A DNA stretch of 64,000 nt, from contig NZ_RDQM01000004.1 in the NCBI RefSeq assembly GCF_003703475.1, forward strand, positions 1 to 64,000, written 5' to 3'. This document shows, piece after piece, positions 1 through 64,000 of the stretch; positions within the stretch are counted from its first letter, which is position 1, and each line of letters starts with the position of its first letter. The notes under the pieces are model-generated. The model saw only the letters and a list, made by a program, of their open reading frames with translations, made no database searches and was not told the origin of the DNA. This DNA comes from Allofranklinella schreckenbergeri (lineage in GTDB: Bacteria; Pseudomonadota; Gammaproteobacteria; Burkholderiales; Burkholderiaceae_C). The position numbers were made by a program, and so were the translations under genes.

Positions 1-1207
1 AGCCCGTGTTGGCCGTGACCGTGCAGGTGGCATTGCCGCCATTGGGCACGGGGTTGGGCGTGCAGCTCACCGTGCCACCAGCGGCCGGGTTGGCTGTGGC
101 GGTGATGGCGTGGGTCGTGGCCTTGGCGATGAATTTGGCCGTCACGCTCTTGGCGCTGGTCACGTTCGTCAGCGTGCAGGTCGTCCCCGTGCAATCGCCG
201 CTGAAGCTGGTGAAGGTGTAGCCCGTGTTGGCCGTGACCGTGCAGGTGGCATTGCCGCCATTGGGCACGGGGTTGGGCGCGCAGCTCACCGTGCCACCAG
301 CGGCCGGATTGGCCGTGGCGGTGATGGCGTGGGTGCTGGGCGTGGCGATGAATTTGGCCGTCACGCTCTTGGCGCTGGTCACGTTCGTCAGCGTGCAGGT
401 CGTCCCCGTGCAATCGCCGCTGAAGCTGGTGAAGGTGTAGCCCGTGTTGGCCGTGACCGTGCAGGTGGCATTGCCGCCATTGGGCACGGGGTTGGGCGCG
501 CAGCTCACCGTGCCACCAGCGGCCGGATTGGCTGTGGCGGTGATGGCGTGGGTCGTGGCCTTGGCGGTGAATTTGGCCGTCACGTGCTGGGAGCTGGTCA
601 CGTTCGTCAGCGTGCAGGTCGTGCCGGTGCAATCGCCGCTGAAGCTGGTGAAGGTGTAGCCCGTGTTGGCCGTGACCGTGCAGGTGGCATTGCTGCCATT
701 AGGCACGGGGTTGGGCGTGCAGCTCACCGTGCCACCAGCGGCCGGATTGGCTGTGGCGGTGATGGCGTGGGTCGTGGCCTTGGCGGTGAATTTGGCCGTC
801 ACGTGCTGGGCGCTGGTCACGTTCGTCAGCGCGCAGGTCGAGCTCGTGCCCGTGCAATCGCCGCTGAAGCTGTCAAACACAAAGCCCTTTTTGGCCGTGG
901 CCTTGCAGATGGCGATGCCGCCGTTGGGCACGGGGTTGGGCGAGCAGCCCACCGTGCCGCTGCCTTTGGGGCTGATGGCGGTGGTGATGGCGTGGGTCGT
1001 GGTGAAGTTGGCCGTCACGCTCTTGGGGCTGGTCACGTTCGTCAGCGTGCAGGTCGTCCCCGTGCAGTCGCCGCTGAAGGCGCTGAAGGTGTAACCCGCG
1101 TTGGCCGTGGCTGTGCAGGTGACATTGCCGCCCTCGAACACCGGACTGGGCGAGCAGGTCACCGTGCCGCTGCCTGCGGGGCTGATGGCGGTGGTGATGG
1201 CGTGGGT
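1..1207. repeat. Tandem in-frame repeats, period about 219 bp
   Basis: The marker CCCGTGTTGGCC starts at 3, 222, 441 and 660, an exact 219-bp (73-codon) period. Divergent units follow with markers near 885 and 1095, giving spacings of 225 and 210 bp, all multiples of three. The units between 1 and about 880 are almost identical at DNA level. This points to recent duplication or ongoing homogenisation rather than purifying selection on protein alone. Confidence 0.95.
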
Positions 1208-2392
1208 AGCAGGCGGAATCAGCCGCACCACATCGGAGCGCATCACCGTGCCATCTCGCATGCTGAACCAACCGCCCACCAGCAGCTTGCCACTGTCTTG
1301 CAGCAAAAAGGAGGAGATGCCACGGCTATAGGTGATGACTCCGTCCACGGCGGGTGCGTTGAACTGGTTGTCCAGCGTGCCGTCGGCGTTCAGCAGGGCC
1401 AGGTGTTCGCGGGCCTGGCCGTGCACCTGGGTGAAGTTCCCCCCGATCAGGATTTGCCCGTTGGGCAGCTCTTGTACGGCCTGCACCTGTTCACTACCAC
1501 CCTGGATGCGGGGGTTGGCAAAGCTGGTGTCCAGCGTGCCATCGGCATTCAGACGCAGCAGCTTTTCGTAGGGCTTGTGCTCTACGTAAGTGAAGCCGCC
1601 CCCCACCAGAATCTTGCCGCTGGCCAGGCGGTGCAGCATCGTCACACCTGACGCAACATAGGCCAGCCCATCGTTGGCCAGGCTGCCATCGGGGTTGAGC
1701 CGGTACAGCTGCCCGTTGTTCGCCCCCGCCAGAATTTGGCCGTTGGGCAAAAGCAGCAGGCCCCCCGCCAAAAAGTGGTCGGGCAGGGTGTTTTGAAAGC
1801 TGGCATCGCGACTGCCGTCAGCGTTCAGTCGGGCCAGGCCGTGCGCGGGCGCCCCGTCCACCTGGCCGAAATTGCCAGCGATCAGAATTTTTCCATCGGC
1901 CTGCACGGCCAGATGCTTCACCAGTCGGTTATGCGGCAGCAGTGCGCTGATGGTCGGGGAGGTGAAGCTGGTGTCGCGCGTGCCATCCGGGTTCAGGCGC
2001 ACGACCCGCGATGCGGGCTCGCCAACGGGAAATTCGGTGAATCCGCCGGCCGCCAGCAGCTTGCCATCGGCCTGCAAGGCCAGGGCGAAAACCGGGCCGC
2101 CCTTGCCATCTAGCCGCTGTTCATCGGTGCCGCTGTTCACATTCAGGCGGACGAGCTCGGTGAGGAAGGTCGCCCACAGCTTGCCGTCGTGCTGCACCAT
2201 GGCATGGGTGGAGCCTTGATCGGCCTTGAACGAAGCATCCAACTTCCAGTGCTGGGCCTGGGCGGTGGCGGCTGCGCCCAAGGCCAGCGCGGCGCCGGCG
2301 GCCCAGCGGGCCAAGCGCTTCAGGCGCTCAAACTTTCGGGGGGGAGGGGGGAAAAGCTGCGGCAAGGGCCGCGCCGCCTGGCTGGGGTGCAT
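1..2392 (-). CDS. Exported delta-60 / Ig-like tandem repeat protein (5' part, runs off left edge)
   Basis: Partial gene. The frame stays open from ATG 2392 to base 1 (797 residues seen, no stop). The start is supported by AGGAGG at 2401-2406, 8 nt upstream. The N-terminus has a basic region and a hydrophobic stretch (about 31-44) ending in AQA, a likely signal peptidase I site near residue 46. Residues about 47-395 hold repeated units of the kind LNADGTLDTSF...GKILVGGNF, typical of the delta-60 repeat family, which probably forms a beta-propeller-like fold. From about residue 396 the protein changes to roughly 73-residue Ig-like repeats, each with four cysteines (in contexts such as VSCTP, ATCTV, GDCTG and TTCTL) that could form two disulfides. 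The C-terminus, and hence any anchor or sorting signal, lies outside the window. Role unknown; a surface or secreted adhesin-like protein is an inference. Confidence 0.85.
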   Translation of the reverse strand, partial: MHPSQAARPLPQLFPPPPRKFERLKRLARWAAGAALALGAAATAQAQHWKLDASFKADQGSTHAMVQHDGKLWATFLTELVRLNVNSGTDEQRLDGKGGPVFALALQADGKLLAAGGFTEFPVGEPASRVVRLNPDGTRDTSFTSPTISALLPHNRLVKHLAVQADGKILIAGNFGQVDGAPAHGLARLNADGSRDASFQNTLPDHFLAGGLLLLPNGQILAGANNGQLYRLNPDGSLANDGLAYVASGVTMLHRLASGKILVGGGFTYVEHKPYEKLLRLNADGTLDTSFANPRIQGGSEQVQAVQELPNGQILIGGNFTQVHGQAREHLALLNADGTLDNQFNAPAVDGVITYSRGISSFLLQDSGKLLVGGWFSMRDGTVMRSDVVRLIPPATHAITTAISPAGSGTVTCSPSPVFEGGNVTCTATANAGYTFSAFSGDCTGTTCTLTNVTSPKSVTANFTTTHAITTAISPKGSGTVGCSPNPVPNGGIAICKATAKKGFVFDSFSGDCTGTSSTCALTNVTSAQHVTAKFTAKATTHAITATANPAAGGTVSCTPNPVPNGSNATCTVTANTGYTFTSFSGDCTGTTCTLTNVTSSQHVTAKFTAKATTHAITATANPAAGGTVSCAPNPVPNGGNATCTVTANTGYTFTSFSGDCTGTTCTLTNVTSAKSVTAKFIATPSTHAITATANPAAGGTVSCAPNPVPNGGNATCTVTANTGYTFTSFSGDCTGTTCTLTNVTSAKSVTAKFIAKATTHAITATANPAAGGTVSCTPNPVPNGGNATCTVTANTG

Positions 2393-2427
2393 GTGCAAAA
2401 CCTCCTATGAAAAAAATGACCGGCGGG

Positions 2428-2455
2428 AAAAAACCTGCCCAAGAGACAGGTTTTT
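2428..2455 (-). promoter_or_regulatory. Leader hairpin with U-tract (possible attenuator)
   Basis: On the minus strand AAAAACCTG, a 9-nt loop and CAGGTTTTT form a 9-bp stem followed by a T run. It lies between the predicted promoter (2481-2509) and the start codon at 2392 of the repeat protein, so it would sit in the 5' untranslated leader. The stem has only four GC pairs, so it would be a weak terminator. It could be an attenuator or a leftover terminator. Confidence 0.45.
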
Positions 2456-2480
2456 GCAAATCATGTAACGAGCTGAACCC

Positions 2481-2509
2481 ATTGTAGGGCGCAGCCATGC
2501 GCTTGCCAA
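2481..2509 (-). promoter_or_regulatory. Sigma70-like promoter of the repeat protein
   Basis: On the minus strand TTGGCA (2509-2504), 17 nt, then TACAAT (2486-2481). Both hexamers are close to consensus with ideal spacing. The predicted start near 2473 gives a leader of about 80 nt before the ATG at 2392. Confidence 0.55.
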
Positions 2510-2883
2510 CGGCTAACGTTGCTGGCGTTGCTGGCGTTGCTGGGCCGGTAGCCGGCGTTGCGCCTTTGCCCAGCCGCAGGCTGGGCTGCCCTGCAAGGGG
2601 CTGCAATACGGCTTTGGTGGCAAGCCTTGGGCAGGGGGGCGCGATGGCTTGGTTTTCAGCGCCGCGCCTTTGCTGCACGGCATGCCGCATGCCTACTGGC
2701 GCCCGTGCACGGGGGGCGCAAAGTGCATAGCACGCTTTAGGGGCTGTTCAAGCGCTTGACGCGATTGGGCAGCAGCGGCTTGGAATGGAACGGAGCAGGA
2801 TGGGATGCAAGGCCGCAGACGGCCCAACCGCCCCAATCCGCCTGAGCGCCCGCCGCGCAGGCCAGGGGTTTTGAGCCGCGCCC
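2510..2883. other. Non-coding stretch between repeat protein and nqrM
   Basis: No open frame here has a ribosome-binding site or recognisable family. The only structure seen is a short direct repeat of GCTGGCGTT at 2521-2529 and 2530-2538, with diverged flanking units at 2512 and 2539. The rest reads as GC-rich spacer. Confidence 0.5.
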
Positions 2884-3069
2884 TCAGGCCTTGCCGGTAT
2901 CGCTGCCGCAGCTGCCGGGGGCCTTGCCGCAATGGCAGGTGTGATCCAGCCCCACGCTGTTGGCCAGGCCGCCGCAGGAGCCGGCAATGGGCTTGCGCCC
3001 GGCCATGACGCCAATGGCCATGCCGGCCACAACCAGCAGCATGAGGATGAGGGTGACGAGCCAGATCAT
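2884..3069 (-). CDS. nqrM: Na+-NQR maturation protein NqrM
   Basis: Small membrane protein of 61 residues: one N-terminal membrane segment (about 2-23), then RKPIAGSCGGLANSVGLDHT and a cysteine-rich tail (HCHCGKAPGSCGS context). The KPIxGSCGG signature followed by further cysteines is that of NqrM (formerly DUF539), needed to mature the Na+-NQR complex, probably by delivering iron to the NqrD/NqrE site. It is the last gene of the nqr-apbE cluster and starts a few bases before the apbE stop, so translational coupling is likely. It is slightly shorter than Vibrio NqrM but keeps the cysteines. Confidence 0.85.
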   Translation of the reverse strand: MIWLVTLILMLLVVAGMAIGVMAGRKPIAGSCGGLANSVGLDHTCHCGKAPGSCGSDTGKA

Positions 3070-4262
3070 GGTTGTGCTCCAGAAACGGATGAAGGGAAAG
3101 CGACATCAAAGGCCGCCGTGCTGCGGGTGGCGAAGCCGCCATTTTCGCTTTCGTTTTTGCTTTCGCCCGTGCGGGTGATGAACAAGGCGGCCAGGCCGTG
3201 TGCGCTGGCGTAGTCGTAGCCCGCTTCTGGCCCCAACGCCATCAGCAGGGTGGACAGGCCATCGGCCTGCAAAGCCGAGGCATGGGCCACGGTGACGGAG
3301 GCCAGCGCGTGGCGCACGGGGCGCAGGCTGCGCGCATCCAGCGTGTGCGAATAGCGCTGCCCGCCCGCCTCGCGCCAGTTGCGATAGTCGCCCGAGGTGG
3401 ACAAGGTCATGTCTTGCAGCGCGAGGATTTTCTGCGCCTGGCGCGCGTTTTCCAGCGGCGCTTCGATGGCGATGCGCCAGGGTGCGCCGCCGGGCTTGCT
3501 GCCTGCGGCGCGCATCTCGCCGGTAATCTCCACCAAATAATTGCGCACGCCTTGACCCTCCAACCACTGCGCCACGCGGTCCACGGCATAGCCAGCGGCG
3601 GTGCTGTTGAACTCAAGCCGGATGGGCGCGCTCTTGCACAGCCGCGCGCCCTCGACGCGCAGGTGCTGCATACCCACGCGCTGGCGCAGGGCTTGCAGTT
3701 CGGCCTCGGTAGGTGCTGTGGGAGATGTGGCTGCGGCGGCTACGCCGGCCGAGATGTTGGTCGTCACCGGGGCGCTGGGCCGGTGGCGAAAGCCCCAGGC
3801 TTCCAGCGCGGGCAGCAGGCTCACGTCAAACGCGCCGCCGCTGGCCGCGTGCAGGGCCTGGGCGTGCTCGGCCAGGGCGATGGCGGCGGCGGGCATGTCC
3901 ATGCAGCTGCCTGCGGGCGCGGCGTTGAAGCGGGCCAGGGCCGAGTCAGCGCGGTAGGTGGAGACGGCGGCATCGATCTCGCCCAGGATGGCCTGCACCC
4001 CCGCCTGCGCCGCCGCCAAGCCGGGCGCGCCGGATTCAGCTACGTAGCTGATCTGGTAGCTGCTGCCCATGGTGGGGCCGGTGAATTTCACGACTTGCTG
4101 AGCCTGCCCGGCGGGCTGGCAGGCCGCCAGCGCCCCAGCGGCCAGCAAGCAAGCCAGCAGTGGGCACCCCGAAGGGCGCGGGCGATGACGGTGGTGATGC
4201 TGCAATCCGCGCTGTGCGGTTCTGGCCGCTGCGGCAGCCACCCGCTCAGCCACCAAAATCAT
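3066..4262 (-). CDS. apbE: FAD:protein FMN transferase (lipoprotein)
   Basis: 398 residues. An N-terminal hydrophobic segment ends in LAAGALAAC, a lipobox, so the mature protein is predicted to be a lipoprotein facing the periplasm. ApbE-family features seen: [25 protein letters not shown], the TGEMRAAG region before PWRIAIEAP, and [12 protein letters not shown]. It transfers FMN from FAD to threonine in the DGxxGAT motifs of NqrB and NqrC, both encoded upstream. The chosen ATG (4262) overlaps the nqrF end by 17 nt, which fits coupling; a GTG or TTG slightly downstream is possible because no strong ribosome-binding site is visible. Confidence 0.92.
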
Positions 4263-5469
4263 CCAAAAAGATGCTGTCGCGCTCCACGCCCAGGTCCAGC
4301 AGCATTTGGATGACGGCGGCGTTCATCATTGGAGGGCCGCACATGTAGAACTCGCAGTCCTCGGGGGCGGGGTGGTCCTTGAGGTAGTTCTCGTACAGCA
4401 CGTTGTGGATGAAGCCGGTGTAGCCCGTCCAGTTGTCTTCGGGCAGCGGGTCGGAGAGGGCCAGGTGCCAGGTGAAGTTGGGGTTTTCGGCGGCGAGCTG
4501 GTCGTATTCCTCGGTGTAGAAGGCTTCGCGCAGCGAGCGCGCGCCGTACCAGAAGCTGATCTTGCGCTTGCTGTTCAGGCGCTTGAGCTGGTCGAAGATG
4601 TGCGAGCGCATGGGCGCCATGCCTGCGCCGCCGCCGATGAAGACCATTTCGGCGTCGGTGTCCTTGGCGAAGAATTCGCCAAACGGGCCGTACACGGTGA
4701 CCTTGTCGCCGGGCTTGAGGTTGAACACCCAGGAGGACATTTGCCCCGGCGGCACGTCGTCGCGCCCTGGCGGCGGGGTGGCCACGCGGATGTTGAACTT
4801 GACGATGCCTTTTTCCTCGGGGTAGTTGGCCATGGAGTAGGCGCGGATGACCGGCGCATCGACCTTGGAGACGTAGCGCCAGAGGTTGAACTTGTCCCAG
4901 TCGGCGCGGTATTCCTCGGCGATGTCGAAATCCTTGTAGGCCACGGTGTGCGGCGGGCATTCGAGCTGCACGTAGCCGCCAGCGCGGAAGTCCACGTTCT
5001 CGCCCTCGGGCAGGCGCAGGGTCAGCTCCTTGATGAAGGTGGCGACGTTGGGGTTGCTCTCCACCGTGCATTCCCACTTCTTCACGCCGAAGACTTCCTC
5101 GGGCACTTCGATCTTCATGTCCTGCTTGACCGGGGTCTGGCAGGACAGGCGCCAGCCTTCGCGCGCCTGGCGGCGGGTGAAGTGCGATTCCTCGGTGGGC
5201 AGCATTTCGCCGCCGCCCGATTCGACGATGCACTTGCACTGCGCGCAGGTGCCGCCGCCGCCGCAGGCCGAGGAGAGGAAGATGTTTTGCGATGCCAGGG
5301 TTTGCAGCAGCTTGCCGCCGGCGGGCACGGTGATGCTGCGCTCGCCGTTGATTTCAATGGTCACGTCGCCGCTGGCGACCAGTTTGGAGCGGGCGAACAG
5401 GATGATGAGCACCAGCGCCAGCACGATGGCGGTGAACATGCCCACGCCCAGCAGGATTTCCGTGCTCAT
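4246..5469 (-). CDS. nqrF: Na+-NQR subunit F (NADH dehydrogenase flavoprotein)
   Basis: 407 residues, the entry point of electrons into Na+-NQR. One N-terminal membrane helix (about 5-26) anchors a [2Fe-2S] ferredoxin domain with cysteines at 69, 75, 78 and 110 ([11 protein letters not shown], then LSC). A ferredoxin-NADP reductase-type module follows, with RAYSMANYP for FAD binding, [12 protein letters not shown] for NADH binding and the terminal aromatic DDFGG. ATG 5469 overlaps the nqrE stop (ATGA). A longer in-frame upstream extension is ignored because it reads into nqrE. Confidence 0.97.
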
Positions 5470-6074
5470 AGCTGCACCCCCGAGAACGACATGAAGCCCA
5501 GGGCCATCAGCCCGATGGTGATGAAGGTGATGCCCAGCCCTTGCAGGCCGGCGGGCACGTCGCTGTACTTGAGCTTTTCGCGGATGCCCGCCAGCGCGGC
5601 AATGGCCAGCGCCCACGACAGGCCCGAGCCCACGCCATACACCGCGCTTTCGGCCAGGTTGTAGTCGCGCTCGACCATGAACAAGGTGCCGCCCATGATG
5701 GCGCAGTTCACCGTGATGAGCGGCAGGAACACGCCCAGCGCGTTGTAGAGGCTGGGCACGTATTTATCCAGCAGCATTTCCAGAATCTGCACCAGCGCGG
5801 CAATCACGCCGATGTAGGACAGCAGGCCCAGAAAGCTCAAATCCACCTCGGGCAGGCCGGCCCAGGCCAGCGCGCCGTCTTTGAGCAAGTAGGTGTAAAT
5901 CAGGTTATTGGCCGGCACGGTGATGGCCTGCACCACCACCACGGCAATCCCTAAGCCAATGGCCGTTTCCACCTTCTTGGAGATGGCGATGAAGGTGCAC
6001 ATGCCCAAGAAGAAGGCCAGCGCCATGTTCTCGACGAACACGGAGCGGAAAAACAGGCTGAGGTAGTGTTCCAT
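5466..6074 (-). CDS. nqrE: Na+-NQR subunit E
   Basis: 202 residues, six predicted membrane helices, homologous to NqrD with inverted topology. Opens [20 protein letters not shown] as in the family; the half-membrane cysteines that carry the intramembrane iron centre are in FLGMCTF and VNCAIMGG. Sits between nqrD (1-nt gap) and nqrF (4-nt overlap), so it is translated as part of the operon. Confidence 0.97.
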
Positions 6075-6075
6075 C

Positions 6076-6744
6076 TCAGATGCCCTCCTTGCCGCTCACG
6101 TGCGGCGCCATGCGGAAGGCGGGCGCCTCGTTCTGCTCGGTCTTCCAGCTGCGCAGCGCCCAGATGATGAGGCCGATGAGGAAGAAGGCCGAAGGCGGCA
6201 GCAGCAGCAGGCCGTTGGGCACGTACCAGCCGCCGTCATTCACCGTGGGCAGCACGGCGATGCCAAACAGCTTGCCCGCGCCAAACAGCTCGCGGATGAA
6301 GCCCAGCGCCAGCAGCATGGCGCTGTAGCCCAAGCCGTTGCCGATGCCGTCAAAGAACGAGAGCATGGGCGGGTTTTGCATGGCAAAAGCCTCGGCGCGG
6401 CCCATGACGATGCAGTTGGTGATGATCAGGCCGACGAACACCGATAGCTGCTTGGACAGCGAATAGGCAAAGGCCTTGAGCGCCTGGTCCACCACGATCA
6501 CCAGCGAGGCGATGATGACCATTTGCACAATCATGCGGATGGAGCCCGGAATCTGCGCCCGGATGCTGGAGATGAACAGATTGGAAAAGCCGGTCACCAG
6601 CGTCAGCGCCACCGACATGACCAGCGCCGTCTTCAGGTTGGAGGTAACGGCCAGCGCTGAGCAAATGCCCAGAATTTGCAAGCCGATGGGGTTGTTTTTG
6701 AAGACCGGATCGAACAGGACTTGCTTGATCGTGGGTTGTGCCAT
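6076..6744 (-). CDS. nqrD: Na+-NQR subunit D
   Basis: 222 residues, polytopic membrane subunit. The start [13 protein letters not shown] is preceded by GGAGGC on the minus strand; an upstream in-frame Met lies in nqrC and is rejected. Cysteine contexts LGICSAL and TNCIVMGR match the NqrD/NqrE pair that shares the intramembrane iron site. The TGA at 6076 is adjacent to the nqrE start. Confidence 0.97.
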
Positions 6745-6745
6745 C

Positions 6746-7537
6746 TCAGTTGCCTCCTGCGCGCAGGTGTGCCAGGAAAGGCCCAAAGCCCTGCGGGCCG
6801 AGCCAGAAGTTCAGCAGGTGATCGACGCCGTTGCTCGTCAGCGTGGCGCCGGCCAGGCCATCGACCTGGTGCACGGCGCGCGGGCTGGCCGGATCGACGC
6901 CGCCCTTGACGATGGCGATGGCCGGCTGGCCGCTGGCGTCAAACACCTGCTTGCCCGGCCATAGCGCCTTCCAGCGCGGGTTGTCCACCTCGCCGCCCAG
7001 GCCGGGCGTTTCGGCGTGCTGGTAAAAGCCGAAACCGGCCACGGTGTTGTAGTCGTCCTTGAGCGCCAGAAAGCCGTGCAGCGTGGACCACAGGCCGTAG
7101 CCGCGCACGGGCAGCACCAAGGTTTCGGTCTTGCCTTGGGCATCTTCGACCAGATAGACCACCGTGAAGCGCTCGCGGCGGCGGATGGAGGCCGCGTCCT
7201 GCTCGGGGCGCAGGGCGTCGGAGAGGGCCGGATCCTTGGCGGCCTTGAGCGGATCGAAGCTGGCAGCCTCGTGCGCGTCGCTGAAGCGGCCGGTTTGCAG
7301 ATCGACCAGGCGCGGCTGGATGCGCTCCTTGAACAGGCGCTGCACCTCGGCGGCGGGCGCATCGGCCGGGGCCAGCCCGGCAATGGCCAGAATGTTGCGC
7401 TGCTTGTCCAGCTGCTTGTTGACCTGCTGCGTGGGCTTGAGGCTGACGGCCGCGCCAGCCACGAAGACCGAGCACACCAGGCAGACCAGCAGCGCCACCA
7501 GCAGCGTGCGTCCAATGGTTTCTTTTTGATCAGACAC
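6746..7537 (-). CDS. nqrC: Na+-NQR subunit C (covalent FMN)
   Basis: 263 residues, starting with GTG (7537) inside the end of nqrB (8-nt overlap). One N-terminal membrane helix (about 11-32) and a periplasmic FMN-binding domain. The flavinylation motif DGLAGATLT is present with the acceptor threonine at about residue 232; ApbE encoded downstream is the expected transferase. Confidence 0.96.
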
Positions 7538-8741
7538 GGCGTGCGGCCCTCCGCTTGATGTTGGCCCGGATGACGAAGTGGTCGATCAGCGGGGCGAACA
7601 GGTTGCCGAACAAAATGGCCAGCATCATCCCTTCGGGGAAGGCGGGGTTGATGACGCGGATCATCACCACCATCACCCCGATCAGCGCGCCGAAGATCCA
7701 TTTGCCGGTGTTGGTCATGGAGGCCGACACCGGGTCGGTGGCCATGAACATCATGCCGAAGGCGTAGCCGCCCAGCACCAGATGCCAGTACCAGGGCAGG
7801 GCGAACATGGGGTTGCTCTCCGAGCCGATGAGGTTGAGCAGCAGGCTGAAGCCCACCATGCCGATCATCACCCCGGCCACGATGCGCCAGGCGGCAATGC
7901 GCATCAGCATCAGCGCGCCGCCGCCAATCAGAATGGCCAGCGTGCTGGTCTCGCCCACCGAGCCGGGCATGAAGCCCAGGAAGGCGTCCCACCAGCTCAG
8001 GCCGCCCTGCGCCAGCGCCGCCACGCCGCCGCTGGCGGCCTGGCTGAGCGCCGTGGCGCCTGCGTAGCCATCCACCACGTTCCACACCGCATCGCCCGAG
8101 AGCGCGGCGGGGTAGGCGAAGAACAGGAAGGCGCGGCCGGCCAGCGCCGGGTTGATGAAGTTCTTGCCGGTGCCGCCAAACACCTCCTTGCCCAGCACCA
8201 CGCCAAAGCTGATGCCCAGCGCCACCTGCCACAGCGGGATGGTGGGCGGCAGCGTCAGCGCAAACAGCACCGAGGTGACGAAAAAGCCCTCGTTGACCTC
8301 ATGGCGGCGGATGGAGGCAAACAGCACCTCCCAAAAGCCCCCCACGGCAAAGGTGACGGCGTAGATGGGCAGAAAGTGCAGCGCGCCCAGCAGCATGTTG
8401 TCCCACGCGCTGGCGGGGTTGAAGCCGCCGAGCATGCGCATCAGCGCAAAGCGCCAGCCATCCTGCGCGGCCAGCAGCTCGGGCTGGGCGGCAAACACGG
8501 TGTTGGCCTGCCAGCCCACGTTCCACATGCCGAAGAACATGGCCGGGAAGGTGCACAGCCAGACCATGATCATCATGCGCTTGAGGTCAATGCTGTCGCG
8601 CACGTGCGCGGTGGAGCGCGTCACGCTGGCCGGGCGGTAGAGGAAGGTGTCCACCGCCTCGTACAAGGCGTACCACTTCTCGTACTTGCCGCCTTGGTGA
8701 AAGTGCGGCTCGATACGGTCAAAAAAAGATCGCAGGCCCAT
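7530..8741 (-). CDS. nqrB: Na+-NQR subunit B (covalent FMN, Na+ channel subunit)
   Basis: 403 residues, multi-span membrane protein related to RnfD. The start [14 protein letters not shown] is preceded by the GGAGG at the end of nqrA. The motif [10 protein letters not shown] holds the FMN-accepting threonine at about residue 230. Glycine-rich [11 protein letters not shown] and [15 protein letters not shown] are typical of the family. NqrB also binds riboflavin and ubiquinone in characterised enzymes. Confidence 0.97.
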
Positions 8742-8746
8742 GGTGT

Positions 8747-10108
8747 TCAGCCCTCCTTCTCGATGCGGGTGAGGTTGTCCCGCAAGATCGGGCCATATTC
8801 GTACTTGCCCGCGCACACGTAGGTGCACAGCGCCAAATCTTCTTCATCCAATTCCAGGCAGCCGAGCTTTTGCGCCATCTCCGTGTCGCCCACGATCAGC
8901 GCGCGCAGCAGCTGCGTGGGCAGGATGTCCAGCGGCATCACCGCCTCGTAATTGCCAATGGGCACCATGGCGCGCGGGCTGCCGTTGGTGGTGGTGCTCA
9001 TGGGCAGCAGGCGGCGGCCCAGCAGGCTGGAGAGAAAGGCCCCGGTCACCGAATGCTTGCGTGCGCCCGGGCGCAGGTAATGCAGCATCTCGCGCTCCGT
9101 GCCTTCGTGCAGGCAGCTCACCTGAACGTGGTAGCGGCCCAGAAAGGCATACGGCCCGCTGGCCGTGCGCCCGCCCAGCACCGAGCCGGATATCACGCGG
9201 TTGTCCGCGCCTTCCAGCTCGCCGGCGGTCAGCTCCTCCAGGCTCGCGCCCAGGCGCGTGCGCAGCAGGCGCGGGTTTTTCACCACCGGCCCGCCCAGCG
9301 CCACGATGCGCTCGGTCCACAACTGGCCCGTGGTGAACAGCTTGCCGATGGCGATCACGTCCTGATAGCCGATGTGCCACACCGTGCGCGCCGCATCCAC
9401 AGGCAGCACGAAGTGGATGTGCGTGCCCGGCAGCCCAGCCGGGTGCGGGCCGTCGAACTGCTCCACCTTTACGCCCGGCACGTCCTCGCCCGGCAGCGAG
9501 GCATTGGATGATGTATGGGGCGCCTTGCACAGCACCAGCGGCGCCAGGCGCGCCAGCGCGCGCAGGCCGTGGCGGAAGTCGCCAGCGTGCGCATTGATGA
9601 TGGGGGCCGGGTCGGCCGCCAGCGGGTGCGTGTCCATGGCCGTGACGAAAATCGCCGCGGGCGTGGCGTCAGCCGCCGGAATCTTGCTGAACGGCCGCGT
9701 GCGCAGCGCCGCCCACAGGCCGCTGTGCTGCAGGTTCTCGCGCACCTGCGCGTCGCTCAGCGCGTCGAGCTGGGCCTCTTCATAACGGGCGAAGGCCAGC
9801 GCCTCTTCCTGGCCCGGCGCGCCCTCAATGTCGATCACCACCGATTGCAGCACCCGCTGCTGCCCGCGGTGAATGGCGCTGACCACGCCCGCCGCCGGCG
9901 CGGTGATGTGCACGCCCGGCTGGTTCTTGTCGGAAAACAACGGCTGGCCCGTTTTCACCCGGTCGCCCACCTGCACCGCCATCGTCGGCTTCAGGCCGTG
10001 GTAATCGGCCCCGATGACGGCCACGCGGCGCACGGCCGCAGCGTCGCCTATCTGCATCGCAGGCGCGCCAGCAAGGGGCAAGTTCAGGCCTCGCTTGATT
10101 TTGTGCAT
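8747..10108 (-). CDS. nqrA: Na+-NQR subunit A
   Basis: 453 residues, first gene of the operon and the peripheral cytoplasmic subunit. Family start [14 protein letters not shown]; a lipoyl/RnfC-like barrel segment follows ([20 protein letters not shown], then [13 protein letters not shown]), with the SLBB-type C-terminal part. The ATG at 10108 faces a divergent gene across about 200 bp. I saw no convincing promoter hexamers in that gap, although the operon promoter must lie there. Confidence 0.96.
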
Positions 10109-10311
10109 CGACTGGCCTTGTCTCTCTCGTGGAAAAAAGGGCCGATTTTACGTTTGACTGACCCTCTCTCCAGAGATACCTGCGATAAAAGCAGCGATTA
10201 GCAGCAATTTCTGGCATCCCGCAACTTTCCCCATCACGTCTTGCATGAATACGCGCTCTCAACAGCGTGCATTACATTTGCCCCTTACCCCCCGATACAC
10301 GAGTTTGCGAC

Positions 10312-10830
10312 ATGACCACCCAGCCCGCCAGCGTGCAATGCGCCTGCTGCAAACGCCCTTTGCCCGCCCCGCAGGCCATTTGCCCGCATTGCGATGCCCA
10401 ACTCAGCGGTGCGCATACTTTCATGGATGGGCATTACCGTCCCGGCGAAAGCGGCGGCGCTTACCTTTGCCCCTGGTGCGATCAACACTTCGCCACCCCG
10501 CTGTACGAGCTGCCACCGCCAGGCGCGCACTGGTGGCAGCCCACAGGGCTATGCCCCCAGTGCCCGCATTGCCACGGTTTTCTGCGCGACACCTGCCCTC
10601 GCGTGCGGCTGCGCCCTTCGCGCGTGCTCGCCGCCTGCCTGGCTGTCGCCTGCGCCCATCTGGCAGGCGGGCTGACCGCTTGGTTGACCGTGCCGGTGCT
10701 GCTGTTGACACTTGCGGCTTTTCACTGGCCTTGGCAGCGCCAATCCATGCAGCACGAAGCCCAGCACCGCCAGCACCCCCGGCGCTTTGAGCGCCTGCCG
10801 CACACCAGCCAAAACAATTCCAAAACATAG
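10312..10830 (+). CDS. Zinc-ribbon membrane protein of unknown function
   Basis: 172 residues from ATG 10312; an in-frame ATG at 10267 is possible, but neither has a clear ribosome-binding site. Three cysteine knuckles are visible: CACC...CPHC (about residues 10-28), CPWC and CPQCPHCH. A hydrophobic segment (about 110-150) may cross the membrane twice. I do not recognise the family. The TAG stop falls inside the left arm of interspersed repeat copy 1, so this element sets the C-terminus. Base composition matches the neighbours. Confidence 0.55.
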   Translation: MTTQPASVQCACCKRPLPAPQAICPHCDAQLSGAHTFMDGHYRPGESGGAYLCPWCDQHFATPLYELPPPGAHWWQPTGLCPQCPHCHGFLRDTCPRVRLRPSRVLAACLAVACAHLAGGLTAWLTVPVLLLTLAAFHWPWQRQSMQHEAQHRQHPRRFERLPHTSQNNSKT

Positions 10831-10896
10831 AAAAACAATCTTCTTACCCATCAAGCCAAAATAGCAATATTATTTTGCTTAATGAACTGTAAAAAA
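10822..10896 (+). repeat. Interspersed palindromic element, copy 1 (most diverged)
   Basis: Core AAGCCAAAATAGC, then a T-rich stretch and AATGAACTGTAAAAA matching the right arm of the family. The left arm carries ATAGAAAA and supplies the TAG stop of the preceding gene. Lies just before the tRNA-Val promoter. Confidence 0.6.
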
Positions 10897-10959
10897 TTCG
10901 ATTTTGCGAGCCAAGGCCTATTTCTCGCACATTTTTTCTCACCGCACCAAAAATGCCGC

Positions 10960-10965
10960 TACAAT
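10960..10965 (+). promoter_or_regulatory. -10 box of the tRNA-Val promoter
   Basis: TACAAT followed by a GC-rich discriminator (CTCGCC), as in stable-RNA promoters. No good -35 is seen at 17 nt. A start near 10972 would give a leader of about 28 nt. Confidence 0.4.
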
Positions 10966-10999
10966 CTCGCCTTTCGCTGCAACGCGAACCGATTGATTC

Positions 11000-11074
11000 G
11001 GGTGGTTAGCTCAGTGGTAGAGCACTGCCTTCACACGGCAGGGGTCACAGGTTCGAACCCTGTATCACCCACCA
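11000..11074 (+). tRNA. tRNA-Val (anticodon CAC)
   Basis: Full cloverleaf. Acceptor stem GGGTGGT pairs with ATCACCC, the anticodon stem CTGCC/GGCAG encloses loop TTCACAC with anticodon CAC at 11032-11034, and the T arm contains GGTTCGAACCC. CCA is encoded. CAC reads GUG valine codons, which are frequent in this GC-rich DNA. Confidence 0.97.
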
Positions 11075-11080
11075 TATCCA

Positions 11081-11112
11081 AAGCCCTTGGCATAGCGCCA
11101 AGGGCTTTTTTT
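11081..11112 (+). terminator. Rho-independent terminator of tRNA-Val
   Basis: AAGCCCTTGGC / GCCAAGGGCTT stem of 11 bp with a short loop, followed by eight T. Confidence 0.9.
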
Positions 11113-11253
11113 TGCCCCCTCCCCTCATATGTGCCTTGGCCGCTGGGGAGCTCAAGGCTTGTTCTTTGATTGGCGCACGCGCATGCACGGTGCATCCCCA
11201 GCCCTTCTCGTATGATCGCGCGCTTGTTGAATTGCCAGCCCCTGCCCTGCTTC

Positions 11254-11658
11254 ATGCCAACCGCTCCCCAGTCCTTGCCTGCCCGCCACGCTTTGGTGCG
11301 CGATCTGGCGCTGGCGGGCCTGTCTTTCGCGCTGGATGTGCTGCTGTTTGCGCTGGTGCATCACGTCACGGGGCGGGTGTTTTTCTCCGTCGTCCTCGCG
11401 CGGGTGCTTTCGGCGCTGTTCAACTTCGCTGGCAACCGGCTGTTTGTGTTCAAAGGGCGGCAAGCGCAAACCTTGCTGTCGCAACTGCTGGGCTATGCGG
11501 CACTGGCGGTAGCCATCATGCTGTGCTCGGCCACGCTGGTGCAGTGGCTGGTGGCGCACTGGCAGCTACCGGCCGTGCCTGCGAAGGTGGCGGTGGATGT
11601 GCTGCTGTATCTGGTTTCGTTTTACATCCGGCGCACCTGGCTGTTTCGGCTGCATTGA
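11254..11658 (+). CDS. GtrA-like flippase family membrane protein
   Basis: 134 residues from ATG 11254, with four predicted membrane segments. Features of the GtrA/DPMS-associated family are seen: an N-terminal charged segment, then F..N(F)..NR.FVF (here SALFNFAGNRLFVFKG) and a final RR.WLF (RRTWLFRLH). The family helps flip or position polyprenyl-linked sugars in the cytoplasmic membrane. The start is uncertain: another ATG lies in frame at 11212 and neither has a strong ribosome-binding site. It stands just upstream of radA with no functional link evident. Confidence 0.75.
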   Translation: MPTAPQSLPARHALVRDLALAGLSFALDVLLFALVHHVTGRVFFSVVLARVLSALFNFAGNRLFVFKGRQAQTLLSQLLGYAALAVAIMLCSATLVQWLVAHWQLPAVPAKVAVDVLLYLVSFYIRRTWLFRLH

Positions 11659-11697
11659 CCGGCAGGGCCGGGGGCGCTGCACTTTTCTTTTTTCACT

Positions 11698-13086
11698 GTG
11701 GCACGCGAGAAATCCCATTACGTTTGCTCGGCTTGCGGGGCGACTTCGCCGCGCTGGCTCGGGCGCTGCCCTGGTTGCGAGGCCTGGAACAGCCTGGTCG
11801 AGACGGCCAGCGCGCCGCCTGCGCGCGAGAGCAAAAACCGCCTCTCCCAAAGCAGCGCCAGCCATTACGCGGGCGCGCAAAGCCAGCCCATCACGCCGTT
11901 GGCGCAGATTGAGGCCAACGAAATCGCGCGTACCCCCAGCGGCATTGCCGAGCTGGATCGGGTGCTGGGCGGCGGCGTGGTGGAAGGCTCGGTGGTGTTG
12001 ATGGGCGGCGATCCCGGCATTGGCAAATCCACCCTGCTGCTGCAAGCGCTCGATCGCCTGCAACGCCAGGGCCTGCCCACGCTGTACGTCAGCGGCGAGG
12101 AAAGCGGCGCGCAAATCGCGCTGCGCGCGCGGCGGCTGGATTTGCCCGACAGCCAGGTGCCCATCCTGACCGAAATCCAGCTTGAAAAAATCCTCGCCGC
12201 CACCGATGCGCACCAACCTGCGGTGGTGGTGATCGATTCGATCCAGACGCTGTACTCCGACCAGCTCAGCTCTGCGCCCGGCTCGGTAGCGCAGGTGCGC
12301 GAGTGCGCCGCCCACCTCACGCGTCAGGCCAAAAGCACCGGCATTGCGATGGTGCTGGTAGGCCACGTCACCAAGGAAGGCACCATCGCTGGCCCCCGTG
12401 TGCTGGAGCATATGGTCGATACCGTGCTGTATTTCGAGGGCGACACGCACAGCAGCTTCCGGCTGGTGCGCGCCATCAAGAACCGCTTTGGCGCGGTCAA
12501 CGAGATCGGCGTGTTTGCGATGACCGAAAGCGGCCTCAAGGGCGTCTCCAACCCCAGCGCGATTTTCTTGAGCCAACACAGCGAGGCGGTGGCGGGCAGT
12601 TGCGTGCTGGTCACGCTCGAAGGCAGCCGCCCTCTGCTGGTGGAAATCCAGGCTCTGGTGGACACCGGCGGCCCCAGCCCGCGGCGGCTTTCCGTCGGGC
12701 TGGAGCGCGACCGCCTGGCCATGCTGCTGGCCGTGCTGCACCGCCACGCGGGGGTGGGCACTTACGACCAGGACGTGTTCATCAACGCCGTAGGCGGCGT
12801 GCGCATCAACGAGCCAGCGGCCGATTTGGCGATCTTGCTGGCCATCCAGTCCTCGCTGCGCAACCAGCCCTTGCCCAAGGGTTTTATCGCCTTTGGCGAA
12901 GTGGGCCTGGCGGGCGAAGTGCGCCCGGCCACGCGCGGCCAGGAGCGGCTGCGCGAGGCGGCCAAGCTGGGCTTTAGCGTCGCCATCGTGCCCAAGGCCA
13001 ATGCCCCGAAAAAGCCCATTGCCGGCATCCAGGTCCACGCCGTGGAGCGCATTGAGCAAGCCCTGGAGTGCGTGCGGGCGCTGTAG
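11698..13086 (+). CDS. radA: DNA repair protein RadA
   Basis: 462 residues, GTG start. An N-terminal C4 zinc finger (Cys 10, 13, 24, 27: CSACG...CPGC), then a RecA-like ATPase with Walker A GGDPGIGKSTLL (about 103-114), Walker B VVVIDSIQT, the RadA-specific KNRFG motif (IKNRFGAVNEIGVF), and a C-terminal Lon-protease-like domain ending in the GEVGLAGEVRP region. Acts in recombinational repair and branch migration. Length is normal for the family. It is followed by interspersed repeat copy 2. Confidence 0.97.
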   Translation: MAREKSHYVCSACGATSPRWLGRCPGCEAWNSLVETASAPPARESKNRLSQSSASHYAGAQSQPITPLAQIEANEIARTPSGIAELDRVLGGGVVEGSVVLMGGDPGIGKSTLLLQALDRLQRQGLPTLYVSGEESGAQIALRARRLDLPDSQVPILTEIQLEKILAATDAHQPAVVVIDSIQTLYSDQLSSAPGSVAQVRECAAHLTRQAKSTGIAMVLVGHVTKEGTIAGPRVLEHMVDTVLYFEGDTHSSFRLVRAIKNRFGAVNEIGVFAMTESGLKGVSNPSAIFLSQHSEAVAGSCVLVTLEGSRPLLVEIQALVDTGGPSPRRLSVGLERDRLAMLLAVLHRHAGVGTYDQDVFINAVGGVRINEPAADLAILLAIQSSLRNQPLPKGFIAFGEVGLAGEVRPATRGQERLREAAKLGFSVAIVPKANAPKKPIAGIQVHAVERIEQALECVRAL

Positions 13087-13104
13087 CCCCACCCACTTCA
13101 ATTG

Positions 13105-13176
13105 CAAATCAATGTAAAAAAGAAACTATACCCAAATTGCCGAAACAAGGTAATTTTATTTCTTATTGATCTATAA
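13105..13176 (+). repeat. Interspersed palindromic element, copy 2
   Basis: Left arm CAAATCAATG, core TTGCCGAAACAAGG, right arm TTTCTTATTGATCTAT. AAATTGCC and GGTAATTT around the core can pair (one G-T pair) and are followed by a T-rich tract. It lies 19 nt after the radA stop, between convergent radA and the MFS gene, reading in the radA sense. Confidence 0.85.
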
Positions 13177-13199
13177 TAGAGCACCGAACAAGCCCCCTC

Positions 13200-14414
13200 T
13201 CACTGCTTGGGCAAACGCCACACCAGCCCCCAGGCCACCAGCGCCGTGAGAACGCCCCAGAACCAGATGCCATGCGTCATGGGCCAGGCGCTGCCCTCCA
13301 GCCACACGCCCAGCCACTGCCCCATGCAAAAGGCGCACAGCATCATCAGGCAACCGCTGAGCGCCGAGGCCGCCCCGGCCGCATCGGGAAACGGCCCCAC
13401 CGCCCCGGCCTGTCCGCACGGCAAATTGATGCCGTGGCCAATCATGTAGAGATAGAAAGGCGGCAGCACCGTCCAGACGCTGCTCACGCCACCCAAGTTG
13501 AGCAGCCCCACCAGCGAGCTGCCCGTCAACGCAAACGCGCCGCCAATCAACACCGTCTTTTGCAAATGCAAGCGCACCAGCAGCGCCCTGCAAACATAGG
13601 TGCCTAGCAAGTAAGAAAAGGCCATCGAAAACATCAACAGCCCGTAATGCAGGCGCGAAACGCCCAGCAACCCGATGAAAACGAAAGACGAGGCCGCCAA
13701 AAACGTGAACAGCCCGCCATAGCTGCCCATGGCCAGCAAGGCATAAGCCCAAAAGCGCCGGTTACTCAACACCCGCCGCCAGGTTGCCAGCAATCGCACG
13801 GGCTGCAAGGCTTGCGCATCGGGTTGCGGCAAAGTTTCCCGAAAACCCCACACGATCACCCCCAGCACCACAGCCCCGAACAAGGCCATGCCCAGTAGCG
13901 TGGCCCGCCAGCCCAGAAAATGCGCCAACACGCCGCCCAGCGGCAAGCTCAGAGAAGCCAGCATCCCCAAACCCGAGAGACCTCGCGCCAACACCCGCGC
14001 GCCAATTTCAGGCGCATACAGATCGCGCACCAGTGCGCGTGCGCACACCACCACCGCCCCCAGTGCAGCGCCTTGCACCATGCGCAAAACCAGCAACACC
14101 TCCATCGAAGCCGCCAACGTGCAACCCAACGCCACCGCGACGTACAAGGTCAGGCCGGCCAGCAGCACGGGCTTGCGTCCCCATCGATCGGAAAGGGGGC
14201 CAAAAAACAGTTGCGCCAGCCCGAAGGCCAGCAGCAGGCCAGAGAGCGTGAGCTGGGCCTGCTGCACGGAACCGGCTAGCGCCTCAGTCAGCGCGGGCAA
14301 GGCCGGCAGATACAAATCGGTGGTAACGGGCTGCAAGCCCAGCAGCAGCGCTAGCACCCATACCACGCGCAGCAGTGGCATGGCTTCAGCGGTCGAGGAG
14401 GGTGTAGCGCTCAT
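13200..14414 (-). CDS. MFS exporter, Bcr/CflA type
   Basis: 404 residues with about 12 membrane helices. The first loop has the drug:H+ antiporter signature LSDRWGRKPVLLAG; TDLYLPALPAL in helix 1 and the GLGMLASLSLPLGG region (motif C-like) fit the Bcr/CflA branch. Substrate unknown. ATG 14414 is chosen; a TTG at 14456 would overlap the upstream gene. It lies 38 bp after the isomerase gene on the same strand, so it may be co-transcribed with the catabolic genes and export an aromatic intermediate; this is inference. Confidence 0.85.
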   Translation of the reverse strand: MSATPSSTAEAMPLLRVVWVLALLLGLQPVTTDLYLPALPALTEALAGSVQQAQLTLSGLLLAFGLAQLFFGPLSDRWGRKPVLLAGLTLYVAVALGCTLAASMEVLLVLRMVQGAALGAVVVCARALVRDLYAPEIGARVLARGLSGLGMLASLSLPLGGVLAHFLGWRATLLGMALFGAVVLGVIVWGFRETLPQPDAQALQPVRLLATWRRVLSNRRFWAYALLAMGSYGGLFTFLAASSFVFIGLLGVSRLHYGLLMFSMAFSYLLGTYVCRALLVRLHLQKTVLIGGAFALTGSSLVGLLNLGGVSSVWTVLPPFYLYMIGHGINLPCGQAGAVGPFPDAAGAASALSGCLMMLCAFCMGQWLGVWLEGSAWPMTHGIWFWGVLTALVAWGLVWRLPKQ

Positions 14415-14452
14415 GGACAACAGCCAGGGCGGAGGTTCAGGGGTCAAGCGGA

Positions 14453-15094
14453 TCAAGCGGCCGCATCGGGCTGCTGCTCAGGCGCAGCGCGGCGGAAGGC
14501 CTCCAACTGCTCACAGTGTGCGGCGATGCGCTGCACGGTGGGCATGGCATCCAGGCTGCACCCGAAGCGGCGGGCGTTAAAAACCTGCGGCACCAGGCAG
14601 CAATCGGCCAGCGTGGGCTGGTCACCGTGGCAAAACGCCCCAGTGCGCGGGTCGTCGGCCAGCATGCGCTCCATCGCCCCCAGGCCCAATTGCACCCAGT
14701 GGTGGTACCACGCGGTGCGCTGGGCCTCATCAACGCCCAAGCTCTGACCCAAATACTGCAAGACGCGCAGATTGTTCAAAGGGTGCGTGTCACAAGCAAT
14801 GGCTTGCGCCAGCGCCCGCACCCGCGCCCGCCCCAAGGCATCGGCAGGCAACAGCGCCGGGCCGCCTTGGGTTTCCTCCAGATACTCGATGATCGCCAGC
14901 GACTGCGTCAGTGCCTGACCATCCACCTCCAGCGTCGGCACCAAACCGGCGGGGTTGAGCTTGCAGTAGTCGCTTTGGCGCTGCTCGCCGCGCACCAAAT
15001 GCACCGGCACGGCCTCATAAGACAGGCCCTTGAGGTTGAGCGCAATGCGCACGCGGTAAGCCGCCGAACTGCGGAAATAGGTATAGAGCTTCAT
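14453..15094 (-). CDS. maiA: Zeta-class GST: maleylacetoacetate / maleylpyruvate isomerase
   Basis: 213 residues. Thioredoxin-like GST N-domain starting MKLYTYFRSSAAYRVRIAL, the SS..YRVRIAL signature of bacterial zeta-class isomerases, then NPAGLVPTLEVDG and QSLAIIEYLEE (glutathione binding). The C-domain holds CHGDQPTLADCCLVPQVFNA. It isomerises a maleyl to a fumaryl intermediate using glutathione. The FAH-family hydrolase upstream would take the product. Sequence alone does not decide between homogentisate and gentisate pathways. The start is 4 nt after the dctM-like stop. Confidence 0.88.
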   Translation of the reverse strand: MKLYTYFRSSAAYRVRIALNLKGLSYEAVPVHLVRGEQRQSDYCKLNPAGLVPTLEVDGQALTQSLAIIEYLEETQGGPALLPADALGRARVRALAQAIACDTHPLNNLRVLQYLGQSLGVDEAQRTAWYHHWVQLGLGAMERMLADDPRTGAFCHGDQPTLADCCLVPQVFNARRFGCSLDAMPTVQRIAAHCEQLEAFRRAAPEQQPDAAA

Positions 15095-15098
15095 GGCC

Positions 15099-16424
15099 TT
15101 ATCCCCCCAACAAGTGCACCAACCCCAGCGACAGCGTGGGGAACAAAGCCAGCAAGGCAATGCGCAGCAGATCCGAAGCCAGGAAAGGCAGCACGCCGCG
15201 GAAAGTGTCTTTCATCGGCACATCCCTGGCCAGGCTGTTGATGACAAAGACGTTCATCCCCACCGGCGGGGTAATCAGGCCGATTTCCACCACCATCAGC
15301 GCCAGAATGCCGAACCAAATAGCCTTGTCGGTGGGATTCAGGCCCCAAAAATCCAGCCCCATCACAATGGGCAGAAAGATGGGAATGGTGAGCAAAATCA
15401 TCGACAGGCTGTCCATGATGCAGCCCAGCACCAAGTACGTCACCAAGATGCCAATGAGCACCAAGGCTGGCGACAAGCCGCTGCCCAGCACCCACTGCGC
15501 CAGCGTTTGCGGCATTTGCGAGAGCGCCAAGAAGGCATTGAGGACATCGGCGCCCAGCAAGATCAAAAAGATCATGGCACTGGCTTCGGCCGCGCCAAAG
15601 ACCGCCGCCATAAACCCCTTCACATCCAGCTCGCGCGACAAAATCGCCAAAACGGTGGTGGCAATAGTGCCCACAGCCGCGGCCTCCGTCGGCGTGAAAA
15701 TGCCCCCGTAAATACCGCCGATGACCACCACGAACACCGCCACAGTCGGCCAAACCCTGGCCAGGGCTGCCAACCGCTGCCGCCAGGGCATGCGCTCAGA
15801 CGCAGGCCCCGAGCCTGGCACGATGCGCACAAAAATGGCCACCACCAGCATGTACCCCAGCATGGCAATCAAACCAGGCACCAAAGCCGCCATGAACATG
15901 GCCGCCACGTTTTGCTCGGCCAAGATGGCGTAAATCACCAGCACCACCGAGGGCGGAATCAAAATGCCCAGCGTGCCGCCCGCAGCCAGCGCGCCCGTGG
16001 CCAACGAGGGGGCGTATTGGTTGCGCCGCAGCTCCGGCAATACCACACGCCCCATCGTGGCCGCCGTTGCCAGGGACGAGCCGCAAATGGCCCCGAACCC
16101 CGCGCAAGCGCCAATGGCGCTCATCGCCACACCGCCACGGTAATGCCCCATGAAGGCATTGGTGGCTTCAAACAGCCGCCGCGACAGACCGCCATACGAG
16201 GCGATATTGCCCATCAGCAAAAACAGCGGCACCACCGAAAGGTCGTAAATCGAAAAACGACCATAGGCCAGGTGCTTGAAATAGCTCATCAGCGGATCCC
16301 AGCCGGAAACGGCAATGTAGCCCACCGAACCGCCCACCAGCATGGCCATGCCGATATGGATGCGCAGCGCCAGCAGCAACAGCGTGAAGCCACCGACCAG
16401 AAAACCAATTGTCACGCTGCTCAT
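15099..16424 (-). CDS. TRAP transporter large permease (DctM family)
   Basis: 441 residues with about 12 membrane segments. DctM features: GACAGFGAICGSSLATAATM, GTLGILIPPSVVLVIYA and FLILLGADVLNAF, with the late GLITPPVGMNVFVIN. It is the Na+-coupled transport channel of a tripartite system. The start overlaps the dctQ-like stop (ATGA). Confidence 0.95.
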   Translation of the reverse strand: MSSVTIGFLVGGFTLLLLALRIHIGMAMLVGGSVGYIAVSGWDPLMSYFKHLAYGRFSIYDLSVVPLFLLMGNIASYGGLSRRLFEATNAFMGHYRGGVAMSAIGACAGFGAICGSSLATAATMGRVVLPELRRNQYAPSLATGALAAGGTLGILIPPSVVLVIYAILAEQNVAAMFMAALVPGLIAMLGYMLVVAIFVRIVPGSGPASERMPWRQRLAALARVWPTVAVFVVVIGGIYGGIFTPTEAAAVGTIATTVLAILSRELDVKGFMAAVFGAAEASAMIFLILLGADVLNAFLALSQMPQTLAQWVLGSGLSPALVLIGILVTYLVLGCIMDSLSMILLTIPIFLPIVMGLDFWGLNPTDKAIWFGILALMVVEIGLITPPVGMNVFVINSLARDVPMKDTFRGVLPFLASDLLRIALLALFPTLSLGLVHLLGG

Positions 16425-16960
16425 GCGCGCTCTCCTTCATCGCGGCCGATGCGCCAATAGGTGTAGAGCGCCGTAAGCGACAGCAGCAAAAAGCCCGGCC
16501 CAAGCGTCACATACGACCACCAAAGGGGCCAGCCCAAAATCATGGCGCTCTCGCCACTGCGCGCTGCCTCCCAGGCCCCCACGAAGCTGCGCCAGGCGAT
16601 CACCGCCGAGGCCACTGCCAGCACCAACGCCGCCACCCGATCCAAAACGCGACGCACCCGAGCAGGCGCCGAGTGGGTGAAAAAATCCACAATGACATGC
16701 GCATTTTTCATCTGCGCATAAGGCAGGCATGCGGCAATGGCCAAGGCGCAAGCCATTTGCACCATTTCCACATCGCCCAGCACCGGGGCATCAAACAACC
16801 AGCGCCCCAGCACGCTATAGACCGACACACAGCACGCGCCAAACAGCAAAACCGCGCCGCCCAGCGCCGAAGCCTGTGACCAGCGCAACAAAAAACGCCC
16901 CACAGCATCCCGGGGGACGGGGTCGTTGGGGGCATCCAATTGAGGAATCACCTCTGCCAT
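16421..16960 (-). CDS. TRAP transporter small permease (DctQ family)
   Basis: 179 residues with four predicted membrane helices. The family pattern is visible as RWLFDAPVLGDVEMVQMACA, ACLPYAQMKNAHVIVDFF and the C-terminal tryptophan-rich helix. The start at 16960 has GGGAG upstream. It partners the DctM-like permease and the binding protein on either side. Confidence 0.9.
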   Translation of the reverse strand: MAEVIPQLDAPNDPVPRDAVGRFLLRWSQASALGGAVLLFGACCVSVYSVLGRWLFDAPVLGDVEMVQMACALAIAACLPYAQMKNAHVIVDFFTHSAPARVRRVLDRVAALVLAVASAVIAWRSFVGAWEAARSGESAMILGWPLWWSYVTLGPGFLLLSLTALYTYWRIGRDEGERA

Positions 16961-17041
16961 CACCGTTTCTCCCAAACAGAAAGAAAAAGGCCGAGCCCGA
17001 GCGCATGGCGCTCCCAGCAAGCCCGGCCCCCATACTGAGGT

Positions 17042-18082
17042 TTAGCGGCTGTGCTTCTCGATCAAGCTACGCGCGGCATCGAGCATTTCCTGCCCTGGGT
17101 AGCCCTTGCCGGTCACATCCTTGACCCATTCGGTCGCAATGCGATCGCCCACCTTGACCCACTGCGCTGCTTCGCTGGCAGGGACGGTGTAGAACTTGTT
17201 GCCACGATCCACCGCTTGTTTGCGTGCAGCAGGCGCGGACTCATCCCAGGCGCGGCCAATGGAGGCGGAAAAATCCACACCCGAGTTGGCATCAATCACC
17301 TTTTTCAAATCATCGGGCAGGCTCTCGTAGCGCGCCTTGTTCATCGCGATGGTGAACACCGCCGTGTACAGCGCGGGCTGCGAGGCATCCATCTCCGTGT
17401 GGTACTTGGTCATCTCGTGCAGCTTCATGGTCGGCACCACCTCCCAGGGCAGCACGTAGCCATCGACCACGCCTTTGGAGACGGCCTCGGGGGTCTGCGG
17501 CATCGGCATCGCCACAGGCGTGGCGCCCAAGTGGGCGATCATCCGATTGGTCAGGCGGGTGGGGGCACGCATTTTCAGACCACGAAAGTCGGCGAGCTTC
17601 TTGATCTCGCGCTTGTTGTTGTGGATATGACCTGCATCGTGCACGTGAAAGGCCAGCGGCTTGACCGCCTCGAAGTCCTTTTTGCCGTACTTTTCGTAAT
17701 ACTCCCAGGCGGCGCGGCTGGCGCCTTCTGCGTTACGCGTCAAAAAGGGCAGCTCGAACACTTCCACGGAAGGGAAGCGCCCGGCCGTGTAACCGGGCAA
17801 GGTCCACACAATATCGGCCACGCCGTCGGCAGCCTGCTGGATCAACTGCCCGGGCGTGCCGCCCAATTGCATGGCCGGGTAGATTTGGCACTTCATGCGC
17901 TGATTCGATTCCGCCTCGATCTTGGCGCACCAAGGCTCCAGCACCTGTTTTTGGCTCAGTGCCGAAGACGGCCAGAAATGCGCCACTTTGAGCACGATTT
18001 CTTCCGCCGCCACAGGCGCCGAAAACAGCACTGTCACCGCAGCGGCCACAGTGCCTGCAAGTTGCTTACGGATCTTTTTCAT
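17042..18082 (-). CDS. TRAP transporter solute-binding protein (DctP family)
   Basis: 346 residues. Signal peptide MKKIRKQLAGTVAAAVTVLF... with cleavage after VAA (about residue 26), so periplasmic. DctP fold motifs: LQLGGTPGQLIQQ-like lead, ELPFLTRNAEGA, LADFRGLKMRAPTR (ligand arginine region), GVVDGYVLPWEVV. The start has AGGAG 5 nt upstream. Gene context suggests an aromatic or related carboxylic acid as ligand; the sequence does not prove it. Confidence 0.92.
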   Translation of the reverse strand: MKKIRKQLAGTVAAAVTVLFSAPVAAEEIVLKVAHFWPSSALSQKQVLEPWCAKIEAESNQRMKCQIYPAMQLGGTPGQLIQQAADGVADIVWTLPGYTAGRFPSVEVFELPFLTRNAEGASRAAWEYYEKYGKKDFEAVKPLAFHVHDAGHIHNNKREIKKLADFRGLKMRAPTRLTNRMIAHLGATPVAMPMPQTPEAVSKGVVDGYVLPWEVVPTMKLHEMTKYHTEMDASQPALYTAVFTIAMNKARYESLPDDLKKVIDANSGVDFSASIGRAWDESAPAARKQAVDRGNKFYTVPASEAAQWVKVGDRIATEWVKDVTGKGYPGQEMLDAARSLIEKHSR

Positions 18083-18220
18083 AGGTCTCCTATCGGTCGT
18101 GTTGATTTGGTTTGCTTATGGGAGTGGCCCGCTGCGCAGCAATCCTTGACGATCGCCTCGCAGCCAGCCGGTTGGGCGCGTCTGCCCGAAACATGTCCGG
18201 CGCCAGACGCGATAGAGCAA

Positions 18221-19231
18221 TCAGCCCGCGATGGCCGTCACTCTGTTTTCAATCGTGCCGAAGATGCTGCGCCCCTGCTCGTCGAACATCTCCACGCGCA
18301 CCACATCGCCGTCACGCATGAAAGGCGTGGCAGGCTTGCCCTGCTCGATCGTCTCGTAGGTGCGCACTTCGGCCAGGCAGCAATAGCCCACGCCCCCGTG
18401 TGCAATGGACGAACCCCACAAATCGCCTTGCTTGTTGGATACCGTGCCAGAGCCGATGATGGAGCCAGCCTCCAGCTCACGGGTCTTGGCCACGTGCGCC
18501 ACCAGACGGCCGAAGTCGAACGTCATGTCCACCCCGGCATTGGGCTTGCCGAACAGCTCGCCATTGAGATGCACCATCAGCGGCAAGTGCACCTTGGCAT
18601 CGCGCCAGGCATCGCCCAGCTCATCGGGCGTGACCGCCACGGGGCTGAAGGCAGATGCGGGCTTGCTCTGGAAAAAGCCAAAACCCTTGGCCAGCTCGTT
18701 GGGGATCAGGTTGCGCAGGCTCACATCGTTGACCAGCATCACCAGCCGGATGGCCTTGGCCGCCTCAGCAGGCGTGGCCCCCAGCGGAACATCGCCGGTG
18801 ACCACCGTCACCTCCGCCTCGAAGTCGATGCCCCAGGCTTCAGCGGCCACCACGGCATCGCGCGGGCCGATAAAGCTGTCCGAACCGCCTTGGTACATCA
18901 GCGGGTCTTCGTAAAACGAAGGCGGCATTTCGGCATTGCGCGCCTTACGCACCAGCTCCACGTGGTTGATGTAGGCCGAGCCATCGGCCCATTGATAGGC
19001 GCGCGGCAGCGGCGAGGCGCAAGCAGCCTCGTCAAACGGCTGGGCATCCAGCGCGCCGCTGTTGAGCGCTTCATACACCTGGCGCAACTGCGGCTCGCAG
19101 GCCTCCCAATCGTCCAGCGCAGCTTGCAAAGTGCGGGCAATGGCTGGCACCGGGCGGCAGCGTTGCAAATCACGGCTGACGACCACCAGCGTGCCGTCGC
19201 GCCCGCCTTGTTTCAAAGAAGCCAGTTTCAT
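18221..19231 (-). CDS. Fumarylacetoacetate hydrolase family protein
   Basis: 336 residues. FAH-type metal-dependent C-C hydrolase: DFEAEVTVVTGDVP (metal-binding Asp/Glu), LVMLVNDVSLRN, GFGFFQSKPASAFSPV, LVAHVAKTRELEAGSIIGSG and the distal GSGTVSN. Expected to cleave fumarylacetoacetate, fumarylpyruvate or a similar diketo acid. Its long N-terminal region of about 120 residues resembles full-length FAH rather than the short fumarylpyruvate hydrolases. The ATG overlaps the upstream VOC gene (ATGA). A 137-bp gap with a GC hairpin (CGCGTCTG/CAGACGCG at 18177-18211) separates it from the TRAP genes. Confidence 0.9.
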   Translation of the reverse strand: MKLASLKQGGRDGTLVVVSRDLQRCRPVPAIARTLQAALDDWEACEPQLRQVYEALNSGALDAQPFDEAACASPLPRAYQWADGSAYINHVELVRKARNAEMPPSFYEDPLMYQGGSDSFIGPRDAVVAAEAWGIDFEAEVTVVTGDVPLGATPAEAAKAIRLVMLVNDVSLRNLIPNELAKGFGFFQSKPASAFSPVAVTPDELGDAWRDAKVHLPLMVHLNGELFGKPNAGVDMTFDFGRLVAHVAKTRELEAGSIIGSGTVSNKQGDLWGSSIAHGGVGYCCLAEVRTYETIEQGKPATPFMRDGDVVRVEMFDEQGRSIFGTIENRVTAIAG

Positions 19232-19782
19232 TGGAACATCTCCTTGTAGCTGCCATCGTGCATCCAGGCAGCATGTTTGGGGGCGCGCTTGGTTTGCGCC
19301 CACTCTTCCAGCATTTCCCACTTCACCTTGTCCAGCGCCTCCAGCATGCCCTTGGGTGCGGTGTTGGCCGCCAGCTCCAGGCGGTGGCCGTTGGGGTCGA
19401 AAAAGTAAATGGATTGGAACAGGGCGTGGTCGGTCGGCCCGATTACCTCGATGCCTTCGGCTTGCAGGCGCTCCTTGGTGGCCAGCAGAGCCTCCATCGA
19501 CTCCACCTCCAGCGCCAAGTGCTGCGTCCACAACGGGGTGTTTTCATCGCGCCCCATCGGCTTGCGCGTAGGCAGCTCGAAAAACGCCAGCACATTGCCC
19601 ATGCCCGCGTCCAGAAAGATGTGCATATAGGGGTCGGCCTCGCCTGTGGAGGGCACGGCATCCTCGGCAATCGAGAGCACCAGCTTCATGCCCAGGTGCT
19701 TTTCGTACCAGCGCGCCGTCTCCAGCGCGTCCTTGCAGCGATAGGCCACGTGATGGACCTTTTTCACCAGCGTTTCTTGCAT
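19228..19782 (-). CDS. VOC-family protein (glyoxalase / extradiol dioxygenase fold)
   Basis: 184 residues. Opens with VKKVHHVAYRCKDALETARW, a typical beta-alpha-beta VOC start with a candidate metal-ligand His. A second half has TQHLALEV and SIYFFDPNGHRLELAA, giving the other His and the Glu ligand. First gene of a run with the FAH-type hydrolase, TRAP transporter and isomerase. Could be an extradiol-type ring-cleavage enzyme, an isomerase or an accessory protein; which one is not decided by sequence. GGAG lies just upstream of the ATG. Confidence 0.8.
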   Translation of the reverse strand: MQETLVKKVHHVAYRCKDALETARWYEKHLGMKLVLSIAEDAVPSTGEADPYMHIFLDAGMGNVLAFFELPTRKPMGRDENTPLWTQHLALEVESMEALLATKERLQAEGIEVIGPTDHALFQSIYFFDPNGHRLELAANTAPKGMLEALDKVKWEMLEEWAQTKRAPKHAAWMHDGSYKEMFQ

Positions 19783-19860
19783 GACAGTCTCCTTACATTT
19801 ATGCGTTGCAAATCGAAGGCGGCTCTTGGTTGCGCAGCGCCTCGGGCTGATTCGGCGGCG

Positions 19861-19889
19861 ATTACAAAATAAAACCCTTTATCATTCAA
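19861..19889 (-). promoter_or_regulatory. Candidate promoter of the VOC-FAH-TRAP operon
   Basis: On the minus strand TTGAAT (19889-19884), 17 nt, TGTAAT (19866-19861), in the 141-bp gap to the divergent LysR gene. This is where a LysR-type regulator would be expected to act. Confidence 0.4.
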
Positions 19890-19923
19890 ACAGATTTTTT
19901 CAATTCATCTATCAGTATTTCCG

Positions 19924-20868
19924 ATGAATATCACATTGCGGCAGCTGCGCGCTTTTATTGCTGTGACTCAAACCGGCAGCTTCACCCAGGCCGCCCAAAA
20001 GCTTTTTGTGACCCAATCGGCCTTAAGCGGCCTGATCAAGGAATTGGAGCTGGCGCTGGGCGTGCGGTTGTTCGATCGCAGCACGCGCCAAATCCAGCTC
20101 TCGGAGGTTGGGCGGGGCATTTACCCCATGATCGAGCAGATGCTGCACGATCTCGACGGCGTGCTCAACGAAGTCAGCAACCTCAAGGCCTTGAAAAAAG
20201 GCCTGGTGCGCATCGCCGCGCCGCAATTGATGTCCTGCACCCTGCTGCCCGATTTGATTGCCAGCTTTCGCGCCCAGCACCCGGATGTGGAAATCCGCCT
20301 GTTCGATTGCGCGGTGGAAAGCGTCACCGCCCGGGTGCTGGCCGGCGAGGTTGACCTGGGCCTGGGGCCTGAGCGCGAACCCCATGCCGATCTGGACGCC
20401 ACACCGCTGTTTGAGCTGCCCTTTCACGCCGTGCTGCCCGCCGGGCACCCGCTGGCGCAGCGCCCAGTGCTGCGCTGGGACGATTTGAGCGAGCAACCGG
20501 TCATCACCTTGCAAGGCCAGTTCACCGAGCGGCTCTCCATCGACTTGCACGCCGCCATCCGCCGCCAGGACATTCATCCCGCCATGACGGTGACCTTCAT
20601 GTCCACCGCCCTCAGCCTGGTCGCTTGCGGCCTGGGCATCACCTTGTGCATGCCTTATGCGGCCTCGCTGGTCAAGCTCTACAACGCCGAGATGCGGCTG
20701 TTGCAAGAGCCGCAAGTGCTGCGGCGCTTTCACGTCTTCAGCCGCGCCGGGCGCTCACTCTCGCCCGCTGCCGAGCAGTTTCGCAGCCATCTGCTGGCCG
20801 CCATTGCATTGCGCTACCCACCCCAACCATCCGCCAACGAGGACGGCGCAAACCAACAAGGCGGCTGA
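19924..20868 (+). CDS. LysR-type transcriptional regulator
   Basis: 314 residues. N-terminal winged helix-turn-helix (MNITLRQLRAFIAVTQTGSF, then AAQKLFVTQSALSGLIKELE), linker helix, and a periplasmic-binding-like effector domain (about 90-300). Divergent to the VOC-FAH-TRAP-isomerase run, the usual arrangement for a LysR activator of an aromatic pathway. No strong ribosome-binding site is visible before the ATG. It is followed by interspersed repeat copy 3. Confidence 0.93.
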   Translation: MNITLRQLRAFIAVTQTGSFTQAAQKLFVTQSALSGLIKELELALGVRLFDRSTRQIQLSEVGRGIYPMIEQMLHDLDGVLNEVSNLKALKKGLVRIAAPQLMSCTLLPDLIASFRAQHPDVEIRLFDCAVESVTARVLAGEVDLGLGPEREPHADLDATPLFELPFHAVLPAGHPLAQRPVLRWDDLSEQPVITLQGQFTERLSIDLHAAIRRQDIHPAMTVTFMSTALSLVACGLGITLCMPYAASLVKLYNAEMRLLQEPQVLRRFHVFSRAGRSLSPAAEQFRSHLLAAIALRYPPQPSANEDGANQQGG

Positions 20869-20899
20869 GGACGCAAGGCCCAGCAGCCGCCCATCAATT

Positions 20900-20975
20900 T
20901 CAATCAAAAGTAAAAATTACTTTATATCCAACATGCCGAAATAGGCATGATTTTTTTACTATTGATTTGCAAAAA
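20900..20975 (+). repeat. Interspersed palindromic element, copy 3
   Basis: Left arm CAATCAAAAG, right arm CTATTGATTTGCAAAAA. The core CATGCC-GAAATA-GGCATG is a perfect 6-bp hairpin directly followed by ATTTTTTTA, so it reads as an intrinsic terminator for the LysR gene. Lies between convergent genes. Confidence 0.88.
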
Positions 20976-21018
20976 CCGCCTCCAACGCCTATTCATGCGC
21001 CGGAGGCAGGTCACGCCT

Positions 21019-21246
21019 TTACTCCACCCCTTCGCGCGCGATACGCATGGCTTCGCGCAGCACGGCGATGTCGCCGATGTGGTTGGCCAGCAGCAAGATC
21101 AGCCGGGCGTTGACTTGTTCGCTTTGCTCGTCGCTGAGGTCGCGGTGCATGTCGATCAGCAGCTCGTAAAAATCATCGCCGGGGCTGAAAGCGCGGAAAT
21201 AGGGTTTGCCCGCTTCGGAAAAGTTCGATTGGGTAATCAAGCTCAT
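21019..21246 (-). CDS. DUF2783 domain protein
   Basis: 75 residues, small soluble protein starting MSLITQSNFSEAGKPYFRAF and ending in a helix (IGDIAVLREAMRIAREG). It resembles the DUF2783 family, usually found directly after a large FAD monooxygenase gene, as here (14-nt gap). A subunit or stabiliser of the monooxygenase is a guess from context. AGAGG precedes the start. Confidence 0.75.
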   Translation of the reverse strand: MSLITQSNFSEAGKPYFRAFSPGDDFYELLIDMHRDLSDEQSEQVNARLILLLANHIGDIAVLREAMRIAREGVE

Positions 21247-21260
21247 ATCAACCTCTGCTT

Positions 21261-22961
21261 TCAAAACTGTCCCAACGCACGCGCCAGGGCGGCGCGCACG
21301 CGCTGTGCATCCAGCGTGCGCCAGCGCGCGGCCACGTGCTGATCGGGGCGCAACAAATAGCAACTGCCGCTTTGCAGGTCGTAGCGCTCGCGGATGCGGC
21401 CTTTGGCATCGACGAGCGTGCGCAGGCCCGCCAGCGCGGCGCTATTCGCCACGGATGGCTCCACGCCCTGCCCTGTGATGACGATAGGCTCGATCGCCAC
21501 CGTACCTTCGCGCGGCTCGCCCAAGGCGCGCAAGGCGCCAAGCTGCTGCTGCGTCATATCGGCCACATCGTCCACGTAATACAGCAGGTGAAAGCCTTGC
21601 TGCAACGCGCGCAGCAGCCAGCTTGGGCCCGCGCTGGTTTGCACGGGGGCGTCGTCGGCGGGCGCGCCGGGCACCATGACGCCGGCGAAGGCGTCTTCAT
21701 CGGGCGTGTTCAGGCGCGATTCGGTCAAATAACTGGGCACCGAGAGGCGCCCGGAGTTGACCAGCGCCCGCGCAAAGGGGTAGTGCTGCGCCAGGCCCAG
21801 CACGGCGTTGCGCAAGTGGCGGCTGGCGCGGCTTTTGGGGGTGATGAAGTCGGTGGAGCGGGTGGAGTTCATGATGTTCTCGTCCGCTGCAAAGCCGCGC
21901 TCCTCGGTGTAGGTATCCAGCAAGGTGGCGGGGGCGTGGCCGTCGATGACCAGCTTGAGCTTCCAGGCCAGGTTGTCCGTATCCTGAATGCCGGAGTTGG
22001 CCCCACGCGCGCCAAAGGGCGAGACCTGGTGCGCGGCATCGCCCACAAATAGCACGCGGCCGTGGCGCAAGTCGTTCATGCGGCGGCATTGGAAGGTGTA
22101 AACGCTGACCCACTCCAGCTCGAATTCACGCCCTTCGCCCAGCATGGCGCGGATGCGGGGGATGACGTTTTCGGGCTTTTTCTCCTCGACCGGATCGGCA
22201 TCCCAGCCGAGCTGGAAGTCGATGCGCCAGACGTTGTCGGCCTGGCGGTGCAGCAGCACGGACTGGTTGGGGTGAAACGGCGGATCGAACCAGAACCAGC
22301 GCTCGGCGGGGTAGTCGGCCTTCATCACCACATCGGCAATCAGGAAGCGGTCCATGAAGATGCGCCCTTCGATATCCAGCCCGAGCATGGTGCGCACGGG
22401 GCTGCGCGCGCCATCGGCCACCACCAGCCAGTCGGTGCTGAGGGTGTAGGCGCCATCGGGCGTTTCCACCCGCAGCGCCACTTGCTGCTCGCCCGGCGTG
22501 ACGGCGATGACGTTGTTCTTGAAGCGCAGCTCCAGATTGGGCAGTTGGCGCGCGCGGCGCACCAGGTAGTCCTCCAGGTAGTACTGCTGAAGGTTGATCA
22601 TGCCCGGGCGCTGGTGGTCCGGCTCGGGGCTGAGGTGGAAGTTGAACACTTCTTCCTCGCGGAAAAACGTGCGCCCGACGTTCCACGACACACCTTTGGC
22701 GACCATTTCATCGCCGCAGCCCAGGCGATCGAGCACCTCCAGCGTGCGCTTGGCGTAGCACACGCCGCGCGAGCCGATGGAGACGGTGTCGTCGTTGTCG
22801 ATCAGCAGCACGCGCTGGCCTTGCTGGGCCAAGTCAATGGCCATGCACAAGCCCACCGGGCCTGCGCCCACCACCACCACGGGGTAATGGCCATCGCGCC
22901 CCTGCTCCAGCTCGGGCGGGCGCACGTACTCGAATTGGGGGTATTCAAAGGTGCTCAACAT
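21261..22961 (-). CDS. Class A FAD-dependent aromatic monooxygenase
   Basis: 566 residues. FAD-binding Rossmann motif VVVVGAGPVGLCMAIDLAQQ (about 29-48), the DG motif in VVADGARSPVR, and the second FAD motif GDAAHQVSPFGARGANSGIQ (about 315-335), followed by a C-terminal thioredoxin-like domain as in MhpA/PheA-type enzymes. Such enzymes hydroxylate phenolic acids using NAD(P)H and O2. The substrate is unknown; 3-hydroxyphenyl compounds are plausible. ATG 22961 has AGGAG upstream; a longer in-frame reading into the next gene is rejected. Confidence 0.9.
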   Translation of the reverse strand: MLSTFEYPQFEYVRPPELEQGRDGHYPVVVVGAGPVGLCMAIDLAQQGQRVLLIDNDDTVSIGSRGVCYAKRTLEVLDRLGCGDEMVAKGVSWNVGRTFFREEEVFNFHLSPEPDHQRPGMINLQQYYLEDYLVRRARQLPNLELRFKNNVIAVTPGEQQVALRVETPDGAYTLSTDWLVVADGARSPVRTMLGLDIEGRIFMDRFLIADVVMKADYPAERWFWFDPPFHPNQSVLLHRQADNVWRIDFQLGWDADPVEEKKPENVIPRIRAMLGEGREFELEWVSVYTFQCRRMNDLRHGRVLFVGDAAHQVSPFGARGANSGIQDTDNLAWKLKLVIDGHAPATLLDTYTEERGFAADENIMNSTRSTDFITPKSRASRHLRNAVLGLAQHYPFARALVNSGRLSVPSYLTESRLNTPDEDAFAGVMVPGAPADDAPVQTSAGPSWLLRALQQGFHLLYYVDDVADMTQQQLGALRALGEPREGTVAIEPIVITGQGVEPSVANSAALAGLRTLVDAKGRIRERYDLQSGSCYLLRPDQHVAARWRTLDAQRVRAALARALGQF

Positions 22962-22989
22962 GATGCAGCTCCTGTTGTTTATCCCGCAC

Positions 22990-23952
22990 TCAGGCTTGCA
23001 GCGCGTGCCACATCTCTTGATCGCGCTCGGCCGTCCAGATGCGCGGATCGCGGATGCCGCTGGCTTCGTCAAAAGCGCGCGTCACATCAAAGGGCAGGCA
23101 GTGCTCGTAGATGAAGACGTGGCCGAACTTGGGATCCATGTTCTGGCGCGTATGCGCCATGGCGGCTTTCAAGTCCATGCCTTGCGCCACGGCTTCCTGG
23201 GCGCTGCGGTAGAGGGTGGAGACGAAATCGCGCGTGTAGTCGATGCCCGCTTGCACGCGCTCGGGCGTCATCAGCGCCGGGCCGCGACCGGGGATGAGCT
23301 TGTCAAAGCGCATGGCCTCCAGGTTGTCCAGCGTTTGCGGCCAGTCGGCCAGATAGGCATCGCCCGTGTAGCAAGCGGCCTCGGCCTCCACCAAATCGCC
23401 CGAGAAGCAGATGTTTTGCGACGGCAGGTACACAATAGCATCGCCTTTGGTGTGGCCGCGCCCGATTTGCTTGATCTTGACTTCTAGCTTGCCCAGCCAC
23501 AACGTCATCTCGCCCTGGAAGGTCATGGTCGGCCAGGTCAGGCCGGGCACGCTTTCGACGGCCTGAAACAGGCGCGGGAAACGGCCAATCTCCGAATCCA
23601 TGTCCTGCTGGCCGCGCTCGACGATCAAGTCGTAAGTGTCGTGGCTGGCAATGATTTGCTCCAGCCCCTCGCTGCGGTAGCCCGATGCGCCCAGCACGCG
23701 CACGGCGTGGTAGTGGGTCAGCACCACGTATTTGATGGGCAAGTCGGTGATCTCGCGCACCTTGGCAATCACCCCTTGCGCAGCCACTGGCGTGGCCGTG
23801 GCATCCACAATCATCACGCCATCATCGCCAATGATGACGCCGGTGTTGGGGTCGCCCTCGGCGGTGTAGGCATAGGCGTTGTCCGAGAGTTTTTCCCAGC
23901 TAATCTGTTTTTCTTCCAGGTCGGCCTGGGAGGCAAATTTCTTGTCGCTCAT
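22990..23952 (-). CDS. Metallo-beta-lactamase-fold protein with altered metal site
   Basis: 320 residues. Beta-lactamase-fold start (GVIIGDDGVMIVDAT, about 38-52). The canonical HxHxDH is seen as LTHYHAVRVLG (His 80 and 82 kept, Asp-His replaced by Val 84-Arg 85). The next histidine (GRGHTKGD, about 167) and aspartate (FSGDLVE, about 186) are kept; the later PGHG is PGRG (Arg 223). One metal position therefore looks lost. First gene of the MBL-monooxygenase-DUF2783 run, transcribed away from the IclR regulator. GGAG precedes the ATG. Confidence 0.88.
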   Translation of the reverse strand: MSDKKFASQADLEEKQISWEKLSDNAYAYTAEGDPNTGVIIGDDGVMIVDATATPVAAQGVIAKVREITDLPIKYVVLTHYHAVRVLGASGYRSEGLEQIIASHDTYDLIVERGQQDMDSEIGRFPRLFQAVESVPGLTWPTMTFQGEMTLWLGKLEVKIKQIGRGHTKGDAIVYLPSQNICFSGDLVEAEAACYTGDAYLADWPQTLDNLEAMRFDKLIPGRGPALMTPERVQAGIDYTRDFVSTLYRSAQEAVAQGMDLKAAMAHTRQNMDPKFGHVFIYEHCLPFDVTRAFDEASGIRDPRIWTAERDQEMWHALQA

Positions 23953-23996
23953 CGTTTGGGTCTCCAGTGAGATAAATGGAACATATTGACCGCGGC

Positions 23997-24025
23997 ATTC
24001 TAGGTTTCGATTAATCTATCGTCAA
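23997..24025 (-). promoter_or_regulatory. Promoter of the MBL-monooxygenase operon with overlapping operator
   Basis: On the minus strand TTGACG (24025-24020), a 17-nt spacer, TAGAAT (24002-23997). An inverted repeat TCGATT (24007-24012) / AATCGA (24024-24029) overlaps the spacer and -35 box, and is a good candidate operator for the divergent IclR-type regulator. Confidence 0.6.
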
Positions 24026-24064
24026 TCGATTTGTTTATAACGAATTTCCATCGTCCTTTCCACC

Positions 24065-24979
24065 ATGCCCAACAGCCCCTCCCCGCGCGCCAGCGAGCAG
24101 CGCGGCATCCAGTCGATTGAAGTGGGCGGCGCTTTGCTGCAAGCGCTGGCCGATCATGGCAGCCCGATGATGCTCAAAGACCTGGCCGCCGCCGCCAACA
24201 TGCCTGCGGCCAAGGCGCATCCGTATCTGGTGAGCTTCGTCAAACTGGGCCTGGCCGAGCAAGACGCCCGCACCGGCCGCTATCGGCTCGGCCCCTTTGC
24301 CCTGCAACTGGGCTTGAGCGCGCTGCGCGGCCTCGATCCCGTGCGCATCGCCACGCATCAGGCCGCCTTGCTGGCCGATGAAAGCCAGCTCAGCATCGCC
24401 GTGGCGGTGTGGGGCAACTTCGGGCCGACGGTGATCCACATCGAAGAGGGCCAGCGCCCCATCCACGTCAACATGCGCCCGGGCACGGTGCTGATGCCGC
24501 TGCTGCTCTCGGCCACGGGGCGGGTGTTTGCCGCCTTCATGCCCGGCCGCACCATTGAGCCGCTGCTGCGGCGCGAGACGCAACCCGCGCACGGCGATGG
24601 CGATGCTTCAGCGCACACCACCGCCAGCGCCCGGCCCACGCTGGCGGCCTTTGCCTACGCCGCTGCTGCGGGGCATACGCCAGACCCTGCTCGCGGCATG
24701 CGCACCTGGGCACAGGCGCAGGCTTTGCTGGAGGAGATTCGCACCCAACGGCTGGCGCGCGCGATGGGCAGCCCGATCCCCGGCGTCAATGCCTTCTCCG
24801 CCCCGGTGCACGATGCCAGCGGCCAACTGGCCCTGACCATTACCGCCATGGGCGCGGCGGACGATTTCGATGCCGCCTGGGACAGCCCCATCGCCCAGCG
24901 CTTGCGCGCCTGCGCCCGCGAGATCGAGTACCGCCTGGGCGCGCCCGATCCAGCGGGGGGCGCTGGGCCAAGCGCCTAG
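24065..24979 (+). CDS. IclR-family transcriptional regulator
   Basis: 304 residues. N-terminal winged helix-turn-helix (about 10-75: IEVGGALLQALADHGSPMML, LAAAANMPAAKAHPYL, GRYRLGP) and the IclR effector domain (AVWGNFGPTVIHIEEG, RPGTVLMPLLLSATGRVFAA, and the later SAPVHDASGQLALTITAMG). Divergent from the MBL/monooxygenase genes, which it probably controls. Compared with textbook IclR proteins the C-terminal half has a less conserved insert (about 170-205). Confidence 0.93.
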   Translation: MPNSPSPRASEQRGIQSIEVGGALLQALADHGSPMMLKDLAAAANMPAAKAHPYLVSFVKLGLAEQDARTGRYRLGPFALQLGLSALRGLDPVRIATHQAALLADESQLSIAVAVWGNFGPTVIHIEEGQRPIHVNMRPGTVLMPLLLSATGRVFAAFMPGRTIEPLLRRETQPAHGDGDASAHTTASARPTLAAFAYAAAAGHTPDPARGMRTWAQAQALLEEIRTQRLARAMGSPIPGVNAFSAPVHDASGQLALTITAMGAADDFDAAWDSPIAQRLRACAREIEYRLGAPDPAGGAGPSA

Positions 24980-25009
24980 CACGACCCCTTTTGGCATTCG
25001 CTCAATTTA

Positions 25010-25085
25010 CAAATCAATGTGAATTGAAAACAAATACCACCATGCCGAAACAGGGTGATTTCATTTCCTTTTGATCGATAAAAAA
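25010..25085 (+). repeat. Interspersed palindromic element, copy 4
   Basis: Left arm CAAATCAATGTGAA, core ATGCCGAAACAGGGTG, right arm TTTCCTTTTGATCGAT. CACC and GGTG flank the core and can pair. Lies between convergent iclR-type gene and gyrB, in the sense of the former. Confidence 0.88.
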
Positions 25086-25216
25086 TCAGCCCACCCACAT
25101 TCATGCAGGCAGGCAGGCCGGTGGCTTGATGAAGAAGGGCTTGGGGACGGGCTTGCCGTCGCTCGCCTGTGGCCCGGCAGCGGCGGCTCAAGCCCCGTGC
25201 GTCTCGCCCCTCAACA

Positions 25217-28027
<2,811 letters not shown>

Positions 28028-28086
28028 TCACGGCTTATTAGAGCCTGTTTAGCGCCTGTCAGCGATAGAGGGCCTACTCAGGCCCC

Positions 28087-29217
28087 TCAAATCCGCATCG
28101 GCATCACCACGTATTTGAAGTTGGCATCGTCGGGCGTGCTCAGCAGCGCCGAACTGCTGCCATCTTCAAAGGTGATGGTGACCATGTCCTGCTGCATGTT
28201 GGAGAGCACATCCAGCAGATAGCTGACGTTAAAGCCGGATTCGACCTTCTCGCCGCCGTAATCGATTTCCAGCTCGTCCTGCGCCTCCTCCTGCTCGGCG
28301 TTGGCCGAGCTGATGCGCAGCAGGCCCGGCTCGAAATGCAGGCGAACGCCCTTGAATTTGTCGCTGGTCATGATGGTCATGCGCTGCAAGCTCGCTTGCA
28401 GGGCCTGGCGGCCCAGCGTCACGCTGTGGCGGTAGCCCACGGGGATGACGCGGTTGTAATCGGGGAACTTGCCCTCCACCAGCTTGGTGACGAACTCCAG
28501 CCCGTTGAAACTGAGCTTGGCCTGGTTGTTGGCAAATTGGAATTGGATCATCGCCACGTCATCGCCGCGGTCGTTGCGCGCGTCGCGCAACAGGCGTTGC
28601 AGCTCCAGCACCGTCTTGCGCGGCAGGATGACTTCCTGCTTGGGCACATCGGCGTCCAGCGTGGCGCTGGCAAAAGCCAGGCGGTGGCCGTCGGTGGCCA
28701 CCAGGCTGAGCGTGCGGCCTTCGGCCACGAACAAGATGCCGTTGAGGTAATAGCGGATGTCCTGCACCGCCATGGCGAAAGACACCTGGCCCAGCAAATG
28801 CTTGAGCACGGCTTGCGGGATGGAAAACGCCGGGCCGAAGTTGGGCGACTCCTGCACCAGCGGGAAATCGCTGGCGGGCAGCGATTGCAGAGTGAAGCGG
28901 CTTTTGCCGCCTTTGAGGATGAAGCGCTCCTGTGCGGCCTCCAGCGTCACGACCTGATCGGGCTGGAAGGTTCGCAAAATCTCGATCAGCTTGCGCGCGC
29001 CGATGGTGGTGGCAAAGTCTTCGGCAGCATCCCCGCCCAGATCGGCGGTAGTGCGGATTTGCACCTCCAGATCGCTGGTGGTCAATTGCAAGATGTTGCC
29101 CGTCTTGCGCAGCAGCACGTTGGCCAGAATGGGCAGGGTGTGCCGACGCTCCACAATGCCCGCAATGGATTGCAGAACCGAAAGGACTTTGTCCTGGGGA
29201 GCTTTGAAGACAATCAA
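28087..29217 (-). CDS. dnaN: DNA polymerase III beta subunit (sliding clamp), TTG start
   Basis: 376 residues. The family start is (M)IVFKAPQDKVLSVLQSIAG, which here begins with TTG at 29217, with GGAGA 5 nt upstream on the minus strand; an ATG far upstream gives a poor leader peptide. Conserved segments: IVERRHTLPILANVLL, GYRHSVTLGRQAL, and the terminal DDANFKYVVMPMRI. Forms the ring that tethers the replicative polymerase. It precedes gyrB by 266 bp. No dnaA is adjacent: the next upstream gene is a divergent DsrE-like gene. Confidence 0.95.
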   Translation of the reverse strand: MIVFKAPQDKVLSVLQSIAGIVERRHTLPILANVLLRKTGNILQLTTSDLEVQIRTTADLGGDAAEDFATTIGARKLIEILRTFQPDQVVTLEAAQERFILKGGKSRFTLQSLPASDFPLVQESPNFGPAFSIPQAVLKHLLGQVSFAMAVQDIRYYLNGILFVAEGRTLSLVATDGHRLAFASATLDADVPKQEVILPRKTVLELQRLLRDARNDRGDDVAMIQFQFANNQAKLSFNGLEFVTKLVEGKFPDYNRVIPVGYRHSVTLGRQALQASLQRMTIMTSDKFKGVRLHFEPGLLRISSANAEQEEAQDELEIDYGGEKVESGFNVSYLLDVLSNMQQDMVTITFEDGSSSALLSTPDDANFKYVVMPMRI

Positions 29218-29416
29218 CGCTTTTCTCCGTGGATGAGGTGTTGCAGCGCCCGCGCGGTCTTGCCGTCTTTGAGCCAACCGCTGCTCAAGAGTGCGCGCAA
29301 AGACGCAAATGCGGGCCAATGCGCTATTTTCTACGAAAAAACAGGTGCTTTCCGCCTATACCATAGGGCGTTTTGAGTCTCCTCACCTTCCTTCCCTCAC
29401 CCTCTCAGGAGTGCCT

Positions 29417-29788
29417 ATGCAAACCACCGATTTCGTTTCTACCCTTTTTGATGGTCAATCCAACCCCAACAAAGTCACGGTTGCCTTCACCATGGCGCTC
29501 AATGCCGTGCAGCAAGGCCACAGCGCCACGCTCATCCTCATGGTGGAGGCGGTCACGCTGGGCAAACCCGGCGCCACCCAGGGCATGGACATCGGCCAGC
29601 CCTTTGAGCCGGTGAGCGATTTGCTGGAGAAATTCCTCGCCGGCGGCGGGCGCGTGGTGATCTGCCGCTCCTGCATGGTGCACAACGGCCTGAGCGAAGC
29701 CGATATGGATCCGCGCTTTGGCTTCATCACCGCCCCCGAAGTGGTGCAATTGCTCATGGCCGCCAAAGGCACACTGCAAGTGGCCTGA
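29417..29788 (+). CDS. DsrE-family protein
   Basis: 123 residues. DsrE/DsrF-like fold with alternating strands and helices: KVTVAFTMALNAVQQGHSA, LILMVEAVTLGKPG, then GGGRVVICRSCMVHNGLSEAD with a Cys pair position (CRSC) and a Met-rich tail. The family includes sulfur-relay and peroxiredoxin-like proteins; a single gene without dsrF/dsrH is not diagnostic. The start has AGGAG upstream. Divergent from dnaN. Confidence 0.8.
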   Translation: MQTTDFVSTLFDGQSNPNKVTVAFTMALNAVQQGHSATLILMVEAVTLGKPGATQGMDIGQPFEPVSDLLEKFLAGGGRVVICRSCMVHNGLSEADMDPRFGFITAPEVVQLLMAAKGTLQVA

Positions 29789-29979
29789 TCGCGCACAGCG
29801 CACAACACCCAGGCACACGCGCCGTGCCACAACGGCCTGACCGCCCGCGCGGCTTGCCTGGCACTTTCCCTGCCCCTGGCTGGCCTGAGCCTGGCCCAGC
29901 GGGCGCTAGCATCGGCAAGGCTGTGGCCTTGGGGCCTTACCCCTCCCCCTTCTCATAACACCTTCAAAGGAGATTTCAC

Positions 29980-30759
29980 ATGGCATACGAAACCATCGAA
30001 GTACGCACCGAAGCGGAAAAAGTCGGCATCATCACTCTCAACCGCCCCAAGGCCCTCAACGCCTTGAACGACCAGCTCATGACCGAGCTGGGCCAGGCCC
30101 TCAAGGCCTTTGACGCCGACGACAGCATTGGCTGCATCATCGTCACCGGCAGCGAAAAAGCCTTTGCCGCCGGCGCCGACATCACGGCCATGGCCAAGTA
30201 CAACTTCATCGACGCCTACAAGGGCGACTTCATCACCCGCAACTGGGAAACCATCCGCAGCGTGCGCAAGCCCGTCATCGCCGCCGTCAGCGGCTACGCC
30301 CTGGGCGGCGGCTGCGAGCTGGCCATGATGTGCGACTTCATCATCGCCGCCGAAAACGCCAAGTTCGGCCAGCCCGAAATCAAGCTGGGCGTGATCGCCG
30401 GCGCAGGCGGCACGCAGCGCCTGCCGCGCGCCGTGGGCAAGGCCAAGGCCATGGACATGAACCTCACCGGCCGCATGATGGACGCGCAGGAAGCCGAGCG
30501 CTCCGGCTTGGTCAGCCGCGTGGTGCCCACCGACAAGCTGATGGAAGAAGCCCTGGGCGCGGCGCTGACCATTTCCAGCTACTCGCTCATCGCCGCCATC
30601 GCCGCCAAGGAAGCCGTCAACCGCGCCTTTGAAAGCGGCCTGTCCGACGGCGTGATGTTCGAGCGCCGCCTGTTCCACGCGCTGTTTGCCACGCAAGACC
30701 AGAAGGAAGGCATGGACGCCTTCGTCAACAAGCGCCCGGCGCAGTTCAAGAACCAGTAA
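29980..30759 (+). CDS. Enoyl-CoA hydratase
   Basis: 259 residues of the crotonase superfamily. Seen: [13 protein letters not shown], the oxyanion-hole segment [23 protein letters not shown] with the first catalytic Glu, [20 protein letters not shown] with the second, and the tail [17 protein letters not shown]. All are typical of short-chain enoyl-CoA hydratase in fatty acid or phenylacetate degradation. AAGGAG lies just upstream. Ends in a clear terminator, followed directly by interspersed repeat copy 5. Confidence 0.95.
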
Positions 30760-30768
30760 ACCCTACCA

Positions 30769-30794
30769 GACGGCCTTCCCAGGCCGTCTTTTTA
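30769..30794 (+). terminator. Rho-independent terminator of the enoyl-CoA hydratase gene
   Basis: GACGGCCT-TCCC-AGGCCGTC stem-loop of 8 bp followed by TTTTTAT. Confidence 0.92.
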
Positions 30795-30868
30795 TAAATC
30801 AAAAATAAATAAAACAACCTCGTTTCGGCAATTCTGTCAATAAATGGAATTTACTTTGATCTAGAACA
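30794..30868 (-). repeat. Interspersed palindromic element, copy 5 (reverse)
   Basis: On the plus strand AAATCAAAAATAAAT, then CGTTTCGGCAATT (the core reversed), then TTACTTTGATCTAG. One of the two copies whose orientation does not fit a terminator role: both neighbours are on the plus strand, and a separate terminator precedes it. Confidence 0.85.
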
Positions 30869-30880
30869 AAAGGAAATGCC

Positions 30881-31462
30881 ATGGAACAAGCCCAGCCCTT
30901 CAACCTCTACCTAAAAGAAAACAGCCGCGCCACCCACGACAGCGTGGATGCGCTGGTCATGTCCGTCAAACCCTTTGAGAACAACGCCAACTACATCCGC
31001 TTTTTGCAGTTGCAGGCGGTGTTCCACAAAATCGTCGATCCGCTGTTTCAAGACCCGCAGCTCAACGCCCGCATGCCCGGCCTCGCCGAGCGCCGCCGCT
31101 ACGACGACGTGCTGCTGGACTTGCAAGATTTGGGCGCAGCCGAAAAGCCCGTGCAACTACCCATCCCCCAGCCCCAGGGGGCCGAAGCCATCGGCTGGCT
31201 GTACTGCGCCGAAGGCTCCAACCTGGGCGCGGCGTTTTTGTTCAAGGACGCGCAAAAACACCTGGGCTTTGACGAAACTCGCGGCGCGCGCCACCTGCGC
31301 CCCCACGCCGATGGCCGGGCCAAGCACTGGCGCGAATTCACCGACCAGCTCAACCAACTGGACATGAGCAGCGGCCTCAACCGCGAAACCGCCCTCAAAG
31401 GCGCGCTGGAAGCCTTCAGCTTCTACAAAGCCTTGCTGCGCGAGATTTACGAGCTGGCTTGA
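30881..31462 (+). CDS. Biliverdin-producing heme oxygenase
   Basis: 193 residues. The proximal heme ligand is in NSRATHDSVDALVMS (His 19). The distal helix is seen as GWLYCAEGSNLGAAFLFKDA, close to the Y.xEGSxLG pattern of bacterial HemO/BphO-type enzymes. Cleaves heme to biliverdin, CO and iron. No heme uptake, ferredoxin or bacteriophytochrome gene is nearby, so iron release from heme is the default reading. No convincing ribosome-binding site beyond AAAGGA is seen. It starts just after interspersed repeat copy 5. Confidence 0.88.
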   Translation: MEQAQPFNLYLKENSRATHDSVDALVMSVKPFENNANYIRFLQLQAVFHKIVDPLFQDPQLNARMPGLAERRRYDDVLLDLQDLGAAEKPVQLPIPQPQGAEAIGWLYCAEGSNLGAAFLFKDAQKHLGFDETRGARHLRPHADGRAKHWREFTDQLNQLDMSSGLNRETALKGALEAFSFYKALLREIYELA

Positions 31463-31495
31463 GCCCACCGCCCCTGCCCACCTTCGACACCACCG

Positions 31496-31525
31496 GGCGG
31501 CCCGCGCATGCAGGGCCGCCTTTTA
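31496..31525 (+). terminator. Rho-independent terminator of the heme oxygenase gene
   Basis: GGCGGCCC / GGGCCGCC 8-bp stem, 9-nt loop, then TTTTAT. The next element, repeat copy 6, begins at its T-tract. Confidence 0.85.
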
Positions 31526-31600
31526 TATTTCAAGGAAAAATAAACCCATACCCATCATGCCAAAACAAGGAAATTATTTTTCCCATTGATTTACAAAAAT
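31526..31600 (+). repeat. Interspersed palindromic element, copy 6
   Basis: Left arm ATTTCAAGGAAAAAT, core ATGCCAAAACAAGG, right arm CCCATTGATTTACAAAAA. Same sense as the heme oxygenase gene that ends upstream. Confidence 0.88.
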
Positions 31601-31845
31601 CCCCAATCAGCACATTCAGAGAGCTTTGACGCCGCCTCCCTCCCACCAAGCCAGCCACTGGCTGCCCGAAAGGCATACGCCGCAGGCCGTCCCCCCATCC
31701 GCTCTCTTGAGCGCCGTGTAGAGATTTTGGACAGGCTCTTAAAATGCGCGCTGGCCCGGCGCCCTCTTGTTTCACGCGGCTGCGCCCGCCCCTTTCGCCA
31801 GCCGCAAGCGCCCTGCCCACCGCCATCTTTTTCAGGATTTCCCCC
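31601..31845 (+). other. purL leader region
   Basis: About 245 bp between repeat copy 6 and the purL start. No recognised gene, riboswitch or clear promoter hexamers. The purL promoter must lie here or inside the repeat copy. Confidence 0.4.
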
Positions 31846-34800
31846 GTGTCACTGTTCGTCACCCTGCTTGAGGGCGCACCCGCCCTTTCCGCCTTTCGCG
31901 CCCAAAAACTCCTGCCCCAACTGCAAGCCATCGCCCCCGGCATTGAGGCGCTGGATGCGCGCCACCTCTACCTGATCGCCAGCCAAACCCAGCCCGACGC
32001 CCAGACGCTGGCGCAGTGGGAGCGCCTGCTGGACGCCCAACAAGGCAGCGCCAGCAGCAACGCAGACAACACTGCCAGCGCCACCCGCGACGCCCACGCC
32101 CCGCTGTGGCTGGTCACGCCGCGCGTGGGCACGGTCAGCCCCTGGGCCTCCAAGGCGACGGACATCGCCCGCAACTGCGGCCTGGCGGCATCCTCGGGCC
32201 TGGTGCGCATCGAGCGCGCCACGGCCTACAACGTGCAGCCAGGCGGCCAGCCCTTGAGCCAAGCCCAGTGGCAAGCCATCGCCGCCCTGCTGCACGACCG
32301 CATGACCGAATCCGTGCTGACGCACCCCAGCCAGGCCCGACAACTGTTTGACAGCCTGCCCGCCGCGCCGCTGCAAACGGTGGACGTGCTCAGCGGCGGC
32401 CCCGAGCAAGGCAAGCAGGCGCTGGAGGCGGCCAACCGCGACTGGGGCCTGGCACTGGCCGAGGATGAGATCGACTACCTCGTAGCCGCCTTCACGCAAC
32501 TGGGCCGCAACCCCACGGATGTGGAGCTGATGATGTTCGCCCAGGCCAACAGCGAGCACTGCCGCCACAAGATATTCAACGCGGACTTCACCATTGACGG
32601 CCAGCGCCAGGACAAAAGCCTGTTCGGCATGATCCGCCACACGCACCAGATGGCGCCGCAGCACACCGTCGTGGCCTATGCCGACAACGCCTCGGTGATG
32701 GAAGGCCATGCCATCGAGCGCTTCGTCGCCCGCGCCGGCGACGCCCAGGCCCCGCGCCAGTACGTGCGCGAGCCGGCCCGCCACGACGTGCTGATGAAGG
32801 TGGAGACGCACAACCACCCCACGGCCATCTCGCCCTTCCCCGGCGCGGCCACCGGCGCGGGCGGCGAAATCCGCGACGAAGGCGCCACCGGCCGTGGCGC
32901 GCGGCCCAAGGCGGGGCTGACAGGCTTTACCGTCTCCAAGCTCTGGGGCGGGCTGAGCGAGCAGCCCGGCGGCAAGCCCGCCCACATGGCCAGCCCGCTG
33001 GAGATCATGACCGAAGGCCCGCTGGGCGGCGCGGCCTTCAACAACGAGTTTGGCCGCCCCAACCTGGCCGGTTATTTCCGTGAATACGAGCAAGAAGTCG
33101 CGGGCGTGCAGCGCGGCTTTCACAAGCCCATCATGATCGCCGGCGGCCTGGGGCAGATCGATGCCACGCAGGTCAAGAAAGTGCAATTCCCCGCTGGCAC
33201 GCTGCTGGTGCAACTGGGCGGTCCGGGCATGCGCATCGGCATGGGCGGCGGCGCGGCCAGCTCGCTGGCCAGCGGCGTGAACGCGGCCGATCTGGACTTT
33301 GACTCCGTGCAGCGCGGCAACCCCGAGATTGAGCGCCGCGCGCAGGAAGTCATCAACCAATGCTGGCAATTGGGCCAGGACAACCCCATCCTGGCCATCC
33401 ACGACGTGGGCGCGGGCGGCTTGTCCAACGCCTTCCCCGAGCTGGTCAACGACGCCGGGCGGGGCGCGCGCTTTGATTTGCGCGCCGTGCCGCTGGAGGA
33501 AAGCGGCCTCTCGCCCAAGGAGATCTGGAGCAACGAAAGCCAGGAGCGCTACGTCATGGCCATCGCCCCCGAGGCGCTGGCGCGTTTTGAGGCGCTGTGC
33601 GCGCGCGAGCGCTGCCCATTTGCCGTGGTGGGCGTGACCACCGAAGCGCGCGAGCTGCGCGTGACCGAGGGCGACGACGCCACCGAAGCCACCACCGCCC
33701 CGCACCCCGTGGACATGCCCATGGACGTGCTGCTGGGCAAACCGCCCAAGATGCACCGCGACGTGCGCAGCGTGGCGCGCACGCCCCAGCCGCTGGATGT
33801 CACCGGCGTGGGTCTGCAAGAGGCCATCATCGGCGTGCTCAGCCACCCCACCGTGGCCAGCAAGCGCTTTCTCATCACCATTGGCGACCGCGCCGTGGGC
33901 GGCCTCACGCACCGCGACCAAATGGTCGGCCCCTGGCAAGTGCCGGTGGCCGATTGCGCCGTCACCCTGGCCGATTTCAAAGGGCTGGCGGGCGAAGCCA
34001 TGAGCATGGGCGAGCGCAGCCCGGTAGCCGCCCTCAACGCCCCGGCCTCGGGCCGCCTGGCCATTGCCGAGGCCATCACCAACCTGCTGGCCGCGCCCAT
34101 TGAGCTGGCGCGCGTCAAGCTCTCGGCCAACTGGATGGCCGCCTGCGGCGAGCCGGGCGAGGACGCCGACCTGTACGCCACCGTGCGCGCCGTCGGCCTG
34201 GAGCTGTGCCCGGCGCTGGGCATTTCCATCCCCGTGGGCAAGGACAGCCTGTCCATGCGCACCGTCTGGCAGCACGAAGGCCAGCCACGCAAGGTCACCT
34301 CGCCCGTGACGCTGATCGCCAGCGCCTTTTGCACCCTGCCCGACATCACCGACACGCTCACGCCGCAACTCAATCGCGACGAGGCCGACACCACCCTCAT
34401 CCTCATCGACCTGGGCCGCGGCCAGATGCGCATGGGCGGCTCCATGCTGGCGCAGGTGCTGGGCCAGGAGGGCGGCGCCACCGCCGATCTGGACGACGCG
34501 CAAGACCTGGTGCGCCTGGTCGATGCCGTCAACCAACTGCGCCGCGAAGGCAAGCTGCTGGCCTACCACGACCGCAGCGACGGCGGCCTGTTGGCCACCG
34601 TGGCCGAAATGGCCTTTGCCGGGCGCGTGGGCGTGGCGCTGAATGTGGACTTGCTCGTCACCGAAGGCGACGGCATCAGCGACAGCCGCGCCGAATACGG
34701 CGACGCCAAGAACTGGGCGCAGCAAATCAGCGCACGCCGCGAAGAACTCACCCTCAAAGCCCTGTTCAACGAGGAGCCGGGCGTAGTGCTGCAAGTGCGC

Positions 34801-35913
34801 ACCGCCGAGCGCGACGCCGTCATGCAAACGCTGCGCGCGCACGGCCTGTCCAAGCACAGCCACTACATCGGCAAAACCCGCCCCGCGCAGGCCCCGCTGG
34901 AAGATGGCAAAGGCCAGCTGCAAATCTGGCGCGACACGCAAAAAGTCTTTGCCGCCGACCTGTTCGACCTCTACCAGGTCTGGGACAGCGTGAGCTGGCA
35001 AATCGCCCGCGAGCGCGACAACCCCGCCTGCGCCGATGAAGAACACGCCAGCGCGGGCCAAATGGACGACCCCGGCCTGCATGTGCATCTGAGCTTCGAT
35101 CCGGCCGAGGACGTGGCCGCCCCCTTCATCGGTCAGGCTCGCCCGCGCGTGGCCATCCTGCGCGAGCAGGGCGTCAACTCCCACGTCGAAATGGCCTACG
35201 CCTTCAGCGAAGCGGGCTTTGACGCCATCGACGTGCACATGAGCGACTTGCAGGCCGGGCGCGAAAACCTGGCGCAATTTCAGGGCTTGGTCGCCTGCGG
35301 CGGCTTCAGCTACGGCGACACCCTGGGCGCGGGCGTAGGCTGGGCGCGCTCCATCACCTTCAACCCCGCGCTGCTGGAGCAATTCCAGCAATTCTTCGCC
35401 CGTGGCGACAGCTTCGGCCTGGGCGTGTGCAACGGCTGCCAGATGTTCGCCGAGCTGGCGAGCATCATCCCCGGCGCAGGGGCCTGGCCGCGCTTTACCA
35501 CCAACCGCAGCGAGCGCTTCGAGGCGCGCCTCTCGCAAGTCGAGGTGCTGGACAGCCCCAGCCTGTTCCTGCAAGGCATGGCTGGCAGCCGCCTGCCCGT
35601 CGTCGTCGCCCACGGCGAAGGCTTTGCCAACTTCAGCCGCCAGGGCGACGCCAGCGCTGCCATCGCCGCCATGCGCTACGTCGATCACCTGGGCCAGCCC
35701 ACCGAGCGCTACCCCGCCAACCCCAACGGCAGCCCCGGCGGCCTGACCGCCGTCACCACCGCCGACGGGCGCTTCACGGCCATGATGCCCCACCCCGAGC
35801 GCGTCTTCCGCAACGCCCAGATGAGCTGGACGGATCTGGCCGCCACCGGCGGCCTGGGCGCCCACAGCCCCTGGGTCCGCCTGTGGCGCAACGCGCGCAA
35901 GTGGGTGGGTTAA
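31846..35913 (+). CDS. purL: Phosphoribosylformylglycinamidine synthase (large, fused)
   Basis: 1355 residues from GTG 31846, which has AGGA 9 nt upstream and gives the family start (M)[21 protein letters not shown]. Layout: N-terminal PurS-like domain, linker, two AIRS-type halves ([49 protein letters not shown]), and a C-terminal class I glutaminase with nucleophile in [10 protein letters not shown] (about residue 1195) and His/Glu in MPHPERVF. Converts FGAR to FGAM with glutamine and ATP in purine synthesis. Length is as in other proteobacterial fused enzymes. The opposite strand is open over nearly the whole gene because of GC-rich codon bias and is not a gene. Confidence 0.97.
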
Positions 35914-35924
35914 ACACCACCAAA

Positions 35925-35999
35925 ATACAAATCAAAAGGAAATAAAATAACCCCTTATTGGCATGATGGGTCTATTGTTCCATTTACCTTGATTTGTAT
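35925..35999 (-). repeat. Interspersed palindromic element, copy 7 (reverse; longest perfect arms)
   Basis: Terminal inverted repeat ATACAAATCAA (35925-35935) / TTGATTTGTAT (35989-35999) is perfect over 11 bp, total length 75 bp. The core reads ATGCCAATAAGGGG on the minus strand. Between convergent purL and the HMG-CoA lyase-like gene, in the sense of the latter. Confidence 0.93.
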
Positions 36000-36006
36000 A
36001 GAACAC

Positions 36007-36050
36007 CAATACAAACGGCCGCTTGATGCGGCCGTTTGCGTTGGTATTGG
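36007..36050. terminator. Bidirectional hairpin between convergent genes
   Basis: CAAACGGCCGC / GCGGCCGTTTG, an 11-bp perfect stem, extended by CCAATAC/GTATTGG around it. Serves purL (+) and the lyase gene (-). The T tracts are short, so strength is uncertain. Confidence 0.6.
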
Positions 36051-36150
36051 TATGGGTGGCGAAGGCGGATCAAGCGAGAGATTTGCCAACCGCCAAACAA
36101 GCGCATTGGCCCTCAGCCCTCAAAATGCTCAGGCTCCAACCATCACCCCT

Positions 36151-37059
36151 TCAACCCGCGCGCTTATTGAGCAGCGCCACCGCCACGCGGGATTGGTTTT
36201 TGCGGCCCAGATGCTCGCTGATGAATTGGCCTGCGTCCACGAGCTTGTCCAGATCGATGCCCGTTTCGATATCCATGCCGTGCAGCATATACACCACATC
36301 TTCCGTGGCAACGTTGCCCGTGGCGCCCTTGGCGTAAGGGCAACCGCCCAGGCCAGCGACGGAGGATTGGAAGTTGCTCACCCCCACCTCCATCGCCGCC
36401 AAGGTATTGGCCAGAGCCTGGCCGTAGGTGTCGTGGAAGTGGCCGCTGATGTGTGCAATGTCGTAATAGCCCAGCGTCGCCTCGATGGCGGCCTGCACCT
36501 TGCGCGGCGTGCCCACGCCGATGGTGTCGGCCACGTCCACGCGCTGCACGCCAATTTCTTTCATCAGGCTAGCCAGGTAGGCTACTTTTTCGGGGGCGAT
36601 ATCGCCTTCGTAGGGGCAACCGACGGTGCAGCTCATGGCGCCGCGCACGGCCATGCCTTGGGCCAGGGCGGCCTGAACCACCGGGGCGAAGCGCTCGATG
36701 CTCTCGGCAATGGAGCAGTTGATGTTCTTCTGGCTGAAAGCCTCGCTGGCCGAGCCAAAGACGACGATTTCGTCAGGCCGCGTGGGCAGCGCCGCTTCAA
36801 AACCTTTCATGTTGGGGGTGAGCACGCTGTAGCGCACGCCGGCCTTGCGGGCGATGCCGGCCATGACTTCGGCGTTGTCGCCCATTTGCGGCACCCATTT
36901 GGGGCTGACGAAGCTGGTGACTTCGATTTCCTGCAAGCCCGCCTCTTGCAGCTTGTGCACCAGCTCGATCTTGATGGCGGCGGGCACAGGTTGTTTTTCG
37001 TTTTGCAAACCATCGCGCGGGCCGACGTCGATGATCTGGACTTTGCTGGGCAATGTCAT
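36151..37059 (-). CDS. Hydroxymethylglutaryl-CoA lyase
   Basis: 302 residues, TIM-barrel of the DRE-TIM family. Start MTLPSKVQIIDVGPRDGLQN (catalytic Arg/Asp pair in PRDGLQNE), then EVTSFVSPKWVPQMGDNAEV, GAMSCTVGCPYEG, the metal histidines in ISGHFHDTYGQA, and the catalytic Cys loop VAGLGGCPYAKGATGN. Cleaves HMG-CoA to acetyl-CoA and acetoacetate in leucine catabolism. AGGAG is 9 nt upstream. A close relative acting on another hydroxyacyl-CoA cannot be excluded. Confidence 0.92.
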   Translation of the reverse strand: MTLPSKVQIIDVGPRDGLQNEKQPVPAAIKIELVHKLQEAGLQEIEVTSFVSPKWVPQMGDNAEVMAGIARKAGVRYSVLTPNMKGFEAALPTRPDEIVVFGSASEAFSQKNINCSIAESIERFAPVVQAALAQGMAVRGAMSCTVGCPYEGDIAPEKVAYLASLMKEIGVQRVDVADTIGVGTPRKVQAAIEATLGYYDIAHISGHFHDTYGQALANTLAAMEVGVSNFQSSVAGLGGCPYAKGATGNVATEDVVYMLHGMDIETGIDLDKLVDAGQFISEHLGRKNQSRVAVALLNKRAG

Positions 37060-37105
37060 GGCGGGACTCTCCTGGTGAAAGCGCTGTGGGGAAGCGCAAT
37101 TTTTA

Positions 37106-37180
37106 TATTTCAAAAAGCAACAAAATCACCCTATTTCGGCAATTTTATAAACAATCGCCTTTTCTTATGATCTGCAATAT
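37106..37180 (-). repeat. Interspersed palindromic element, copy 8 (reverse)
   Basis: Plus strand TATTTCAAAAAG at one end and CTTATGATCTGCAATA at the other; the core reads TTGCCGAAATAGGGTG on the minus strand. It lies downstream of the PII gene terminator and about 47 bp upstream of the lyase start, so it may also sit in the lyase leader. Confidence 0.82.
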
Positions 37181-37231
37181 AGCCATGAAATGGCTGTAGG
37201 CGATGTTTTCTGCGGGGAAGGCGGCCGTGGC

Positions 37232-37266
37232 AAAAACATCGGGCCTGTGAAAGGCCCGATGTTTTT
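37232..37266. terminator. Terminator of the PII gene
   Basis: AAAAACATCGGGCCT / AGGCCCGATGTTTTT, 15 bp with a GTGAA loop and T runs on both strands. It follows the glnB-type gene stop at 37280 on the minus strand. Confidence 0.93.
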
Positions 37267-37279
37267 GCTCCAGATGCCA

Positions 37280-38699
<1,420 letters not shown>

Positions 38700-38745
38700 A
38701 GCGGTGGTTTCCTACAAGGGCAGAAAGCGAGGCGCGGCGGCAGCA

Positions 38746-39858
38746 TCACATGCGGCCAAAGGAGAAGGCCTCGCTCTGGGGTGTTTGCTCCACTTCGTCG
38801 ATCAGGCGCAGCAGCGGGCGCAGCTCGCGGTAGCGGCTGGCGGTGCTGCGGATGTAGTGGATAAAGCGCGGCGCATCAGCCAAGTATTGGGGCTTGCCAT
38901 CGCGCAGCGTCAGGCGCGCAAAAATGCCCGCCACTTTCAGATGGCGCTGCAGGCCCATCCATTCCACCGCGCGGTAGAACTCGCCGAAATCGCGCTCCAG
39001 TTCGGGGGCGTTGGCCAACAATCCGGCTTTGCGGGCGCGCTCCCAGTAACGCACGGCGATGTCGAGCACGAAGTCCTCCTCCCAACTGTGGAAGGCGTCG
39101 CGCAGCAAGCTGGCCAGGTCATAGGTGATGGGGCCATGCAGCGCGTCCTGGAAATCCAGCAGGCCGCTCAGGCGCGCGCCCTGCCCCGCCGTATCGGGCT
39201 GCACCATCAGGTTGCGTAGCATGTAATCGCGGTGGACGAAGACTTGCGGCACGGCCAAGCTGCGCGCCACGATGAGCTCAAAGCTCTGGTGCAGGCATTG
39301 GGTTTGGCTGGCGCTGAGTTCGGCCCGGCGGTGTTGGCCCAGGTACCACTGCTCGAAAAGCCTCAGCTCCTGGTGCAGCTTGTCGGCGTCGTAGGCGGGC
39401 ACCGACTGTGCGGGAACGCGAGTTTGCATGGCGATGAGCCAATCCAGCGCCTGCACCATCAGCGGCTGGGCGCGCCGGGCGGTGTCTTCGCCGCCGTTGG
39501 GGGCGTCTTGCGCAGTGGCCAGCAGATATTGCAACGCGGTTTGACGGCCCAGGTCGTTCATGAGGAGGAAGCCGTTTGGCACGTCAGCGGCCAGGATGTC
39601 CGGCACGGGCAAGCCCGCTTGCTGCAAAAGCTGGTCGATGTGCAAAAAGGCCGCCAGCGGCTCTTTGTCCGGCGGGGCGTCCATGATGATGCGGCTTTGG
39701 CCCTGCCGGTCGTGCACGCGCAGGTAACGCCGAAAGCTGGCGTCGGCGCTGGCCAGCTTCAAGGTGCTGGCATCGAGGCCGTGGGCAGCCGCCTGGGCGG
39801 CGAACCAGGCGTCAAAACAGATGCGGCGTTCAGGGTCTTCCCACGGGATGCTGTTCAT
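38746..39858 (-). CDS. Aminoglycoside phosphotransferase family, AmgK-like sugar kinase
   Basis: 370 residues, kinase-like fold: substrate-loop DASFRRYLRV (about 39-48), hinge FLLMNDLGRQ, catalytic loop VHRDYMLRNLM (His 209, Asp 211, Asn 216) and metal-binding LLDFQDAL (Asp 235). The pattern matches AmgK, the anomeric MurNAc/GlcNAc kinase of peptidoglycan recycling. The usual neighbour MurU (nucleotidyltransferase) is not beside it; a P4H-like gene is. Function is therefore probable, not proven. Confidence 0.78.
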   Translation of the reverse strand: MNSIPWEDPERRICFDAWFAAQAAAHGLDASTLKLASADASFRRYLRVHDRQGQSRIIMDAPPDKEPLAAFLHIDQLLQQAGLPVPDILAADVPNGFLLMNDLGRQTALQYLLATAQDAPNGGEDTARRAQPLMVQALDWLIAMQTRVPAQSVPAYDADKLHQELRLFEQWYLGQHRRAELSASQTQCLHQSFELIVARSLAVPQVFVHRDYMLRNLMVQPDTAGQGARLSGLLDFQDALHGPITYDLASLLRDAFHSWEEDFVLDIAVRYWERARKAGLLANAPELERDFGEFYRAVEWMGLQRHLKVAGIFARLTLRDGKPQYLADAPRFIHYIRSTASRYRELRPLLRLIDEVEQTPQSEAFSFGRM

Positions 39859-39949
39859 GGTTTTTTCTCAAACTGTGCTGCCCGCCATTGTATGAATAGG
39901 CTGCCTGGGATTTGGGCTGAAAGCGACACTTTGATGAAATAGCTGTTTT

Positions 39950-40022
39950 TAAATCAAAATAAAATTCAACCAAATACTATCATGCCAAAATAGCATTATT
40001 TTATTTCTTTTTGAATTGCAAA
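39950..40022 (+). repeat. Interspersed palindromic element, copy 9
   Basis: Left arm TAAATCAAAATAAA, core ATGCCAAAATAGCAT (ATGC/GCAT pairing), right arm TTTCTTTTTGAATTGC. Both neighbouring genes are on the minus strand, so this copy is the second exception to the terminator orientation. Confidence 0.85.
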
Positions 40023-40023
40023 T

Positions 40024-40815
40024 TCAAAGACCTGCATGCTGTTGCGCGTGCCGCTGTTGCTCTGCGCGGGCCATGGCGGCGATGAGTTCGCCCCAGGTTG
40101 CCATGCCCAGCGCCTGCGCCCTGGCCAGTGCGACCAATGCCAATTCGGCGGTGGCCATCGCATCGGCCACGGCATGGTGGCGCTCGCTATTGCCCAGGCG
40201 CAAGGCGCGCAGCCACGCATCCAGATCGGTGCCCAGCGCGGCATGCTCGGGGAACAACAGCGGCATGGCATGCGCCAGGTCGTACACCTTGGGCAAGCGC
40301 CCGCCCTGCGCCGTCAGCCCCAGCCACTGCTGCGCGGCGCGGTGCAGCATCGTTTCGTCAAACCAGGCGTGCCAAGCCAGCCAAACTGCATCTTGCCCCC
40401 AATCGAGCAATTCCAGCAACGCCTGGTGCGGGTCTTGCCCCTGGGCCAGATCGGCTTGCGTCATGCCGTGGAATAACTGGCTATCGGGCTTGAGCTGCAC
40501 CTGCACTGCCAGCACGCGCTCCCACGTTTGTCCCAGCGCAATGCCCAAGCCCTGGCCGCCGGCATCTGGCTCCAGGCGCACGCCACCGATGGACAAGATG
40601 GTGTCGCGCTTGAGGTCCAGCCCCGTTGTCTCCAGGTCGAACACCACCACCGCCTGCTGCCGCAAGCCTTGCGCGCCCGCTTGCACCATGGCAGGCAACT
40701 GTGCCAGTTGTGCGGCCAATGCCTGCTGCTCGCTGCTTGACAGCGCCTGCTGCGCACGCGCGGCTGCTCCGCCTGCGCTTGCGCCGCCCAGCCACTGCCT
40801 GATCCGATCCCACAT
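40024..40815 (-). CDS. DEDDh 3'-5' exonuclease (DnaQ-like)
   Basis: 263 residues. The exonuclease core starts in VVVFDLETTGLDLKRDTI (Asp/Glu of motif I), motif II near AWHAWFDETML, and the DEDDh motif III HHAVADAMATAEL. It is not the polymerase III epsilon subunit itself because the sequence lacks the usual epsilon C-terminus and carries a 50-residue Gln/Ala-rich N-terminal region. Related genes are often next to cyclic-nucleotide/CBS-domain proteins, absent here. Start MWDRIRQWLG is chosen over a slightly earlier Met. Confidence 0.82.
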   Translation of the reverse strand: MWDRIRQWLGGASAGGAAARAQQALSSSEQQALAAQLAQLPAMVQAGAQGLRQQAVVVFDLETTGLDLKRDTILSIGGVRLEPDAGGQGLGIALGQTWERVLAVQVQLKPDSQLFHGMTQADLAQGQDPHQALLELLDWGQDAVWLAWHAWFDETMLHRAAQQWLGLTAQGGRLPKVYDLAHAMPLLFPEHAALGTDLDAWLRALRLGNSERHHAVADAMATAELALVALARAQALGMATWGELIAAMARAEQQRHAQQHAGL

Positions 40816-40913
40816 ACTGCCCTGCCTTCCATGCAAGCCCCCATTACCGCACTGGCTGGCGGCGTTGCGTCAGCTCGTCGCCAGCCACACGCTCAACGCC
40901 ATCCCAGCGCGCA

Positions 40914-40952
40914 TAAAAAAAGGAACGCCACCTGTTGGGATGCGTTCCTTTT
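40914..40952 (-). terminator. Terminator after the DUF465 gene
   Basis: On the minus strand AAAAGGAACGC, loop, GCGTTCCTTTTTTT: 11-bp stem with a good T-run, 30 nt after the gene stop at 40982. Confidence 0.92.
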
Positions 40953-40981
40953 CATGGTCTCAGTGGGCTTCAAGCCATTGT

Positions 40982-41218
40982 TCACTGCTCGCCGCTGGCT
41001 TCCGCCTCACGACGCAAGATCGCGTACAACTCATCTTTGATGAGCAGTTTTTCTTTCTTCAGCGTTTCAATTTCGGTATGGATGCCGCCAGCATCCATAT
41101 CTTCAAGCCTCTTGATCTGGTGATCCAGATCATTGTGCTTTTCAAACAAATTCAAAAAGCGGGCGTTGGTGCCTTCGGTTTTCAGGCGGGTAATCAGATC
41201 ACGGTATTCAGGAAACAT
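40982..41218 (-). CDS. DUF465 / YdcH-family protein
   Basis: 78 residues: MFPEYRDLITRLKTEGTNAR, FEKHNDLDHQIKRLE, then a helical tail (TLKKEKLLIKDELYAILRR). Predicted long helical hairpin or coiled coil. The family is small, cytoplasmic and uncharacterised. AGGAG lies upstream. Confidence 0.88.
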   Translation of the reverse strand: MFPEYRDLITRLKTEGTNARFLNLFEKHNDLDHQIKRLEDMDAGGIHTEIETLKKEKLLIKDELYAILRREAEASGEQ

Positions 41219-41439
41219 GCGCGTTTCACTCCTTTCTTGCCGCCGATGATAGCCCAGCGCACAGGCCATTGAACGCAAAAGCCCCCCGATTCCCACCGGC
41301 CTGCCGCAAATAGGTTTTGCTGCCGATGCAGCCGTCTCAATTGTTAAAAATGCGTGTAATATCAATTCATCCTGCGTCAAGTTGTGTCTGCACATGTACA
41401 CACAAGTGCCGCAGGATTTGCCCATGCCTTCAAGCCGCC

Positions 41440-41871
41440 ATGCTCCGTTTTGATCTTCCGCCCGTCTGGTCCCACGTCACGCGCTGGGAGTCTTTCATCA
41501 GCTTTCTCGTCAGCGCCGCCGCCTTGGTGTGGACGCCGTGGCTGCTGCTCATCCCCCTGGTGCAAGGCTTTGTGCGCGGCTTCTTTGGCCATTACAAATG
41601 CCCAAGCCATGTCGTCTGGGCCAAACTTTTCGAGGCGCGCGGCTGGGGCGGCAAAAAAGAAAATGCAGGCGCCAAGATGTTTGCCAACAAAATGCTGTTT
41701 CTGGCCAGCGCCGTGGCGCTGGTGCTGGCCTTCGCGGTCCAAAGCCCTTTGTGGCAAGTGCCCTGCATCGCCATTCTGGTCTTGACAGCACTGGATTGGA
41801 GTATGGGCTTTTGCGCTGCATGCTCCGTGTACGGGCTGTGGTATCGCCAATTCCCACCTAAAAACGGCTGA
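41440..41871 (+). CDS. DUF4395-type membrane protein
   Basis: 143 residues with about three hydrophobic segments (16-45, 80-100, 105-125) and cysteines in HYKCPSHVVW and GFCAACSVYG. It resembles the DUF4395 family; I am moderately sure. It precedes the sulfide:quinone oxidoreductase by 108 bp on the same strand, and members of this family often lie near thiol or sulfur genes. The start has no strong ribosome-binding site. Confidence 0.65.
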   Translation: MLRFDLPPVWSHVTRWESFISFLVSAAALVWTPWLLLIPLVQGFVRGFFGHYKCPSHVVWAKLFEARGWGGKKENAGAKMFANKMLFLASAVALVLAFAVQSPLWQVPCIAILVLTALDWSMGFCAACSVYGLWYRQFPPKNG

Positions 41872-41979
41872 CTGCCGCTAACGTTTTTCTTTCTCCCGGG
41901 CTTTTGCGTGCTTGCTGCGCAAAACTCCACTAGGGGCGCATTTCCATTCAGTAACACACCAACCAAGGAGACTTGATTC

Positions 41980-43308
41980 ATGAGCATCAAAACCCCTCCC
42001 GCCCTCAGCCGCCGCGAGCTGCTGTCGCTTGGCGTGGCTGGCGCAGGTTTGGCTATGCTGCCAGCCAGCAATACCCAAGCCGCACCGGCCAAAATCAAGA
42101 CCAGCGCTCGAATCGTCATTGCCGGCGCAGGCGCTGCCGGCTTGGCCAGCGCTTCGCGCCTGGCGGCCGCGCTCGATGGCGCCAAAATCACCATCATCGA
42201 TCCGCGCAAGCAGCACCTGTACCAACCCGGCTATACGTTGGTGGCAGCAGGCATCAAGCCAGAGGACTACCCCATCTCCACCACCGCCGAGTACATCCCG
42301 CAAGGCGTAGAGTGGGTCCCCGAGCGCGTAAGTGAAATCGACCCTGAAGGCAAGCGCGTGGTGACCGATTCGGGCAAGAGCTTTGCTTATGACTTCCTGT
42401 TCGTTACCACTGGCCTGGTGCTGGACTACGCCGCCATCGAGGGCATGGACGAGAGCCTGATCGGCCGCGAAGGCATCGGCAGCATCTACCACAGCCCGCA
42501 AGGTGCATTTGCCACCTGGCGCGAGATGGACCGCTTCACGCAAAAAGGCGGCGTGGGCGTGTTCCTGCGCCCAGCCTCCGAAATGAAGTGCGCGGGCGCG
42601 CCGCTGAAATACACCTTCCTGGTGGAGGACTACCTCAGCCGCCGTGGCGTGCGCGGGCGCTCGCAACTGATTTACAACGCCCACAGCAAGGCCTTGTTCA
42701 GCGTGCCCGTGGTGGCTGAAAAAGTGCGCATGCTGTTCCAGGAGCGCGGCGTGCAGGTCAATTACGAGCGCTCGCTCAAATCCATCGACCCGGGCCGCCG
42801 CATCGCCACCTTCAACACCACCGAGGGCACGACCGAGCTGCAATACGACTTCATCAACGTCATCCCGCCGATGAAGGCGCCCGACGCCGTGCGCAACAGC
42901 CCCCTGCCCTGGCAGGAAGGCAAATGGGCCAAGGATGGCTGGATGGAAGTGGACAAGGGCACGCTGCGCCACGTGCGCTACCCCAACGTCTTCGGTGTGG
43001 GCGACATCGCCGGCGTGCCCAAGGGCAAGACGGCCGCCAGCGTCAAATGGCAAGTGCCCGTGGCAGTCGATCACGTGCTGGCAGAGATCGCTGGCAAAAC
43101 CAGCAATGCCCTCTACACCGGCTACACCTCCTGCCCGCTGGTGACGCGCCTGGGCCGCGCCATGTTGGTGGAGTTCGACTACCAGAACAACCTGATGCCC
43201 TCCTTCCCTGGCGTCATCGCGCCGCTGGAGGAGCTTTGGGCCAGCTGGGTGCTCAAGACCACCGCCCTCAAACCCACCTACATCAGTATGCTGCGCGGCC
43301 ACGTCTGA
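41980..43308 (+). CDS. sqr: Sulfide:quinone oxidoreductase-like flavoprotein with Tat-type signal
   Basis: 442 residues. The N-terminus SRRELLSLGVAGAGLAMLP has a twin-arginine motif (residues 11-12) and hydrophobic core, ending near TQA (34), so Tat export is predicted. FAD-binding RIVIAGAGAAGLASASRL (about 44-61), the second dinucleotide/FAD segment YDFLFVTTGL, and FGVGDIAG. Redox cysteines in EMKCAGAPLKY (about 204) and TSCPLVTR (about 385) match the SQR/flavocytochrome c sulfide dehydrogenase superfamily. Oxidises sulfide and reduces quinone (or another acceptor) on the periplasmic side. GGAG is 8 nt upstream. Confidence 0.88.
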   Translation: MSIKTPPALSRRELLSLGVAGAGLAMLPASNTQAAPAKIKTSARIVIAGAGAAGLASASRLAAALDGAKITIIDPRKQHLYQPGYTLVAAGIKPEDYPISTTAEYIPQGVEWVPERVSEIDPEGKRVVTDSGKSFAYDFLFVTTGLVLDYAAIEGMDESLIGREGIGSIYHSPQGAFATWREMDRFTQKGGVGVFLRPASEMKCAGAPLKYTFLVEDYLSRRGVRGRSQLIYNAHSKALFSVPVVAEKVRMLFQERGVQVNYERSLKSIDPGRRIATFNTTEGTTELQYDFINVIPPMKAPDAVRNSPLPWQEGKWAKDGWMEVDKGTLRHVRYPNVFGVGDIAGVPKGKTAASVKWQVPVAVDHVLAEIAGKTSNALYTGYTSCPLVTRLGRAMLVEFDYQNNLMPSFPGVIAPLEELWASWVLKTTALKPTYISMLRGHV

Positions 43309-43334
43309 GCGCGCTCACACAAGGAGATGAACAC

Positions 43335-43685
43335 ATGAAAGAGCTGGACTTTTCCTCCCTGCTGGCCGTGCTGCAGGAAATGCTGGGCACGCCCTTGCTG
43401 ATTGCCTTGCCTGTCATCAGCATTCTGGGCACCGTGGCCTTCTTGTGGCTGCTGCTGCGCGAAGGCCTGGCCCCCGCTCGCCTGGTGGTATGCCAATTTT
43501 TGGGCATCATCGGTGGCGCATTGGCTGTGGCCTTGATGTTCCAAGTGGCATCTTCGGGCAGCACCAACCCGGGCGGCGCCATCGACTGGCTGGTTATCGG
43601 GCTGGTGTACGTGCTGGGCTGGATCGGCACAACCATCGTGTGCTACAGCATCGCTGGCTGGGTTGGCGGCGCACGCAAACGGTAA
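43335..43685 (+). CDS. Small membrane protein following sqr (DUF5368-like)
   Basis: 116 residues from ATG 43335 (AAGGAG just upstream; an earlier ATG at 43327 hits a stop at once). Start MKELDFSSLLAVLQEMLGTP; three membrane segments (about 17-40, 50-72, 85-108). It resembles what I remember as DUF5368, which occurs next to SQR genes; that name is tentative. 26 bp after sqr, so co-transcribed; a partner or quinone-access subunit is possible. Confidence 0.6.
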   Translation: MKELDFSSLLAVLQEMLGTPLLIALPVISILGTVAFLWLLLREGLAPARLVVCQFLGIIGGALAVALMFQVASSGSTNPGGAIDWLVIGLVYVLGWIGTTIVCYSIAGWVGGARKR

Positions 43686-43693
43686 ATACATTC

Positions 43694-43764
43694 CAAATCA
43701 ATAGAAAAACCCCATTATGACTCAGTTGCCATAATGGGGTTATTTTTTATCCTTTGATTTAAAA
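43694..43764 (+). repeat. Interspersed palindromic element, copy 10
   Basis: Left arm CAAATCAATAGAAAA, right arm TCCTTTGATTTAAAAA. The centre has been replaced by an 11-bp perfect hairpin around the core (GCCATAATGGG). Confidence 0.85.
43708..43750 (+). terminator. Intrinsic terminator inside repeat copy 10
   Basis: AACCCCATTAT (43708-43718) pairs perfectly with ATAATGGGGTT (43731-43741), with a 12-nt loop, followed by ATTTTTTAT. It ends the sqr operon. Confidence 0.93.
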
Positions 43765-43765
43765 A

Positions 43766-44353
43766 TCATCGGCGCACTATCACCAAGCCAGGCTTGCGGG
43801 AAATCCGATACACCGACGCAGGCGGGATATTGCGCCACGTCTTGCCTTTGAGTTCCGCACGTAAATGCAGCGCCTCCAACATGCCCGGGGGCACCGGGCA
43901 GCGCGATCCATAAGTGAAAAGAAAAAAACTGCCGCCATCGCCCAGGTGGTGAAACGCGCCTTGCAAAATGCGCCGCACCACATCCTCGGGCATATTGAGC
44001 AGCCCCAGGCCGCACACAACCGCCCCGGCGGGCCTGCCATCAAACAAGCGTTGATTCTCTAAAGTTGCCGCATCCACTTGCAATACGTGCAGGCCGGGAT
44101 GGCGCATTTGGAGCAGTTTGGCAAACGTCGCATCCAGCTCCACCACCGTAATGGCCTGTTGCGGCACGCCGCGATTGAGCATTGCCCGCGTAAACACCCC
44201 CGTGCCTGGCCCCAGCTCCAGAATCGGGCCGCTCTCTGGGCCAATTTCACTGGTAATGAGTTCGGCCAGCGCTTTGCCCGAAGGCGCTACGGCTGCAATT
44301 TTGCGAGGCTGACGAAGCCATCTCTTGATGAAAAGCGCTGCATCCTGGGGCAT
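43766..44353 (-). CDS. Class I SAM-dependent methyltransferase (PmtA-like)
   Basis: 195 residues. Motif I ILELGPGTGVFTRAML (about 45-60), acidic turn VELDATF, and an AGAVVCGLGLLNMP segment. Overall pattern (N-terminal PRKIAAVAPSGKALAELI) is that of PmtA-like phospholipid N-methyltransferases and related SAM enzymes. A rRNA dimethylase-like role is less likely because of the short length. Convergent with the sqr operon. Confidence 0.78.
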   Translation of the reverse strand: MPQDAALFIKRWLRQPRKIAAVAPSGKALAELITSEIGPESGPILELGPGTGVFTRAMLNRGVPQQAITVVELDATFAKLLQMRHPGLHVLQVDAATLENQRLFDGRPAGAVVCGLGLLNMPEDVVRRILQGAFHHLGDGGSFFLFTYGSRCPVPPGMLEALHLRAELKGKTWRNIPPASVYRISRKPGLVIVRR

Positions 44354-44507
44354 GGTGATTGGTATGGGTTTAAAAGGCTTGGCCCCACTTCTGCACGTTA
44401 TAGGCATGCAAAGCGCCAGCTCCACAGGGAGCCAACCAAGGCAAGCGCGCAATGCGGTGGGGCTTTTGTTGTGAAATGGGATGACGCGCCAGAGCCTAAG
44501 CGACACT

Positions 44508-44942
44508 TTATTGCAAAGGCTCCGTGATGGCGGGGGGCAAGGGTAACACTGGAATACCCTCTTGCAGCAACTCCAGCACTTCCTGCCCACTCGCTTTGCC
44601 GTGGATGAGGCGCTCGGGCGCATTTCCTTCATGGATACGCCGCGCTTCCTGAGCAAAACGCTCGCCGACGTTTTCACCCTCACGCACCATTTGCCGCATG
44701 TGCGCCAACCAGCGCGCCTGCCGCTCCTCATCGGCACCACTCGCATCCGCCTCCTTAGCCCCAGCGCTACGATTGCTTTTGGCCTTGACATGCGGCGCGC
44801 TCAGCGCCTTTTGCACTTGCGAGCTGCCACACATCGGGCATTGCAGCACACCACGCTGCGCCTGCCCCTGGTAATCCTCCATGGAGGCAAACCAACCTTC
44901 AAAGACATGGCCATTGTCACAATGCAAATCCAATACTTTCAT
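44508..44942 (-). CDS. DUF1178 family protein
   Basis: 144 residues from MKVLDLHCDNGHVFEGWF. A zinc-ribbon-like N-terminus (CDNGH; CPMCGSSQV), a linker, and a C-terminal helical part (LAHMRQMVREGENVGERFAQ; RIHEGNAPERLIHGKAS). Commonly located downstream of nuoN in betaproteobacteria. Function unknown. Confidence 0.88.
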   Translation of the reverse strand: MKVLDLHCDNGHVFEGWFASMEDYQGQAQRGVLQCPMCGSSQVQKALSAPHVKAKSNRSAGAKEADASGADEERQARWLAHMRQMVREGENVGERFAQEARRIHEGNAPERLIHGKASGQEVLELLQEGIPVLPLPPAITEPLQ

Positions 44943-45147
44943 CGTGCATCCGTGCGTCATTCAGAGAAACGTGGGGGCACAAAGCCACCAGCAAAGCGGG
45001 CATTGTCGCTATAGATAGAGCACAAGACGCAAAACGCAGCCAGCAACCCGCGCTATTGGCAAATTTTTCATCTTGCAGACCGCCCTGCCCCCGGGGATAA
45101 GCCCGGCGCGTGGATTTTGAGAGCAGGCGCTCAGGCTCAACGCCATG

Positions 45148-45172
45148 AAAAAGGCGGCCGCATGGGCCGCCT
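45148..45172 (-). terminator. Terminator of the nuo operon
   Basis: On the minus strand AGGCGGCC-CATGC-GGCCGCCT followed by TTTTC, 29 nt after the nuoN stop. Confidence 0.85.
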
Positions 45173-45200
45173 GCAACGATCAGCACAAGTAAATGCAATC

Positions 45201-46700
45201 TCAGGTACTCAGCGCATTGAGGATTGCTTCTGCGCACAAGGCCATGAGGCCACCTGGCAGCAAGCCCAAGACCAACAGCAAGGCGCTATTGAGGCCCAGC
45301 ACTGCCTTCACATCCCAAGGGCCTTGCACCGGCTGCGCATCGGTTGGAGCCGCATCAAAATACATGACCTTCACAACGCGCAGGTAATAGAAAGCGCCGA
45401 TCAGCGACATGATCACAGCGAACACGGCCAGCATGACGTGCAGATTGGAGCCGGAATCGAGCAACGCCTGCAACACGGCGAACTTGGCATAAAACCCCAC
45501 AAGCGGAGGAATGCCAGCAAAAGAGAACATGCACATCGCCATGATCCCCGCATAAAGCGGACTGCGTTGATTCAACCCTGCCAAGTCACGGATTTCGTCC
45601 GACTCGAATCCTTCCCGCGCAAGCAACATAATCAGCCCAAAGGTCGCCAATGTCGTCAGCACATAAGTGATGACATAGAACATGGCCGAGCTGTAAGCCG
45701 CCTGACCACTCGCGGCGCTGAACTCCGAGCCGTGAACGCCCGCCATCAGTCCCAGCAAAATGAAGCCCACGTGAGAAATGGTTGAATACGCCAGCATGCG
45801 CTTCAAATTGGTTTGCGCAATCGCAACCACGTTGCCGATGAACAGCGAGCAGATAGCCAACACCCCGAGCATTTGCTGCCAGTCAGCAGCCAACGGCAGC
45901 AAGCCATCAACCAACATTCGCATGATGATGCCAAAAGCCGCCAATTTGGGCGCAGATGCAATCAACAGGGTCACAGATGTTGGCGCGCCGTGGTACACAT
46001 CCGGAATCCACATGTGGAAAGGGACAGCTCCCAGCTTGAAGGCCAGTCCGGCGACAATAAAGACCAAGCCGAATACCAGCACGTGTTGGCTATCAAACAA
46101 GCCGCTGTCGATCACGCGGAAGATTTCTCCAATATCCAGCGATCCCGTTGCCCCATACAGCATAGACATGCCATAGAGCAAGAAACCGCTTGCCATCGCG
46201 CCCAGAACAAAATACTTCATTGCAGCTTCCGTCGCCGCCACATCGTCGCGACGCAAGGCCACCAAAGCGTAACTGGACAGGGTCAAAAGCTCCAGACCGA
46301 GATAGAGCAGCAGCAAATTGTTGCCAGAAATCATGAAATCGATCCCCAACAACGCCAGCAGGGCCAATACAAACAGTTCGCCGCCACGCAGCATGTCACG
46401 ACTGGCCGCGTAGGAGCGGGAATACACCAGCGTCACCATCACGCTGACGGCAGCAAAACCCTTGAGCCAACTGGCCATCGAATCCACCACCATCATGTTG
46501 CCAAAACCATAGAAGGTATTGCCCTTCAGGGCGTAAGCAAAATGCATCCCCGCCACCACGGCCAAGGTCAACATGGTCATACCATGGGTCAGGGTGCGCA
46601 GGCGACTTTTATCCGTGAGGTCCAGCAGTGTGATGATGCTGGCCATGATGAGCAGCACCAACTCTGGATATACGGCTACCCAGCCATAACTATCAATCAT
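45201..46700 (-). CDS. nuoN: NADH-quinone oxidoreductase subunit N
   Basis: 499 residues, an antiporter-like membrane subunit with about 14 helices. Conserved proton-channel features: the helix 5 glutamate in [15 protein letters not shown] and lysine-rich region [20 protein letters not shown]. One of three proton-pumping Mrp-type subunits of complex I. Last gene of the operon; the gap to nuoM is 24 bp. Confidence 0.97.
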
Positions 46701-46724
46701 CGTCGTCTCTCTTCGCGGGATGGT

Positions 46725-48200
46725 TTACTGTAGCTTCGCCTGCGCCACATGGGCCAGCAGGTGGGTGACGGAGACATCCATGATGTCGGTAAATGGTTTG
46801 GGATGGATACCCATATACAAGACGCACACAGCCAGCGTAACCATCACCAGCATTTCTCGTCCATTGATATCCTTCAAAGCCCGCACCTGCTCATTCTTCA
46901 CATCGCCCAAATAAACCTTTTTGAACATCAACAGCGAATACGCGGCGCCCAAAATCAAAGCCGTAGCCGCCAGCAACCCAATCATGAAGTTGTATTGCAC
47001 GCTACCCAAAATGACCATCCACTCGCCAATGAAACCGGCCGTTGCAGGCAAGCCCGAATTGGCCATCGCAAACAGCAAAGCAAACGCTGCGAACTTGGGC
47101 ATGGTGTTTATCACACCACCATAAGCCGAAATTTCACGTGTGTGCATCCGATCGTAGAGAACCCCGATAGCCAGGAACATGGCCGCAGAAACAAAGCCGT
47201 GCGAAACCATCTGCACAATCGCCCCGGTCATGCCCAACTTGTTAAAGAGGAAAAAGCCCAAACTCACAAAACCCATGTGGGCCACGGATGAATAAGCCAC
47301 CAGCTTTTTCATATCCTCCTGCACGATTGCAACCAATCCCACATAAATAACGGCAATCAGGGACAGGGTAATCATCAACCAAGCGTATTCCTGCGCCGCA
47401 TCTGGCGCAATGGGAAGCGAAAAACGCAGAAAGCCATAAGCCCCCAGCTTCAGCATGATCGCAGCCAATACAGCCGAGCCTCCCGTAGGCGCTTCTACGT
47501 GCACATCAGGCAGCCAAGTGTGCACGGGCCACATGGGAATCTTCACCGCAAACGCGGCGAAGAAAGCAAAGAAAATCCACGTTTGCTCCAGCAGCGACAA
47601 GGGCTGTTTATGCCAAGCAAGAATACTGAAACTCCCCCCCGAAGTGTTGTAGAGGTAGATAACCGCCACCAGAGTCAGCAACGAGCCCAACAGGGTGTAG
47701 AGGAAAAACTTGAAGGCCGCATAAATCTTCCGAGGCCCTCCCCACACACCGATGATGAGATACATGGGAATCAGAGTAGCCTCGAAAAAAACATAAAACA
47801 GCATGCCGTCCAGGGCGCTAAATACCCCCACCATCAATCCTGAAAGGATGAGGAACGCTGCCATGTACTGATTCACACGGGTGGTAATGCTTTCCCATGA
47901 AGCAACCACCACAATCACCGTAATAAACGCTGTCAAAGGCACAAACCAAAAAGACAGCCCATCAATACCCAAGTGGTATTGAATATTGAACGCAGGAATC
48001 CAGCTTGCCTTTTCAACAAACTGCATTTGCGCTGTGCTGGTATCAAAGCCGGTGTAGAGCGGCAATGTCACCAACAGCCCCAATAAGGCGCCAACCAATG
48101 CCAACCAACGCACCAGCGGCGCCTGCGAGGGCTTATTCAGTGGTAGGAGCAAGATGCCCGCCACAATGGGCACCCAGATAGCGAGACTCAACCAAGCCAT
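46725..48200 (-). CDS. nuoM: NADH-quinone oxidoreductase subunit M
   Basis: 491 residues, 14 helices, Mrp-like. Signature FYVFFEATLIPMYLIIGVWG carries the conserved helix 5 Glu; AVKIPMWPVHTWLPDVHVEA holds the channel lysine. Start MAWLSLAIWVPIVAG; an upstream in-frame Met lies in nuoL and is rejected. Confidence 0.97.
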   Translation of the reverse strand: MAWLSLAIWVPIVAGILLLPLNKPSQAPLVRWLALVGALLGLLVTLPLYTGFDTSTAQMQFVEKASWIPAFNIQYHLGIDGLSFWFVPLTAFITVIVVVASWESITTRVNQYMAAFLILSGLMVGVFSALDGMLFYVFFEATLIPMYLIIGVWGGPRKIYAAFKFFLYTLLGSLLTLVAVIYLYNTSGGSFSILAWHKQPLSLLEQTWIFFAFFAAFAVKIPMWPVHTWLPDVHVEAPTGGSAVLAAIMLKLGAYGFLRFSLPIAPDAAQEYAWLMITLSLIAVIYVGLVAIVQEDMKKLVAYSSVAHMGFVSLGFFLFNKLGMTGAIVQMVSHGFVSAAMFLAIGVLYDRMHTREISAYGGVINTMPKFAAFALLFAMANSGLPATAGFIGEWMVILGSVQYNFMIGLLAATALILGAAYSLLMFKKVYLGDVKNEQVRALKDINGREMLVMVTLAVCVLYMGIHPKPFTDIMDVSVTHLLAHVAQAKLQ

Positions 48201-48213
48201 TTTTCCTGTTCTC

Positions 48214-50232
48214 CTAGTAGCTCCGCCACACGAAATACGACATGAGCGCGAACACACCCAGAATCATGACCAGCGCGTAGTAGTAGATATAACCCGACTG
48301 GAACCAACGCACGATGCCTGCAATCCAGCCAACCGTTTTCCAGGAGCCATTCACTACAGCCCCATCAATCAATGTTTGATCGCCAGCTTTCCAGAAGACA
48401 CGGCCCAAACGCATGAAATTACCGCCGATGATGTCGATCCAGAGTTTATCCATGCCGTACTTGGCTTCAAAGATGCGGTAGAGGCAATTGAATTTTTCCT
48501 TGAAAAACGCTGGGACCCTAGGATTGACCATATAGCAGTACCACGCCGCCAACACTCCAGCCGCAGCCAAATACAACGGAGGAGTGACAAAAGCATGCAG
48601 AGCCATGCTGAAGGGACCGTGGATGACCTCACGCAACTTTTCCATCGCCGGATGAGCAGCAGTATCCACGGTAATAACCCCAGAGAAGAAGTCACCGAAC
48701 AGGAAAGGCACAACCACCCATCCCGCAAAAATTGACGGAATAGCCAGCAACATTAATGGCACGGTAACGACCCAAGGCGATTCGTGTGGCTTATGGTCAT
48801 GGCCATGACCGTGGTCATCGTGATGGTGCTCATGCGCATGAGGATCCTGGTCGTAACGCTCCTCGCCATGGAAAACCATAAAGTACATCCGGAACGAATA
48901 AAAGGCTGTGATGAATACACCCGAAAGCACAGCCCAATAGGCAATATCAGCCGCCCACAAATTACTAAAATGAGCCGCCTCGATAATGGCATCCTTAGAA
49001 TAAAAGCCTGCAAACAATGGCGTGCCAATCAAAGCCAGCGACCCGAGCAATGAGGTAAACCACGTAATAGGCATGCGCTTCCACAGCCCGCCCATATAAC
49101 GCATATCCTGGTTATGGTGGCAACCCATGATGACAGAGCCTGCTCCCAAAAACAGCAATGCCTTAAAGAAAGCATGCGTCATCAAGTGGAACACAGCAAC
49201 ATGGTATGCAGACGCACCTAGCGCCACAGTCATATAGCCCAGTTGGGACAGGGTAGAGTAAGCAACCACCCGCTTGATATCGTTTTGAATCAAGCCCAAC
49301 AAACCCATGAAAAATGCGGTAATAGCGCCAATGATGAGAATAAAGCTTAACGCCGTATCCGACAGTTCATACAAGGGAGAAAAACGGGCCACCATGAAAA
49401 TCCCAGCCGTCACCATTGTGGCCGCATGAATCAAGGCTGAAATAGGCGTCGGCCCCTCCATAGAGTCCGGCAGCCAGACATGCAGCGGGAATTGCGCCGA
49501 TTTACCCATAGCCCCGATAAACAAACAAATCAAGGCCACAGTCAACAAGCTGTACTGGGTACCAGGCAAGCTCAGCGTCGCCAAATAATCCGAGCGCGCA
49601 AAAACCTCAACGTAATTAAAAGAGCCCACATTGGCAGCCAATAGACCAATACCAAGAATGAACCCAAAATCACCAACGCGGTTAATCAAAAAAGCTTTCA
49701 GGTTGGCAAACACCGCTGTTGATCGCGTGTACCAAAAGCCAATCAACAAATAAGACACCAAGCCTACTGCTTCCCATCCGAAAAACAGTTGCAGCATGTT
49801 GTTACTCATCACCAGCATCAGCATGGAAAAGGTAAACAGCGAGATATAGGAGAAAAATCGGTTATATCCCGGATCCTCATGCATATAGCCAATGGTGTAG
49901 AGATGCACCATGAGGGAAACAAAAGTCACTACCACCATCATCATGGCGGTCAGACTGTCGACCTGGAACCCCACTTCCATCACCAAATTACCAAGCACAG
50001 CCCATTGGTAAAGTGTCTGATTAAAAACTGGCGCACCATCCGTGACGCGCCAAAGAGTCATTGCCGACAACAGAAACGCAATAGCCACGCCAGCAATAGT
50101 GATGGAATGACCGGCTTTGCGCCCCAGTAGATTCCCCCCCATGGCGGTACCAAAAATACCGACGATAAGTGCCCCCATCAAGGGGGCCATAGGCACCCAA
50201 ATCAAGGTTGACGCAGTGAGTGTTGATGTCAT
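48214..50232 (-). CDS. nuoL: NADH-quinone oxidoreductase subunit L
   Basis: 672 residues, largest membrane arm subunit. Antiporter core with FFGWEAVGLVSYLLIGFW and KSAQFPLHVWLPDSMEGPTP; a His-rich cytoplasmic loop (HEHHHDDHGHGHDHKPHE, about residues 455-472) before the C-terminal long helix and last membrane anchor. The His-rich stretch is longer than in E. coli and may bind metal. Confidence 0.97.
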   Translation of the reverse strand: MTSTLTASTLIWVPMAPLMGALIVGIFGTAMGGNLLGRKAGHSITIAGVAIAFLLSAMTLWRVTDGAPVFNQTLYQWAVLGNLVMEVGFQVDSLTAMMMVVVTFVSLMVHLYTIGYMHEDPGYNRFFSYISLFTFSMLMLVMSNNMLQLFFGWEAVGLVSYLLIGFWYTRSTAVFANLKAFLINRVGDFGFILGIGLLAANVGSFNYVEVFARSDYLATLSLPGTQYSLLTVALICLFIGAMGKSAQFPLHVWLPDSMEGPTPISALIHAATMVTAGIFMVARFSPLYELSDTALSFILIIGAITAFFMGLLGLIQNDIKRVVAYSTLSQLGYMTVALGASAYHVAVFHLMTHAFFKALLFLGAGSVIMGCHHNQDMRYMGGLWKRMPITWFTSLLGSLALIGTPLFAGFYSKDAIIEAAHFSNLWAADIAYWAVLSGVFITAFYSFRMYFMVFHGEERYDQDPHAHEHHHDDHGHGHDHKPHESPWVVTVPLMLLAIPSIFAGWVVVPFLFGDFFSGVITVDTAAHPAMEKLREVIHGPFSMALHAFVTPPLYLAAAGVLAAWYCYMVNPRVPAFFKEKFNCLYRIFEAKYGMDKLWIDIIGGNFMRLGRVFWKAGDQTLIDGAVVNGSWKTVGWIAGIVRWFQSGYIYYYALVMILGVFALMSYFVWRSY

Positions 50233-50249
50233 GTGATTCAGCCCCCTGC

Positions 50250-50630
50250 TTAACCCTTGAGTGTGGACAACTCATCGGCATTGATGCTGGTACGCGTACG
50301 AAATAACTGCACCAAAATCGCCAAACCAATAGCCGCCTCAGCTGCCGCAACAGTCATGATGAAAAACACAAATACCTGCCCATGCAAATCGCCTAAAAAA
50401 TAAGAAAAAGCGACAAAGTTCATATTGACAGCCAGCAACATCAACTCAATAGCCATGAGCAGCACAATGAGATTTTTTCGATTGAGAAATATCCCTACCA
50501 CCGAAAGTGCAAACAGAATCGCACCCAAAGTCAAAAAATGTGGCAACCCTAACGTTAATGCCCTATCGGCACCAACTCCCAAGTAGTGACCAAGCTGGCT
50601 CCAATCCATCCCTGTGTGCTGTGCACTCAT
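50250..50630 (-). CDS. nuoK: NADH-quinone oxidoreductase subunit K (extended N-terminus)
   Basis: 126 residues, about 25 longer than the usual 101. The extra N-terminal part ([20 protein letters not shown]...) comes before the family core [26 protein letters not shown] lies 8 nt upstream and the ATG overlaps the nuoJ stop (ATGA), which favours the long start. Helix 2 Glu in [13 protein letters not shown] and helix 3 Glu are present. Forms part of the E-channel. Confidence 0.93.
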
Positions 50631-51307
50631 GATTTATCCCCTTTGGCTTGCGCAGCATTGTTTTCTGCCGCGGCAGTTGGCTCATCGTGCACTTTACGTA
50701 CAGCGGGCATCTGGACGACTCGCATACGATCAGCCGCCTTCACATGCACTTGCCTGGATGCATCTAACGCCTTGGTATCACGACGCTTCTCCCGCAGTGT
50801 CAGAGCAATTGCAGCAATCATGCCCACCAGCAAAATGACACCGGCAACCTGTACAGGCAAGATGTATTCGCTGTACATGAGCTTGCCCAGTTCACGCGTA
50901 TTGTTGTAATCCGGATGCGCGGCGATGACCTCCCCTGCCGAATCAGTCACGGGGAAGCCCAACCACAATGCCACTACCATTTGCCCCACGACCACAACAA
51001 AAATCGTCAAGGCCAATGGCAGCGTTTGCAGCAAAGTCCTCATCAACGAGCGAGACAGACGCTCAATGCGAATATCCAGCATCATCACAACAAAAAGGAA
51101 CAGCACCATCACTGCCCCCAAATAAACCATCACCAACAAAATGGCGAGGAATTCCGCTCGAATCAGCAACCACAAGCCCGCAGCTTGCGAGAATGCGAGT
51201 ATCAAATACAGCACGGCGTGCACGGGATTACGCGCCGTAATCACGCGTACTGCTGCAAACAGCAGCACGGCAGAAAAAAGGTAGAAAAACGCAATTCGGA
51301 CGTCCAT
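50627..51307 (-). CDS. nuoJ: NADH-quinone oxidoreductase subunit J
   Basis: 226 residues: five membrane helices ([18 protein letters not shown] with the family Tyr/Gly signature), then a soluble C-terminal tail of about 60 residues (from [13 protein letters not shown]) rich in Lys/Ala/Glu, longer than in E. coli. Overlaps nuoK by 4 nt. Confidence 0.95.
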
Positions 51308-51347
51308 GACGGTCTTCTTATCAGCCTGGCAAATGCATTAGCAGGGT

Positions 51348-51887
51348 TTAACGATAAGGCGCATCGGCCGTTTTGGCCTCTGCGATTTCCTTCTCGTAAC
51401 GATCCCCAACCGCCAATAGCATTTCTTTAGTGAAATATAGGTCGCCACGCTTTTCACCGTGGTACTCGAATATCGATGTTTCCACAATGGAGTCAACTGG
51501 GCAGCTTTCTTCACAAAAGCCGCAGAAGATGCATTTGGTCAAATCGATGTCATAACGCGTCGTGCGACGCGAACCGTCATCCCGCTCTGCCGATTCAATC
51601 GTGATCGCCATAGCAGGGCAAACAGCTTCACACAATTTGCAAGCAATGCAACGCTCCTCGCCGTTTTCATAACGGCGCAAAGCATGTAACCCCCGAAAAC
51701 GCGGAGACAACGGCGTTTTTTCCTCTGGGTATTGCAATGTCACATGCGGACTCAGAGCGTAACGGCCTGTTAGCGCCATCCCCTTGAGCAGCTCCCAAAG
51801 AGTGAAGCTTTTAATAAAGTCCTTGAGCGAAAAAACACTTTCCGAAACAGGAGAAGGTTTGCTCTTTTCCATCGTGGCTTGTGTCAT
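51348..51887 (-). CDS. nuoI: NADH-quinone oxidoreductase subunit I
   Basis: 179 residues, with two [4Fe-4S] clusters N6a and N6b bound by [12 protein letters not shown] and [12 protein letters not shown]. Passes electrons to N2 in NuoB. Start [11 protein letters not shown] is preceded by AAAGGAGG; a second in-frame Met is 5 codons later. Slightly longer N-terminus than in E. coli. Confidence 0.97.
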
Positions 51888-51902
51888 GGGCGCGAGCCTC
51901 CT

Positions 51903-52994
51903 TTATCCCCAAATATTCAGTGGCGAGAACAGCCAAAGCCCGACCACTACCACCCAAATCAGAGTGACAGGAATGAAAATCTTCCAACCCAAGCGCATCA
52001 CCTGGTCATAACGGAAGCGTGGGAACGTAGCGCGAATCCAGATAAACCATGTGATCACGGCCGAAGCCTTGAGGCCTAGCCAAATCCAACCTGGAATGAA
52101 GTCCAAAAAGGCCAATGGCGCATCCCATCCACCCATGAACAAAATAGCCGCCAGGAAAGAAACCAGCCACATGCTGGCGTACTCACCCAGGAAGAATATG
52201 GCAAACCCCATGCCGGAGTACTCCACCATATGTCCGGCAACGATCTCGGCTTCACTTTCCACCATGTCAAAGGGATGGCGATTGGTCTCCGCAACGATGG
52301 AAATCATGTAGACCACAAACAAAGGCAGCAGAGGCACCCAGTTCCAAGCTAGGAAATTCAGCCCCAAGTCTGGAATACCCCATGCACCCCAATTCCAGTT
52401 CTGTTGTAAAGCCACGATGTCACTGAAGTTCATACTGCCAGTGATCATCACGACGCCCAAGAAGCAAAAACCCAAGGCGATTTCATAGCTGATCATTTGC
52501 GCTGAGGCACGGATAGCACCCAAAAACGGATACTTGGAGTTAGAGGCCCATCCAGCGATGATCACACCATAGACCTCAATGGACGTAATAGCCATGACCA
52601 GCAACACGCCTGCATGCACATTGGCAAGCGCCACATCGGGTCCAAATGGAATCACCACCCAAGCCGCCAATGCCGGCATGATGGCCATCACAGGACCTAA
52701 GTAATACAGCACTGGGCTGGCAGCAGTGGGGAGAATCAACTCCTTGGTCAACAACTTAAGACCATCGGCCATGGGCTGCAAAAGGCCCCAAGGGCCTGTG
52801 CGGTTTGGCCCATAACGCACCTGCATCCACCCCAGTAGCTTACGCTCCCACAGCGTGGTGTAAGCCACAGCAATCATCAACGGCGCAATGATGGCAATGA
52901 TCTTGATCAGGCTCCAAATAACCGGCCAAACCAGCCCGCTCCACCAGGACGCATCAATCAAATGGTCAAACCAGTTGTAAATCGCATCAATCAT
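51903..52994 (-). CDS. nuoH: NADH-quinone oxidoreductase subunit H
   Basis: 363 residues, eight membrane helices forming the quinone chamber. Signatures [20 protein letters not shown] and [20 protein letters not shown] (the latter with the Glu/Asp loop used in quinone coupling). ATG 52994 overlaps the nuoG stop (ATGA). Confidence 0.97.
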
Positions 52995-55186
52995 GCACTC
53001 ACCTCTGGCATCATGGTTTTCATAGTGAGTTCTGAGGAGGCAACGTCCTCCAAAGCCCAACCGGCTCGCTCTCCCAAACGGGCATCTCGCGTCGCTTGCA
53101 GGGCGGGAGCACGGCGCACAATGCCATCTAATTGGTACATCGCAGCAACTGTTGGTGAAGCACTGGCTGCGCACACTTGGACTTCCTGCCGCGCAGCCGT
53201 GTTATTCAACAATTCCAACGGAACAAACTCAGGCCGCTGACCACCCCAGAAACGCGCAAGAATCTGCGGCGTTTCGTCGTAATCAAAGTCTGGGAGCCCC
53301 ATCAAGTTCCCCAACACACGCAGCACTTTCCAAGCGGGACGTGTTTCATCCAAAGGCTTGACAACCGCATGGAAGCTTTGCACACGCCCTTCGGCATTCA
53401 CAAACGTTCCCGAAGTCTCTGTAAACGGAGAAACAGGCAACAAAACGTCGGAACACTCCAAATTCGTCTTAAACGGACTCAGGGTGACGACCATATCCGA
53501 TCGTTTTAGACTTTCTACAGCATTAGCACCAGCGGCGCTATCCCACTGAGGCTCGACATTCAACAAAAATGCCGCTTTGAGTCCGCCGGCAAGCATTTGT
53601 GCAGCATTTAAACCGTTAGCTTGGGGCTGCACGCCCACCCATTGAGCCCCCACAGTATTTGCTGCTTCTGTGAGATAGCCAACGCTGGCACCGATTTGCG
53701 CGCCCAGCCATTGCGCCACAGCCAACAAAGCCTCAGCCTGCTCATGATGCGCTACGGCATTGCCCAACAAAATCGTTTTGACTCCCGAGCCTGCAAGCCA
53801 CTGTTGCGCTGCAGCGCGATCCGCATCGCTTACCGGCATCCCTGTGCCAAAGGGACTAGAAATGCCTTTTTCAGCCGCCACTGCCGCTGCTAATCCAGCC
53901 AGCGCAGGCAACCATTGAGCCGCAGGCACTTTCCAAGCATAAGCCACAGGCATAGCCCAGTCATAAGCGTGCTCAGCGAAGGCGTATACCTGTGCGCCCG
54001 CTCGTGTCGCGTGACGCACTCTGGCCGCGAACAGTGGATGCTCTTTGCGTAAATTCGAGCCGATCACCACTGCTTGCTCCAAGGTAGAAAGCGATGCAAT
54101 GGAGGTACCCAGCCAACGCACTCCGGGAGCTTTGGAAAACTCTGCGTGACGCAAACGATGATCGATGTTGTCGCTACCCAACCCGTTCATCAACTGCTTG
54201 ATAAGCAGCATTTCTTCCAAGGTGCTATGCGGACTGACCAAGGCGCCAATGCTTTGTGCACCATGCTGGTCCCGAATACAGCCTAAGCCTTGCGCTATGT
54301 ATTCCAGTGCCTGCTGCCAGCCGACTTCCAGCCATTGCCCACCCTGCTTAATCATCGGAGCGCTCAAACGCTCGCTACCATTGAGCGCCTCGTAAGAAAA
54401 ACGATCACGGTCAGCAATCCAGCATTCATTCACCGCCTCGTTTTCCAGAGGCAATACACGCATGACACGGTGATTTTTCACCTGCACAACCAAATTGGCA
54501 CCTGAAGAATCGTGAGGTGCCACAGACTTACGACGCGACAACTCCCAAGTGCGAGCGTTGTAACGGAAAGGCTTGCTAGTGAGCGCGCCAACCGGGCAAA
54601 TATCAATCATGTTGCCCGACAACTCCGAATCCACAGTGTTGCCCTTGACGGTCGTGATCTCCGAGAACTCACCACGATTGATCATCCCCAGCTCCATCAC
54701 CCCGGCAACCTCCTGGCCAAAGCGCACACAGCGGGTGCAGTGGATGCAGCGCGACATTTCCTCCATAGAGATCAAAGGCCCCACATCTTTATGGCGAACA
54801 GCACGCTTTTCTTCTTGATAACGGGACGCGCCAGCGCCATAGCCAACAGCCAAATCTTGCAGTTGACATTCACCACCCTGATCGCAAATAGGGCAATCCA
54901 GCGGATGGTTAATCAACAAAAACTCCATCACCGATTGCTGTGCTTGCACGGCTTTAGCGCTGTGGGTGTGCACCACCATACCCTGCGTCACTGGAGTTGC
55001 ACACGCCGGCAGCGGCTTAGGCGCTTTTTCCACTTCCACCAGGCACATGCGGCAACTGGCAGCGATAGAAAGTTTTTTGTGATAGCAGAAGTGCGGGATG
55101 TAAGTGCCGGATTTCTCGGCTGCATGCATAACCATGCTGCCTTCCTGCACCTCCACCTTCTTGCCATCGAGTTCGATTTCAATCAT
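52991..55186 (-). CDS. nuoG: NADH-quinone oxidoreductase subunit G
   Basis: 731 residues. N-terminal [2Fe-2S] domain ([20 protein letters not shown]), His-Cys cluster ([18 protein letters not shown]), two [4Fe-4S] sites ([24 protein letters not shown]), then a molybdopterin-oxidoreductase-like domain without a cofactor site of the active enzymes. Peripheral arm of complex I. Confidence 0.97.
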
Positions 55187-55206
55187 AGGGCGCTCACTTC
55201 ATCACT

Positions 55207-56637
55207 TCAGGCCGCACGGCGCTGTACTGCATTGGCGGCAGCGGCTGCCATGATGGAACCGGCCATGCCGGGAATTAGCGGCTCTGGCGGTTGCATCTGG
55301 GGTTGAGCCGTCTGGATCTTGGCCTCGAATTCCTGTCGAAAGTGCTTGAGCATGGCCCGCACAGGCATAGCCGCAGCATCACCCAACGCACAAATGGTGC
55401 GCCCCATGATGTTGCCGGCCACGTTATCAAGTAATTCCAGATCGCCCGGGCGACCATGACCAGCCAAAATTCGATCCACCACTCTTGAGAGCCAACCTGT
55501 GCCCTCTCGACAAGGCGTGCATTGGCCACAAGACTCGTGCATATAAAAATAAGACAGACGAGCCAGTGACTCGACCATGCAACGTGTGTCATCCATCACA
55601 ATGACAGCCCCCGAGCCCAGCATAGAGCCAGCCTTGGCAATGCTGTCGTAGTCCATCGTGCACTCCATCATCATGTCAGCGGGAATGACAGGAGAGGAGG
55701 AGCCGCCAGGAATAACCGCCTTCAACTTGCGCCCCGGACGCATACCACCAGCAAGCTCAAGCAGCTTCGAAAAAGGCGTGCCAAGCGGAATTTCATAATT
55801 GCCAGGCAATTGCACATCGCCGCTGACAGAGAAAATCTTGGTGCCGCCATTGTTCGGCTTACCGCAAGCCAAGTAGGCCGCACCGCCATTGCGCACAATC
55901 CAGGGAACTGCTGCAAAAGTCTCAGTATTGTTGATCGTAGTGGGCTTGCCAAATAAACCAAAGCTAGCTGGGAAAGGAGGCTTAAAGCGCGGCTGCCCTT
56001 TTTTGCCTTCGATAGATTCAAGCAACGCTGTCTCTTCACCGCAGATGTAGGCGCCAAAGCCATGATGGGCGTACAGCTCAAAGCTGAATCCGCTGCCCAA
56101 AATGTCCCTGCCCAAGAAGCCCGCCTCACGCGCTTCTTGCAAGGCAGCCTCAAAGCGCTCATAGGCCTCGAAAATCTCCCCGTGGATATAGTTGTAACCC
56201 ACGCTGGCTCCCATGGTATAGCCGCCCAATATCATGCCTTCGATCACGATATGGGGGTTGTGCATGAGGATTTCCCGATCCTTGCATGTACCCGGCTCCC
56301 CTTCATCGGAATTACACACCACATATTTCTGACCAGGAAAGTTGCGCGGCATGAAGCTCCATTTCAGACCCGTAGGAAAGCCCGCACCTCCGCGACCGCG
56401 CAAGCCAGACTCCTTCAGGGTTGCGATCATGTCGTCTTGCGACATACCCGCTCCGCCGTCTTTGCCAAGGACCTTCTTCAGAGCCTCATAGCCGCCACGG
56501 CTGATGTAATCCTTGATAGACCAGTTGCGACCATTGAGCCCTGCATAAATTTGAGGATTGATATGCCGACCGTGGAAGCAGGTTTGCTCACCCGAAGCTT
56601 TGAAGGGCAGCAAAACATCTTTCATTCGTTGATTCAT
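55207..56637 (-). CDS. nuoF: NADH-quinone oxidoreductase subunit F
   Basis: 476 residues: NADH and FMN binding ([49 protein letters not shown]), and the N3 [4Fe-4S] cluster in [13 protein letters not shown]. The C-terminal tail ([14 protein letters not shown]...) is Pro-rich and variable. The start overlaps the nuoE stop (ATGA). Confidence 0.97.
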
Positions 56638-57122
56638 TTACTGGCCTCCGCACTTAATGCATCAACCAATTGATCCAGCCGCTGCTTGTCCATGAAGCTG
56701 CACATGTCACGATCATTCACAAGCATGACAGGCGCATCGGCACAAGCCCCCAGGCACTCGCACTGCTGCAAAGTGAACATGCCATCCACGGTGGTATCAC
56801 CCATATGCACTTTCAGGCGCTGCTCCAAATATTCCAGCGCCTCGCGCCCGCCCCGCAACTGACAAGGCAAATTCGTACACACAGCAAGTTTGTATTTACC
56901 CACTGGGTGCTGGTTGTACATGTTGTAAAAGGTTGTGACCTCATGCACAGCGATTTCGGGCATTTCCAGGTAAGCAGCAATTTGCGCTTCGCTCTCTTGA
57001 GAGATATATCCCTGCTCTTGCTGCACGATGGACAGGCAGGCCATGACGGCCGACTGTTTGCGATCAGCCGGATATTTGGCTACCTCACGCGCAAAACGCG
57101 CTTTGGTGGCTTCGGTAATCAT
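56634..57122 (-). CDS. nuoE: NADH-quinone oxidoreductase subunit E
   Basis: 162 residues, thioredoxin-like [2Fe-2S] protein (cluster N1a) with Cys 82, 87, 123 and 127 (VCTNLPC; CECLGAC). Starts inside the nuoD end (ATGA overlap). Confidence 0.97.
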
Positions 57123-58372
57123 CGATCAACCTCCCCAAACACAATATCCAGCGAGCCCAACACCATCACGGCATCCGAGAGCATATAGCCACGGGTAACG
57201 GCATCCATGGCGGAAAGATGGGCAAAACCTGGCGCGCGGATCTTCATGCGATAAGGCTTGTTTGCGCCATCACTGACCATGTAAATACCAAACTCCCCTT
57301 TGGGGTGTTCCACCGCAGCGTAAGTCTCACCTTCAGGCACGCGCATGCCTTCAGAAAAAAGCTTGAAGTGGTGAATCAAATCCTCCATGCCCGCTTTCAT
57401 GCGCGCACGAGGCGGCGGCGCTACTTTACGGTTCTCCGTAATCACTGGCCCTGGGTTGGCTCGCAGCCAATCGACACACTGCTTCATGATGCGGTTGGCC
57501 TCACGCATTTCATGCATGCGCACCAAATAGCGGTCATAACAATCACCAGCCACACCAACGGCCACATCAAAATCCACGCGGTCGTACACATCGTAAGGCT
57601 GAGTTTTACGAAGATCCCAAGGCACACCCGAGCCACGCAACATAGGCCCTGTCATACCCAGATTCATCGCATCTTGCGCAGACACTACGCCAATGCCAAC
57701 GGTACGCTGCTTCCAGATGCGGTTATCCGTCAGCAAAGTTTCGTATTCATCCACACACTTGGGGAAGCGGCGCGTAAAGTCCTCAATAAAGTCGAGCAAG
57801 CTCCCCTGCCGCGCCTCATTAATCTTGTCCAAACTACGCTGGCTGCGCACCTTGGACGGCTTTTGTTTAGGCATGGAGTCGGGCAGGTCACGGTACACCC
57901 CCCCTGGACGGAAATAGGCCGCATGCATGCGCGCACCCGAAACCGCCTCGTACATATCGAACAAATCTTCCCGCTCACGGAATGCATAAATCAGCACTGT
58001 AGAGCTGCCCGCATCGTTGGCATTCCCCCCCAGCCACATCAGGTGGTTGAGAATGCGGGTAATTTCCGAAAAAAGCACGCGGATGTACTGCGCCCGCAGA
58101 GGAACCTCAATGCCCAGCAACTTCTCGACCGCCAGGCAGTAAGCGTGCTCATTGCACATCATGGAGACGTAATCCAGCCTATCCATATAGGGCAAGGCCT
58201 GGAGAAAAGTCTTGTGCTCAGCCAGCTTTTCCGTGCCACGATGCAGCAAACCGATGTGCGGATCGGCGCGCTGCACCACTTCCCCATCAAGCTCGAGTAC
58301 CAGGCGCAACACCCCGTGCGCCGCCGGATGCTGCGGCCCGAAGTTGAGCGAATAGTTCTTGATTTCAGCCAT
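57119..58372 (-). CDS. nuoD: NADH-quinone oxidoreductase subunit D
   Basis: 417 residues, quinone-site subunit related to NiFe-hydrogenase large subunits. [20 protein letters not shown] at the N-terminus (quinone-binding His/Tyr region), [12 protein letters not shown], and the terminal [12 protein letters not shown]. Separate nuoC and nuoD genes, unlike the E. coli fusion. Confidence 0.97.
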
Positions 58373-58401
58373 AGTCGATTACCAAACGGATCAAGACCCG
58401 A

Positions 58402-59022
58402 TCAGCGCACACCTCCATAGTGATCTTCGCGGATGATGCGTGGCGTGATCTCGCGCGGCTCAATGGTCACAGGCTGGTAGACAACACGCCTTTGCACCTC
58501 GTCGTAACGCATCTCCACATGCCCCGACAGCGGGAAATCTTTGCGGAAGGGATGGCCGATAAAACCGTAGTCGGTCAAGATGCGACGCAAATCGTCGTGC
58601 CCTTCAAAAACAATCCCAAACAAGTCGAAGGCCTCTCGCTCAAACCAGTTGGCAGAGCGCCAAATGCCAATCAGCGATGGCAGTACGGGATAGTTGTCAT
58701 CTTCCGCAAAAACACGCACGCGCACGCGCTGATTCAAGCTGACGGAAAGCAGTTGGACCACCACAGCAAAGCGAGGCCCCTCCCAAACATGGTTTCCATA
58801 CTCGGAAAAATCCATGCCGCATAAATCGATCAAAACTTCAAACTGACAAGACTTCGCATCGCGCAGGCGCCGCATGGCTTCCACGTAATGGGCGGCAGCC
58901 AAGTCCACCACCACTTGATCGATGGATACCTCAACACGCTTAGCCAACTCGCCCAATTCCGCCCGCACGTTATCGCACAGCGTTTGAGGGCGAATCGCCT
59001 CGGCAGCAAAAGACATATTCAT
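58402..59022 (-). CDS. nuoC: NADH-quinone oxidoreductase subunit C
   Basis: 206 residues. 30-kDa subunit signatures: [38 protein letters not shown] and [23 protein letters not shown] 59022 has GAGGTG upstream; the longer in-frame reading that runs into nuoB is rejected. Confidence 0.96.
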
Positions 59023-59033
59023 AGCATCACCTC

Positions 59034-59513
59034 TCAAACACGCGCAATCGTGTTGGTGCGACGCACCTTCTGCTGCAATTGAATGATGCCGTACAGCAAT
59101 GCCTCCGCCGTAGGAGGACAACCGGGCACATAAACATCCACGGGCACAACCCGGTCGCAACCGCGCACCACCGAATAGCTGTAGTGGTAGTACCCACCAC
59201 CATTCGCGCAAGAGCCCATGGAAATCACCCACCGTGGCTCGGCCATTTGATCGTAAACCTTGCGCAAGGCGGGCGCCATTTTGTTGCACAAAGTTCCTGC
59301 CACAATCATCAAATCAGCCTGACGCGGGCTGGCACGAAACACCTCCGCACCAAAACGCGACACGTCGTAACGGGAGGCCGCCATGTGCATCATCTCTACC
59401 GCACAGCACGCCAATCCGAACGTCATAGGCCATAAAGAGCCTGTCTTCGCCCAATTCGCTGCAGCGTCATAGGTGGTCGTCACCACCCCTTGCTTCAGGA
59501 CACCTTCAATCAT
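59034..59513 (-). CDS. nuoB: NADH-quinone oxidoreductase subunit B
   Basis: 159 residues, carries cluster N2: tandem cysteines 36-37 in [11 protein letters not shown], then Cys 102 (GSCANGGG) and Cys 132 (VPGCPPT). Last electron carrier before quinone. Confidence 0.97.
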
Positions 59514-59575
59514 TGTTTGTACTCCTCAGGCGGACACGTCAAGCCCGACCGAATGCAGTCGCAACAGCACCGGGA

Positions 59576-59935
59576 TCACTCCCAGGTCAGCGCACCTTTG
59601 GCCCACTCATAGGCAAAGCCGATCACCAGAATCGTCAGGAACACCAGCACCGCCACAAAGCCCGTCAATCCGACGTCGCGCAAAGCCACCGCCCAGGGAA
59701 ACAGAAAGGCGATTTCCAAGTCGAACAGGATAAAAAGAATGGCCACCAGGTAATAGCGCACATCGAACTTCATGCGCGCATCCCCAAAGGCTTCAAAGCC
59801 GCATTCGTAAGGGGAGTTTTTGGCTGCATCAGGCCGGGTAGGCCCCAGAATCCAACCGAGCACCATCGGGACAACCCCAATAGCGGCGCCAACCAGGATG
59901 AACAGTAGAACCGGTAGATACTGATCGAGATTCAT
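59576..59935 (-). CDS. nuoA: NADH-quinone oxidoreductase subunit A
   Basis: 119 residues, three membrane helices. Family loop [20 protein letters not shown] and [14 protein letters not shown]. First gene of the 14-gene operon; 62 bp before nuoB. The upstream gap (59936-60181) holds no secG or tRNA-Leu, which are often found there in relatives, and no convincing promoter hexamers. Confidence 0.97.
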
Positions 59936-60181
59936 GGGTAGATGCCATCGTGCGACCCTCGCCGCTGCGTCATCGCAACCACGGGGCTTTTTATTGATGT
60001 TGCTGGTGTGCCAACAACGCTTATATCGAATATTGGCGCTGCACGGCAGCGTTCTTGCACCGAAGATTTCGCTGCGCGATGCACCAATCCAGTTGGCGGC
60101 TCAATTCTTTGACCGGCCCCAACTGCGGCGGCGATTCTAGCCCATGGTTGACACACTTTGAAAGAATTGCGCCGCCCCCAC

Positions 60182-61651
60182 TTAGCGCTTGTTTTTCGTC
60201 GGGCGTTGCCAATGAGCCACTGTCAAGGTTTTCGCCCGTGTAACCGTCAAACTCCCGGCAGGCGTATCCCGCGTGATGGTTGAACCGGCCCCGATGGTGC
60301 CGCCCTCGCCCAGCATCACTGGCGCAACCAGCACGCTGTTGCTGCCTACATGCACATCGGCGCCGATGGTGGTGCGGTGTTTGTTGGCGCCATCGTAGTT
60401 GGCCGTGATGGCACCTGCGCCGTAATTGACGCGCTCGCCCACGCTGGCGTCGCCCAGATAGGCCAGATGGTTGGCTTTGGCCCCACGCGCCAGCGTGCTG
60501 TTTTTCACCTCAACGAAGTTGCCGATATGCACCTCATCGGCCAAATCGGCCCCGGGGCGCAAGCGGGCGAACGGGCCGATGCGCGCCTCATCGCCCACGC
60601 GCACGCCTTGGGCCTCGCCATCCACATGAGAGTACGGGTGGATTACCCCCCTCTGCCCTATCTGGGCCTGGGCGATGTGGCAGTAAGCGCCCACCTGCGT
60701 TTGCGCTCCCAAATGGACCTCACCGGCAAACACACACCCCACGTCGATATGCACATCCGGCCCGCAATGCAGCACCCCTGGCAAAGCGCTGCCTGGGCGG
60801 GCGCGCAAATCAAAACGCGCCGGATCCGCCAAGCGAACGCCCTGGGCCATCAATTGCTCCGCTTGCATGCGCTGATAGCGCCGCTCCAGCGCCGCCAATT
60901 GCGCCGGGCTGTTGACGCCCTCCACCTGCCAGGCCTGGGCCTGCGGCAAACAATGCGCCTGCACTTCCACGCCTTCGCTAACCGCCATGGCGATGACGTC
61001 CGTCAAGTAATACTCCCCTTGGGCATTGTCGTTGCGCAGCCTCTCCAGCCACGGCTTCAACAGGCGGGCGGGGAAGGCCATGATGCCGCTGTTGATCTCG
61101 CGGATGCGACGCTGCGCTTCACTGGCGTCTTTTTGTTCAACAATGCTCTGCACCTGGCCAGCGGCATCGCGCACGATACGGCCATACCCACTCGGGTCGT
61201 CCAGCTCTACGCTCAGCAAGGCCACACGCTGGTTGGCGCACAAATCCAAAACCGCCTGCAACGTCGGCGCGGTCACCAGCGGCACATCCCCTAGCAGCAC
61301 CAGCACCATGTGTTCATCGGCGAGCGCGGGCGCGGCCTGCTGCATGGCATGGCCTGTGCCGCACTGGGGCGACTGGAGTACGCACGTCAGCGCCGTTTTC
61401 GGCAGCAGCGCAGCGGCGTGCTGGCTGGCGTAATCCTCCACCTGCTGCGCTTCGTGGCCCGTCACCAGCACCAATTGCGCGGGCTGCAACTGCCCGGCGG
61501 TCTGCAGCACATGCGCCAGCAGGGCGCGCCCGCCCAGGGTTTGCAGCACTTTGGGATAACGGCTTTGCATGCGCGTGCCCTTGCCGGCGGCCAGCACAAC
61601 GACGCTCAAAGCGCCTGAATGGAATGGGGATGCACTCATGGATGCGCTCAT
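60182..61651 (-). CDS. glmU: Bifunctional GlmU (UDP-GlcNAc pyrophosphorylase / acetyltransferase)
   Basis: 489 residues from ATG 61651; a second in-frame ATG at 61639 gives 485. N-terminal uridyltransferase: VVLAAGKGTRMQSRYPKVLQ (about 19-38), LLGDVPLV, PSGYGRIVRD, and EINSGIMAF. C-terminal left-handed beta-helix of hexapeptides with acetyltransferase residues (NFVEVKNSTLARGAKANHLA; NYGAGAITANYDGANKHRT). Makes UDP-GlcNAc for peptidoglycan and LPS. Divergent from plsY across 181 bp. Confidence 0.96.
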   Translation of the reverse strand: MSASMSASPFHSGALSVVVLAAGKGTRMQSRYPKVLQTLGGRALLAHVLQTAGQLQPAQLVLVTGHEAQQVEDYASQHAAALLPKTALTCVLQSPQCGTGHAMQQAAPALADEHMVLVLLGDVPLVTAPTLQAVLDLCANQRVALLSVELDDPSGYGRIVRDAAGQVQSIVEQKDASEAQRRIREINSGIMAFPARLLKPWLERLRNDNAQGEYYLTDVIAMAVSEGVEVQAHCLPQAQAWQVEGVNSPAQLAALERRYQRMQAEQLMAQGVRLADPARFDLRARPGSALPGVLHCGPDVHIDVGCVFAGEVHLGAQTQVGAYCHIAQAQIGQRGVIHPYSHVDGEAQGVRVGDEARIGPFARLRPGADLADEVHIGNFVEVKNSTLARGAKANHLAYLGDASVGERVNYGAGAITANYDGANKHRTTIGADVHVGSNSVLVAPVMLGEGGTIGAGSTITRDTPAGSLTVTRAKTLTVAHWQRPTKNKR

Positions 61652-61832
61652 CACAACTAGAAGAAAAGCATGAAGGGAGAAAAATCGGCTGCGCATTATC
61701 CCTGCCCTGCCCGCCGCCCTTTCGCCCCAAACGGCTGCTGAATCAGCGCCCAAGCCACGGGCCAGCGCCTCGGCCGCCCCAATGCCGCATGGATAATGCG
61801 CCCTTTGTTTTTCGATACCGGAGTCAACCGCC

Positions 61833-62546
61833 ATGCAAGGGATGGATTGGGCCGCGCTCGCTGCGGCGTGTCTGGGCGCATACCTCTTGGGCTCTGTGCC
61901 CTTTGCCGTCGTCGTCAGCCGCCTCATGGGCCTGGCCGATCCGCGCTCGTTTGGCAGCGGCAACCCAGGCGCGACCAACGTGCTGCGCTCGGGCAGCAAA
62001 TCCGCCGCCGCCCTGACCTTGCTGCTCGATGCCGCCAAAGGCTGGCTGCCCGTGGCCCTGGTGGGCTGGTGGGGCCCGCGCTACGGTCTGGGCGCAGGCG
62101 CGCAAGCGCTGGTGGGGCTGTGCGCCTTTGCCGGGCACGTCTGGCCCGTCTTTTTGCGCTTCAAAGGCGGCAAAGGCGTGGCCACCGCTCTGGGCGTGCT
62201 GCTGGGCATCAGCCCCTGGCTGGGGCTGCTGGTGGCTGGCGTTTGGCTGCTGGCGCTGGCAGGCTCGCGCATGTCCTCGCTCTCGTCGCTGCTGGCGGCG
62301 GCTGCGGCACCCATCATTTACTGGCTCGGCTCCGGCCTGGCCTGGGGCAGCACGCCGCAAGTGCCCTTCATGCTGGGCGTGATGGCGGTGATCTTGTTTT
62401 ACCGCCACAGCGGCAACATCGCCCGCTTGCTTGCTGGCACCGAGCCGAAAGTGGGTCAAAAAAGCGCCGCACCCCACACCACCGCAGCCCCCCACGCCCC
62501 CGCGCCCCGACTGACCAAAGCGCAGCGCAAAAAGCGCAACCACTAA
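61833..62546 (+). CDS. plsY: Glycerol-3-phosphate acyltransferase PlsY
   Basis: 237 residues, five or more membrane segments. Three PlsY motifs: [20 protein letters not shown] followed by [25 protein letters not shown]..., and [16 protein letters not shown]. Transfers acyl from acyl-phosphate to glycerol-3-phosphate, the first step of phospholipid synthesis. Basic Ala/Pro/Lys-rich C-terminal tail (about 30 residues) beyond the family core. GGAG upstream. Confidence 0.95.
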
Positions 62547-62559
62547 GCCTTCAAAAATT

Positions 62560-62630
62560 CCATTCAAAAGAAACAACAATAACCATTCATATTGCCAAAA
62601 CAGGAAATTTTTATTTCTTTTGAATTGAAA
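62560..62630 (+). repeat. Interspersed palindromic element, copy 11
   Basis: Perfect 12-bp arms ATTCAAAAGAAA (62562-62573) / TTTCTTTTGAAT (62614-62625), different in sequence from other copies but fully paired; core TTGCCAAAACAGG. Starts 15 bp after plsY and ends about 8 bp before the acpS start codon. Confidence 0.92.
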
Positions 62631-62635
62631 TAATC

Positions 62636-63058
62636 ATGATTTACGGCATTGGCACCGACATCTGCGACATCCGCCGCATCGCCCAGGCGCTGGAGCGCCA
62701 CGGCGAGCGCTTTGCGCAAAAAATCCTCAGCGACGCCGAACTGGCCACCTGGCAGAGCCGCGCGGCGCGCAACGCTGCGCGCGGGCACAGCTTCATCGCC
62801 ACCCGCTTTGCCGCCAAGGAAGCCTTTAGCAAAGCCATCGGCCTAGGCCTGCATGCCCCCATGAACTGGCGCGACTGCGAAGTGGCCCACCACCCCAGCG
62901 GCCAGCCGCGCATCCACACCCACGGCGCCCTGCACGATTGGTGCCAGGCGCGTCGGCTGCGCTTTCACCTCACCCTCACCGATGAAAACGACTACGCCGT
63001 GGCCTTTTGCATCGCGGAAACCGACGCCGCCCCAGATCACCAAAATAATCAATCATAG
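62636..63058 (+). CDS. acpS: Holo-[acyl-carrier-protein] synthase
   Basis: 140 residues. [19 protein letters not shown] (Asp 8 metal ligand) and [16 protein letters not shown] (Lys 61, Glu 62) are the two AcpS signatures. Attaches phosphopantetheine to ACP. No Shine-Dalgarno is seen; the upstream sequence is the T-rich right arm of repeat copy 11. The last residues NNQS and the TAG stop are encoded in the left arm of repeat copy 12. About 14 residues longer than E. coli AcpS, mostly at the C-terminus. Confidence 0.95.
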
Positions 63059-63122
63059 GAAAATCAAATCCAATACCAAATTGCCAAAACAAGGCAATTT
63101 TGTTTCCTATTGATCGATAAAA
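63047..63122 (+). repeat. Interspersed palindromic element, copy 12
   Basis: Left arm ATCAATCATAGGAAA overlaps the acpS stop; right arm TTTCCTATTGATCGAT. The centre AAATTGCC-AAAACAA-GGCAATTT is a perfect 8-bp hairpin followed by TGTTT, a terminator-like shape in the acpS sense. Confidence 0.9.
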
Positions 63123-63145
63123 TAAATCGACAAAAAACCCACTTC

Positions 63146-64000
63146 ATGCCACACATGCCCTTGCCCACCCTGGCCGAGATCGAGGCCGCCGCCCACATCA
63201 TTTACCGCGAATTTCCACCCACACCCCAATACCGCTGGGCCTTGCTGTGCGAGCGCCTGGGCGCCGAATGCTGGCTCAAGCACGAAAACCACACCCCCGT
63301 GGGCGCGTTCAAGATTCGCGGCGGGCTGACCTACTTTGCCGCCCTGCATGCGCGCGGCGCGCTGCCGCGCGAAGTCATCAGCGCCACGCGCGGCAACCAC
63401 GGCCAAAGCATTGGCTGGGCCGCCCGCGCCCACGGCGTGCCCTGCACCATCGTCGTGCCCCACGGCAACTCGGCCGAGAAAAACGCCGCCATGCGCGCCC
63501 TGGGCGTCCACCTCGTTGAATACGGCGAGGACTTCATCGCCAGCGTCGATCACGCCCAGCGCCTGGCCGCCGAGCGCGGCGCGCACATGGTGCCCAGCTT
63601 CGCGCCTGAGCTGCTCACCGGCGTAGCCACCTACTGGTGGGAATTTTTCAAAGCCGCGCCCGCGTTGGACGTGGTTTACGTCCCCATCGGCCTGGGCAGC
63701 GGCGCGTGCGCAGCCATCGCCGCCAAGCAGGCGCTGGGCCTGCCCACGCGCATCGTCGGCGTCGTCAGCCGCCACGCCACCACCTATGCCGATTCGCTGG
63801 CCGCAGGCCGCGTCGTCGAAGCGCCCGCCAGCACCCGCCTGGCCGATGGCATGGCCGTGCGCCGCGCCCACCCCGAAGGGCTGGCCATCATGCAAGCGGG
63901 GCTTGATCGCATCGTGCAAGTGAGCGACGAAGAAATCGCCGCCGCCATGCGTGCCATTTACAGCGACACCCACAACCTGGCCGAAGGCTCGGGCGCGGCC
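63146..64000 (+). CDS. Threonine dehydratase (PLP-dependent), 3' end outside window
   Basis: Partial: 285 residues seen, frame open to the right edge. Fold-type II PLP enzyme: TPVGAFKIRGGLTYF with the Schiff-base lysine (about residue 56), ATRGNHGQSIGWAARAHG, VPIGLGSGACAAIAAKQ (the phosphate-binding region), and NLAEGSGAA at the edge. Deaminates threonine/serine. The start is one of two nearby ATG (63146 or 63155). Follows repeat copy 12 by 23 bp. Biosynthetic or catabolic type cannot be told without the C-terminus. Confidence 0.88.
   Translation, partial: MPHMPLPTLAEIEAAAHIIYREFPPTPQYRWALLCERLGAECWLKHENHTPVGAFKIRGGLTYFAALHARGALPREVISATRGNHGQSIGWAARAHGVPCTIVVPHGNSAEKNAAMRALGVHLVEYGEDFIASVDHAQRLAAERGAHMVPSFAPELLTGVATYWWEFFKAAPALDVVYVPIGLGSGACAAIAAKQALGLPTRIVGVVSRHATTYADSLAAGRVVEAPASTRLADGMAVRRAHPEGLAIMQAGLDRIVQVSDEEIAAAMRAIYSDTHNLAEGSGAA

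Follow-up and report, generated by a model that had tools for sequence, protein, structure and literature searches.

A short palindromic element at gene ends in one Comamonadaceae lineage is under constraint at fixed sites

The stretch of DNA analysed here (the window) comprises 64,000 nt of Allofranklinella schreckenbergeri (contig NZ_RDQM01000004.1 of assembly GCF_003703475.1; this genome is called G000 below) and holds twelve copies of a short palindromic element, which are listed with their neighbouring genes in Table 1. A sequence-only reading had placed twelve such copies between genes, and all of them are real. A sequence-only model made from the alignment of these copies (R1), run without filters over the two strands of the window, gave 19 matches: the 12 copies (E 4.2e-20 to 4.6e-14, starting at most 5 bp from where that reading had put them), six weaker matches to the opposite strand of copies, and one of 36 bp at chance level (E 0.21). 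The copies are dispersed, as had been claimed, and lie at gene tails; the one at 63049 is not strictly intergenic.

Table 1. Copies of the element in the window; strand is the one on which the TGCC core reads, and scores are those of model R1.
Copy	Position	Strand	Score (bits)	Context
1	10818..10894	+	49.9	after ORF 10245-10790 (+)
2	13102..13178	+	67.9	convergent, 16 bp past gene 11899-13086 (+)
3	20898..20974	+	56.0	convergent, 30 bp past gene 19924-20868 (+)
4	25007..25083	+	65.8	convergent, 28 bp past IclR-type gene 24065-24979 (+); counterpart in G005
5	30790..30866	-	59.5	tandem, enoyl-CoA hydratase-like / heme oxygenase-like; adjoins GC-rich terminator-like hairpin
6	31522..31598	+	57.1	gap of heme oxygenase-like gene / gene 31846-35913 (+); adjoins GC-rich terminator-like hairpin
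7	35925..35998	-	62.0	12 bp past gene 31846-35913 (+); convergent with HMGL-like gene (-)
8	37101..37177	-	59.1	gap of genes 37280-37624 (-) / 36151-37059 (-)
9	39947..40022	+	57.1	2 bp past 3' end of gene 40024-40689 (-)
10	43691..43765	+	54.4	6 bp past gene 43335-43685 (+, DUF5368)
11	62558..62632	+	48.6	12 bp past plsY-like gene (stop 62546); 4 bp before acpS start
12	63049..63122	+	64.4	overlaps last 10 bp of acpS (62636-63058); counterpart in G005

The element is about 77 bp long and is built of two inverted half-sites (TTnYAAATCAA..GGAAA) around an asymmetric core (ATGCCRAAAYARGG..TTTTnTTTCC). The shared inverted arms described earlier are present, with their consensus corrected to TTnYAAATCAAnrGGAAA, but the core TGCCRAAAYARGG, named along with them, is by itself not above chance (14 matches with two mismatches allowed, against 12.0 expected). 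The likeness of the copies goes beyond their A+T composition: AAATCAATAGGAAA occurs 104 times in the genome with at most one mismatch, against once for the reversed control, and 112 of 121 strong half-site matches in 460,785 bases fall inside elements or within 15 bp of them, where the reversed sequence gives a single match. Over 106 aligned rows (including five that were later dropped) the consensus is TTtCAAATCAAAGGAAAATtaAcTTcATtaCCATCATGCCGAAAcAgGGttATTTTaTTTCCTtTTGATTTGTAAAA; it ends in TTn and nAA, and positions kept in 93-100% of rows interleave with positions that have no majority base. The profiles of the left and right half-sites (36 left and 70 right, ungapped) are nearly equal, including an A-to-T variant found at 19% on both sides, and this common base profile is as expected of one binding protein. 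The copies are mutually distant, with a mean pairwise identity of 65% and a maximum of 86% among the 93 copies of at least 30 bits, and their G+C content ranges from 17 to 50%. Five pairs of elements stand in tandem, about 90-100 bp apart (L058:6047-6214, L070:12019-12186, L076:8550-8724, L063:13400-13561 and L071:1789-1954), and in three of the five one partner is clearly more G+C-rich (0.46-0.50). Beside the pair at L063 a lone half-site is followed immediately by a GC-rich terminator-like hairpin (L063:13347-13400), and at L074:19415-19499 an inverted half-site pair surrounds another core that R1 does not match, perhaps a variant of the element.

The suggestion that the genome carries hundreds of copies holds up well. 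In 21 stretches of G000, covering 460,785 of its 2,822,117 bases, R1 gave 106 matches at E of 0.01 or less, which leave 101 distinct copies once four opposite-strand readings and one 36-bp fragment are removed. This is one copy per 4.6 kb, a density that may be too high since the stretches come from contigs on which matches were known beforehand. A whole-genome search gave at least 150 matches, all of those listed being above 50 bits, so that the family is far from confined to the twelve copies first noticed; we infer a genome-wide total of some 400 to 600. On contig C25 no further copy came from a broader model (R2), and a regular spacing or a strand rule was considered there and rejected (coefficient of variation of the spacing 1.22; 30 copies on the plus strand and 23 on the minus strand).

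The distribution among genomes is narrow. When R1 was run over 40 genomes, G000 and its sister species G005 (about 94% DNA identity) each had at least 117 matches, whereas among the best 150 candidates per genome the congeners G006, G008 and G009 had four, one and one, and G001-G004 and G007 had none; a single match at the level of the order (G038, E 0.002) was taken as chance. With stricter filters, two of 299 genomes of the family matched, G000 and G006, G005 not being among the matches listed. An exact pattern found 24 stretches in a genome collection, all in one Comamonadaceae MAG (JAUMYU01) that is apparently G005 itself, and none in viral contigs, exact patterns being apt to overlook diverged copies; one copy each searched against phages and plasmids gave no match. 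Judging by these searches, almost nothing of the element seems to exist outside the G000/G005 lineage. Of the four G006 copies, two stand in tandem where the DNA matches G000 at 94%; one site is common to G006 and G008, in DNA 94-96% identical to G000; and the DNA around the fourth G006 copy is 98% identical to G005 and 88% to G000; the G009 copy has no such near-identical counterpart DNA. The DNA around five of the six congener copies is thus 94-98% identical to that of G000 or G005, and because other aligned segments are mostly 66-90% identical we take these five to be probably introgressed. At the shared site (L042:1501-1545 in G008 and L049 in G006, against L069:1029-1104 in G000) much of both arms is off consensus in the two congeners and the flanks are close. 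In the window, positions 25219-27733 and 29979-30768 are 96-98% identical to G006, G008 and partly G009, elsewhere mostly 66-90%, and these segments likely reflect recent exchange between species.

The placement of the copies follows the tails of genes and not their direction. Both neighbours could be assigned for 97 of the 101 copies with a home-made gene caller that overlooked some genes, among them ones in the nuo region: 65 lie between tandem genes, 24 between convergent and eight between divergent ones, and one of these eight (10818) in fact follows an ORF that the caller missed. Stop codons that face a copy are a median of 24 bp away from it. Among gaps of at least 85 bp, a copy is found in 21 of 32 convergent, 61 of 150 tandem and 8 of 44 divergent gaps (convergent against divergent, p 4e-5). 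Relative to tandem genes the core faces the same way in 33 cases and the opposite way in 32, hence without bias. The gap between plsY and acpS is so short (Table 1) that the element evidently can share its place with the end of one gene and the upstream region of the next.

Such a position at the 3' ends of genes would also suit a bidirectional terminator or an mRNA 3'-end hairpin, whose palindromic RNA would end or protect the transcripts arriving from either side. Several observations speak for this explanation. The arms and the core of a single copy pair better with each other than they do once partners are swapped (z -6.7 and -5.7; 1170 pairs in own copies against 1121 ± 10.7), and some copies form a strong hairpin with a T-run (L071:1789, L076:8550 and window 43691, where the core is a long hairpin followed by T-rich sequence, with a fold of -23.2 kcal/mol and z -5.03). 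At convergent ends, a copy goes with fewer terminator-like hairpins outside the element: in gaps of at least 120 bp, 11 of 34 ends that have a copy show one, against 14 of 22 that lack a copy (p 0.03). For tandem ends the corresponding figures are 9 of 48 against 21 of 67 (p 0.14). Shorter gaps give 0 of 6 against 2 of 8 at convergent ends and, at tandem ends, 0 of 13 against 5 of 54. Part of this deficit may come from the space taken by the element. Moreover, a GC-rich terminator-like hairpin marks the end of plsY in G006 and G008, where G000 has the element alone. Against this stand the asymmetric core, which faces either way, and the hairpin type, which does not track gene direction (p 0.20, 0.60 and 0.54). 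RNAalifold found no consensus pair in the 12 copies, mutual information over 85 copies gave no strong helix, and on the sense strand the arms have no more G-U than A-C (41 to 46); the lack of a G-U excess, together with the independence of hairpin type from gene direction, favours DNA over RNA. Two copies in the window lie directly behind a complete terminator-like hairpin, and the enoyl-CoA hydratase end in G000 has both such a hairpin and the element. Searches of Rfam gave only one tRNA in the window and, at 10 loci, one match of 25.8 bits against a cut-off of 50. The self-complementarity above swapped controls could come from selection for cruciform or hairpin formation or from template switching in palindromes, and on its account we keep an RNA-level role as a rival, one that we consider doubtful but worth carrying forward.

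Hundreds of copies with inverted ends and a fixed length, some in tandem pairs, present in one lineage and nearly absent from its congeners, could also suggest a non-autonomous mobile element (a MITE or a REPIN) active now or until recently. The sequence-only reading had offered a MITE-like or a REP-, ERIC- or Correia-like nature; the structural part of this stands (a dispersed, gene-tail repeat with paired inverted arms), but nothing was found in favour of present-day mobility. BLAST aligned 157,641 bases of G000 and G005 at 92-97%. All 37 aligned G000 copies have an aligned counterpart in G005, and 36 of the 37 a partner that R1 matches, the exception being one weak copy; in the other direction 36 of 38 G005 copies could be aligned and all 36 have a G000 partner, the other two lying in alignment breaks. 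Within alignments there is no gap of 25 bases or more and, as BLAST may split at a 77-bp gap, the breaks were compared with the lists of R1 matches: two have a copy in G000 as well as in G005 (L064:19769 with L090:18264, and L065:6847 with L090:10410) and the remaining ones have no model match in either. Of the aligned copies, then, none has been gained and none clearly lost. The comparison of orthologous junctions with and without a copy, suggested earlier as a way to find target duplications, found the copies of the two species at shared sites, and the longest flank repeat averages 1.82 against 1.48 ± 0.18 in shuffles, which is not a clear duplication, although old duplications would have decayed. 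At the window junction 37059-37280 relatives could not be aligned by eye or by BLAST, and no insertion boundary was obtained.

No RAYT (Y1_Tnp, PF01797) was found in G000 or in the 80% complete G005 by a search that was positive in 5 of 14 control genomes, and neither genome has a match to DDE_3 (PF13358). DDE_Tnp_1 has 12 matches in G000; a transposase with ends like the arms had been envisaged, but in the one IS group of G000 that was compared the ends differ. No isolated half-site pair around a gene, as an autonomous relative would have, occurs in the 460,785 bases scanned. On contig C25 of G000 an IS5-type element of about 850 bp (L157:1140-1995) shows 98% identity between two copies in G000 and one in G008; it has ends like GAGCCTGTTCAAAATC, and words similar to these ends occur in intergenic DNA of congeners, for example at L126. 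No two of the 93 copies compared are above 86% identity. Altogether we see no sign that the element moves today.

What the immobile copies do show is constraint. For 38 pairs of G000 and G005 (37 copies and a fragment), positions were binned by their conservation among copies; the two species differ at 31.0% (144/465) of positions conserved below 50%, at 21.6% (173/800), 12.6% (56/445) and 6.1% (23/374) in the middle bins with rising conservation, and at 3.5% (25/709) of those conserved in at least 93% (Spearman rho -0.80 between conservation and difference). As the copies were chosen by their G000 sequence, a bias is possible on the G000 side only. At fourfold sites the species differ by 8.4% overall, so that the excess of constraint is only about twofold against these, and by 45% where G000 has A and 41% where it has T, the bases of which the element mostly consists. 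Whole elements differ by 16% and their 40-bp flanks by 17%, which confines the constraint to part of the positions. Conservation among copies alone would not be decisive, because copying also keeps copies alike; since the aligned copies sit at the same sites in both species and their conserved positions change slowly, the position-specific constraint points to purifying selection in place, on the sites themselves. This could not be seen in the sequence-only reading. It also weighs against a recently mobile element, an explanation that we now regard as rather improbable. As key letters are kept by selection, the element probably does some job for the cell.

That this job is to serve a large regulon as promoter or as regulator-binding element is very improbable: the half-sites are palindromic, and 28 of the 65 copies between tandem genes have the next start codon less than 45 bp away, but few copies occur between divergent genes and those near start codons show no orientation bias (16 to 12).

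We favour instead, at about even chances, a boundary site: an old, lineage-private family of paired half-sites, REPIN-like and now immobile, that is kept as an orientation-independent site at the 3' ends of genes and acts at the level of DNA through a putative protein. The family probably spread by transposition or by REPIN-like copying before becoming immobile, an old mobile origin being the easiest way to hundreds of copies in one lineage. One putative protein would bind both inverted half-sites together with the central motif and would bend or loop the A+T-rich DNA; neighbouring transcription units could thereby be separated, with respect to supercoils between convergent genes and to read-through, and the element might stand in partly for terminators. 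REP and BIME sites are thought to separate neighbouring transcription units in a like manner. The boundary site is suggested by the constraint in place at the same sites of both species, by the gene-tail placement without orientation bias, and by the rarity of other hairpins at convergent ends with a copy. The weakness of the same effect in tandem gaps and the fact that close relatives live without the element count against it, and the pairing within copies argues against a pure binding site, which needs none. In a stronger and more speculative version, which we consider possible but unlikely, the hundreds of 77-bp gene-tail sites would be a lineage-specific punctuation of the chromosome, bound by one dedicated putative protein absent from relatives and insulating transcription units; if so, a former mobile element would have turned into chromosome architecture.

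These results touch an old question, namely whether the dispersed palindromic repeats of bacteria are parasitic or serve the chromosome as functional parts. A short palindromic element at gene ends of one Comamonadaceae lineage, by our estimate at hundreds per genome, whose aligned copies have not moved between two species, is a clean place to seek the function of such repeats and the putative protein behind them.

We recognised no published description of this family in the available extracts of the open-access literature, and each known system is like it only in part. An intrinsic terminator has its hairpin and T-run oriented with the upstream gene, and the element does not. The IHF site has the consensus WATCAANNNNTTR, with TTR four bases after WATCAA; the element keeps AATCAA but would depart from it at positions 16-18, where most copies have AAA. 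Neisserial intergenic mosaic elements with dRS3 ends are units bounded by inverted repeats of about 20 bp, in hundreds of copies, but they have another end sequence, and the present family has one conserved core. In the cited extracts, the Betaproteobacterial repeat element BRE is an intergenic repeat of 75-91 bp at full length found in Betaproteobacteria including Comamonadaceae, with 69% G+C on average in Bordetella, at most 29 copies, and tandem arrays of varying number (PMC3110155). The present element, likewise short, intergenic and found in Comamonadaceae, departs from that account in its low G+C content and its hundreds of copies. MITEs such as Correia and ERIC, as portrayed in the source extract, have terminal inverted repeats, are intergenic and numerous, and can carry protein-binding sites (PMC10969869). 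Terminal inverted repeats, intergenic position and high copy number are, on that portrayal, common to both, but our family has no insertion polymorphism between G000 and G005 and no clear target duplication. Correia elements have an IS630-type helper, and DDE_3 gave no match in the two genomes; the Correia end sequence differs from the ends of the element.

The closest parallels in placement and architecture are with REP, BIME and REPIN sequences. The REP families GTAG and CGTC are given, in the extract cited, as sequences of 20-40 bp present in many copies, mostly in tandem or convergent gaps near 3' ends (PMC3733652); the element shares this placement and abundance, but at 77 bp it exceeds the length quoted there and its consensus ends carry no GTAG or CGTC tag. 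REPINs, according to the extracts cited, consist of two inverted REP sequences with conserved ends of about 16-17 nt, separated by 71 or 110 bp in P. fluorescens SBW25, and are extragenic, persist for long in hundreds of copies and have highly diverse spacers (PMC3116915, PMC8049555). The element differs in its conserved core, set against the diverse spacers of that account, in the constraint between orthologous fixed sites, in the absence of a RAYT match from G000 and G005 and in the lack of a near-identical replicating group. Although the RAYT, end tag and near-identical copies that define those families were not found here, the element resembles REPINs, as they are described there, in its two inverted conserved ends at a fixed distance, its extragenic position, its long persistence and its hundreds of copies.
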